Shown here: one piece after another, positions 1 through 29,297 of the stretch | How the letters are laid out: every line of letters starts with the position of its first letter | Numbering within the stretch: the first letter of the stretch is position 1 | Virus record (IMG/VR): IMGVR_UViG_3300039043_000094 | Span: 1-29,297 of that record | Source: a virus | Length of the DNA: 29,297 bases | Reading direction: 5' to 3' (one strand) | Notes under the pieces: model-generated | Told to the model about the DNA's origin: nothing | The model's database searches: none | What the model saw: the letters and a program-made list of their open reading frames with translations, nothing else | Position numbers and translations under genes: made by a program

Positions 1-66
1 ATATAATTTATTATAATAATATAATACTATATATAATTATTACTATATATATATATTAAGAAAATA
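1..66. other. AT-rich gene-free left end
   Basis: This stretch is almost only A and T, with many short TATA-type palindromes, and lies downstream of the holin, the last gene transcribed. The other contig end (29241-29297) has the same composition. I see no clear intrinsic terminator with a GC stem. If the genome is circular, the two ends form one intergenic region of about 120 bp between the last late gene and the first early gene, a plausible site for an origin or early promoter. That role is inference only. Confidence 0.5.
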
Positions 67-453
67 CTAATTTTTTTTTGTTTTTTCGTAAGTTCTTCCA
101 ACAAAATATGCACCATATACAGTAACAAGTAAAGTTTGAAAGATAGGTATATACTCTTCTTGTACTTTAAAACCACCTATATTACCATCTGTAAATGCAA
201 GTAGTGTAAACATAGCTGTAAGAAATATCAAAACCAAAGGTCTTATACTACGAGTTAAGAAGTTACCATTCTTTGTATCATACTCCCATCTAGCTGTTAC
301 TTCATTCTGTGCTTTTTCATCAGCTTGTTTTATAAGCTCTGATAGCTTTTGCTTTGCTTCTAAGCGTTCTTCTTCACTCGTGTGTAGGTTATCTACCACT
401 TTTCCAATATCGTTGATTAGAGAGCCTGTAATTAAGCTAAATATTTTTTTCAT
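67..453 (-). CDS. Holin, 3TM (GTA-type) family
   Basis: 128-residue membrane protein that probably permeabilises the inner membrane at lysis. The first 60 residues are charged and helical. They are followed by the segment NFLTRSIRPLVLI, which I recognise from the Holin_3TMs family (PF11351). Hydrophobic helices lie at about residues 71-88 and 103-119, followed by GRTYEKTKKN as a basic cytoplasmic tail. A short hydrophobic N-terminus (residues 1-16) could be the third segment. It is the last gene of the leftward operon and its start overlaps the upstream 49-residue gene by 17 bp. The M15 endolysin is two genes upstream, which makes a standard lysis pair. Family assignment is good; activity is inferred. 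Confidence 0.8.
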   Translation of the reverse strand: MKKIFSLITGSLINDIGKVVDNLHTSEEERLEAKQKLSELIKQADEKAQNEVTARWEYDTKNGNFLTRSIRPLVLIFLTAMFTLLAFTDGNIGGFKVQEEYIPIFQTLLVTVYGAYFVGRTYEKTKKN

Positions 454-586
454 ACCATCTAAAATGTAAAGTTATTATCAATAAGAAAATGTTTACTTCG
501 TAACTATATTCTTCTTCAGGATTGTCGTAAAAGGTTACTCCAAGAAGTAAACCAGTATTTACTATGTTTAATATTTTAAATTCCAT
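437..586 (-). CDS. Hypothetical 49-residue phage protein
   Basis: Small protein starting MEFKILN and ending HFRWYEKNI. It has an acidic central turn (DNPEEEYSYE, residues 21-30) followed by a hydrophobic stretch (VNIFLLIITL, 31-40). The ATG at 586 overlaps the last base of the endolysin stop codon and the 3' end runs 17 bp into the holin gene, so it is packed like a real gene of this operon. Similar little proteins next to endolysins are familiar from flavobacterial phages, but no function is known to me. With one short hydrophobic segment between lysis genes it could be a lysis accessory protein; this is a guess. Confidence 0.7.
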   Translation of the reverse strand: MEFKILNIVNTGLLLGVTFYDNPEEEYSYEVNIFLLIITLHFRWYEKNI

Positions 587-942
587 TAATAAGTCCACAC
601 AACACCTTGTGCTTTATCTTTGTCTATATCAGCGTGTATAAATGTTTTTGCTATACCTAATCTTTTAAAACCTACATCCAGTAAACAATTTATTAAATGG
701 TATCTGTCTGTAGAGTTTGTGCATTTTATATCTACTGCTAAACCTTTTGTGTGTGAGCTATTTGGTGATGAGTTTGCTAAAGTACTATTGTGTTCTGCTG
801 TGCGATAACCAGAGTTTATTACTATAGGTTTGTCAAACTTTTCTCTTACCAAATCTAACATATCTAACAAATCTTTGTTCATTAGTTTACCAGATCCTGT
901 TACATCTGGACTATCAAATTCTGTGTAATTAAAATATTTCAA
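586..942 (-). CDS. Endolysin, peptidase M15-type (D-Ala-D-Ala/L,D-carboxypeptidase-like)
   Basis: 118-residue zinc peptidase of the M15A type (PF08291) that would cut peptide cross-links of peptidoglycan. The expected metal ligands are visible: H64 and D71 in SHTKGLAVDI, and H103 in FIHADID. The motif INSGYRT (residues 42-48) is also typical. There is no signal peptide, so it needs the holin to reach the wall. The start codon is TTG at 942: the sequence reads TTGA, in which the stop codon of the upstream gene overlaps the TTG, and no earlier in-frame ATG gives a normal M15 N-terminus (MKYFNYTEFDSPD). Length is normal for phage M15 lysins. Translational coupling to the upstream gene is likely. 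Confidence 0.88.
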   Translation of the reverse strand: MKYFNYTEFDSPDVTGSGKLMNKDLLDMLDLVREKFDKPIVINSGYRTAEHNSTLANSSPNSSHTKGLAVDIKCTNSTDRYHLINCLLDVGFKRLGIAKTFIHADIDKDKAQGVVWTY

Positions 943-1349
943 AACTGTGATGCTTTATTTATGTTGTTTATATCTTCTTGTAATTCTTCTAAGTTTGTAG
1001 GTAGTAGTAAATCTAAACCTGCTTTGTAAGATTTCTCTAATACACCATTCTTAAATATAAGCAAAGATGGTGTCATTCTTATTCTATACTTTTTCTTTGC
1101 AAGTGGTGATTTTACAATATCTACTCTATAGTATTTTGCATCTTGTATTTGTTGCCACTCAGCAAAACAATTTACTTTATTAAACTCTGCCCAAAATTCT
1201 ACAAGTATTGTATCTTCATTGTTTTCACCAAAAGCAGAACTATCAGAAATAGTATCTTCAAAATTACTATCATCTATCCAATACTCATCTGGTACATCTT
1301 CTTGAGTGTACAAAACAAGACTAAAAAACAAAAAAATATATTTTATCAT
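939..1349 (-). CDS. Exported thioredoxin-fold protein without CXXC
   Basis: 136 residues. The N-terminus MIKYIFLFFSLVLYTQ is a short hydrophobic signal peptide or anchor; an acidic linker follows (residues 17-46). Residues 47-115 follow the thioredoxin pattern: ILVEFWAEF, then the cis-proline site MTPSLLIFKNG with P94. The active-site segment that should be WCGPC reads FNKVNC here, so both redox cysteines are replaced (N57, N60) and a single Cys sits one position later (C61). It is therefore unlikely to be a normal disulfide oxidoreductase; a chaperone or binding role in the periplasm is possible. It lies between a membrane coiled-coil protein and the endolysin, with 4-bp overlaps on both sides, so it belongs to the late lysis region. 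Confidence 0.7.
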   Translation of the reverse strand: MIKYIFLFFSLVLYTQEDVPDEYWIDDSNFEDTISDSSAFGENNEDTILVEFWAEFNKVNCFAEWQQIQDAKYYRVDIVKSPLAKKKYRIRMTPSLLIFKNGVLEKSYKAGLDLLLPTNLEELQEDINNINKASQF

Positions 1350-1624
1350 TTTTTTTGTAATTCGTATAATCTCTCATCTAGCTTATCTATCTTTTCTAAT
1401 ATAACATCTACATCTTCTTGTGTGTCCATAATAGTTTGACGTATAAGCTCATCCTTTAAATCATATTCAGTTCTGGATATATTAGGTGCAGGTAGTTCTT
1501 TAGCTTCTGCAATATCTGATTTAAGAGTAAACCACATACCTGCTAAAGTGATTGTAAAACTAATGATTATACCAATAGTTTTTAAATCAAGTGTTACTTT
1601 CGTATTTTCACTAACTTCTGCCAT
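1346..1624 (-). CDS. Membrane-anchored coiled-coil protein, spanin- or lysis-associated
   Basis: 92 residues. A single transmembrane helix at about residues 15-34 (TIGIIISFTITLAGMWFTL) is followed by a polar helical region with heptad-like spacing (residues 50-92, ending EKIDKLDERLYELQKK). This N-in membrane anchor plus periplasmic coiled coil resembles the inner-membrane half of a spanin (Rz-like), but I see no matching lipoprotein partner. Similar proteins are frequent next to lysis genes in marine phages. The start ATG is 38 bp downstream of the beta-barrel gene and its stop overlaps the next start by 4 bp. Function is inferred from topology and position only. Confidence 0.65.
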   Translation of the reverse strand: MAEVSENTKVTLDLKTIGIIISFTITLAGMWFTLKSDIAEAKELPAPNISRTEYDLKDELIRQTIMDTQEDVDVILEKIDKLDERLYELQKK

Positions 1625-1662
1625 CTAACACAATCCACACTGTACACAAAATATACAATCCA

Positions 1663-2841
1663 TTATTTTAAAGTTAAATTAATCCCTACGTTTGTTTGGT
1701 ATATTTCACTATCCCAAAACCTAGTGTACTCACCTTCTATGAATACTCCTAATACTTTACTTATCTTCCATCCAAACATAATACCTGCTTGGTAGTCATC
1801 CCATTGTTCTAAACTTGAATCTTGTCTTAGTCCACCTTTACCCCAATTGTTTCTGTTTAGATATGAGAATGTTTCTTCACCTTTAACGTATTTATGATAT
1901 GGCAATATCCAACTACCAAAAGCGTGTAACCAAAACTTACTCTTGTAATGGTAAAAATCAAATCCTACTACAGGTGCTACTTCTGCAAATGCATCAAGCT
2001 CAGACCATACTTCATTGTTAAATCTATTCATAAGGTTACCAAAAACTCTATCTCTAAAATCTCTATCACCATAAGCTACAATATCTCCTTGCTCGTTTCT
2101 CCATATCCAATCAAAAAAAGATTCACCTGTATATTCGTTTGTATAGGTAGTTGGTTCATCTGTATAACCATAAAAATAACCTAAGCTGTACCAAAGGTTT
2201 AATGGTTCTTCTATGTTTGTTTCTGGATTTATAAATGTTTCATTTAGCCATATCTCTATAGGATTGTACCCATAAGGTTTTTGATGTGTTCTATATATTG
2301 CACCAAGTGATACACTTAATTTTTTACCAATAGGTAATCTAGCTCTAAGTTCACCAGAAGTATATTCAAATCCTACTTTACCTGATTCTCTTGTTTCAAA
2401 CTTTGCTATGTGGTATTTACCTGTATGTCTTACAAAGAATCTTTTGTTGTTATACTCATCACCATTTATTCTTTCTTTTTCAAAGTGTAACAAATACTCT
2501 AAACCTTTAAATGCAGATGTAGGAGATGACAAACCTATATTGTTTTCTGTACCATTGTAGAAGTTTGGTTTGTTCTCATATCCAAATCTAGCTAGTTTAC
2601 GAATACCTACACCATATCTATAATCATATGGGTGATATGTTGTTTCATCTATTACTCTTGGTATGTCGTATAGATTTTCTGGATTTGTTCTTATAAAGTA
2701 ATCTGGTTGCTCAACTTTAGCATTACCAACATTACCTGCTACATAAATAGTTCCGTACTGTAAAAAATCTTTGTACAGATCCTTAAAGAATTGTCCGTAA
2801 CCTATAGTGCTTATTAATAATAATGGTAATAATTTTTTCAT
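1663..2841 (-). CDS. Secreted protein, probable outer-membrane beta-barrel
   Basis: 392 residues with a clear signal peptide (MKKLLPLLLISTIGYG, cleavage near residue 16; no lipobox cysteine). The mature part is rich in aromatic residues and alternating strands. It ends with GVFIEGEYTRFWD, then QTNVGINLTLK, a repeated strand-turn-strand C-terminus like that of outer-membrane barrels. I do not recognise a named family. The protein is made late, within the fibre/lysis operon, and its ATG overlaps the upstream stop. It could sit in the host outer membrane to exclude superinfecting phage or help lysis, or be a virion-associated protein. The signal peptide makes a host-envelope destination the better guess. 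Confidence 0.6.
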   Translation of the reverse strand: MKKLLPLLLISTIGYGQFFKDLYKDFLQYGTIYVAGNVGNAKVEQPDYFIRTNPENLYDIPRVIDETTYHPYDYRYGVGIRKLARFGYENKPNFYNGTENNIGLSSPTSAFKGLEYLLHFEKERINGDEYNNKRFFVRHTGKYHIAKFETRESGKVGFEYTSGELRARLPIGKKLSVSLGAIYRTHQKPYGYNPIEIWLNETFINPETNIEEPLNLWYSLGYFYGYTDEPTTYTNEYTGESFFDWIWRNEQGDIVAYGDRDFRDRVFGNLMNRFNNEVWSELDAFAEVAPVVGFDFYHYKSKFWLHAFGSWILPYHKYVKGEETFSYLNRNNWGKGGLRQDSSLEQWDDYQAGIMFGWKISKVLGVFIEGEYTRFWDSEIYQTNVGINLTLK

Positions 2842-3209
2842 TTGTTTTCTTGATATGATACACCTAAGAATGTATGTACACCTTCACCTTCACTAAAATC
2901 TATTTCTTTAGATTTCCATCCGTAAGGGTAAGATATTGTTTCATTACCTTCTTCATCTGTAGTTGTTAATTCTTCTTTTATCCAAAGTACATCTATGTGG
3001 TACTTATCAGAAAGCACAGGTGCTTTTGTTTCATTACCATCTTCATCATACTCTCCTTGTTCTAATACTACGTTTCCTAAATCTACAATAGAGTGATTAT
3101 AGTTAGGGTGTTTTGTACCATCATCATCTGTTATGGTAGGTAGTTTACCTAAAGCTGTTTCATATTGCTCTTTGGTATTAAATTCATATTTTTTAAAAAT
3201 TATACTCAT
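2838..3209 (-). CDS. Hypothetical phage protein downstream of fibre genes
   Basis: 123-residue acidic protein without signal peptide or membrane segment. It begins MSIIFKKYEFNTKEQYETALGKLP and contains repeated Asp/Glu-Gly turns (YDEDGNETKAPVLSDKYHID, then TTDEEGNETISYPYGWKSK). It ends near EGVHTFLGVSYQENK. The layout (a conserved KYHIDVLW segment and a terminal HTFLG motif) is seen in small structural or fibre-accessory proteins of marine phages. It sits 3 bp after the second fibre gene and overlaps the barrel gene by 4 bp, so a fibre-assembly or fibre-tip role is plausible but unproven. Confidence 0.6.
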   Translation of the reverse strand: MSIIFKKYEFNTKEQYETALGKLPTITDDDGTKHPNYNHSIVDLGNVVLEQGEYDEDGNETKAPVLSDKYHIDVLWIKEELTTTDEEGNETISYPYGWKSKEIDFSEGEGVHTFLGVSYQENK

Positions 3210-3212
3210 ATC

Positions 3213-4487
3213 TTATGTTGTCAAAGTTGTTAATTCTGCATCTGTTAATATTGTGTCAAAGTACATAAGCTGTTTACACTTACCGAAAAAATGTGCAGCA
3301 CCTACAGAATCACCCCTGTCAAAGTCTATTCTGTCTAAACCTGCAAGTGCATTTGTATGAGAAGTATTAGTATCTCTTTCACTACCATTTACCCAAAGTG
3401 CATAGTCGCTTGATTTATATTTAATTGCAATCTTGTTAAAATTTGTGATTGTAGCACCATCAAATTGTAAAGTAAATTGTGAAGCACCACCATCTATAAA
3501 TTGCATAGCAATTCTATTTGAACTATTTAGATAACTTAAAAGTATTCTATCTGTAGAACCATTAGAAACAGATATATCCCTAAGTGAAGAATCATTAGCA
3601 AGTGCTGCTATCTCTGCAAATAACACACCTTCTGAAGTATTTATAATAGTAGAATTACCTGCACTATTACAAGTATCTACAGTTCTTGTTACACCTGCTG
3701 TTGAAGTTGCAGGTATATATGAAGTTTCAAAAGCACCTTCTTCTAATTGAGTACCCCAAACGAATATACCTTTAGAATTATCTCCTGCAAAAGAAGTATT
3801 TGAAATTGTATTACAAACATATAATACCCACCTAGCAGAAGTAGATGGTACAGTTGTAGTTATAGAAATTCTAAACCAACCATTAACAAATGATTCAATT
3901 TTACTTGAAATTGGTGTTCCTGAAAAATCACCACCAATAGTTCCATTACTCAAATCAAAAAATTTACCTTTATTTGAATTTACTTCATACAAACAACAAA
4001 ACTCGTATTCAGCTTTTTTTACAAATACTGACAAAGCTACTGTAGCACCATTTGTTACTGTTTCTATTCTGTCAATTTTGTGTTCTCCATTTGTTGTATC
4101 AGCTACTAATTTATCTGCATTTATTGAACCATCTGGTGATGTAGTTAGATTAAAATTAGAAGATGAAGTATTTATATTTGTTTTAGTCCAATAAGCATTA
4201 GAAAAATCTTCAGAATAACCAAGTTCATTAGTTCTTTGTGGTTCTAATAATAAATGTGGATTTTGTGGGTTGCTTGAATCATAATCTAATCTTGGTTGAT
4301 TAGATGATGCTATTTCTATAAGTCCATCTTTATTTACTCTTGTGCCATTTGTAGTACCTGCATAATCAAAATCACCATCATCATTACTAGGTATAACAGA
4401 ATACAAATTATCTGTAGAACTACTGGAATTGAAACCAGAAGGTATCATTACAAGTTTTGCTTTCTTATGTATTTCTGCTAATGACAT
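3213..4487 (-). CDS. Tail fibre / receptor-binding-type protein with LamG-like domain (copy 2)
   Basis: 424 residues. After a short N-terminus comes GDFDYAGTTNGTRVNKDGLIE, then a segment LLLEPQRTNELGYSEDFSNAYWTK of the kind common in phage fibre proteins. A beta-rich jelly-roll region follows, with WGTQLEEGAFETSYIP at about residues 245-260. The C-terminal 150 residues look like a concanavalin-A/LamG glycan-binding domain (NFNKIAIKYKSSDYALWVNG, then LDRIDFDRGD). It aligns along most of its length with the gene immediately upstream, and both end in LTDAELT-LT. The start ATG shares one base with the upstream stop (TAATG). It probably contacts the cell-surface glycan; copy divergence may broaden receptor range. 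Confidence 0.7.
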   Translation of the reverse strand: MSLAEIHKKAKLVMIPSGFNSSSSTDNLYSVIPSNDDGDFDYAGTTNGTRVNKDGLIEIASSNQPRLDYDSSNPQNPHLLLEPQRTNELGYSEDFSNAYWTKTNINTSSSNFNLTTSPDGSINADKLVADTTNGEHKIDRIETVTNGATVALSVFVKKAEYEFCCLYEVNSNKGKFFDLSNGTIGGDFSGTPISSKIESFVNGWFRISITTTVPSTSARWVLYVCNTISNTSFAGDNSKGIFVWGTQLEEGAFETSYIPATSTAGVTRTVDTCNSAGNSTIINTSEGVLFAEIAALANDSSLRDISVSNGSTDRILLSYLNSSNRIAMQFIDGGASQFTLQFDGATITNFNKIAIKYKSSDYALWVNGSERDTNTSHTNALAGLDRIDFDRGDSVGAAHFFGKCKQLMYFDTILTDAELTTLTT

Positions 4488-5824
4488 TAACTTGTTAATT
4501 GTGTTAGTTCTGCATCTGTAAGTGCTTCTTTAAATACTGCAATACATTTGACCTTACCAATATGGTCTTGACCACCATCTCCCCTATCAAAATCTAAAGT
4601 ATTCAATCCAGTAGGCATTGCAGCACTTGTGTCAGTTGCAACTTTTGTTCCGTTAACAAATAAAGCACAATCATCAGTTTTATATTTAATAGCAATTTTA
4701 AAAAAATTAGTAACAGCAGGAGAAATAATTGTTGTTAAATTTACTGTGGTTGTACCACCACTCTTTACTAAAACTTGTATTTGATTGTTTGTACTTCTAT
4801 ATGAAAAAACAACTGAATTGCTTGGAGCACCTGATGATATAGAAAACTTTTTATTACTTCCAACAGCTTCTGCTAAAGAAGCAATTTCTGCATATAGCAC
4901 ACCTTCACTATCATTAAATAAATCAGAATTACCACTACTATTTGCTCTTTCTGCAACTCTCGTTGCTGTAGAACCGTTTGTAGGTATGTAGGATGTAGCA
5001 AATGACTCTGCTTCTGCTTGTGAACCCCATATTAAAACATCTGCTGTATCATCAATACCACCACCACTTCTACCCCTTAAACCAATAGCTAAAACATATG
5101 TTGATGTACTATGAGTAAAAGTAAATCTTTGCCATTCTGAAGTAACTACAATTGTATCTCCACTTGTTTGTGTGTTTGCAAAATATATAGTTTGATTTTG
5201 TCCATTATTTGATTTAACATATATAGAAATTGTTTGGTCGCTACTACTTGAATAAGTATCAGAAATTAAAGATTGGTTTGCTGATGAACTTGTACCACCG
5301 TTTAAATCGCATTGTAACCTTGATGCATTTTGTGTACCATCTGGAGAAACAGCGTAATTACTTGTTACAACTGCTACTGAACCTGTTCCTGCACCTAATT
5401 TTGTCCAACTACTATCACTAAAATCTTCACTATATGTAATTAGATTTGTTGACTCTGGTTCTATTAAAAAAGCACCTTCTCCAGTAGTAAAATCTATTCT
5501 TGGTGTGTCGTTACCTTGTGATGCTTCTATAAGTCCTGCTTCATTTACTCTTGTAGCAGTTGATTCTCTATGAAAATCAAAATCACCATTAGCATCTACA
5601 GGTATTGCACTACCTATCTTATCTTGTGAGTAACCTGTAGCTGTAAATACAATACTTGCTTTGTTTGGAATATTTGCTAATATTTTATCTGTAGCATCTG
5701 AGTTCTCATAATATGTAGAACGATTAAACAACTTATTGGTTGCATTAGAATCAAAGTACATATCACCAAAACCTTCTGGTTTACTTTCTCCCCAATTGCT
5801 TCTGTGATAAATTTCGTTTGCCAT
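4487..5824 (-). CDS. Tail fibre / receptor-binding-type protein with LamG-like domain (copy 1)
   Basis: 445 residues. The N-terminus (MANEIYHRSNWGESKPEGFG, then DMYFDSNATNKLFNRSTYY) is not shared with the downstream copy and may be the virion-attachment part. From about residue 70 the two proteins run in parallel: GDFDFHRESTATRVNEAGLIE, FLIEPESTNLITYSEDFSD, WGSQAEAESFATSYIPTNGS, and a C-terminal ConA/LamG-type domain (NFFKIAIKYKTDDCALFVNG, LDFDRGDGGQDHIGK, ending LTDAELTQLTS). This pattern indicates a tandem duplication. The gene follows the head-tail connector after a 48-bp gap with no evident promoter. Role inferred: host-surface glycan recognition at the tail tip. Confidence 0.7.
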   Translation of the reverse strand: MANEIYHRSNWGESKPEGFGDMYFDSNATNKLFNRSTYYENSDATDKILANIPNKASIVFTATGYSQDKIGSAIPVDANGDFDFHRESTATRVNEAGLIEASQGNDTPRIDFTTGEGAFLIEPESTNLITYSEDFSDSSWTKLGAGTGSVAVVTSNYAVSPDGTQNASRLQCDLNGGTSSSANQSLISDTYSSSSDQTISIYVKSNNGQNQTIYFANTQTSGDTIVVTSEWQRFTFTHSTSTYVLAIGLRGRSGGGIDDTADVLIWGSQAEAESFATSYIPTNGSTATRVAERANSSGNSDLFNDSEGVLYAEIASLAEAVGSNKKFSISSGAPSNSVVFSYRSTNNQIQVLVKSGGTTTVNLTTIISPAVTNFFKIAIKYKTDDCALFVNGTKVATDTSAAMPTGLNTLDFDRGDGGQDHIGKVKCIAVFKEALTDAELTQLTS

Positions 5825-5872
5825 TCAAAAACACTTTTAGTTTCTTAATATTTTTATTTTTTGGTTTGTATG

Positions 5873-6373
5873 TTAAAGTACCCATCCGTTAAATAAACTG
5901 TCTTTATCAGGATAAATATCTTCGTTTACATTTGTATTATATTCTGGAAATGAAGATTGATTAAATGTTATGTAATCTATCATTCTAGTTGTGTAATACT
6001 CAGCTAAATTTCTTTCTTTGTTTACTAAAAAATCTATTTCATCTTTAGTAGGTGTTTCTCCATTCTCGCTTGTATGCTTAAATAGTCCACCATTTTTAAG
6101 TTGGTAAGCAGCATAAGGTAAATACTCAACAAGTGCAAAATGTATAAGCATAGGTGCTATATAAGTATTTACAAGTGTTTGATATGCACCAGACAATCCA
6201 CTTCCTAATATATCAGATTGTAGTTTGTCGTATAGCTTACTACCTGTGTAATTACGAATGTGTATCTCTTGTGCTATCTTAACAAATTGTATAAACTTGT
6301 TTGTATCAACATTACCATCTATGATACTGTTTTTTACAAGGTCTGTTCTATTTATAAATAATGCTGTTGCCAT
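5873..6373 (-). CDS. Head-tail connector, DUF6712-like
   Basis: 166 residues, mostly helical. The N-terminus LFINRTDLVKNSIIDGNVDTN, then KFIQFVKIAQEIHIRNYTGS and LYDKL, is characteristic of the DUF6712 head-tail connector-like family of Bacteroidetes phages. A conserved segment IAPMLIHFALVEYLPYAAYQ follows at about residues 72-91, and NKERNLAEYYTTRMIDY near 118-134. Its ATG overlaps the last base of the portal stop codon, as expected for a protein that binds below the portal ring. It probably forms the first connector ring of the neck. The family name is from memory of its motif; the position next to the portal supports it. Confidence 0.75.
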   Translation of the reverse strand: MATALFINRTDLVKNSIIDGNVDTNKFIQFVKIAQEIHIRNYTGSKLYDKLQSDILGSGLSGAYQTLVNTYIAPMLIHFALVEYLPYAAYQLKNGGLFKHTSENGETPTKDEIDFLVNKERNLAEYYTTRMIDYITFNQSSFPEYNTNVNEDIYPDKDSLFNGWVL

Positions 6374-8178
6374 TAGTTCTTAAATCCCATTTTATTCCAA
6401 TACGCTGCTGTATAACCTTTTCTCACCATATCCTTTGGTGCTACAGGTACTTTCTGTGCATTAGGTTTTGTTTTGAATCCCCTACTTCTAGCTTCTGTAG
6501 TAGATATGACTTCTCCTAAACTCTTATTACCTTCTCTTCTTGCATATATTCTTCTAAACCATTTGTGATGACATCTTGCACCACCTTTATACAACCATAC
6601 AGAATATTTATCAGAACCACCTTTACCAAAACCTGCATTGACTACTTTATCTTCCATAGCCATTATATCTTCCTTACGATATACTTTTTTTGCAGAAATC
6701 ATTTTTTTACAAAACTCTCTTGAGTTGGATTGTGTTTTTTTAGGTTCATACATATATCTTGTTAAAAAGATAATATCTTCTTGTCCTTCTTGTTTGCTTT
6801 TACCATCTTGCTCACTTTCTCTATAAGGTTTTGCACTACCTGTGTTTGCAAGTTCTACTTTGTTAAGCTCACTTATTTTTGTGTCTAGCTCATCTTCTAA
6901 ATCATAATCTACTTCTCTCTCATCTATAAGTTCAAAGTCTTTTAGAAGTTCTTCTTCATCTTGTCCTAAATCTATAAGTGCATCTGCTACTTCTGTGTCT
7001 ATGAATTTATCTACATCATTAGATAAATCAACACAACACTCTTCACTTAATTTTACACCAGTTTCTTCTTCTCTTGTTTCTTCATCAATTATTGCGTTGT
7101 CTTGGAAATCTAAAGGTTGTAGTGTCTTAAAATATAAATTTAGAGCAATGTCATTGTATGCAAGTATTTTATCAAATGATTCTATTAGTAGATTTTGAAA
7201 AGGTCTAATAACTATATTCATCATTAGCTTGGTAGCAGTTTCTAATTCATCTGCATTATTACCCAAACCAGTATTGTCTTTTATACCAAGTAGCATAGGA
7301 CTTACAACTCTATGTGCAACCATAATCTTCCTTGAACTCTCATCACTTAAGAATTGATATTGATTGTGTGCATCACTTAGTTGTACAGGATCTATTGTAG
7401 CTGCTGTTTCTGGACTATCATTAAATGCAAGTATAAATTTACCTGCATTACTACTACCACTAAACTTATCGTATATTCTTCTTTCTATTCTTTCCCTTTC
7501 TTCTGCTGAAGGTGTGCCAGAATTAAAATTAATAAGCATAGAAGGACTTAAACCTGATTGTATATTGTTTATATGAAAATTACTTATTTCTTCTTCTAAA
7601 TCAGCGTATTGAAGCCCACCTTGATAATCTGGAGTAGAATAGTACTTATATCCTGCACGATATGGTTTTACATATAGTATTTCTATAGATTCTTTAGAAA
7701 AGCCGAATGCAGGTATTCTTTTAAGCTCTGAGCTATGTTTGTACTTACTCCAATCTGCAAAGTAATAGTAACCTTCTATCTCACCTTTATCATTACATTT
7801 CTCTGCTGCTAATGTTTCTACAGGCAAGTGTTCTACTCTTGCAATCTTACTCCTGTTTTGGTTGTATATAACTTGCATAGAGCATTGTCCAAATAGTTTT
7901 AAATCTGTACATAACTTTCTTACACAATCTTTGTGTAAAAGTGTAATAGCTTGTGCATATGCTTCTGGTTTTCTATTGCTATCTGTAGCATCTAAACCTT
8001 TACCAAATATCATTTCTGATATTCCATTTATAATAGCGTTGTTGGTAGGACTACCATTGTATCTATCAATAAGGTATTGGAAGTAAGAATTTTTATCTCC
8101 GTATGTTACAAAGTCCTTATTCTTCTTTTCTTCTATTTCTGGACTTACATAGTTAGATAAATTTATAGCGTGTATCAT
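6373..8178 (-). CDS. Portal protein with C-terminal Cys/His domain
   Basis: 601 residues. Residues 1-360 have portal features: MIFGKGLDA near the start, the wing/stem region and the helical EEEISNFHINNIQSGLSPSM, then SRKIMVAHRVVSPMLLGIKD and LGNNADELETATKLM, which are typical of SPP1/HK97-like portals in Bacteroidetes phages. An acidic, Glu-rich linker covers about 370-445. The last 129 residues (from 473, TRYMYEPKKT) form a separate domain with EFCKKMISAKKVYRKEDI, NAGFGKGGSDKYSVWLYKGG and ARCHHKWFRR. I recognise this domain as an addition in marine phage head proteins, with no known function; C, H, H could bind metal. It would form a 12-subunit DNA-entry ring. Start ATG overlaps the upstream stop by 4 bp. 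Confidence 0.85.
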   Translation of the reverse strand: MIHAINLSNYVSPEIEEKKNKDFVTYGDKNSYFQYLIDRYNGSPTNNAIINGISEMIFGKGLDATDSNRKPEAYAQAITLLHKDCVRKLCTDLKLFGQCSMQVIYNQNRSKIARVEHLPVETLAAEKCNDKGEIEGYYYFADWSKYKHSSELKRIPAFGFSKESIEILYVKPYRAGYKYYSTPDYQGGLQYADLEEEISNFHINNIQSGLSPSMLINFNSGTPSAEERERIERRIYDKFSGSSNAGKFILAFNDSPETAATIDPVQLSDAHNQYQFLSDESSRKIMVAHRVVSPMLLGIKDNTGLGNNADELETATKLMMNIVIRPFQNLLIESFDKILAYNDIALNLYFKTLQPLDFQDNAIIDEETREEETGVKLSEECCVDLSNDVDKFIDTEVADALIDLGQDEEELLKDFELIDEREVDYDLEDELDTKISELNKVELANTGSAKPYRESEQDGKSKQEGQEDIIFLTRYMYEPKKTQSNSREFCKKMISAKKVYRKEDIMAMEDKVVNAGFGKGGSDKYSVWLYKGGARCHHKWFRRIYARREGNKSLGEVISTTEARSRGFKTKPNAQKVPVAPKDMVRKGYTAAYWNKMGFKN

Positions 8179-8549
8179 AATACTATGTAATCGTTATCAA
8201 ATGTGTTGTTTGTTGTGTACTCATTGTTATTTACGTTATATACACTTTGTTGTGTAGATTGAGCTGTACAGAATAATTTATCTCTATAGGCAAGTGTGTT
8301 GTCTGTTTTTTTTACTTCAAGTGTATAAAAGTGTCCTTCTCTAAAAGGTGCATTACTTGAACCAAAAGTTACAGACGCTGTTAGAAGATTCTCATTTGTA
8401 TCAACAGATGTAGAAACAGAGTTTGTAGTTTCTGATTTATTGGTTTGTTCATCTGTTATACTATAGTTTAGATTTATCGTGCTTGTAGGATAATCTATTC
8501 TTGGAATAAACTTTAATGTTTGTGTTTGATTTACATTAATAATCTTCAT
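8175..8549 (-). CDS. Hypothetical head/neck protein upstream of portal
   Basis: 124 residues from the ATG at 8549 (MKIINVNQTQTLKFIPRIDY). A longer reading from TTG at 8573 is possible, but it would run through the bipartite promoter motif and adds an unlikely N-terminus. The protein is beta-rich and Ser/Thr/Asn-rich, with EGHFYTLEVKKTDNTLAYRD and KLFCTAQSTQQSVYNVNNNE, and ends TFDNDYIVL. Small proteins with this pattern (F-Y-x-L-E-V, then Y-K/R-D-K-(I/L)-F-C-T-x-Q) often precede the portal in Bacteroidetes phages; their role is unknown to me. It is the first gene after the 8555-8580 promoter and heads the portal/fibre/lysis operon. Confidence 0.65.
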   Translation of the reverse strand: MKIINVNQTQTLKFIPRIDYPTSTINLNYSITDEQTNKSETTNSVSTSVDTNENLLTASVTFGSSNAPFREGHFYTLEVKKTDNTLAYRDKLFCTAQSTQQSVYNVNNNEYTTNNTFDNDYIVL

Positions 8550-8554
8550 ATAAG

Positions 8555-8580
8555 TATAACGTAAAAAAAACAAAATTTAC
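8555..8580 (-). promoter_or_regulatory. Putative phage late promoter (site A)
   Basis: On the minus strand this reads GTAAA, 13 bases, ACGTTATA, then 5 bases to the ATG of the gene at 8549. The same bipartite arrangement occurs at four other gene starts (11807, 13564, 20716, 22451). The spacing between the boxes fits a -35/-10 pair, and the downstream box lies so close to the ATG that transcription would begin at or beside the start codon. It begins right after the T-tract of the 8593-8610 terminator. Confidence 0.6.
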
Positions 8581-8583
8581 TAT

Positions 8584-8610
8584 AAAAAAAAAACCACCTT
8601 AGTAGGTGGT
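8584..8610 (-). terminator. Intrinsic terminator after mini-gene 8634-8825
   Basis: On the minus strand the stem ACCACCT / AGGTGGT (7 bp, loop ACTA) is followed by ten T. It lies 24 bases after the stop of the 63-residue gene and just before promoter site A, so it separates the mini-gene from the portal operon. Confidence 0.85.
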
Positions 8611-8618
8611 GTTTCTTG
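8585..8618. repeat. 34-bp direct repeat, copy 1 (terminator)
   Basis: Identical to 8897-8930 over 34 bases: nine A, then the CCACCT hairpin, then GTGTTTCTTG. Both copies carry an intrinsic terminator after a mini-gene. The flanks differ, so this is a local copy of a terminator cassette rather than a longer duplication. Confidence 0.9.
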
Positions 8619-8633
8619 ATGTTAGTTTAGAGT

Positions 8634-8825
8634 TTATCTGTCAACTTCAATGACAAGTCGGTTGTACCATAAATCAGGATCTTTTTGTGCAAGTCTTAAA
8701 GTCATAAGGTCTATTTGGCTTTCTTTTTCTTTACCTAATCTATAGATTGCTGAAATTGCTCTTTCAATGGAATTTAAGAAGGATTGCTTCTTGTTTGGAT
8801 TTGATTTTGCTATTCTTATTGTCAT
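8634..8825 (-). CDS. Hypothetical 63-residue protein (inserted mini-gene)
   Basis: Basic, helical protein, MTIRIAKSNPNKKQSFLNSI, then ERAISAIYRLGKEKESQIDL and an end near WYNRLVIEVDR. There is no membrane segment or recognised domain. It is a one-gene unit: a host-type promoter (TTTG-N20-TATATTAG) lies 20-52 bases upstream of the ATG and an intrinsic terminator lies 24 bases after the stop. It sits between the tail-tube and portal operons. The layout, like that of three other mini-genes here, resembles a phage moron. Its promoter type suggests expression independent of the late genes. Function unknown. Confidence 0.65.
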   Translation of the reverse strand: MTIRIAKSNPNKKQSFLNSIERAISAIYRLGKEKESQIDLMTLRLAQKDPDLWYNRLVIEVDR

Positions 8826-8845
8826 ATTGTTGTTTTAAATTTAAG

Positions 8846-8877
8846 CTAATATAATAAACATTTGTTAATAAAACAAA
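8846..8877 (-). promoter_or_regulatory. Host-type (Bacteroidetes) promoter of mini-gene 8634-8825
   Basis: Minus strand: TTTG (8877-8874), exactly 20 bases, then TATATTAG (8853-8846). This fits the known Bacteroidetes pattern of a TTTG -33 box and a TAnnTTTG -7 box with one mismatch. The ATG lies 20 bases further on, after an A/T-rich leader. Confidence 0.55.
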
Positions 8878-8896
8878 TAATAAAAAAAATATTTAT

Positions 8897-8922
8897 AAAA
8901 AAAAACCACCTTAGTAGGTGGT
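8897..8922 (-). terminator. Intrinsic terminator after mini-gene 8948-9091
   Basis: Same 7-bp ACCACCT / AGGTGGT stem with loop ACTA and nine T on the minus strand. It ends the transcript of the 47-residue gene, 25 bases after its stop codon. Confidence 0.85.
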
Positions 8923-8930
8923 GTTTCTTG
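8897..8930. repeat. 34-bp direct repeat, copy 2 (terminator)
   Basis: Identical to 8585-8618, including the hairpin and the GTGTTTCTTG flank. It lies just after the 47-residue mini-gene. Confidence 0.9.
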
Positions 8931-8947
8931 TTGATAAATACAAGGTA

Positions 8948-9091
8948 TTACATTTTTATACATTCAGGAAATTTTGCTATTGCTTCTTTCCAAGTTATAC
9001 TGTATGCTACCACTTCTTCAAAATTTCTAACAATACCATTATCCCAATAATGCTTTTGGGTTTTAAGGTCTTTTATTACATTTTTTTTCAT
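8948..9091 (-). CDS. Hypothetical 47-residue protein (inserted mini-gene)
   Basis: Short protein MKKNVIKDLKTQKHYWDNGI, then VRNFEEVVAYSITWKEAIAK and FPECIKM. It is soluble, with no domain I recognise. It has its own transcription unit: a -7 box TATCTTTG at 9115-9122, a 23-base A/T leader ending CTTAAAATTAATATT before the ATG, and a terminator 25 bases after the stop. The leader is nearly the same as that of the mini-gene at 13688-13891. It lies between the tail-tube terminator and another mini-gene, so two such units stand in tandem here. Function unknown; a host-takeover or moron-type role is a guess. Confidence 0.6.
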   Translation of the reverse strand: MKKNVIKDLKTQKHYWDNGIVRNFEEVVAYSITWKEAIAKFPECIKM

Positions 9092-9114
9092 AATATTAAT
9101 TTTAAGTTTATATA

Positions 9115-9122
9115 CAAAGATA
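9115..9122 (-). promoter_or_regulatory. Host-type -7 box of mini-gene 8948-9091
   Basis: TATCTTTG on the minus strand is a perfect TAnnTTTG box of Bacteroidetes. A TTTG lies only 12 bases upstream instead of about 20, so the -33 element is weak or absent. Confidence 0.45.
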
Positions 9123-9150
9123 CGAAAAATTAAACAAATGGTTTTTTGTA

Positions 9151-9179
9151 AAAAAAAGAAGGGGCAAAAATACCCCTTC
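9151..9179 (-). terminator. Intrinsic terminator after tail-tube gene
   Basis: Minus strand: GAAGGGG / CCCCTTC stem (7 bp, loop TATTTTTG) followed by seven to eight T. It is 58 bases after the stop of the tail-tube gene and closes the head/tail-tube operon. Confidence 0.85.
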
Positions 9180-9236
9180 CAAATTTAAAACTAACCTATG
9201 AAAAAATTCATACACTACAAATGTACAAATATTTTA

Positions 9237-9776
9237 TTAAGCAGGACTAATAGGTGTCGCTGAAGCTACATCTGGCTCTGTACAGAAGAATGGTGGAAAT
9301 ACTTCACTAGCTGTTACTGTCAAAGTAAATCCTTGTAAATCTCCTGCTGCACTACCTGTAACGATAGTACCACCAGTTACTTCACCACCATTATCTCTAC
9401 CTACCAACATTCTCTTAGTAGTACCTGCACCATCTGGGTACATTTCTACTACATAATGTGCTCTACCCCTTGAGAGAAGTTTTATCTCTTCTTGTGTAGC
9501 TGCATCTAAGATTTGGAATGTAAGATTTAAAGTAGTTTCATAGAACGTAGTACCATTCTCTCTTGAAGAATTGATAACTGTTTCCATAGATGAGTTACCA
9601 CCTTTTAGTTCAAATTTAAAAAACTCAGCAGAGTTATCAGTAGGTAAAGTAATTGTACCACCACTATCTCCAAGAGCTTGTATAACTGCACTATAATCTA
9701 AAATGTAAACATTCTTTATTCCTGCATATGCTGGTTTACATCCAAGATTTCTTCCTTTTGTTATTGCACAACTCAT
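9237..9776 (-). CDS. Tail tube (major tail) protein
   Basis: 179 residues from the ATG at 9776 (MSCAITKGRNLGCKPAYAGI). An upstream GTG at 9821 would place the start inside a terminator-like hairpin, so the ATG is preferred. The opening MSCAITKGR plus G-C-K is common in tail-tube proteins of Bacteroidetes siphoviruses. The body is beta-rich, with ETTLNLTFQILDAATQEEIK, SRGRAHYVVEMYPDGAG and LVGRDNGGEVTGG, then GDLQGFTLTVTASE at the end, a pattern of the tail-tube fold. It should polymerise around the tape measure. It lies directly after the capsid gene but 4.3 kb away from the tape measure. The preceding hairpin may lower its expression relative to the capsid. Confidence 0.7.
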   Translation of the reverse strand: MSCAITKGRNLGCKPAYAGIKNVYILDYSAVIQALGDSGGTITLPTDNSAEFFKFELKGGNSSMETVINSSRENGTTFYETTLNLTFQILDAATQEEIKLLSRGRAHYVVEMYPDGAGTTKRMLVGRDNGGEVTGGTIVTGSAAGDLQGFTLTVTASEVFPPFFCTEPDVASATPISPA

Positions 9777-9780
9777 ATTT

Positions 9781-9823
9781 TTAAAAATAAAAAAGGGTGA
9801 GTAGGCACTCGGCTTACCCACCC
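9781..9823 (-). terminator. Terminator-like attenuator between capsid and tail-tube genes
   Basis: Minus strand: GGGTGGGTAAGC pairs with GCCTACTCACCC (12-bp stem with one G-U and one A-C mismatch, loop CGAGT), followed by TTTTTTATTTTT. It occupies most of the 69 bases between the two coding regions and ends a few bases before the ATG. It would let only part of the transcripts pass, giving more capsid than tail-tube mRNA, or protect the upstream mRNA 3' end. Confidence 0.7.
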
Positions 9824-9845
9824 CTTTGGTTAATAATTAAGTTTA

Positions 9846-10808
9846 TTATGTAGTCGCTGTAAAGTGCTTTGCATCATCAGAGATACCAACTTGTGTACCT
9901 GCTGTGAATCTAGCAATTACTCTTACATTTTGACTTCCATCTAAGTCTGCCATATCTAATAACTTAACTTCGTTGTGGTCTGATAACAAACCAGTACCAA
10001 AGAATAAGTTAGATTTCTGTGCAACGATTGCTCTGTTGCTTGACATACCTGCACATCTCTGTACTTTTAGTCCTTCAAAAGTCAAGTTTCTTTGGAAGTT
10101 AAACCAAAGTGAACTTTGACTGTCCACACCATCAGTAGGTGCAGAGAAAGCTCCACTTGATACAGAAGAAGAGAAACCACCCAATGCTCTAACATATGAT
10201 TGATATACATTGTTAGGAATGTAAATAGTTACATCATCTTTGCCATATACAGCAGAAGGAATGTTATCTACTACTTTGCCTAAGAAAGTAACTACGTTGC
10301 TAGAAGAGATAGTTGAGCTACCTACACCAGATAGTGCAGAAGAACTTAGTCTTTGCTCAAAACCTTCAAACAAGTTGTTTCCTGAAGCAGCAGAATCATC
10401 ACCACTCCAAATGTTGTTTTCCACACTTTCTGCAATCTTACCTGCAACATAACCTAAAATATAATCAGCTAGGTTGTCTGGTAGTTTGTCATAAGCAGAG
10501 TATCCCATTTGGATAGCTTCCCAATCTGAACGGAAATCAGCTTTACATAATTGTAAGTTGACTTGTAACTCTTTTGGTTCTAAGATTGATTCTCCTAAAG
10601 TTAAAGTTGAAGTAGGATCAAAGTCACAAGTAGCATCTTTGACTACATCATCTGTGCTAAGTGTTTTTAATACTTCTTTAAATTTAACATTAGGTTTGAT
10701 TGTAATCGCACCATCATTTAGTGTTTTACCTGAAGTAAGTGCAGCAGAAATATATTGCCCTGCAAATTCACCAGAGTAAGTTGTTGTTATTGAAGTTGTT
10801 GTACTCAT
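9846..10808 (-). CDS. Major capsid protein
   Basis: 320 residues. The segment ITIKPNVKFKEVLKTLSTDD, then VVKDATCDFDPTSTLTLGES and ILEPKELQVNLQLCKADFRS, followed by DWEAIQMGYSAYDKLPDNLA, is one I recognise from major capsid proteins of uncultured marine and flavobacterial phages. Later features are IAESVENNIWSGDD, the central DDVTIYIPNNVYQSYVRALG and a C-terminal LDGSQNVRVIARFTAGTQVG. An HK97-like fold is expected. The position fits: protease, scaffold, decoration-like gene, then this one, with a 19-bp gap before it. There is no promoter motif of its own; a purine-rich AATAAAGAA precedes the ATG. Its mRNA ends in the attenuator downstream. Confidence 0.85.
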   Translation of the reverse strand: MSTTTSITTTYSGEFAGQYISAALTSGKTLNDGAITIKPNVKFKEVLKTLSTDDVVKDATCDFDPTSTLTLGESILEPKELQVNLQLCKADFRSDWEAIQMGYSAYDKLPDNLADYILGYVAGKIAESVENNIWSGDDSAASGNNLFEGFEQRLSSSALSGVGSSTISSSNVVTFLGKVVDNIPSAVYGKDDVTIYIPNNVYQSYVRALGGFSSSVSSGAFSAPTDGVDSQSSLWFNFQRNLTFEGLKVQRCAGMSSNRAIVAQKSNLFFGTGLLSDHNEVKLLDMADLDGSQNVRVIARFTAGTQVGISDDAKHFTATT

Positions 10809-10827
10809 TTCTTTATTTTATTATTTA

Positions 10828-11244
10828 TTATATTTCTCCTACAGTTAATGAAGAACTTGCGTTTCCGTTTCCAAACAAGAAATAGTTTGTACCATCACTT
10901 GAAATTTCTACGAAATCACCGATGCTTTCTGCACCATCTTCAAATGTTACTTTGTCAACAGCATCTGCTTCTACAATCGCACCATTTACAATTACACCAC
11001 CATTGAGAATATCTCTATTGTCTGATGGAGTTTGTACCACTGTGTCTGTTGAAAAAGCTGCTGATACTACAAATTTGAATTTCAAACCTGCTGAAGGTGC
11101 AGGGAGCGTAACGGTGTACCCTGTACCAGATATTAAAAATGTTTTACCACTATCAGCACCTGTTAAAGTTACGTCTGCTGTAAGTGTTTCGTATTCATCC
11201 AAGATACGAATTACATCATTAGAAAATGTTGTTGTTGTTGCCAT
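10828..11244 (-). CDS. Capsid decoration-like protein
   Basis: 138 residues, Thr/Gly/Val-rich and beta-structured. Clear segments are DEYETLTADVTLTGADSGKT, GTGYTVTLPAPSAGLKFKFV, and near the end GDFVEISSDGTNYFLFGNGN. The phrase 'T-V-T-L-P-A-P-S-A-G-L-x-F-x-F' is frequent in small phage structural proteins that bind the capsid or fibres. It lies between scaffold and major capsid genes (start ATG overlaps the scaffold stop by one base), the usual place of a head decoration protein. Assignment rests on position and composition. Confidence 0.55.
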   Translation of the reverse strand: MATTTTFSNDVIRILDEYETLTADVTLTGADSGKTFLISGTGYTVTLPAPSAGLKFKFVVSAAFSTDTVVQTPSDNRDILNGGVIVNGAIVEADAVDKVTFEDGAESIGDFVEISSDGTNYFLFGNGNASSSLTVGEI

Positions 11245-11801
11245 TATTTATTAAATAGTTTATTGAACACAATGTCTTGTGTAGTTAATGTTTTATTTTG
11301 AGAAAGAAGATTAATTTTCTTTTTAGAAACTTCTTCAGGATTATGTGCTATTGGTTCTACAGCAGCAGATAATTCTTCTTTTACTTCTTCAGACATTTTC
11401 TCTTCTTTTTTGTGGTCCATCAATTTCTTGATGTGTTCCTTTAGCTCTACAGCTAAATTGTCCATTTCTTTCTTGAGTTCATCTTTTGTAACGTACTCAA
11501 GTTTTTCCTTTTTTTCTTCTTCGTGTTCAGCAGCTTGTACTGCTTCTACTTCTTCTTGTTCTTTTACCATAATTTCATCAATTATTCCTTCTTCTATTAT
11601 TGTTAAAGTTTTACCATCTTCCATTAAATACTCTCCTACAGGTAGTGCTACTCTCTCATCTTCTGTTTTTATAAACACTTCGTTACCTTTCTCAAAAGAC
11701 TCTGCTTCTAAGATTGTTCCGTTCTCTAATTTGAGTTCTGCTAGTTTCACTTCTTCACCTAAAAGAGATTTAATTTTAGATAACATTTGACTTGCTTTCA
11801 T
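11244..11801 (-). CDS. Scaffolding-like head assembly protein
   Basis: 185 residues, very rich in Glu and Lys. The N-terminal 70 residues are a small beta domain (MKASQMLSKIKSLLGEEVKL, then LENGTILEAESFEKGNEVFI and EDERVALPVGEYLMEDGKTL) that I know from head proteins upstream of the capsid gene in Bacteroidetes phages. Residues 75-160 are a long charged coiled coil (EEEKKEKLEYVTKDELKKEM and onward). The C-terminus LTTQDIVFNKLFNK could bind the capsid protein. The charged coiled coil between protease and capsid genes fits a scaffold that the protease removes. It has its own copy of the bipartite promoter motif (site E). Confidence 0.7.
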   Translation of the reverse strand: MKASQMLSKIKSLLGEEVKLAELKLENGTILEAESFEKGNEVFIKTEDERVALPVGEYLMEDGKTLTIIEEGIIDEIMVKEQEEVEAVQAAEHEEEKKEKLEYVTKDELKKEMDNLAVELKEHIKKLMDHKKEEKMSEEVKEELSAAVEPIAHNPEEVSKKKINLLSQNKTLTTQDIVFNKLFNK

Positions 11802-11806
11802 ATAAC

Positions 11807-11833
11807 TATAACTTACTTATTAATTTATTTTAC
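11807..11833 (-). promoter_or_regulatory. Putative phage late promoter (site E, weaker)
   Basis: Minus strand: GTAAA (11833-11829), 14 bases, AAGTTATA (11814-11807), 5 bases, ATG of the scaffold gene. It differs from the other sites by C to A in the second box and by one base of spacing. It would give extra transcription of scaffold, decoration and capsid genes. It overlaps the last codons region after the small 11841-11990 gene. Confidence 0.45.
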
Positions 11834-11840
11834 ATTTTCA

Positions 11841-11990
11841 TCAGGAAGTTTTTGTAATACTCCCTATTCCTTGCGCCCACAAACTACCATCACAACACTT
11901 TATGCTATAGGTGTGTTTGTCTTTGCATAAGCATCCCCTACGACTTCCCTTAGGGCTAGACCTACTTGGTGTTTTGTATCTATGTTTCAT
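11841..11990 (-). CDS. Small cysteine-rich protein, 49 residues
   Basis: Sequence opens MKHRYKTPSRSSPKGSRRGC and continues LCKDKHTYSIKCCDGSLWAQ, ending GIGSITKTS. The basic N-terminus followed by C20-L-C22 and C32-C33 suggests a small metal-binding knuckle. The pattern K-T-P-S-R-S-x-P-K-G-S-R-R-G-C-L-C is one I know from marine Bacteroidetes phages, always as a short uncharacterised gene. Its ATG overlaps the protease stop in an ATGA, so it is translationally coupled to the head protease. A head-associated role is inferred from position only. Confidence 0.75.
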   Translation of the reverse strand: MKHRYKTPSRSSPKGSRRGCLCKDKHTYSIKCCDGSLWAQGIGSITKTS

Positions 11991-13558
11991 TTGTCGCTTT
12001 TTGGATGTCCTTTAGGTAATAAGTCATTATCACCTGTATATTTTTTGTTTTGTGGTCTGCCGTTTTTTACTAAATATAAATATGCATTTACTCTTGCAAA
12101 TGCCCATTGACTTGGACTACTAACTCTTGGAGAGTGTGATACATTGAATGCACCAAGTCCCCTTTGAAATACAGCTTTTAGTGTGCCTACGTTTACACCA
12201 TATCCTAACTTGTCTTTATATCTTTCGTTAAAATCATCAGATTTCTTTTTTAAGGTAGCTTCATCTTGTTTTGATACTTTAGCACCTCTTGACGTGGAAG
12301 CATCTCCCTTAGCTGTTCCTTTACCCTTTGGAGATGGGTTAGGTGTTCTTGATTTAGGTGCTTTGGGAGATTTCTTAATTCCACCCCTTTCTCCTACTTC
12401 TGCCATTTTAACACATTTACCATTTTTCTTTTTATAACCTTTTGGACATTTATGGTAGGATAAATCTTTACTATGGAACTCACAAGGCATATACCAAGTT
12501 TGTCCTTCAAATTCGTGTTCGTGAAAACCTTCACAACCTAAATCTTTTGCAATCTTAAGTGCCATTTCTTTAGTAGAGTATGCTAGTCTATCCATAATAA
12601 TAGCATAATCTTCATTGACTTTTACATCTGCAAGTTCTAATTGTCCAAGTTCTTTTAGCTTTGCTTCTGCATATCTTTTACCTGCTTTACCACCCCAAAG
12701 TAAATAAGATATTGTACCACACGCTTCTGTGTCGCTTTCATCATAGTACTCTTCAGCTCTTGATAAAAAGGAATACATACGTTTTATTGTGTTTTCACTT
12801 ATTGGTTTGCCTTGTGCAAGTTGTTGTGCTCGTATCTTACCTACTTCTGTAGCACATTTGTTGTTTACTTTTTTATTTAAGTCTATACCTTTTTGTGCAT
12901 TGTTCTTTACTGCATCAGGATAATCACTATAGCTTTCTAGCTCTATGACTTTACCATCTTTGGTTCTACCATCTTGTCTTACAATTCTTCTAATCATAGA
13001 TAGTAGTTCTTCTGCTTCTTCTTCTTCAAAGTCGTTTAGAGATTCTTGTGGTCTTTCCATCTTATCTACAAAGTAACCTTCTATACTAAAACCTTTTACT
13101 TTGCCTGTCTTTACATAGTCATCCCAAACTTCTTTGTTGTTTACTTTAACTACTCCCATCCAAGTACCTACAGGTACATCAAGATTGTATTTACGAGATT
13201 TATCATTTAGTTCATCTTCTACGATCCAACTCTCAACTAAAGAAAGTCCTTGTAGTTTGTGATGGTGTTCAAGTGTGCTGTTGTTCTGATTACCACTTAT
13301 AAGATACATTTCAGATGCTTTTCTTACTGTTTCTTTTGAGAAGTATATGTAGTATTCTTCTTCACCCCTTTTTCTGTATATTGGTTTGTTTGGTACAAGC
13401 AAAGCACCTATAAGTATTTGTTTATCTACTTGTGCAAGTTGTATTTCTTCTGACTTAAGTGCTACAAAATCTTCTTCTATTGCAGGATTCTCTACAATTG
13501 ATATAGCTTCTATTCCTGATATTTCGTTATCATCAAGTACAAGTTCTATAATCTTCAT
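11987..13558 (-). CDS. Head maturation protease (XkdF-like) fused to extra domains
   Basis: 523 residues with several parts. Residues 1-165 match XkdF-like serine proteases (PF14550): VENPAIEEDFVAL, LIGALLVPNKPIYRK, EHHH at 97-100 with the likely catalytic His, and GFSIEGYF at 156-163 with the likely Ser158. Residues 215-300 (KNNAQKGIDLNKKVNNKCAT and the stretch to YLLWGGKAGKRYAEAKLKEL) are a helical domain often attached to such proteases. Residues 340-385 hold four Cys and several His (C342, C359, C371, C382), possibly zinc-binding. A Pro/Ser/Lys linker follows, and residues 445-520 resemble DUF5824 (LGYGVNVGTLKAVFQRGLGA, SPSQWAFARVNAYLYL). The protease should process the capsid and scaffold; roles of the added domains are unknown. 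It is the first gene after promoter site B. Confidence 0.8.
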   Translation of the reverse strand: MKIIELVLDDNEISGIEAISIVENPAIEEDFVALKSEEIQLAQVDKQILIGALLVPNKPIYRKRGEEEYYIYFSKETVRKASEMYLISGNQNNSTLEHHHKLQGLSLVESWIVEDELNDKSRKYNLDVPVGTWMGVVKVNNKEVWDDYVKTGKVKGFSIEGYFVDKMERPQESLNDFEEEEAEELLSMIRRIVRQDGRTKDGKVIELESYSDYPDAVKNNAQKGIDLNKKVNNKCATEVGKIRAQQLAQGKPISENTIKRMYSFLSRAEEYYDESDTEACGTISYLLWGGKAGKRYAEAKLKELGQLELADVKVNEDYAIIMDRLAYSTKEMALKIAKDLGCEGFHEHEFEGQTWYMPCEFHSKDLSYHKCPKGYKKKNGKCVKMAEVGERGGIKKSPKAPKSRTPNPSPKGKGTAKGDASTSRGAKVSKQDEATLKKKSDDFNERYKDKLGYGVNVGTLKAVFQRGLGAFNVSHSPRVSSPSQWAFARVNAYLYLVKNGRPQNKKYTGDNDLLPKGHPKSDK

Positions 13559-13563
13559 AATAG

Positions 13564-13589
13564 TATAACGTATTTGTAAAAGTTTTTAC
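13564..13589 (-). promoter_or_regulatory. Putative phage late promoter (site B)
   Basis: Minus strand: GTAAA (13589-13585), 13 bases, ACGTTATA (13571-13564), 5 bases, ATG of the protease gene. Box sequences and both spacings are the same as at site A. The GTAAA begins directly after the T-tract of the 13597-13616 terminator. Confidence 0.6.
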
Positions 13590-13616
13590 AAAAAAAAACC
13601 ACCTAAGAAGGTGGTT
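13590..13616 (-). terminator. Intrinsic terminator after mini-gene 13688-13891
   Basis: Minus strand: AACCACCT / AGGTGGTT (8-bp stem, loop TCTT) followed by a run of T. The stem is a close relative of the two identical terminators near 8.6 and 8.9 kb. It lies 72 bases after the mini-gene stop and abuts promoter site B. Confidence 0.85.
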
Positions 13617-13687
13617 ATAGAATTAATAATAAACAATTATCATTTTATAAATCTAGACTGAATAAACAAGTCTTTTATTTATTTTTG

Positions 13688-13891
13688 CTATTTTATATCA
13701 GTTTCTAAATCATCTATTCTTCGCATACTAGTTACAAAAATACCCTGTTTAGCCAGTTCTTTTTTAGCATTTTGTACCGTAAAACAATTCTCTAAAGTAA
13801 TTAAAACTCTAGCCCTTTTTTTATTATCTGAACTCGGCATTACAAAGCTAACGTCAAAAGTTGTAAAAAATCTATCGTCTTGTGTTTTCAT
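13688..13891 (-). CDS. Hypothetical 67-residue protein (inserted mini-gene)
   Basis: Soluble protein MKTQDDRFFTTFDVSFVMPS, then SDNKKRARVLITLENCFTVQ and NAKKELAKQGIFVTSMRRID, ending DLETDIK. The order strand - strand - helix (NAKKELAKQG) - strand suggests a small alpha/beta fold; no family is recognised. It stands alone between the tape measure and the protease. A strong host-type promoter (TTTG-N20-TATCTTGG) lies upstream, an A/T leader ending TTTAAAATTAATATT precedes the ATG, and there is a terminator downstream. This isolates it from the late genes around it, as in a moron. Confidence 0.65.
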   Translation of the reverse strand: MKTQDDRFFTTFDVSFVMPSSDNKKRARVLITLENCFTVQNAKKELAKQGIFVTSMRRIDDLETDIK

Positions 13892-13912
13892 AATATTAAT
13901 TTTAAATTTAGA

Positions 13913-13944
13913 CCAAGATAAATAAAATATTTGATATACACAAA
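13913..13944 (-). promoter_or_regulatory. Host-type (Bacteroidetes) promoter of mini-gene 13688-13891
   Basis: Minus strand: TTTG (13944-13941), exactly 20 bases, TATCTTGG (13920-13913). This is a near-consensus -33/-7 pair of Bacteroidetes. The ATG follows 21 bases after the -7 box, so the leader would be about 15 bases and is pure A/T. Confidence 0.65.
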
Positions 13945-13979
13945 TGTTAATAACTATACGAAGGTAATTTTATTCTAAT

Positions 13980-14043
13980 AGCACTTCTCTTAATTTTAAT
14001 ATATACATACTCTAGAAAAGAGAAAGTTGCTTAAACGCTTTCT
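13980..14043 (-). terminator. Possible terminator or structured region after tape measure
   Basis: The 180 bases between the tape measure stop and the mini-gene contain imperfect inverted repeats: AGAAAG (14021-14026) with CTTTCT (14038-14043), and a longer interrupted pairing of AAGAGAAAGTTGC (about 14018-14030) with GCACTTCTCTT (13981-13991). The stems are weak and no long T-tract follows, so termination here is uncertain. Confidence 0.3.
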
Positions 14044-14071
14044 AAATGCCTTTAAAATTGATTTTGTATTT

Positions 14072-15685
14072 CTATCCTAAAGAAGCACCATCTATAATAT
14101 TTCTCTCCAAACTTTGTGCTGTGGTTACATCTTGCGATACTACAAATGCTCTAACCGGTTGTTGTTGTTGTCCAGTAATTGCTTCTGCAAGTTGATTAGT
14201 ACCCCCTGCACCTACTATGTTGAATGCAGGTGGAGCTGTGGAAACAGAAGGTGTATTTATTGAAGCAGTATTTGGTGAAGCAATACCTGATGGTGTTTTT
14301 GGATCATTTGTTGATGTAATAGCTTTTACATTAGCAAGTCCTGATGCTATTATACCAGCAGCACCAACAAATCCAAATATACCACCTTGTGCTAGTGCTT
14401 TATTAGCTCCTGCGAAAGTATCTCTAATAGCATTAGCTATAGCAATACCTTTTGCAAATTTTGAATTTTGTCCTACAAGAGCAATTGCACCATTAATACC
14501 TTGTTGTATTGCTTGTTTTTTGAAATCTTCTAATTCTTTTGTTCTTTTCTTTTCATCTTCAGCAGATTTCTTTTTAGCATCATCTATTTCTTTTAGTCTT
14601 GCTAATTCTTCTGCTTTAGCTTCATCTTCTAATCTTTTTTCTTCTGCTTTTTGTTCGTTTTTTAAAGCTATGGTTTGTGATGTAACTTCTTTTTGTTTTG
14701 TTAAACGTGCAGTTTCTAATTGTATTACTCTAGCTCTTAATTGTGCTTCTTCATCTAAATCAGCTTTTGTAGATTTACCCAAAGCATTCTCTTCTTGTTT
14801 AGCTTGTAATCTAAGTTTTGCTGCTTCTATTTCTTTATTTGTAATATCTGCTTCAATTTGTCCTGCTTCTTCCAAAAAACCTATTCTTTCTTCAATGGTA
14901 AACTTTTCTCTGTTTACAGCTTTTTCTAATGCATTTGCTCTATCTCTGTCTGCTTTAGCTCTCTGTACTAATAAATCTCTTTCTATTTTATCTGCTTCAG
15001 CTCTTTGGTCTGCTATTTCACCTGCTATCTTACCTTCCTCTACAGTTGCTTTTATAAATTCATTTGTTTTATCTATAGCTTGTTGAGTTTTATCTACAAT
15101 ATTCTCTACACCTAAAGTAACTTTAGCAGCAGCGTTTACTGCTACTTTACCTGCTTCTTTAAATTTACCTTGAAATAATAAACCAATAGCTTGTGCTAAC
15201 TTAGGTACTAATTCTAATAATCCATTGAATCTATTTATCAAGTTTTCCTTAATTAGATTAGTAAAATCTGATAATGCTTTTTGTGGATTTGTAAATAGTG
15301 AAATTAGATTCTCACCTAAATCTGCAACTGCATCTAAGAATTGTCCAGTTACAGCACCAATAACACCCATAAGTTTTGCAAACTTGTTTTGTCCTTCTTC
15401 ACTTCTAGTAAATGCTTGTCCTATAGCTGTAATGGCAATTAGTAAAGCTCCAATACCTGTAGCTGCTATCGCTACCTTTAAAGATTTAAAACCAAGTACT
15501 GCTTTCTTTACACTTTTTAAAATACCAGTAAAACCAGATATTGCACCACCTGTCATTTTATCAAGTGAATTAGTAAGTTCTCCTGTAGTTTCGTTTGTTG
15601 TTTCTACAGATTTGTTTACTTCTTTTATACTATCTACTGCTTCTTTAGAATCTGTTTCAAGTTGTATTACTATTTTTTCTGCCAT
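14072..15685 (-). CDS. Tail tape measure protein (short)
   Basis: 537 residues. An N-terminal heptad region (MAEKIVIQLETDSKEAVDSI, then KEVNKSVETTNETTGELTNS) is followed by hydrophobic helices at about 70-90 and 110-125 (LKVAIAATGIGALLIAITAI). Residues 180-390 are a long, highly charged coiled coil of Lys/Glu/Ala. The C-terminus has FAKGIAIANAIRDTFAGANK, then ALAQGGIFGFVGAAGIIASG, a hydrophobic pattern typical of the end of tape measure proteins in Bacteroidetes phages. At about 0.15 nm per residue the tail would be near 80 nm (inference). It is preceded by tail genes but followed by head genes, an unusual place. Confidence 0.75.
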   Translation of the reverse strand: MAEKIVIQLETDSKEAVDSIKEVNKSVETTNETTGELTNSLDKMTGGAISGFTGILKSVKKAVLGFKSLKVAIAATGIGALLIAITAIGQAFTRSEEGQNKFAKLMGVIGAVTGQFLDAVADLGENLISLFTNPQKALSDFTNLIKENLINRFNGLLELVPKLAQAIGLLFQGKFKEAGKVAVNAAAKVTLGVENIVDKTQQAIDKTNEFIKATVEEGKIAGEIADQRAEADKIERDLLVQRAKADRDRANALEKAVNREKFTIEERIGFLEEAGQIEADITNKEIEAAKLRLQAKQEENALGKSTKADLDEEAQLRARVIQLETARLTKQKEVTSQTIALKNEQKAEEKRLEDEAKAEELARLKEIDDAKKKSAEDEKKRTKELEDFKKQAIQQGINGAIALVGQNSKFAKGIAIANAIRDTFAGANKALAQGGIFGFVGAAGIIASGLANVKAITSTNDPKTPSGIASPNTASINTPSVSTAPPAFNIVGAGGTNQLAEAITGQQQQPVRAFVVSQDVTTAQSLERNIIDGASLG

Positions 15686-15816
15686 CTCAATTCTTTTTTA
15701 ATCTTTCTACCTGCACCCATTAGTCCTTTAGGTAAGTGATATTTACCTTGTGCTATACGAATGTTTTCCGTTTCACCATTTGCTAGTTTTAGTAAATCTA
15801 AAATGTTTTGTATCAT
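15670..15816 (-). CDS. Hypothetical 48-residue basic protein
   Basis: Opens MIQNILDLLKLANGETENIR and continues IAQGKYHLPKGLMGAGRKIK, ending KELRWQKK. The N-terminal half is helical and the C-terminal third strongly basic. The ATG overlaps the stop of the upstream tail gene in an ATGA, and the 3' end runs 16 bp into the tape measure gene, so it fills the gap exactly as a coupled gene would. A small protein at this place could be a tail assembly factor; nothing in the sequence proves it. Confidence 0.65.
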   Translation of the reverse strand: MIQNILDLLKLANGETENIRIAQGKYHLPKGLMGAGRKIKKELRWQKK

Positions 15817-17855
15817 AAGTCATTAATTAATTCTAAGTTACTTTCACCTGTTAGTAAGTTTGTAGATATACTATTTATTTTATACTTGTTACCTGATATA
15901 ATAAATCTATCACCCAATCCAAAGTTTAGTAGGATTCTCTGTGGTAAATATGCTTTAAGTTTTGTTAATCTTTGTTTTGGATTGAATATACTATTTATGT
16001 AGCTTAAATAAAATTCAGTAAACAAATCATTAGTAAAAGTTGTATCTCCTGTCCATTCACTTTGCTCTCTGTTAAAATTTAACTGACTTGTATTTGTACC
16101 TGAGCTATTGGATGGACTATTGAATGGTAAGTTTACGTTAGTTATTTGTTTATGACTACTTGCAACATTATCAGAATTTACAACATCTACAAAACTTATA
16201 CCACCAGTATTAACTAACAAAGGATAAAATAATAAAGGTTCTCCTAAATATGCTTGTTGGTTACTATCTACGTTATATCCAATTTGAATATCTTTTTGTG
16301 TACCACCATTTACATCATTAAGTCTTTCAAACAACATATGTCCAAAAGGTGCTTCTACTTTATATAGTTGTCCTGCTATTTCAGTATCACCTGTAAATCT
16401 AAACTCTCCCCAATGTCTGTTATTTAATTCACCAAATTTATTTGCAAGAAAAGTTTTTGTGTCTTTGAATTTAAATATAAGTTCTCTATATGGTAAAGCT
16501 ACATCTACTTTACTATTCTTAACATCTACAAATTCTGTAATATCAAATGTATTTGTGCTTGTATAGAAAGCATCTAAGGTTTGTACTTTTATTGTACCAC
16601 TATCTTCAAAAGCAGTAAGGTTAAATAGCTTAAATAAACCTGTAAGAAAATCTATAATTTTTATATCTGGTATTTGTCTTGATACATTAAAAGTAAAAGA
16701 ACCACTTGTAGCAAATGTACCTGTTGAGAAATCTTTTGTAATTGTTGCTTCATCTGGTTCATCATAAGTTATTCTCCATACTATACTTGAAAAAGTTATA
16801 CTTGATGAAGCTGTAATAAAAACATTGTATGCACCATTACCCATATCAAAATCCCCTGTATGTGCATTAATTTCTTTTGCAGTAGCAGTAATACCTGTTT
16901 CACTAAACACACTTACACCATCTTTTAGTATTTCTATATCGTAAGAAGTAGAACCAGACCTAACCAAGTCTAATTCAAACTCTGTAAAAAATTCACTTTC
17001 AGTACCGATTATATTTAAAGTTGTTGTAGTTATTTGTATTTGTCTATCTGTAGTATCAGCAGTCCAACCATCTACCTGAGTTTCAAAATTACTTGTACTA
17101 CCTGATAAATCTTCTACTGCACCACTTTTTCTGTGTAACCACATAAACAAATGGTCCATCTCTGTAATACTTGTGTTTTTAAAAAAATCTGTACTAAATG
17201 TTAAACCAAAATCTGTTTCTATTTGTTCTATAATTTTATTTACTCTTATTGCATATTTTAATTCGTTAAACTTAACACCTTGTTCTTTACCAGTACCACT
17301 ACCTGCATAGTATAAGTTATCAGCATTATTAGCGTGTGAAGAGCTATCATAAAACAATCTTTGGGAGTGTGTAATCAAAGGTACTATGATGTGATTGCTA
17401 CTACTCTCTGCTGTAGTAAGTTTTGTTTCTATTGTGGAAGCATCATAATTTAAATCGTATGCTGTTAAATTTAAATCTGAAAGTTTAGAATCACCAAGTT
17501 TGTCTTTTAAATCTACAGTACTACCAAAGAATGTAATTTTATAAGTATCTGGTTTGTTGTTTTTTAAATCAACACCTTCAAGTTTTACTTTACCACTTCT
17601 AAAAGGTAGATAGTTTAGTTCTATAGTTGCATCTACTTTTTTTCTACCATCAAAACCACCTACTATATCAAACTTGTAGTAGTGTTTAAATATTTTATTA
17701 TTTGCTTTAGATGCAGGTACATTGAATGACTGACTAAAAGTTGTAAAAACTTTTTCAATGTCTTTTATGTTTTGTATGCTATCTGTAATAGTAACACTCT
17801 CATCTTTGAAAAGTTCTACTTGGTCTGTGCCAATAAACAACTGTATTACTTGCAT
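15813..17855 (-). CDS. Large tail protein, possibly tail hub/baseplate
   Basis: 680 residues. The N-terminal 110 residues contain SIQNIKDIEKVFTTFSQSFN, VPASKANNKIFKHYYKFDI and ELNYLPFRSGKVKLEGVDLK with TYKITFFG, a block I associate with a large tail protein of uncultured marine Bacteroidetes phages. The middle is beta-rich (Ser/Thr/Asp repeats around 250-360), and the C-terminus ends FGLGDRFIISGNKYKINSIS, then NLLTGESNLELINDL. The size and the final 'I-S-G-N-K-Y-K-I-N-S-I' segment recall hub-type proteins, but I see no catalytic domain. It starts one base inside the upstream stop. The tail role is well supported by neighbours; the hub assignment is tentative. Confidence 0.5.
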   Translation of the reverse strand: MQVIQLFIGTDQVELFKDESVTITDSIQNIKDIEKVFTTFSQSFNVPASKANNKIFKHYYKFDIVGGFDGRKKVDATIELNYLPFRSGKVKLEGVDLKNNKPDTYKITFFGSTVDLKDKLGDSKLSDLNLTAYDLNYDASTIETKLTTAESSSNHIIVPLITHSQRLFYDSSSHANNADNLYYAGSGTGKEQGVKFNELKYAIRVNKIIEQIETDFGLTFSTDFFKNTSITEMDHLFMWLHRKSGAVEDLSGSTSNFETQVDGWTADTTDRQIQITTTTLNIIGTESEFFTEFELDLVRSGSTSYDIEILKDGVSVFSETGITATAKEINAHTGDFDMGNGAYNVFITASSSITFSSIVWRITYDEPDEATITKDFSTGTFATSGSFTFNVSRQIPDIKIIDFLTGLFKLFNLTAFEDSGTIKVQTLDAFYTSTNTFDITEFVDVKNSKVDVALPYRELIFKFKDTKTFLANKFGELNNRHWGEFRFTGDTEIAGQLYKVEAPFGHMLFERLNDVNGGTQKDIQIGYNVDSNQQAYLGEPLLFYPLLVNTGGISFVDVVNSDNVASSHKQITNVNLPFNSPSNSSGTNTSQLNFNREQSEWTGDTTFTNDLFTEFYLSYINSIFNPKQRLTKLKAYLPQRILLNFGLGDRFIISGNKYKINSISTNLLTGESNLELINDL

Positions 17856-19030
17856 TATCTGATTGTGTTAATCTTATCAAAAGCATAATCAAATTCTATT
17901 GTGTATTGTACCAGTCTATCATTTAAAGTTGTCTTGTAAGTTACATTGCTTGTTTTTGGTATGATAGGTAGTACAAGTTCTCTGTCTGTAAGTTTTGTAA
18001 GAAATACTTGCTCTGATAACAAAAGTTGTTTTATCACTTCTTCATAGTCATCAGATAAATAACCAGTATTAAGTGTAATGCTTTCTTTTCCTAATTTATC
18101 ATATTGTGATACTTGTGGTTTGCTAACGACATATGAAGGAGTTTCTGTAGTAAAATCAACAAGATTAGATTTAAAAGTTTGTCCAGTAGTATTTAAGCTC
18201 TCTGTAGATTTCAAGCTAAAGTGCAAATCTTGTAAAGCACCAAACTTATTTACAAATGTAACTTTTATTGGAGTGTATTTTGTTTCTGGTTCTGTTTTTA
18301 TCTTTATGACTTCTGTACCATTTTCTGAATTGACATACAACTCATCTACAAGTCCATCATCTATATCACAAAGAAAATCATCAAGTAAAGTATTATCTTC
18401 TAATGTACCACCATCAGCTAGTACCCTTTCTCTATAGTTGTCTGTGTTATCACTACCTGATACTGTTATGTAATCTATTTGTGCATTTGTGTTTGTAGAA
18501 GTAGATACTGATTGTGTTCTTTTTACTGTGCCTTCAAATAAAAATGTTACAGAATCTGTTATGCCTGTATATACTGGTACTCTTACATTCTCATCATTTA
18601 GTCTAAATATAACTTGATTGGATTGTAAAGATCCTGTGTCTATTGTCTTTGCATTTGTAGGATTTGCACCATCTTCATAATATCCATATCCATCAAAAGC
18701 TACAAAACCATTTGTATTGTCAGGTTTGACAGTTGCTGTAGCAGAACCACTTGAAACTGTAGTACTAATAATAGCGTTTACCCAAACCACTTGACTATCA
18801 TAAGTACCATTGAATGTAATGTCTAAATAATCTCTTATAAGCTCTGCTACTTCAAAAACTATATATCCTGATGTAACTACACTTTTGGTTATTGTATATT
18901 TAGGATTCGCTACAGAAGCATTCGCTACAAATGTACCTGTGTATATATAAAGGTTGAGTGTAGCAGTTGCAATATTTGTTTGTGCTACTTTTAAATAAAA
19001 AGGACTTCTTACGTTTATCTTAGTTGCCAA
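17855..19030 (-). CDS. Tail protein, possibly distal-tail-like
   Basis: 391 residues, beta-rich. It begins MATKINVRSPFYLKVAQTNI, which I recognise from a conserved structural protein of marine Bacteroidetes phages, then has ATLNLYIYTGT and VFEVAELIRDYLDITFNG. The C-terminal part has YTPIKVTFVNKFGALQDLHF, SLKSTESLNTTGQTFKSNLV and VFLTKLTDRELVLPIIPKTS, then YTIEFDYAFDKINTIR. The start codon is TTG at 19030, inside the last codons of the preceding gene; there is no alternative ATG that keeps the conserved N-terminus. Order (terminator, gp10-like, this gene, the 680-residue protein, tape measure) supports a tail role. Confidence 0.55.
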   Translation of the reverse strand: MATKINVRSPFYLKVAQTNIATATLNLYIYTGTFVANASVANPKYTITKSVVTSGYIVFEVAELIRDYLDITFNGTYDSQVVWVNAIISTTVSSGSATATVKPDNTNGFVAFDGYGYYEDGANPTNAKTIDTGSLQSNQVIFRLNDENVRVPVYTGITDSVTFLFEGTVKRTQSVSTSTNTNAQIDYITVSGSDNTDNYRERVLADGGTLEDNTLLDDFLCDIDDGLVDELYVNSENGTEVIKIKTEPETKYTPIKVTFVNKFGALQDLHFSLKSTESLNTTGQTFKSNLVDFTTETPSYVVSKPQVSQYDKLGKESITLNTGYLSDDYEEVIKQLLLSEQVFLTKLTDRELVLPIIPKTSNVTYKTTLNDRLVQYTIEFDYAFDKINTIR

Positions 19031-19526
19031 TTGTACTACTTCTTAAAAATTCTTCTAAATCTAATCTATATGCTTTTACCATATCTTCTGGTAATTTATC
19101 AAATGCTTGTTTAAAACTCTTAGTAAAGAAGTTACTAGGTTTTATACCTTTATTGTATATGCTTCTTGCTAACAAGTATTGTAAACTCTTACGTTTTATA
19201 AATCTACCTTGTGCATCTCTTGTACCTTTTATGTTTCTTCTTACCATCCACTTATCAAGAGCTTTGGGTGGTGGCATTTTATCTTTGTAACTAAATGGTG
19301 TATTGTATTTACGTTTCTTACCACTTACACCCCTGTCTTGATATATACCATATTCTTCCATAAAGAAGTTTAGTATAAATGCAACAGCAGAAGTTGTAAG
19401 GTCATATCTCAAACTATTATACAAATCTTTACTAGCGTTTTTCTTACCTTTTGTAAGTCGTGTTCTGGATTGTTGTATTACACGCTTTGCAAATTTGTTT
19501 AATATTTCTTCAGTATTGTTCAACAT
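19020..19526 (-). CDS. Tail completion / head-tail joining protein, gp10-like
   Basis: 168 basic residues. Early helix MLNNTEEILNKFAKRVIQQS is followed by ARTRLTKGKKNASKDLYNSL-type sequence. A central block EEYGIYQDRGVSGKKRKYNT with PFSYKDKMPPPKALDKWMVR follows, and then LARSIYNKGIKPSNFFTKSF. The 'Y-G-x-Y-x-D-R-G' to 'I-x-x-x-G-I-x-P-(S)-x-F-F' layout is that of HK97 gp10-like tail completion proteins, and the length fits. It sits between the tail terminator-like and tail genes with 6-11 bp overlaps. It probably joins tail and head or caps the tube. Confidence 0.65.
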   Translation of the reverse strand: MLNNTEEILNKFAKRVIQQSRTRLTKGKKNASKDLYNSLRYDLTTSAVAFILNFFMEEYGIYQDRGVSGKKRKYNTPFSYKDKMPPPKALDKWMVRRNIKGTRDAQGRFIKRKSLQYLLARSIYNKGIKPSNFFTKSFKQAFDKLPEDMVKAYRLDLEEFLRSSTIGN

Positions 19527-19990
19527 AAGTACAAGTCGTTGTGTATTGTTAAATCAAATGTAGATGCCCAACCACCAAGTTGGTTTTCAAATCTATCATA
19601 AAAAGGTTCACAGCTTGGTGTACCTAACAATTGATATTTGTCAAAGTATGGTGTGCCTTGTCTTAGCAATCCAAACAATCTATTCTGTACAGCTAGTTGT
19701 GTGTTCAGTACATCTTGTTCATTGTTGTTTCCTACAAATATGTCTGTTACTTCGCTTTTGCTCAAATCTATAATATCCATAGAAAGTATTGTAATGTTGA
19801 ATGTAAGTATTTGCTCTGCTATTGTAACATTGTTTATTATGATATGTGTCAAAGGGAATATGGTTTGTTTAGATAAATCTATTTCTGTCAAATCACCTGT
19901 GGTTACTGTGTTTACATTCTCATCTAACAAGAGTGTATCTTTAAGTGTTTGTGTTACTAAGTAATATGCTCTTACACCTTGATTAGCCAT
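19520..19990 (-). CDS. Tail terminator-like protein
   Basis: 156 residues of mixed alpha/beta. It begins MANQGVRAYYLVTQTLKDTL, then has a strand pattern FPLTHIIINNVTIAEQILTF and NITILSMDIIDLSK. A helix LNTQLAVQNRLFGLLRQG follows, and the C-terminal strand reads NQLGGWASTFDLTIHNDLYL. The pattern helix - strand - strand - helix (with N-R-L/T in the helix) - strand fits gpU/terminator-like proteins that stop tail growth. It overlaps the chaperone frame-B gene by 8 bp and the gp10-like gene by 7 bp. The terminator call is from fold pattern and neighbours. Confidence 0.55.
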   Translation of the reverse strand: MANQGVRAYYLVTQTLKDTLLLDENVNTVTTGDLTEIDLSKQTIFPLTHIIINNVTIAEQILTFNITILSMDIIDLSKSEVTDIFVGNNNEQDVLNTQLAVQNRLFGLLRQGTPYFDKYQLLGTPSCEPFYDRFENQLGGWASTFDLTIHNDLYLC

Positions 19991-20210
19991 TTCTTCTAAT
20001 TCTTTTTGTTTCTATTTCGTTTTTCTCTTTCATAAATTCTAAAGCATATAGACATTCGTGTACGTTTAATTTAGTGATATCTTTAAATCGTGTAATATCT
20101 CCGTTAGCGAGTCCAAATACTGATTGATACCAACCCCATTTTTGTCCAAAGGTTGCAACTCTTGAAAGGTTATCCCCTGTCTGTGTGTAGAGTGAATCAT
20201 AACTTGACAT
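19983..20210 (-). CDS. Tail assembly chaperone, frameshift extension (GT-like)
   Basis: 75 residues if read from its own ATG (MSSYDSLYTQTGDNLSRVAT). Its frame is reached from the upstream chaperone gene by a -1 shift at a run of nine T (20230-20238). The shifted frame is open from there through this ATG, so a 242-residue fusion (160 + 82) is expected. The extension has KWGWYQSVFGLANGDITRFK and NVHECLYALEFMKEKNEIE, a helical chaperone-like tail that I associate with this family. GGGAAGGAG just before the ATG might allow internal start as well. The pair corresponds to gpG/gpGT of lambda, which load tail tube on the tape measure. Confidence 0.65.
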   Translation of the reverse strand: MSSYDSLYTQTGDNLSRVATFGQKWGWYQSVFGLANGDITRFKDITKLNVHECLYALEFMKEKNEIETKRIRRNG

Positions 20211-20710
20211 AACTCCTTCCCTAAATTGTAAAAAAAAAGTATAGAACTCATAACTACGGATAACGGCATTTCCTTGTATTTAAGAGCGTTTCTCGGCTCG
20301 TATGGTACTATATTATATTTATCAGAATATCTGCTCTGTATCGGTCTGTAAAGCACAGCCATTGCTTTCTCTATGTTATCCCAATCACCTAAAAACGTAT
20401 CTATGTCTATATATTCACCAAAAGTCATCTCATCAAGATTGGGTATAAATCCATATTCTTTTTTACCAAGTTTGAATCTTTGTATAAGTGTAGGTGATTC
20501 TTTAAACATCAAAGAAATCTTTTCTACGATCCTACTTACATCTGATGCTTTGATATATCTTGCTACTTTGTCTGATACATTACAAAAGATTGAAATCATC
20601 TTAAGTGCAAGTTGATTGTCTGATAAATCTTCAGGTAGCTTTAAGTACTCTTGGTATTGTCCTAAAGTTATATCGCTTAATGATGTAGGTACTCTCAATT
20701 CATACTTCAT
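20066..20710 (-). CDS. Tail assembly chaperone (G-like)
   Basis: 214 residues, helical. It begins MKYELRVPTSLSDITLGQYQ, then EYLKLPEDLSDNQLALKMIS and IFCNVSDKVARYIKASDVSR. A block KLGKKEYGFIPNLDEMTFGE, YIDIDTFLGDWDNIEKAMAV and LYRPI follows. This layout (a 'ITLGQYQEYL' start, then F-I-P-x-L-D-x-M-T-x-G-E-Y-I-D) is one I know from tail chaperone genes of Bacteroidetes siphoviruses. Two products are expected: this one and the -1 frameshift fusion that shares residues 1-160. It opens the tail operon after promoter site C. It is 4.4 kb from the tape measure rather than next to it. Confidence 0.65.
   Translation of the reverse strand: MKYELRVPTSLSDITLGQYQEYLKLPEDLSDNQLALKMISIFCNVSDKVARYIKASDVSRIVEKISLMFKESPTLIQRFKLGKKEYGFIPNLDEMTFGEYIDIDTFLGDWDNIEKAMAVLYRPIQSRYSDKYNIVPYEPRNALKYKEMPLSVVMSSILFFYNLGKELCQVMIHSTHRQGITFQELQPLDKNGVGINQYLDSLTEILHDLKISLN
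20229..20239 (-). other. Probable -1 programmed frameshift site
   Basis: Minus strand reads C-T9-A. In the chaperone frame this is CTT TTT TTT TAC, which contains the canonical slippery heptamer T TTT TTT. A -1 shift gives TTA CAA TTT AGG GAA and stays open into the overlapping ORF down to 19983. Position, direction (-1) and gene family all agree with tail chaperone frameshifting. Confidence 0.7.
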
Positions 20711-20715
20711 AATAA

Positions 20716-20742
20716 TATAACGTATAAATCAAATGTTTTTAG
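20716..20742 (-). promoter_or_regulatory. Putative phage late promoter (site C)
   Basis: Minus strand: CTAAA(A) (20742-20737), about 13-14 bases, ACGTTATA (20723-20716), 5 bases, ATG of the chaperone gene. It begins a few bases after the T-tract of the 20753-20768 terminator, the same arrangement as at sites A and B. Confidence 0.6.
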
Positions 20743-20745
20743 AAA

Positions 20746-20768
20746 CAAAAAATCCTACCGAAGTAGGA
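20746..20768 (-). terminator. Intrinsic terminator after mini-gene 20783-20905
   Basis: Minus strand: TCCTAC / GTAGGA stem (6 bp) with a TTCG tetraloop, followed by TTTTTTG. The stem starts 14 bases after the mini-gene stop codon and separates it from the tail operon. Confidence 0.85.
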
Positions 20769-20782
20769 CTTTAAGTTGATAC

Positions 20783-20905
20783 TTATTTTATCTTGAGAAA
20801 ATCTCTCTTGATTACTTGTTCGTATTCTTTACTAAAAACAAAATCAAAGTATTCTTTTTTAGTAATTGCATTCCCTGTCAAAGGGTGTACATAGTTTTTT
20901 TCCAT
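20783..20905 (-). CDS. Hypothetical 40-residue protein (inserted mini-gene)
   Basis: Reads MEKNYVHPLTGNAITKKEYF, then DFVFSKEYEQVIKRDFLKIK. It is soluble, charged and probably helical at the C-terminus; not recognised. It follows terminase by 50 bases. The A/T leader CTTTAAAATTAATTAAT before the ATG matches the leader of two other mini-genes, and a -7-like TATATTTA lies 23 bases before the ATG. A terminator follows. It is the fourth one-gene unit placed between virion operons. Confidence 0.6.
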   Translation of the reverse strand: MEKNYVHPLTGNAITKKEYFDFVFSKEYEQVIKRDFLKIK

Positions 20906-20928
20906 ATTAATTAATTTTAAAGTTCAAG

Positions 20929-20936
20929 TAAATATA
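20929..20936 (-). promoter_or_regulatory. Host-type -7-like box of mini-gene 20783-20905
   Basis: TATATTTA on the minus strand resembles TAnnTTTG with one mismatch, at the same distance from the ATG as at the other mini-genes. No TTTG lies about 20 bases upstream, so this is a weak call supported mainly by the shared leader. Confidence 0.3.
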
Positions 20937-20955
20937 CATAATTTTTAATAAACAC

Positions 20956-22107
20956 TTAATGTATGTAATATTTACCGAAGTTAGGTTTTGATAGTATGGA
21001 GTAAACACTATAACGAGCTGCATCAGTTGTGTGGTTGTTTGCATCTTCTGGTATGTTTGTAACTCTACCTGCTCTATCTTCTTTCCATTTGTAACTTCTA
21101 AATTCTTTTATCATATTCTCACTATCTTTTGTGATGTGTAGTTTATATCTTTTTAGTAAGTCAATACCTGCAAGTACTGAATTACTGCCTTTGTAAGATT
21201 TTAAAACTTTGTGTCCGTATCTTCTAAGCTGTTCTATGATTTCTGGTCTAGCTGAATCTGCATATGTCATACCTTGCAAATCTACACCTTTTAGATATTG
21301 GTGTATATCTTCTGTTGTCATTTTTTGTCTATACAATAATTCTTTGAAATATAAGTTGTGTTCTTTCTTGTAAGTAGCAACAAGAGTTGTAGGATCATTG
21401 AAACCAAAGTCCATACCATAAGCTACCAAGAAAGCATCTTCAGGTATTGTTTCACACTCTGTGTATTTGAATATAGTTGCTTTGCTTGTAGCTCTTCTAC
21501 CAAGTCCGTATATTGTCCAGTACGTTTCATCTGTTTCTCTTAGTAATTCTATTTCTTTTCTTATGCTCTCATCTATGAATGGATTGTCTAAATAAGTTGT
21601 GTAGTGTATCTCTACATCATCTCTTTGTTCTAACTTATCCCATATCCAATGAAACTCATCAGAAGGGTTTAAATCACCTATTACTTTCTCTGATGTCCTA
21701 AATAGTAATTGATTCATATCTTCATATGTAAGATTGTTCATCTCGTTGCAGAATAGTAAATCCCTTTTTCTTCCCCTTACTTTCTGTGGTTGGTCTAAAG
21801 ATATAAACTCTATAAGATTGCTATCTAGCTTGTACTCGTGATTGCTTTTGTTGTGTTTCTCTTCATCATACAAATCTAACTTGTTAAGTATCTCTAAGAA
21901 ATCTCGCATAACTGTGGCTCTTAGTGCAGGAAATGTTTTCCTACAAATAGTTATTATTTTATCTTCGTTGTGCTGACAATAGTGCAGTATAATCCAAAGC
22001 AAGATATTGTATGTCTTACCACTTCTTGTACCACCTACTTCTAATGTTATTTTCTTATTGGAGTGTAGTAAGTGTTTATATACTTTATTGACTTGAAGAG
22101 TTGTCAA
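20956..22107 (-). CDS. terL: Terminase large subunit
   Basis: 383 residues; the ATP-driven packaging motor and nuclease. Walker A is GGTRSGKT (25-32) and Walker B is LLFCNE (117-122), with the adjacent coupling segment GDLNPSDEFHWIW (144-156). The RNase H-type nuclease acids are D233 (YGMDFGFNDPT), D284 (TYADSARPEI) and D362 (HTTDAARYSVY). It belongs to the PBSX/Terminase_3-like group. The start is TTG at 22107: a stop codon directly precedes it in this frame and no ATG lies before Walker A. It overlaps the small subunit by 23 bp. It is the last gene before the first inserted mini-gene. Confidence 0.93.
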   Translation of the reverse strand: MTTLQVNKVYKHLLHSNKKITLEVGGTRSGKTYNILLWIILHYCQHNEDKIITICRKTFPALRATVMRDFLEILNKLDLYDEEKHNKSNHEYKLDSNLIEFISLDQPQKVRGRKRDLLFCNEMNNLTYEDMNQLLFRTSEKVIGDLNPSDEFHWIWDKLEQRDDVEIHYTTYLDNPFIDESIRKEIELLRETDETYWTIYGLGRRATSKATIFKYTECETIPEDAFLVAYGMDFGFNDPTTLVATYKKEHNLYFKELLYRQKMTTEDIHQYLKGVDLQGMTYADSARPEIIEQLRRYGHKVLKSYKGSNSVLAGIDLLKRYKLHITKDSENMIKEFRSYKWKEDRAGRVTNIPEDANNHTTDAARYSVYSILSKPNFGKYYIH

Positions 22108-22444
22108 TTATTTCTACTTTAAAACTTTTCTTTTTGGTGTCGTGTTTTATTTCACGCTTTGTACCATTTAGTCTATGAGCTTCATCATCGTCACTTATAA
22201 GTTTCATTAGTCCTATTTGTAATGTTGGGTTGTCTGACTTGTACCACTTCTTTCTCATACTTACTTTCATATTAGAACGATTCTTGTATAATTCGCTTTT
22301 TATGTCTTCTAATTCTTCTAATTTATGATTATAGAAGGTAGCTTGTGAGAATGGTACATAAGCAAATATATCTCCAATAAATAGTAGATTGTTTTCTTTT
22401 ATTGCTTTGATGGATTGTTCTTTTAGTTCTTCTGTCTTGTACAT
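22085..22444 (-). CDS. terS: Terminase small subunit
   Basis: 119 residues. The N-terminal helix-turn-helix-like part reads MYKTEELKEQSIKAIKENNL, LFIGDIFAYVPFSQATFYNH, which would bind the packaging site. It is followed by MKVSMRKKWYKSDNPTLQIG and LMKLISDDDEAHRLNGTKRE, a pattern I know from small terminases of Bacteroidetes phages. It overlaps terL, as expected. It is the first gene after promoter site D, so packaging genes open the late region. Recognition is from family pattern plus position. Confidence 0.82.
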   Translation of the reverse strand: MYKTEELKEQSIKAIKENNLLFIGDIFAYVPFSQATFYNHKLEELEDIKSELYKNRSNMKVSMRKKWYKSDNPTLQIGLMKLISDDDEAHRLNGTKREIKHDTKKKSFKVEIIDNSSSQ

Positions 22445-22450
22445 TATAAG

Positions 22451-22476
22451 TATAACGTTTATTAATCTGTATTTTC
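22451..22476 (-). promoter_or_regulatory. Putative phage late promoter (site D)
   Basis: Minus strand: GAAAA (22476-22472), 13 bases, ACGTTATA (22458-22451), 6 bases, ATG of the small terminase. The upstream box lies in the last codons of the DnaA-like gene. It marks the border between early and late regions. Confidence 0.6.
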
Positions 22477-22923
22477 TTCACTCTCCTGTAAAAACATATC
22501 GTTTACATATTCTGATATGTACATTAAGGTTTTGTTGCTTAGGAACTCTATTTTGTATTGTATTGCTTTTATTTTAGCATCTCTATCAAATGAAGAATAG
22601 TTTTGTGTTATGTCGCTTAGGAATATGTCTAATTGTTTATTGTACTTTCTGTACATTGGAAAGTTGTTTAGAGAGTGTAATACTGTAGCGTGATGGTATG
22701 TTTTTAGTCCATTGTCTTGATGTATATCTCGTATTTTACAAAGTGTGAAGTTTAAATACTTAAATAGTATCACATTAAACAACGACCTTATTTCTATGAC
22801 TTGTTGTTTTCTACCCTTTGCAAAAGGATTGATATTAGTTAGTCTTTGTATTGTCTTTGCGAGTTCTTGAGCTTTTTTTGTTCTCTTCTCGTTTGTATCT
22901 TGAGTGTAGTCTTTGTATTTCAT
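22462..22923 (-). CDS. DnaA domain IV-like DNA-binding protein
   Basis: 153 residues. Residues 40-90 resemble DnaA domain IV (Bac_DnaA_C, PF08299): EIRSLFNVILFKYLNFTLCK, IRDIHQDNGLKTYHHATVLH and SLNNF, with YHHATVLHSL at 76-85 matching the R-D-H-(T/S)-T-V-x-H signature that reads the DnaA box. Two His replace the usual R-D/H order. There is no AAA+ ATPase, so it could be an origin marker, a decoy or a regulator of host DnaA. The C-terminal 50 residues are a helical extension. It overlaps the upstream small gene by 89 bp. It is the last early gene, just before promoter site D. Confidence 0.7.
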   Translation of the reverse strand: MKYKDYTQDTNEKRTKKAQELAKTIQRLTNINPFAKGRKQQVIEIRSLFNVILFKYLNFTLCKIRDIHQDNGLKTYHHATVLHSLNNFPMYRKYNKQLDIFLSDITQNYSSFDRDAKIKAIQYKIEFLSNKTLMYISEYVNDMFLQESEENTD

Positions 22924-23023
22924 ATAAGTAATGTTCTATTAATTTTTTATTATTTTTTTGTCTTGCTTCTTCTAATTGTTCAATCAGATAAGTATAAACC
23001 TTTACATATAATGTTTTGTGCAT
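22835..23023 (-). CDS. Hypothetical 62-residue basic helical protein
   Basis: Reads MHKTLYVKVYTYLIEQLEEA, then RQKNNKKLIEHYLYEIQRLH and SRYKREENKKSSRTRKDNTK. It is mostly helical with a strongly basic, disordered C-terminus. The ATG lies 2 bases after the nuclease stop codon, but the 3' end overlaps the DnaA-like gene by 89 bp in another frame, more than usual here. Without it the 100 bases after the nuclease would be empty in a region with no gaps, which argues for it. No function recognised. Confidence 0.5.
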   Translation of the reverse strand: MHKTLYVKVYTYLIEQLEEARQKNNKKLIEHYLYEIQRLHSRYKREENKKSSRTRKDNTKTN

Positions 23024-23025
23024 TT

Positions 23026-23790
23026 TTATAGTTCTCCCTTTAATGTATAACTATGTAAATCCACACCATTTATAAAAAATGTTCTGTATCTATCTATTGC
23101 TTCGTGTGTTTTACGTTTGCCTTGATTATAGAAATCTTCGCTTACTGTGTATATTCCTATATCTAAACTTGACTTATCTATTACAACAAATCTAAAATCT
23201 TCGTAATGTCTTTCAAATAACTTACAATAAATATAAACCTGAATGTCATAACCAAACTTTCTTGCAGAGTATTCAAAACCTTTTATGTCTGTTGTAGTTT
23301 TTAAATCTACTAAATACTTTCCTATTGCATCTGCTTTACCCCTAAATGCTAAACCATCTATTATACCTATTGCAGGTTTTTCAAACTCACAATCACTTAT
23401 CATTTGTAAAGCACTTTCATTTTGGTAGAATGCATCTTGCAATCTTTCTGCATCTGACTTTTCTTTTATTGTATATACTTTACCATACTCAGCTAATGCT
23501 TCTTTATATTTCTTTGTGTTCTTACTTTGTACTTCAATAAATCTTTGTTTTGCAAATTTATCTGGTTCTAATATACTTGTGTGAAACAACCAACCATCTC
23601 TTAGTGCTTGACTATCTGGTTGTCCGTATAATGAAACATAATGATACTTTTTTGGACTTGAGTACAAAAGTTTTATAGAAGAACTACTCAAAGCGTGTTT
23701 ACCAAGATAATTATAATAGAAATCATCACTATCCATTTTCATTAGTATTTCTTCTTTATCCCACTCTTCAAGGTTTAGTAATTGTATCAT
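23026..23790 (-). CDS. PD-(D/E)XK exonuclease, RecB/exonuclease VIII-like
   Basis: 254 residues. The N-terminal LSSSSIKLLYSSPKKYHYVS, then ALRDGWLFHTSILEPDKF with H70, is typical of the exonuclease VIII-like PDDEXK family (PF12684). The catalytic core is D154 in FRGKADAIG and D162-L-K164 in YLVDLKTTTD, followed by the QxxxY motif Q184-Y188 (YDIQVYIYCK). It would resect DNA ends for recombination or repair. A RecT-type annealase is not visible; the DUF3127 SSB-like protein could partner it. It overlaps the upstream gene by 4 bp. Confidence 0.82.
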   Translation of the reverse strand: MIQLLNLEEWDKEEILMKMDSDDFYYNYLGKHALSSSSIKLLYSSPKKYHYVSLYGQPDSQALRDGWLFHTSILEPDKFAKQRFIEVQSKNTKKYKEALAEYGKVYTIKEKSDAERLQDAFYQNESALQMISDCEFEKPAIGIIDGLAFRGKADAIGKYLVDLKTTTDIKGFEYSARKFGYDIQVYIYCKLFERHYEDFRFVVIDKSSLDIGIYTVSEDFYNQGKRKTHEAIDRYRTFFINGVDLHSYTLKGEL

Positions 23791-24062
23791 ATTGTTTTAC
23801 TTTGTAGTTCTAAATAAAATTTTTTGTATTCTTCTGCTAATTCTTGTGCTTCAGCTCTGCTTTCTAAGAGTTTGTCCATTCTAAAGTTTGCTTCTTTTAA
23901 TTGCATTTCTAAAGCATTTACATATAAATAAGATGTGCTTAGATAGTTTGATAGTATCTCTATTTGTTTGTTCTTAGGTTTGTCTTTTACTGCCTTTAGA
24001 ATAATATCTGAAGCTACACTAAAATCACCTTGAAACTTTAACTTAAGAAGTTCTCTGCTCAT
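23787..24062 (-). CDS. Hypothetical coiled-coil protein
   Basis: 91 residues from the ATG at 24062 (MSRELLKLKFQGDFSVASDI); a GTG 18 bases upstream (24080) would add six residues. It is helical throughout, with heptad-like repeats in LYVNALEMQLKEANFRMDKL, LESRAEAQELAEEYKKFYLE. There are no Cys and no domain I know. It lies just before the exonuclease with a 4-bp overlap, and its start lies inside the upstream 50-residue gene, so it is probably co-translated with it. It might be an accessory to the nuclease; not shown by sequence. Confidence 0.6.
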   Translation of the reverse strand: MSRELLKLKFQGDFSVASDIILKAVKDKPKNKQIEILSNYLSTSYLYVNALEMQLKEANFRMDKLLESRAEAQELAEEYKKFYLELQSKTI

Positions 24063-24195
24063 CTCTAAATACTTTTGCACACACTGCTAGTCTTTGGTCT
24101 GTGTTTTTATATTCTTTTACCATTACTGCATCAGACATACATCTTTGCATATAGGTTTTTCTATCTTCTGTTTTTTTAGGTTTCGGTATCGGCAT
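24043..24195 (-). CDS. Hypothetical 50-residue protein, conserved phage type
   Basis: Reads MPIPKPKKTEDRKTYMQRCM, then SDAVMVKEYKNTDQRLAVCA and KVFRDEQRTS. The pattern M-P-I-P-K-P-K, then R-C-M-S-D-x-x-M-x-x-E-Y, then Q-R-x-A-V-C is one I recognise as a short gene in many phages, also found as a piece of head proteins; no function is known. C19 and C39 are the conserved cysteines. It overlaps its upstream neighbour by 20 bp and the next gene by about 20 bp. In this phage it is in the early region. Confidence 0.75.
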   Translation of the reverse strand: MPIPKPKKTEDRKTYMQRCMSDAVMVKEYKNTDQRLAVCAKVFRDEQRTS

Positions 24196-24604
24196 TTTTG
24201 TTTGGGTTTATAATTCTTGCTTGTTCTTCTCTTAACAAATATACATTTTTATTTCTCTTGGATTTATTCCACATTGTAGTGTTAGGACAATACAATTCTT
24301 GTTTTTGTAAGTCTATAAGTTCGTTTAGCCAAAAAAAATAGTTTGCTTTAGGATCTTGTACATAGTAAAACTTTTCTATGTCTGTGTCAAGATTCATAAG
24401 AGCATTATACTTGCTTACTTCAAGTATTTTGGTTTCATAATATTTTTCTCTAAACTTCATTTCTATAACAGCTTTTCTACCTTTTGGTGTTGTTCCTTGT
24501 GCATCAAATGGCAAGCAAGTTTCTCCAGTATGTATTAAATCCCATCCTTCTAAATTAAATGCAAATACTACAGCTTTTTCTAAACTATGTATTTTCTTTA
24601 TCAT
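24176..24604 (-). CDS. Hypothetical protein, possible PD-(D/E)XK-like fold
   Basis: 142 residues. The N-terminus LEKAVVFAFNLEGWDLIHTG is followed by CLPFDAQGTTPKGRKAVIEM, KFREKYYETKILEVSKYNAL. D34, then E48-x-K50 after a basic loop, fits the D-(12-15)-ExK spacing of PD-(D/E)XK nucleases; the rest (EKFYYVQDPKANYFFWLNEL) is a strand-strand-helix pattern compatible with the fold. Similar proteins are found in marine phages without known role. The nuclease call is inference and could be wrong. It overlaps both neighbours by about 20 bp. Confidence 0.5.
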   Translation of the reverse strand: MIKKIHSLEKAVVFAFNLEGWDLIHTGETCLPFDAQGTTPKGRKAVIEMKFREKYYETKILEVSKYNALMNLDTDIEKFYYVQDPKANYFFWLNELIDLQKQELYCPNTTMWNKSKRNKNVYLLREEQARIINPNKNADTET

Positions 24605-24821
24605 AAATATCGTTTAAATGAGTTATCCATTGCTTTATACGTTTCGGACTACAAGTGCATAACTCTTGATACTTATGGTTGAAATATTTAGCGTGTAATC
24701 TCATTATTAATTTATAATATTTATTTTCTAATCTATCTGTTGTGTTAATTCTAAATTCATCCCATTCTATTTTATCTTCTTCTTCCATATATCTTTTATA
24801 TCTATCTCTATTTGATTCCAT
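24585..24821 (-). CDS. Hypothetical 78-residue protein
   Basis: Reads MESNRDRYKRYMEEEDKIEW, then DEFRINTTDRLENKYYKLIM, RLHAKYFNHKYQELCTCSPK and RIKQWITHLNDIYDKENT. The C-terminal LCTCSPKRIKQWITHLN looks like a short helix-turn-helix with a CxC element; this motif occurs in small early phage proteins I have seen in Bacteroidetes phages. It is highly charged and soluble. Its 5' part overlaps the upstream 52-residue gene by 55 bp in another frame. DNA binding is possible but not shown. Confidence 0.6.
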   Translation of the reverse strand: MESNRDRYKRYMEEEDKIEWDEFRINTTDRLENKYYKLIMRLHAKYFNHKYQELCTCSPKRIKQWITHLNDIYDKENT

Positions 24822-24925
24822 TCTTCTCTTCTTCTATCACACCTACATTTAGGATATATCTTTTTCCAGACATACCTAATACCTGTATATTTTGTAATGT
24901 AATAAACTAAATCTCCTAATTTCAT
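24767..24925 (-). CDS. Hypothetical 52-residue protein with CxC motif
   Basis: Reads MKLGDLVYYITKYTGIRYVW, KKIYPKCRCDRRREEWNQIE and IDIKDIWKKKIK. The layout 'K-L-G-D-L-V, then hydrophobic helix, then C-x-C-x-x-R-R-x-x-W-N' is one I recognise from short proteins of Bacteroidetes phages. Start ATG overlaps the stop of the 32-residue gene upstream as ATGA, which supports real translation by coupling. The 3' part overlaps the next gene by 55 bp. Function unknown; the two Cys could be a half site for metal in a dimer. Confidence 0.65.
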   Translation of the reverse strand: MKLGDLVYYITKYTGIRYVWKKIYPKCRCDRRREEWNQIEIDIKDIWKKKIK

Positions 24926-25020
24926 TTTTTAAATTTTTTATATATTCTGTAAAAGCTGTAACCAACATAACCTAATATCAACAAGGCAAAACATATTGGA
25001 CAAGGGTGTATAACTATCAT
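24922..25020 (-). CDS. 32-residue membrane microprotein with CPxC
   Basis: Reads MIVIHPCPICFALLILGYVG, then YSFYRIYKKFKK. One hydrophobic helix (about residues 9-25) follows a CPIC motif and ends with a basic patch, so an N-out or inner-membrane microprotein is likely. It is coupled on both sides by ATGA overlaps: its ATG overlaps the sigma factor stop and its TGA overlaps the next ATG. This double coupling is the main reason to accept so short a gene. Role unknown; an envelope-directed host-takeover factor is one possibility. Confidence 0.55.
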   Translation of the reverse strand: MIVIHPCPICFALLILGYVGYSFYRIYKKFKK

Positions 25021-25514
25021 AATTTACTTTTTATTTTTTGTTTTACTTTCTGATAAGTATTGTATAAACTTCTATACTCTATTGTTGTTTCTCTTGACAA
25101 AGCAGAAATGTTACCTTCATCTTGTATGAGTTCAAATACTTTTTTATCATACCAATGCATCTCGTTTAGTGCTTTGGTTACTTTGTTGTATGCTTCTTCA
25201 AACATATTTTCTTCTTCAAGCTCTACTTTATTTTTTGTGTCTATGATGTGTTTAATGTATTCATCTTTAACATCTATTACTTGCATTCTTTTTTCTTTTC
25301 TACACAAATCAATAAACATACATCTTAAAGTTTTGTATATGTAGAAGTCATTTATATCTCCTTTGTAGCTTATATCTATACCATTGTCAATCATTATAAG
25401 TAATTTAAGATACATAGATTGTACCAAATCTTCTGCTGTATCTGGGTTACATTTCCAACTTAAACAATAGGAAATCCATTTATTATGTTTACTTACAAGT
25501 ATATCTTTTATCAA
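25017..25514 (-). CDS. RNA polymerase sigma-70-family (ECF-like) factor
   Basis: 165 residues. Residues 9-75 match sigma region 2: NPDTAEDLVQSMYLKLLIMI is the core-binding helix (compare A-E-D-L-V-Q-x-x-F-L-K-L), followed by DFYIYKTLRCMFIDLCRKEK, the -10 recognition and melting helix. Residues 105-163 are a region 4-like helix-turn-helix: MHWYDKKVFELIQDEGNISA, LSRETTIEYRSLYNTYQKVK. There is no anti-sigma gene beside it. The start is TTG at 25514 in a TTGA overlap with the methyltransferase stop; no ATG exists before region 2. It is a good candidate reader of the bipartite promoters at sites A-E. Confidence 0.75.
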   Translation of the reverse strand: MIKDILVSKHNKWISYCLSWKCNPDTAEDLVQSMYLKLLIMIDNGIDISYKGDINDFYIYKTLRCMFIDLCRKEKRMQVIDVKDEYIKHIIDTKNKVELEEENMFEEAYNKVTKALNEMHWYDKKVFELIQDEGNISALSRETTIEYRSLYNTYQKVKQKIKSKL

Positions 25515-26131
25515 AATAATCGTTTTTGTAGTTTGTGATTATTAATTCTTTTTATAGCTGCTTTATAATAATCTTTATCTATCTCACAAGCTGTTAAATG
25601 AAATCCTAAATTATAACAAGCAATTGCAGTGCTTCCACTTCCTAAAAAAATATCTATTATTTTATCCCCATCTATGCAAAAATTATATAATATACTTTCA
25701 GCCCATTTTACAGGTTTTGGGCAACTATGAAAATCCATTGTAGAGTCAGGTATTATTGGTGCTTTTATTACATCAACCCCCTGCTTTGATACCTTACCAT
25801 AAAATAAAATTGGCTCCCAATTACAAAACCCAACTTTGCTTCTACCCATAGCAGCAGGTTTGTGCCAACATAAAACCCATTTAGGTTTTTCTATTTTATG
25901 CCATAACCCTAAATTATTAATTCCACAACTTATGAAAATACCTTTTTTGCATATTCTTTTTAACTCTATAAACCATTTAGAACACCAATCTTTATATTGT
26001 TTTTCACTTAAATCATCTTTATATTTGTTATATTTAAAATTTAAGTTATAGGGAGGATCTGTAATAGCATAATCAAAATAATCATCCTTATACCTTGACA
26101 TTAAATCCATACAATCTTCGTTAGTAATCAA
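25511..26131 (-). CDS. DNA methyltransferase, DPPY type (probably N6-adenine)
   Basis: 206 residues. Motif IV is TDPPYN (24-29) and motif I follows C-terminally as DIFLGSGSTAIAC (160-172), the order of beta-class methyltransferases (PF01555). The SAM-binding acid is in ACEIDKDYY (181-189). DPPY usually means adenine N6 methylation. The target recognition part is short. Start is TTG at 26131, overlapping the stop of the other methyltransferase as TTGA; the N-terminus ITNEDCMDLM is normal for the family. The last residues KRINNHKLQKRLF are nearly the same as in its neighbour. No restriction enzyme is seen, so protection from host restriction or epigenetic control is likely. Confidence 0.85.
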   Translation of the reverse strand: MITNEDCMDLMSRYKDDYFDYAITDPPYNLNFKYNKYKDDLSEKQYKDWCSKWFIELKRICKKGIFISCGINNLGLWHKIEKPKWVLCWHKPAAMGRSKVGFCNWEPILFYGKVSKQGVDVIKAPIIPDSTMDFHSCPKPVKWAESILYNFCIDGDKIIDIFLGSGSTAIACYNLGFHLTACEIDKDYYKAAIKRINNHKLQKRLF

Positions 26132-26892
26132 AATAATTTATTTTGTAGTTTATAATTGTTAATTCTTTTTTTTGATAATTCAAATGAATTTTTATCAAGT
26201 TCAATACCTATAAAATTCCTATTTAATTTTAAACAAGCTATTCCTGTTTGACCTGTACCCATAAATAAATCCAATACAACATCTTTTTCTTTTGTACTTA
26301 ATGCTATACAGGTTTCAGGTAACTCTAAAGGAAAACCACTATGTCCAAAACTACTTTTAGTTTCTTTTCTACCAAAACTACTTATAGTTTTTTTACCACT
26401 ATTAAAAGGTATCTCCCAAACATTACCAACATTTTTAGTTTTAAATATATGAGAGTTCAAATCATAAGCATATTTTTTATTTAACTCAACATTTGCTGAG
26501 GTGTGTCTTAACATAAAAATAAATTCACATTGGTTTGTTAATTGTCTTTTTGTATTAGCAGGTTGTTGGTTGTATCTATACCAAATTATAGTTTCGTGTA
26601 ATTTATACATTAAATCTTCTGTTGCTATTTGCATTAATTCAAATGCCCTAACTGTTATATCGCTATCATTAATTACGTTTAAATAAAAAGTTCCATTTGG
26701 TTTTAAGACTCTTTTACATTCTTTTAACCACTTTTTACACCATCTTAAATATTGTGCATAAGAATTAAAATATGCTTCATATTCAAAACCTTTCCAATAT
26801 GGTGGAGAGGTAACAATACAGTCAATAGAATATCTAGGTATTTCTACAAGAGTTTTAAGACAATCAGCATTATATATATTAATATTTTTCAT
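26128..26892 (-). CDS. DNA methyltransferase, SPPY type (N4-cytosine or N6-adenine)
   Basis: 254 residues. Motif IV is TSPPYW (28-33); motif I is DLFMGTGQTG (208-217); HSGFPLELPE (184-193) is a motif X-like segment. This is the beta-class order of PF01555. SPPY is usual for N4-cytosine enzymes, though some adenine enzymes carry it. Residues 95-185 hold the likely target recognition region. It ends KRINNYKLQNKLF, almost the same as the next gene, from which it also shares the DNA around the stop codon. It follows the helicase gene by 10 bp. No cognate nuclease is visible. Confidence 0.85.
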   Translation of the reverse strand: MKNINIYNADCLKTLVEIPRYSIDCIVTSPPYWKGFEYEAYFNSYAQYLRWCKKWLKECKRVLKPNGTFYLNVINDSDITVRAFELMQIATEDLMYKLHETIIWYRYNQQPANTKRQLTNQCEFIFMLRHTSANVELNKKYAYDLNSHIFKTKNVGNVWEIPFNSGKKTISSFGRKETKSSFGHSGFPLELPETCIALSTKEKDVVLDLFMGTGQTGIACLKLNRNFIGIELDKNSFELSKKRINNYKLQNKLF

Positions 26893-26902
26893 TTATCAGA
26901 CG

Positions 26903-27808
26903 TTATAATATCTTGCCTTGTGTTCTTCTGGGTATAGGGTTTACACCTTCTATTTCAAAACCAGTATTGTTTTTTAAGCTCTTCATTAGTACAGGCATAT
27001 CTATAGGTGTACATTTACCACCTGTGTCTATGTTTTTGCATTTTAGTATTGCTATCCTTGAGTACATCCAATCTGTAGGTGAATAGATGTATCTGTGTAT
27101 TCTTATCATATTATCACACCTATTGTTAAACATAGAACCATATTCTATAGAAGCTGCACTTGGTGGTGTTGGTTGGTTTTCAAAGTCGTGTCCTTTAGGG
27201 TGTACTTTTCTTGATGCTTCTGTAGCAGCGTGTGTACAAATGTAAGTTGAAACATTGTTTTGCTTACAGAACAATCTAACTTCAGACAGAGCTTCATAAG
27301 TGTACTCATAAGAGTTTGTACCTTTAAGTTTGTCTTTATCTTTAGCAAGTGAGTTCCAAGGATCTATAACAAATGCTTGGTAGTCCCACGCTTTTTTTAA
27401 TTGGTTTGCTAAGTCTAATATTTGAGTATAGCTATATAATCTTGAAGTGTCTATAAATTTAAAATGAGAATCTATCCATCTTATTCTTTCTTTGTATATA
27501 GCTTCTGGTATTTTGTTGAATACTTCGTTTTCTAAGTATTCTAATATCTTTCTGTAGATAGTATAGGTTTCGTTTTCGCTTGAGTACACAAGCCATCTAA
27601 TGTTATGCTTCAAAGAATAAAGTGTCATTAGATACAATAATACAGATGTTTTACCTACGTTAGCGTGTCCTACTACAACATTCATAGAACTATACTTAAA
27701 ACGTAGGTATTCATCTAAACGAGAGATACCGAGTTTTAAACCAGTCTTTAGTTTTCCTGCTCGGTAGTCATCAAGTTTTTTAATCTCATTGTCAAGATTG
27801 ATAAACAT
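26903..27808 (-). CDS. DnaB-like replicative helicase ATPase (RecA fold)
   Basis: 301 residues, only the RecA-like motor. Walker A is GHANVGKT (47-54); the catalytic Glu is in SSEN (E78); Walker B is AFVIDPWN with D149. A sensor-type segment ICTHAATEASRKVHPKGHDF follows, then FNNRCDNMIRIHRY with basic residues near the C-terminus, as in DnaB motifs H3-H4. There is no N-terminal primase-binding domain, so it is much shorter than host DnaB (about 450-500). It would unwind the phage fork, perhaps using host primase. Its start overlaps the SSB-like stop by one base. Confidence 0.8.
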   Translation of the reverse strand: MFINLDNEIKKLDDYRAGKLKTGLKLGISRLDEYLRFKYSSMNVVVGHANVGKTSVLLYLMTLYSLKHNIRWLVYSSENETYTIYRKILEYLENEVFNKIPEAIYKERIRWIDSHFKFIDTSRLYSYTQILDLANQLKKAWDYQAFVIDPWNSLAKDKDKLKGTNSYEYTYEALSEVRLFCKQNNVSTYICTHAATEASRKVHPKGHDFENQPTPPSAASIEYGSMFNNRCDNMIRIHRYIYSPTDWMYSRIAILKCKNIDTGGKCTPIDMPVLMKSLKNNTGFEIEGVNPIPRRTQGKIL

Positions 27809-28143
27809 TAGAAGGGTAAATCATCTTCATAAGTTTCTCTATCTGGTGAATATTCAGCGTTTGAAACTTCATTAGATTCAGATACTTTCCAACCTACTAA
27901 TTTGGTATAGTATTTGACTATATTATCCTTCTGCCATCTTGAACCCCTTATGTTGTAAGATATTGTTACAGTATCTTTAACGTTAAGGTTTAGTATTTGA
28001 TTAACTTTATCATTCCAAAACTCTATACAAAGTACTTGTGGGTACTTCTCTTCAGTTTTTATTATAAGGTTTTTATACTTGTTTGTTCCTTTACTTGCAA
28101 TAGAATCTCCTATTTGCAATATTTGTCCTTTTATTTCAGCCAT
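27808..28143 (-). CDS. Single-stranded DNA-binding protein, DUF3127
   Basis: 111 residues. MAEIKGQILQIGDSIASKGT, then YKNLIIKTEEKYPQVLCIEF and WNDKVNQILNLNVKDTVTIS, then IRGSRWQKDNIVKYYTKLVG match DUF3127, an OB-fold family of Bacteroidetes. The acidic tail ends EDDLPF, like the DDIPF tip by which SSB proteins recruit partners. It lies directly before the helicase, which supports a role at the phage fork, and may aid the exonuclease. The OB-fold and tail together make this call strong. Confidence 0.85.
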   Translation of the reverse strand: MAEIKGQILQIGDSIASKGTNKYKNLIIKTEEKYPQVLCIEFWNDKVNQILNLNVKDTVTISYNIRGSRWQKDNIVKYYTKLVGWKVSESNEVSNAEYSPDRETYEDDLPF

Positions 28144-28495
28144 TGTTAATCCAGTTTAAAAAGGTTTGTGCTGTTTTTACTACATCATCAGCAGTTGATT
28201 CTGTACCTGCGTGAAACTCAGATGCAGCTTTAATTACTGTTTGCCTAATAATGATTTGGTCTTTATTAGTATAAGTAGTTTTAACTTGATTATTTACAAA
28301 CTTAGCTTTGTTTTTTGCTTGGTCTAAGTCATAAGTTGCATCATCACCTTCATTGTAAGGTAAAGGTTTTGTAGAATAAATATTTGGATTGTGTCCATTT
28401 GCAAATGTTACTACATAGTTATGCATAGTAGCACCATCTTGTGTCTTGAAACTACTGCTTTTTACAATAGTTTTTATTTTACTGGTATAAATCAT
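28136..28495 (-). CDS. Hypothetical replication-region protein, possibly OB-fold
   Basis: 119 residues. The N-terminal 60 residues are beta-rich (MIYTSKIKTIVKSSSFKTQD, then ATMHNYVVTFANGHNPNIYS and GDDATYDL), which could be a small nucleic-acid-binding barrel. The C-terminal part IIIRQTVIKAASEFHAGTES, then ADDVVKTAQTFLNWI is helical, with a spacing that resembles the end of some phage ssDNA-binding accessory proteins. It overlaps the SSB-like gene by 8 bp and the upstream 48-residue gene by 17 bp. A role in DNA replication or recombination follows from position. Confidence 0.5.
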   Translation of the reverse strand: MIYTSKIKTIVKSSSFKTQDGATMHNYVVTFANGHNPNIYSTKPLPYNEGDDATYDLDQAKNKAKFVNNQVKTTYTNKDQIIIRQTVIKAASEFHAGTESTADDVVKTAQTFLNWINNG

Positions 28496-28625
28496 ATTCT
28501 TGAATTTGTTGGGTTAGTATTTCTATTTTAGCTTCTAGCTCTTGTATTTTATTTCTAAGAGCTGTGGTTTCTGCAAAACCATAATTTAAGTTTCGCAATC
28601 TTTGTAAATCTTCTAAATGTGTCAT
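28479..28625 (-). CDS. Small coiled-coil protein, 48 residues
   Basis: Reads MTHLEDLQRLRNLNYGFAET, then TALRNKIQELEAKIEILTQQ and IQEYDLYQ. The central 25 residues form a heptad pattern (L-x-x-K-I-x-E-L-x-A-K-I-x-I-L), so it likely dimerises. The stop overlaps the next gene by 17 bp. A 46-bp gap separates it from the NinG-like gene and may hold a weak -7-like box (TAACTTTA, 28648-28641). No function recognised. Confidence 0.65.
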   Translation of the reverse strand: MTHLEDLQRLRNLNYGFAETTALRNKIQELEAKIEILTQQIQEYDLYQ

Positions 28626-28671
28626 AATTATAAATTTTCCTAAAGTTATAAAAAAAAATTAATTATGAGTT

Positions 28672-29031
28672 TTACTTGTATTTTTCTATAAGTTCTTTTA
28701 AATCATTTGTAGATAGTTTAACTACCTTTTTTGCTTTTCTATGTAGTTTATCTGCTGTGCCTTTTCCGTATTTCTTATCTAAGTTTTTACCAAAAGTGTA
28801 TTGCTCACCCTGTCCAAACAAATTGCATTTAGGACATTGCACTTGTACATTTGTTTCATCCCATCTTGTACTATAATGTTTTCTACTCATAAAATGTCCT
28901 GCGTGTAGTTTTTTTATGTCATCTACTTTACCACAAGTAAAACATTTTGCTTTGCCATTTTTTGAGTATCTGTTTCTTATGTATAAAGAAAATAATTTAT
29001 CAAGTTTTTTGACAAGTTTACTTCTTGTCAT
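28672..29031 (-). CDS. NinG/Rap-like recombination endonuclease family
   Basis: 119 residues. The layout CFTCGK (C30, C33), LHAGHFMSR (H43, H46), NVQVQCPKCN (C66, C69) matches the NinG/Rap family (PF05766), an HNH-like zinc fold known from lambda, where Rap cuts branched DNA during recombination. A basic C-terminus follows. It is shorter than lambda Rap (about 200 residues) and lacks its N-terminal part, as is common in Bacteroidetes phages. It overlaps the upstream gene by 4 bp. It should act with the exonuclease and SSB on recombination intermediates. Confidence 0.85.
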   Translation of the reverse strand: MTRSKLVKKLDKLFSLYIRNRYSKNGKAKCFTCGKVDDIKKLHAGHFMSRKHYSTRWDETNVQVQCPKCNLFGQGEQYTFGKNLDKKYGKGTADKLHRKAKKVVKLSTNDLKELIEKYK

Positions 29032-29240
29032 CTATCCATAGCTTGAAGTAAAGTTTTACCTATAGCAGGGTTTATACCTTGTATCATTCTATATATTTTT
29101 TTAGATAATCTTTTTACTTCTAACCTTTCTTTCTTTGTGCTATCTATACCTAAGTTGGTATATAAATGTGCATCTATTTCAAGTAACTTATCTATTTTTT
29201 CACGATCCGTAATAGGCATCTTTATAATTTCTTCAAACAT
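29028..29240 (-). CDS. Hypothetical 70-residue early protein
   Basis: Reads MFEEIIKMPITDREKIDKLL, EIDAHLYTNLGIDSTKKERL, EVKRLSKKIYRMIQGINPAI and GKTLLQAMDR. It is helical and basic near the C-terminus; no known domain. A start at the inner ATG (MPITDREKI, 21 bases downstream) is also possible. The core 'MPITDREKIDKLLEIDAHLY' is one I recall as conserved beside NinG-like genes in marine phages. It is the first gene at the right end and its stop overlaps the NinG ATG by 4 bp. Confidence 0.65.
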   Translation of the reverse strand: MFEEIIKMPITDREKIDKLLEIDAHLYTNLGIDSTKKERLEVKRLSKKIYRMIQGINPAIGKTLLQAMDR

Positions 29241-29297
29241 ACAATTTTATAAAATAACATTAAACATCTCTACTATATATATAATATTATATAATAA
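29241..29297. other. AT-rich gene-free right end
   Basis: Almost pure A/T with TATATA and ATTATA runs, like positions 1-66. It lies upstream of the first early gene, so an early promoter or origin could be here, but I find no TTTG-N20-TAnnTTTG pair and no clean copy of the late motif. Together with the left end it could be a single intergenic region in a circular genome. Confidence 0.45.

Follow-up and report, generated by a model that had tools for sequence, protein, structure and literature searches.

Bacteriophage T4 directs transcription of its late genes with gp55, a sigma-like phage protein that reads late promoters of the form TATAAATA; this requires the sliding clamp and a coactivator, and the genes are leadered. 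The system proposed here is similar in assigning late genes to a putative phage sigma factor, but its box and fold class are different. Among bacterial sigma factors of the ECF type, SigW of Bacillus subtilis has the promoter TGAAAC-N16-CGTA. The closest precedents appear on comparison to be gp47 of phage 7-11 (SaPh711_gp47), whose late promoters read GTAAtg-(16)-aCTA, and gp36 of phiEco32, whose middle/late promoters carry tAATGTAtA, with the transcription start site (TSS) located 6-8 bp downstream (PMC8948821). The candidate system resembles that of 7-11 in its divergent phage sigma with a putative region 4, its bipartite late-gene promoters and its proposed use of the host core RNA polymerase, while 7-11 infects Salmonella, has another -10 box, and has not been reported to show leaderless geometry. 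With phiEco32 it would share a phage sigma, a strong single box and a TSS distance that matches the spacing seen here, but gp36 is without region 4 or a -35 element, both host and box are different, and leaderless mRNA has not been reported. In the Bacteroidota, the host phylum in our case, the primary promoter contains TTTG/TAHHTTTG, and leaders exceed 10 nt in 87% of the predicted host transcripts (PMC6847099).

The window that we analyzed is a 29,297-nt stretch of DNA from a marine Bacteroidota phage. The motif [GC][TA]AAA-N13/14-A[CA]GTTATA-N5/6-ATG occurs at five starts, 22444, 20710, 13558, 11801, and 8549, all on the minus strand, and even the looser pattern [GC][TA]AAA-N12..15-A[CA]GTTATA-N4..7-ATG finds exactly these five in the window. 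In 200 dinucleotide shuffles the full pattern turned up 0.03 times on average and never more than once. The five-site motif of the original prediction is well founded, and its claim that the second box is exact in four of five copies also stands: these have ACGTTATA, while the site at 11801 has AAGTTATA. The box lies 5 nt from the ATG at four sites and 6 nt at 22444. Taken alone, ACGTTATA is not enriched in the window (36 one-mismatch matches versus 32.9 expected) and was dropped as evidence for that reason; three further exact copies are found on the plus strand, away from the five sites. The two boxes had been read as a -35/-10 pair. The second box is strongly conserved, but the upstream box is weak: among relatives moderate conservation is confined to an AAA located 15-17 nt before CGTTATA, with an information content of about 0.8-0.9 bit per position compared to 1.4-2.9 for the CGTTATA core. 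As had been claimed, TAnnTTTG, the -7 box of the Bacteroidota primary-sigma promoter, is absent directly upstream of the five starts. A sigma-70 scan of the window gave fewer matches than in shuffles, with a single weak match over the five sites, at site B.

Each of these sites heads a block of late genes of the kind originally assigned to it. Site D (22442-22476; GAAAA at 22476-22472, ACGTTATA at 22458-22451, ATG at 22444 with the 6-nt spacing) heads the packaging genes, with the terminase large subunit (20956-22107, minus strand) next and within the predicted transcript. Site C (20708-20742; CTAAA at 20742-20738, ACGTTATA at 20723-20716, ATG at 20710) heads the tail block, and the homolog of its first gene (20066-20710, minus strand) comes after the terminase in most lineages examined. 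Site B (13556-13589; GTAAA at 13589-13585, ACGTTATA at 13571-13564, ATG at 13558) heads the gene for the head maturation protease (Peptidase_S78_2; 11987-13558, minus strand), site E (11799-11833; GTAAA at 11833-11829, AAGTTATA at 11814-11807, ATG at 11801) the scaffold-like and capsid genes, and site A (8547-8580; GTAAA at 8580-8576, ACGTTATA at 8562-8555, ATG at 8549) the portal block, in which the portal protein (6373-8178, minus strand) is encoded by the second gene. The terminator scan also placed minus-strand intrinsic terminators just upstream of sites A (8593-8610), B (13597-13616), and C (20749-20772).

The original prediction was to fail if the motif were as common inside genes as before them, or if related phages did not keep it. 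Both conditions were examined and neither applied: relatives retain the motif, on the coding strand alone and before the same late genes. At orthologous starts the box persists in 60, 62, 13, 10, and 2 aligned loci, exceptions being few. Of 19 contigs from near relatives, 17 together gave 51 matches, on one strand only per contig, compared to one control match, while five distant relatives gave none. Complete relatives mostly have the same five sites, each preceding a late gene on the coding strand. Across 2.9 million viral contigs, an 18-base consensus had 77 matches. Of these, 73 belong to the phage group studied here and are almost all located at homologs of these late genes; at site C, the box is conserved at the gene after the terminase across many lineages. 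On these comparative grounds, the five motifs are best regarded as real and deeply conserved late-gene promoters.

The distance between the box and the ATG suggests where transcription would begin. In phiEco32 the TSS lies 6-8 bp beyond the element (PMC8948821); with the same distance here, transcription would begin at the ATG. A leaderless late promoter, as originally proposed, is still the best reading, but leaderlessness is not absolute, as some boxes are 14-37 nt from the next ATG. At site D in one clade (G001, G002, and G005) the box is retained though the ATG sits 37 nt downstream, and for roughly half of the boxes in the TCTATTATATA lineage the next ATG follows only after 14-33 nt. Judged from box-ATG spacing, leaderless late mRNA is therefore not universal in the group. 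It is also conceivable, if unlikely, that the promoter is correct but that transcription starts several nucleotides upstream or downstream of the A, giving short-leadered mRNAs. TSS distances of 6-9 bp for 7-11 gp47 and phiEco32 gp36 (PMC8948821) would allow a shift of a few nucleotides, and the ATG spacing itself varies slightly (3-6); on the other hand, a distance of 12 nt from the start of the box to the ATG recurs in five different box families, suggesting that the position of the start is coupled to that of the ATG.

A candidate reader of these promoters is encoded in the window itself, by an ORF of 165 aa with a TTG start (25514-25017, minus strand), and the gene is shared with hundreds of relatives. 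Pfam Sigma70_r2 was detected in 11 of 28 members of this family (best 1.3e-8), although the window protein itself matches it at E 0.0027, below the Pfam cut-off, and 20 of the 28 match the sigma profile phrog_1740. Profile searches of the PDB matched the family to SigH, SigL (4e-6), and SigW (2.4e-5; B. subtilis structure 5wuq), and nearly all top Foldseek matches of the structure model were ECF sigma factors, so that Pfam, PDB profiles, and Foldseek all relate the first domain to the sigma2 domain of ECF-type (group 4) factors. Region 4 is hardly detectable by Pfam, with Sigma70_r4/r4_2 in only 1-2 of 28 members; the model has a C-terminal helical domain for which Foldseek gives a 61-column alignment to region 4 of sigmaE (2h27) at 1.5 A, though the E-value is 0.71, and placement of the two domains relative to each other is poor (pTM 0.43). 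Direct searches with the window protein gave no matches in isolate phages or bacterial genomes. Sequence and model together indicate a divergent ECF-like sigma factor with two helical domains, one sigma2-like and the other putatively sigma4-like. The original prediction had overlooked both this ORF and a large phage group that shares the layout with other boxes.

The phage thus encodes a sigma factor, and a conserved motif precedes its late genes. We propose that expression begins with the early genes, among them that of the sigma factor, presumably by means of a sigma of the host, and that the two-domain phage sigma then joins the core RNA polymerase of the host and guides it to the five late sites, which this sigma probably reads. 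The promoter recognized would combine an A-rich -35 element, which is weak, with a strong -10 element, CGTTATA, starting at -12 relative to the A of the ATG, and transcription would start at this A or about 2 nt or less from it, making most late operons leaderless. We consider it likely that the late promoters are served in this way by host RNA polymerase carrying the phage ECF-like sigma, mostly yielding leaderless mRNA. What the sequences show is the motif and its conservation, its specificity for the coding strand and for late genes, its independence of the ATG, the sigma homology, and the near-constant geometry among lineages.

Other lineages show how box and sigma occur together. Nonlabens phage P12024S, an isolate, has a sigma homolog, P12024S_33, with 28% identity at the same genome place, and AAAAC-N16/17-CGTTA-N7-ATG is present at seven of its starts, those at 179, 3031, 5412, 21280, 23961, 25201, and 26802. 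With an AAC-type -35 and a CGT-type -10 about 16-17 nt apart, this motif has the form of a textbook ECF-type promoter. The CGTTATA -10 of the window group fits this type, while its -35 is weak and closer. The P12024S motif has the same layout as SigW-type promoters, in keeping with the profile match of the sigma family to SigW, but the system described here is phage-borne, with an AT-rich extended -10 and predicted starts at the ATG. Most further sigma-bearing lineages have a lineage-specific box before the gene after the terminase, its first base usually 12 nt before the ATG, and the -35 element differs between lineages in both place and sequence. Box classes change 12 times on the sigma tree (minimum 11) and 13 times on the terminase tree, a small difference by which the box appears to follow the sigma slightly better, and the correlation could arise through shared descent alone. 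In L195 and L196, a terminase of the P12024S type is combined with a sigma of the window clade, and the box is the same as that of L100 from that sigma clade. Against such a link, L179 and L189 carry a CGTTATA box although their sigmas are very divergent.

Host RNA polymerase with a host sigma factor, either primary or ECF, might instead read the late promoters, perhaps with a phage activator, leaving the phage sigma otherwise employed. Bacteroidota encode many ECF sigma factors, and the link between the phage sigma and the sites is one that we infer from sequence, as are the precise positions of the 5' ends and the order of early and late expression. We nevertheless find this quite improbable, as the sites do not contain the host primary consensus TTTG/TAHHTTTG (PMC6847099), the box varies between phage lineages and its class tracks the sigma clade, and sigma and box co-occur and are jointly absent in related prophages (L305-L309), whose terminases are related but which have no such box at the gene after the terminase. 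The idea that all distant terminase relatives are without sigma was rejected, as remote matches occur on the other strand in L112 and L114, and a weak one in L115.

It is highly improbable that the second box serves to initiate translation, as a Kozak-like signal or an AT-rich leader, and is not a promoter element. Its fixed distance from the ATG would suit such a role, and Flavobacterium uses A at -3 and -6 (PMC6847099), but the box stands at operon heads only and never at internal starts, has a conserved C and G, and is followed by A at -3 in just three of five sites. A box that survives with the ATG moved 37 nt away argues for a transcription signal, and about half of the TCTATTATATA boxes likewise persist without a nearby ATG; the Kozak-like signal was rejected on these grounds. 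In G004, moreover, another gene separates the box from the gene that usually comes first. We give almost no credence to a promoter for a T7-like single-subunit RNA polymerase, which a sharp, phage-specific box ahead of late genes could suggest: it was rejected because the largest ORF in the window, at 680 aa, is too small and lies in the tail block (though the contig is perhaps incomplete), and a sigma gene is present instead.

Among the open-access papers searched, none described ECF sigmas of phages or leaderless promoters of this kind for Bacteroidota phages. From sequence alone, the phage sigma reading predicts how an abundant group of marine phages switches to its late genes, and it offers a function for a hypothetical gene that adjoins the terminase in hundreds of contigs. 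The chances seem to us about even that the late program of a large, mostly uncultivated group of Bacteroidota phages depends on an ECF-like sigma of their own, and that sigma and box have co-diverged into about 10 pairs, all with one and the same leaderless geometry, in hosts of a phylum that seldom uses leaderless mRNA. If so, the late mRNAs would bypass normal leader-dependent initiation. The lineages provide a natural series of sigma-promoter pairs for the study of -10 recognition, and they make it testable whether Bacteroidota ribosomes, which work without Shine-Dalgarno signals and seldom encounter leaderless mRNA, can translate phage mRNAs beginning at AUG.

The original prediction placed a bipartite motif at five late starts on the minus strand, which holds the window's recognisable genes, and in the IMG/VR virus record (29,297 bases) we found all five sites as described. 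The full pattern ([GC][TA]AAA, a spacer, A[CA]GTTATA, a short gap and ATG) occurs five times in the window, each time at a named start (8549, 13558, 20710, 22444 and 11801), and 200 dinucleotide shuffles gave a mean of 0.03 and a maximum of 1. The octamer by itself is not enriched there (36 one-mismatch matches vs 32.9 expected), and of the two boxes we are less sure of the A-rich -35 element than of any other part of the motif. The predicted lack of a host-type box held, as the consensus TTTG/TAHHTTTG (PMC6847099) was not found at the five sites.

Using the sigma and terminase proteins as queries, we retrieved approximately 120 loci, in which alignments on orthologous starts showed the box to be retained with few exceptions (60 loci for 20710, 62 for 22444, 13 for 13558, 10 for 11801 and 2 for 8549). 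That relatives keep the motif was further evident from CGTTATA-N(4-5)-ATG, which has 51 matches in 17 of 19 whole contigs of near relatives, confined to a single strand within each contig; the reversed control matched once in whole contigs of relatives, and five distant terminase relatives had 0 matches to the forward pattern. When every CGTTATA or AGTTATA was listed in twelve contigs, the same five late genes recurred, with 5 nt to the ATG. Of 77 matches to TACGTTATAYTTATATGA in the full viral collection, 73 fell within contigs of the window's group, mostly at homologs of 20710, 8549 or 11801; because this pattern includes the ATG, they reflect specificity for the group and are not an unbiased count. 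Two contigs binned as Euryarchaeota archaeon and Pseudooceanicola (L299 and L300) contain this phage of Bacteroidota type, including its sigma and boxes, and these assignments are probably binning errors.

Terminase relatives of the type found in the isolate Nonlabens phage P12024S number more than 600 loci, and in most of the 80 that we retrieved, a sigma homolog is encoded immediately upstream of the terminase. Among 156 loci containing the gene after terminase (homologous to 20710-20066), most lineages have a box near its ATG (ACGTTATA, ACGTTTATA, TTGTTTATA, TTGTTTTTA, TTCTATTATATA, GTATTATATA, AGTTATATA and others); in P12024S and a few others this gene has none, and the box is present at late genes nearby. 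In five box families the first base of the box lies 12 nt ahead of the ATG (CGTTATA+5, CGTTA(ACT)TA+4, CGTTTAT+5, TGTTTATA+4 and TATTATATA+3). In bacterial-genome records, sigma and box were both found in two Bacteroidota-binned contigs (L301 and L302), and neither was found in prophages of Hallella, Sphingobacterium and Muribaculaceae. The P12024S portal is 39% identical to that of the window, and its Sigma-70 region 2 protein occupies the same early position as the window sigma (28% identity over 92 residues). Seven P12024S starts carry AAAAC-N16/17-CGTTA-N7-ATG (N6 at 21280), an arrangement shared by ECF promoters such as those of SigW.

The box very probably acts in transcription, not translation. 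At the packaging promoter (site D), the box-to-ATG spacing is 6 nt in the window, 3 in the relative G004 and 37 in G001, G002 and G005, where ACGTTATACTTATAAG persists without a nearby ATG; one clade (L066, L126-L129 and L134-L135) keeps the box with a 37-nt leader ahead of the packaging gene. In G004 (L132:15658), an additional gene, beginning 3 nt past CGTTATA, sits precisely between the box and what is usually the first packaging gene. In the lineage with TCTATTATATA, 247 kb hold 45 copies of it on the coding strand vs 1 on the other, 25 of them have an ORF start no more than 9 nt away, and for most of the rest the next ATG lies 14-33 nt downstream. In the window, late mRNAs would mostly be translated leaderless. 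Few transcripts of F. johnsoniae are leaderless (leaders exceed 10 nt in 87% of predicted transcripts, PMC6847099), and among 37 Bacteroidetes/Chlorobi genomes a method that sought only sigma-70-like boxes reported leaderless signals in just 1 (PMC3160421). Systems of the same kind are known from phages of unrelated hosts: 7-11 gp47 recognises GTAAtg-16-aCTA and phiEco32 gp36 recognises tAATGTAtA, and transcription starts 6-9 bp away (PMC8948821).

The putative recognition factor is a 165-aa ORF with a TTG start (25514-25017, minus strand) with a match to the RNA polymerase sigma factor family phrog_1740 (E 1.2e-4) and a weak one to Pfam Sigma70_r2; among 28 relatives, 20 match the former and 11 the latter. 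A PDB profile search with the family returned SigH (2e-7), SigL (4e-6) and SigW (2.4e-5). The AlphaFold2 model (mean pLDDT 82, pTM 0.43) has two helical domains whose connection is uncertain, and nearly all of its Foldseek matches are ECF sigmas, with SigE of M. tuberculosis at the top and, in the viral library, uncultured-phage proteins named Sigma70-ECF; differences in domain placement keep the whole-chain TM-scores low (0.3-0.4). We suggest that this sigma is expressed early and would recognise the five sites. The -10 specificity loop of ECF sigmas sits between the sigma2 helices, and in the family alignment the TCTATTATATA-lineage sigmas have a long insertion in this stretch. Two adjacent N6/N4 DNA methyltransferase genes (PF01555; 26892-25511, minus) lie directly upstream of the sigma gene, and a thioredoxin-like protein (PF00085; 1349-939, minus) is encoded between the M15 peptidase and tail-end genes.

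On a tree of 37 sigma proteins, the box classes can be accounted for by 15 changes (minimum 12) vs 25.3 with shuffled labels. For 30 shared taxa the box changes 12 times on the sigma tree vs 13 on the terminase tree (minimum 11). Shared descent explains most of the pattern. Although the difference between the two trees is small, the sequence comparison supports a functional tie between sigma and box: L195 and L196 combine a P12024S-type terminase with a sigma from the clade of the window, and they share the box GTATTATATA with L100, whose sigma falls in that clade too and whose terminase is of the window type.

Intrinsic terminators (8610-8593, 13616-13597 and 20772-20749, all minus) precede three of the five window promoters, which would therefore be insulated. 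Small minus-strand ORFs lie directly upstream of the portal, head protease and tail promoters (9091-8951, 8825-8634, 13891-13688 and 20905-20786) and look like separately expressed, terminator-closed cassettes within the late region. Three of them share a leader resembling TTAAAATTAAT(ATT)ATG, and one of these small ORFs has a host-type TATCTTTG box at 9122. The P12024S annotation places short antisense ORFs (2750-2980, 5123-5365, 23811-23927 and 24839-25135, all minus) back to back with late promoters, and host boxes resembling TATATTTG occur on the opposite strand of those same intergenic regions.

Follow-up and report, generated by a model that had tools for sequence, protein, structure and literature searches.

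Organization of the locus

The window, that is, the whole 29,297-nt stretch of viral DNA analyzed here, carries four mini-genes named mA, mB, mC1 and mC2 (40, 67, 47 and 63 aa). All are ORFs on the minus strand between virion operons, where they had been predicted (Table 1). A hairpin with a T-run lies 3' of every one of them, so that each has its own terminator, and three abut an exact copy of the late motif, ACGTTATA-N5-ATG, as had also been claimed. The genes behind these copies are gA1 (slot A), the protease gene prot (slot B) and gC1 (slot C). Terminator-like sites were more frequent between 6000 and 23000 on both strands (15) than in shuffled sequences (4.9 +/- 2.4). The GC content of the mini-genes (0.27-0.32) differs little from that of flanking genes (0.29-0.37), and the ranges overlap.

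Host-type promoters had been assigned to the mini-genes as well. The -7 boxes read TATCTTTG at mC1 (exact), TATCTTGG at mB, TATATTAG at mC2 and TATATTTA at mA, with leaders of 16-19 nt predicted downstream. TTTG stands exactly 20 nt upstream at two of them, as claimed, namely mB and mC2, and not at mA and mC1. In the window alone such promoters are near chance (12 minus-strand sites scoring 9/10, against a Markov mean of 6.2 and a maximum of 11 in 20 simulations), and the case for them comes from relatives. There, a score of at least 8/10 was found upstream of 48 of the 67 first cargo ORFs, compared with a shuffle mean of 20.1 and a maximum of 31; control genes also exceeded their own shuffle means (mcp, 19/60; portal, 12/60; g15813, 12/45). 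A scan for E. coli-type promoters, a consensus that is not informative for this phylum, found 44 against 78.2 expected.

Table 1. Positions of mini-genes, cassette parts and late-promoter features in the window
Feature	Position	Strand	Basis
Mini-gene mA, 40 aa, slot A cargo	20783..20905	-	ORF
Mini-gene mB, 67 aa, slot B cargo	13688..13891	-	ORF
Mini-gene mC1, 47 aa, first cargo of slot C	8948..9091	-	ORF
Mini-gene mC2, 63 aa, second cargo of slot C	8634..8825	-	ORF
-7 box of mA, TATATTTA, without TTTG at N20	20929..20936	-	
Slot B promoter-leader shell, TTTG-N20-TATCTTGG, predicted leader 17 nt	13892..13956	-	
-7 box of mC1, TATCTTTG, exact	9115..9122	-	
-7 box of mC2, TATATTAG, with TTTG at N20	8846..8853	-	
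Terminator of mA	20749..20772	-	hairpin + T-run scan
Terminator of mB	13597..13616	-	hairpin + T-run scan
Terminator of mC1	8905..8922	-	hairpin + T-run scan
Terminator of mC2	8593..8610	-	hairpin + T-run scan
Resident terminator of capsid operon (gC0 end), upstream joint of slot C	9157..9180	-	
Resident late promoter A, ACGTTATA-N5-ATG of gA1	20708..20723	-	
Resident late promoter B, protease gene	13556..13571	-	
Resident late promoter C, gC1	8547..8562	-	
Fourth late promoter, one mismatch, g11244 start	11799..11814	-	
ECF-like sigma factor, proposed reader of late promoters	25017..25514	-	
Slot D, empty in window; inverted 24-aa cassette in G001, G003, G005	28660..28670	.	

Slot occupancy in related phages

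The same slots were compared among relatives, as the original prediction had proposed, and variable or missing cargo in a retained shell was found. With an empty slot defined as a gap under 150 nt and counts made over distinct sequences, cargo is missing in 34/91 sequences at slot A, 84/87 at slot B and 79/108 at slot C, so the mini-genes are not conserved in all relatives. Slot C was counted from the last gC0 copy, as a second gC0-like gene (36 ORFs) otherwise inflates the figure. Sister phages are 95-98% identical over the aligned virion region, yet they differ sharply at the slots, and slot C takes six states among seven records. The cassette genes separate pairs of genes that lie side by side in relatives, as morons do; together with the terminators at all four mini-genes, this supports the predicted likeness to morons. 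Some slot-A fillings are small operons rather than single genes, and convincing cargo is absent from several of the 29 "filled" C slots (e.g., L013 and L028).

Among 14 virion borders screened, gaps at least 100 nt above the 10th percentile were frequent at A (58/91), C (26/108), B (3/87) and prot-g11244 (48/97), each of which precedes a late-motif gene; the remaining ten borders had 0-3 such gaps each, except g17855-g15813 (7/49). The prot-g11244 border was set aside as a fourth slot, 87 of its ORFs being one resident gene family. The notion of fixed insertion slots thus holds well for A and moderately for C, and for B only locally, because filled B slots are confined to the species of the window (3/87 distinct sequences; L007, also filled, was left uncounted because its contig lacks the upstream gene).

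The cassette had been described as ending in a phage-type promoter. Its terminator does abut the late promoter, but the promoter belongs to the slot rather than to the cassette, because it is still present when the slot is empty (among the sequences listed, about every third distinct one). In L006, for example, where slot C is empty, the terminator of the capsid operon is joined directly to the late promoter. A terminator lies right before the late promoter in 52/57 filled A slots and 3/3 filled B slots, and the gaps of empty A and B slots (~30 nt) are too short for one. This would suit cassettes that are mainly insulators, separating early from late transcription with the ORF as a space filler. 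Such a role is very unlikely to explain them, since the 84 empty B and 34 empty A sequences have no insulator, the capsid operon before slot C already carries its own terminator in 76/79 unfilled slots, and the ORFs are under purifying selection, as described below.

Exchange and selection of cargo

That the regulatory shell is conserved while the cargo varies was confirmed at slot B, where three unrelated ORFs (67, 98 and 133 aa) sit within a promoter-leader identical at 61-64 of 65 nt. Here mB is replaced by the 98-aa ORF in L006 and L008 and by the 133-aa ORF in L007, with the shell unchanged. The mC1 promoter precedes a 125-aa ORF instead in L007, and the mA terminator is a different hairpin in L087. 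The terminators of mC1 and mC2 have ACCACCT-ACTA-AGGTGGT in common, and that of mB has the same stem. In slot C the mC1 terminator is joined to the mC2 promoter, which by its sequence forms a composite of promoter and stem-loop at a gene border, as do the shells in B and D.

Homologues of mA occupy slot A in L087, L088 and L089, with more distant ones in L253-L255, and an all-against-all comparison of 348 ORFs (E <= 1e-4) gave mB a weak homologue in slot A of L094. The sole slot-C cargo of L052 is mC1, which has a 63% homologue in slot C of L021; mC2 is also found in slot C of L009 and L166. In a diverged phage, two of the slot-C cargoes are found again, there in slot A. For mC2, the slot-A counterpart in L253-L255 is 89% identical; this cross-slot copy matches at 178/192 nt (dS 0.21), against a pS of 0.76 (saturated) for the flanking terL and a gA1 dS of 1.5. 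The slot-C cargo of L008, whose promoter and start are lost, matches slot A of L253 at 256/273 nt, terminator included. Sister phages have a fifth cassette in their early region, outside the virion region and in inverted orientation (slot D), which carries parts of the slot-B leader as well as the terminator; a 29-nt stretch containing the mB terminator recurs without change at the slot-D terminator of G001 and is also present in G003.

In most comparisons, substitution patterns point to purifying selection on the cargo frames. Mean pN/pS was 0.11-0.58 in all 11 clusters tested, and dN/dS was 0.23-0.28 for mC2 and mC1; for mA against L088, where changes are few, pN/pS exceeded 1. These data bear on the idea that the slots are passive indel hot spots, formed by T-rich or hairpin-driven recombination or slippage, whose ORFs are transient junk without function. 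The degraded L008 cargo, the mA-L088 ratio and the slot-D ORF of just 24 aa are in its favor. We regard it as unlikely given the selection on cargo, the retention of promoter, start, frame and terminator as a set, and the persistence of an 89% identical protein in a lineage with saturated core genes. The elements might also be small regulatory RNAs with incidental ORFs, as very short units with their own promoter and terminator, one of only 24 codons, would allow; the synonymous bias in most cargo comparisons and the presence of ORFs of 98-133 aa in the same shells make this extremely improbable.

When 67 cargo proteins were compared with Pfam, PHROGs and PADLOC, the matches listed included a methyltransferase, a PAPS-reductase-like protein and DUF7249, and otherwise weak or nameless families. 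Neither megablast of the region nor tblastn of the four mini-proteins (E <= 0.1) found a match in 50,697 phage records. No mC2 was found when 299 genomes from one host family were searched without a positive control.

Late promoter and sigma factor

The phage-type promoter of the original prediction is CGTTATA. Its TATA lies at -9 of the ATG in 283/328 distinct upstream sequences of four genes (gA1, 66/71; prot, 63/78; g11244, 72/84; gC1, 82/95), counts that include related sequences. With one mismatch allowed, five matches were found in the window, among them that of g11244 (start 11801); the shuffle mean was 0.71 and 0/100 shuffles reached five. A second conserved block, rich in A, lies around -28, and the motif is confined to operon-first genes. 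Within a genome, the tetramers at -13..-10 agree at 3.21 of 4 positions (shuffle mean 1.89, maximum 2.14). The spacing varies at the gene at 22444, where the motif lies 6 nt from the ATG, and 3 nt at the same site in G001, instead of 5, and at the portal gene, where TATA is at -9 in 20/77 and at -11 in 49/77. The geometry predicts leaderless virion mRNAs, and the late promoter probably makes mRNA of this kind.

The probable reader of CGTTATA is an ECF-like sigma factor encoded by the phage. Sigma70_r2 was detected in the window protein at E 0.0027, which is below the Pfam cut-off, and in 9/10 homologues at E <= 0.05, with region 4 in 1/10. The protein has a two-domain fold whose top PDB matches are ECF sigma factors, and it combines regions 2 and 4 without region 3, as ECF factors do. 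DLxR(K/R) is present in the sigma factor of 22/22 CGT records versus 1/9 others (13/13 versus 1/9 for distinct segments). The late motif co-varies between sites within a genome and also with the residues that occupy the region-2.4 position of the sigma factor. If CGTTATA were instead a translation-start or operator element, it would carry no information on a phage sigma factor or on leaderless mRNA. A translational signal would also sit at a fixed distance from the ATG, and the portal spacing speaks for such an element; its restriction to operon-first genes, the A-rich block and both kinds of co-variation leave this alternative with little probability.

Proposed model and significance

We consider it likely that the mini-genes are mobile, moron-like promoter-ORF-terminator cassettes in slots upstream of sigma-read late promoters. 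The sequences themselves show the units, their appearance and disappearance, their exchange, the common shells and the purifying selection, as well as the motif geometry and the sigma-motif pairing. Each unit has a small ORF behind a putative host-sigma promoter and a leader of 16-19 nt, and it ends in a hairpin-T-tract terminator. The intergenic slots lie where one virion operon has ended and the next is about to begin, at the upstream edge of its late promoter. Units come and go, form chains and are traded between slots and phages; most of the joints observed are in the T-runs that follow terminators, in the promoter-leader that cassettes have in common or at a start codon, and recombination presumably proceeds by annealing of short shared sequence. 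The cargo is presumed to be made early by host RNA polymerase and may act on the host. The cassette terminator may keep early transcription out of the virion operon that follows, and the late promoter resident in the slot, with an A-rich -35-like block, CGTTATA as -10 and the start codon 5 nt on, would let that operon be expressed whatever lies upstream.

A plug-in late program, to which we give an even chance, would go further. An ECF-type sigma factor would start virion operons at the A of the AUG; since this is the first transcribed base, the mRNA would be leaderless and the operon independent of upstream sequence. The upstream edge of the promoter would therefore be a neutral socket for self-terminated mini-genes with host promoters, which would be inserted, chained and swapped through the leader and terminator sequences they have in common; the same would hold for a slot in the early region, and for insertion in inverted orientation.

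No prior account of the late promoters or cassettes of this phage group was found in literature searches. Because many related phages can be compared at one set of defined sites, the gain, loss and transfer of accessory genes become countable. The slots provide an address for seeking small early genes, e.g., for host take-over or anti-defense, that family libraries miss. The late promoter and sigma factor also yield a testable prediction, namely leaderless virion mRNAs where host genes rarely use them.

Comparison with known systems

Morons were reportedly described in lambdoid and other phages by Juhala et al. in 2000 and by Hendrix. Their definition comes from temperate phages, in which the prophage often expresses them. 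Like the cassettes, morons are extra genes between genes adjacent in relatives, have their own terminator, and are present or absent by strain; they also have their own promoter, as is predicted for the cassettes. A further mark of morons is a base composition unlike that of their neighbors; the GC ranges given above overlap. Unlike morons, the units found here have predicted promoters of the Bacteroidota type, chain, exchange cargo within a single shell and turn up again in other slots. No lysogen is known, and a scan of 40 proteins of the window detected no integrase; this marine flavobacterial phage is probably virulent, and its lifestyle presumably lytic.

PeSL (promoter early stem-loop) cassettes of T4-type phages, as outlined in passages of PMC4503421 citing Arbiol 2010 and Comeau 2014, place an early promoter and a stem-loop at gene borders, as the sequence suggests here, and are tied to gene shuffling between related phages. 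The present cassettes, by contrast, occur in a genome of ~29 kb, where most of them lie between virion operons on the upstream edge of a late promoter, and have predicted host -7 box promoters. Nor is there kinship with T4: the portal matches phage records only from Nonlabens phages (Inhavirus) of ~35.7 kb, P12024S and P12024L being the nearest (39%). These also encode a sigma-70 region 2 protein (gp33), just 23% identical to the window's sigma factor, and have a small opposite-strand gene (gp04) in slot C; unlike here, there is no TATA at -9 before gA1 or prot.

The window's sigma factor has its two-domain fold in common with sigma-H, sigma-L and sigma-E; unlike them, it is phage-encoded, its region 2 scores below the Pfam cut-off, and no anti-sigma factor was identified. 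Leaderless mRNAs are known from Thermus phages, where they begin at the start codon, as predicted here for the first genes of virion operons. A passage of PMC5312081 describes phage transcripts as often leaderless. Leaderless host mRNAs are rare in this phylum, at 5.5% in F. psychrophilum according to a passage of PMC9723704.

The phage and its relatives

The window has recognisable genes for portal, terminase, protease and tail, and the phage records matching its portal (39%) were the Nonlabens phages P12024S and P12024L, whose host is a marine flavobacterium. Relatives in IMG/VR number in the hundreds; searches gave 384, 292 and at least 598 matches, and the best 80 of each were used. Where long stretches of the virion region align, eight sister-phage records (G001-G008) were about 95-98% identical to the window, with more divergence in the tail-gene area than elsewhere; G006 was 100% identical across 15.7 kb. 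Because G001 continues across both window ends (window 3-3291, then 28670-29297), the window probably represents an almost complete genome in circularly permuted form. Among the 40 window proteins scanned, a subset of the window's ORFs, there was no integrase.

Slots, their contents and other features of the window
Feature	Record	Position in window	Content
Slot A, before gA1	window, G006	20783-20905 (-)	mA, 40 aa
Slot A	G001		50-aa variant
Slot A	G005		mA and 52-aa ORF, new terminator
Slot A	G007		long PAPS-reductase-like ORF and mA
Slot B, before protease gene	window, G006	13688-13891 (-)	mB, 67 aa
Slot B	G001, G003		98-aa ORF
Slot B	G002		133-aa ORF
Slot C, before gC1	window	8948-9091, 8634-8825 (-)	mC1, 47 aa, and mC2, 63 aa
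Slot C	G001 (L006)		empty
Slot C	G002 (L007)		125-aa ORF
Slot C	G003 (L008)		ORF truncated at 5' end
Slot C	G004 (L009)		mC2 (contig ends inside slot)
Slot C	G005 (L052)		mC1
Slot C	G008 (L166)		mC2
Slot D, early region	window	28660-28670	empty
Protease-g11244 gap	window	11801-11987	49-aa ORF of resident family; extra 128-aa ORF in G005
Proposed sigma factor	window	25017-25514	divergent, ECF-like, 165 aa; conserved in group
Exonuclease-VIII-like protein	window	23026-23790	candidate recombination helper
Tail proteins	window	3291-5600	swapped out between sister phages
Methyltransferase	window	26144-26797	swapped out between sister phages
Thioredoxin-domain protein	window	939-1349	adjoins lysis genes
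289-codon open frame	window	14217-15086 (+)	antisense to gene gB0; probably a side effect of codon usage

Mini-genes and putative host-type promoters

The original prediction described four mini-genes, each with a host-type promoter and its own terminator. Their coordinates and lengths were correct, and a hairpin with T-tract was found at all four. A TAnnTTTG-like box precedes each, implying predicted leaders of 16-19 nt, but it is exact for mC1 only; the TTTG 20 bases upstream, claimed for two, is present for mB and mC2 only. As the minus strand carries 12 high-scoring host-promoter sites where 6.2 were expected and the highest of 20 simulations gave 11, the window alone does not prove these promoters. 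Among relatives, 48 of 67 first cargo ORFs were preceded by a score of at least 8/10, whereas shuffled sequences gave 20.1 on average and 31 at most; the test is diluted because some slot-C "first ORFs" are spurious. Four of seven control gene sets fell below their shuffle means and three above (capsid gene mcp 19/60, portal 12/60, g15813 12/45); the mcp count compares with 3.75 in shuffles. According to PMC6847099 and PMC9723704, the Flavobacterium -7 box lies at -12 to -5 and leaders have a mean of 33 nt in F. johnsoniae and a median of 24 in F. psychrophilum, values with which the cassette register and leader lengths are consistent.

The cargo ORFs appear to evolve as genes: dN/dS was 0.23 for mC2 (window vs L253) and 0.28 for mC1 (vs L021), and mean pN/pS was 0.11-0.58 in all 11 cargo clusters tested. 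Against this trend, mA gave 1.38 versus L088, from about nine changes. Among 67 cargo proteins scanned, one DNA methyltransferase and one PAPS-reductase-like protein were recognised; the four window mini-proteins had no useful match, mC1 alone hitting phrog_6285 (E 0.0048). Phages often swap genes for host take-over and counter-defence. Since this is so, and a part in the virion would be hard to square with absence from sister phages, we favour small early proteins of these kinds as the putative cargo.

Variable cargo at fixed slots

As anticipated, cargo at the same slot varies or is absent among relatives, while the shell of slot B is retained. Slot C was readable in seven records, the window included. 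In slot B, promoter and leader are identical at 61-64 of 65 nt between records with different cargo, and the late promoter is likewise retained; the 67-, 98- and 133-aa ORFs align with one another no better than shuffled sequence. Slot D of G001, G003 and G005 holds an inverted cassette, its 24-aa ORF being read from the other strand, and the leader of this cassette is partly common to that of slot B. A 29-nt stretch including the terminator is identical between mB and slot D of G001; the slot D terminator of G003 is the same, and that of G005 differs in the loop.

At each of 14 virion-region borders we counted the distinct sequences whose gap exceeded the 10th percentile by 100 nt or more. 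Such gaps occurred in 58/91 (A), 3/87 (B), 26/108 (C) and 48/97 (protease-g11244), compared with 3/93, 1/91, 1/69, 7/49, 3/54, 0/22, 0/22, 0/108, 0/99 and 0/101 at the other ten. By frequency, slot B is thus no busier than these ten, with cargo in the window's species alone, and the protease-g11244 border differs in kind because a resident gene fills it. The genes downstream of these four borders are the four with the late motif. A terminator lay within the last 130 nt of 52/57 filled and 7/34 unfilled A slots and of 3/3 and 0/84 B slots, a partly trivial contrast since a gap of 30 nt is too short for a terminator; in slot C (22/29 and 76/79) it is reversed because the capsid operon has its own terminator.

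Slot C joints lie mostly in the T-run behind a terminator: that of the capsid operon is joined to either cassette or directly to the late promoter, and cassette terminators are followed either by another cassette or by the late promoter. Only L008 departs from this pattern, its truncated cargo joining within an mC1-type promoter. In slot A of clade L093-L106, small ORFs are gained or absent at overlapping stop-start joints. Recombination via short shared sequence, perhaps helped by the exonuclease-VIII-like protein, would create the cassette joints.

Cargo also occurs in different slots. In L253-L255, which share 54-59% (terL) and 50% (gA1) amino acid identity with the window, slot A carries three cargoes in an array: an mC2 homologue, an extended version of the L008 slot-C cargo and an mA homologue. 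Between the window and L253, mC2 is identical at 178/192 nt (dS 0.21), while terL is synonymously saturated (pS 0.76) and gA1 has a dS of 1.5. The L008 cargo and terminator match the slot A version at 256/273 nt. A third, weaker case links mB with an ORF in slot A of L094.

Probable late promoter and a candidate sigma factor

The three predicted late motifs, ACGTTATA-N5-ATG, are present at 20708, 13556 and 8547. Counted over distinct upstream sequences, a TATA placed precisely at -9 relative to the ATG occurs in 66/71 (gA1), 63/78 (protease), 72/84 (g11244) and 82/95 (gC1); nine other genes gave 0-15% and portal gave 26%. Of the 77 distinct sequences at the portal start of relatives, 49 have TATA at -11. 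The motif includes an A-rich block at about -28, and the three bases before TATA vary by lineage (CGT, TTA, CGA, CTA and others). Within genomes the sites agree at 3.21 of 4 positions, against a shuffle mean of 1.89 and maximum of 2.14 (276 site pairs from 102 loci, related loci not being independent). Among the sequences listed, the motif is retained in empty slots, indicating that it belongs to the slot.

The 5-nt TATA-ATG spacing is fixed at gene starts 20710, 13558, 11801 and 8549. If the -10 element occupies -12 to -6, its position in the host, transcription would start at the A of AUG, and the virion mRNAs are predicted to be leaderless. A fifth ACGTTATA copy (22444-22459), before the gene upstream of terL, counts against a strict rule: its spacing from the ATG is 6 nt in the window and 3 nt in G001, which has a methyltransferase-like ORF inserted at precisely this site.

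The proposed sigma factor has a weak match to Sigma70_r2 (E 0.0027, which does not reach the curated cut-off), and nine of ten homologues match this domain; P12024S gp33 is annotated as a Sigma70_r2 protein. For an AlphaFold2 model from 45 sequences (pLDDT 86, pTM 0.47), the top PDB matches include ECF sigma factors, with a best E of 5.7e-4 and TM about 0.4-0.5 overall and 0.73 by target for region 4. In the 31 records that carry the gene together with a TATA at -9 (L249, lacking such a site, was excluded), DLxR[K/R] occupies what we take, from sigma factors in general, to be the region-2.4 position in 22/22 CGT records and 1/9 others (CGA class), or 13/13 versus 1/9 by distinct segment. The late -10 element and the residues at the presumed region-2.4 position vary together.

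Comparison with known systems

In sum, the reading of these units as moron-like cassettes stands, limited at slot B to the window's species; the late promoter, originally placed in the cassette, is better assigned to the slot. A proposed phage sigma factor and leaderless mRNA are added to that reading. Leaderless mRNAs are known from Thermus phages. The definition of morons includes position, an own promoter, a terminator and a prophage criterion; the cassettes work alike, with the position and terminators of morons and promoters recognised in sequence only. Leaderless transcripts make up 5.5% of host mRNAs in F. psychrophilum, according to PMC9723704. The units also work like the PeSL cassettes of T4 phages, as cited in PMC4503421, but are not members of the T4 system.
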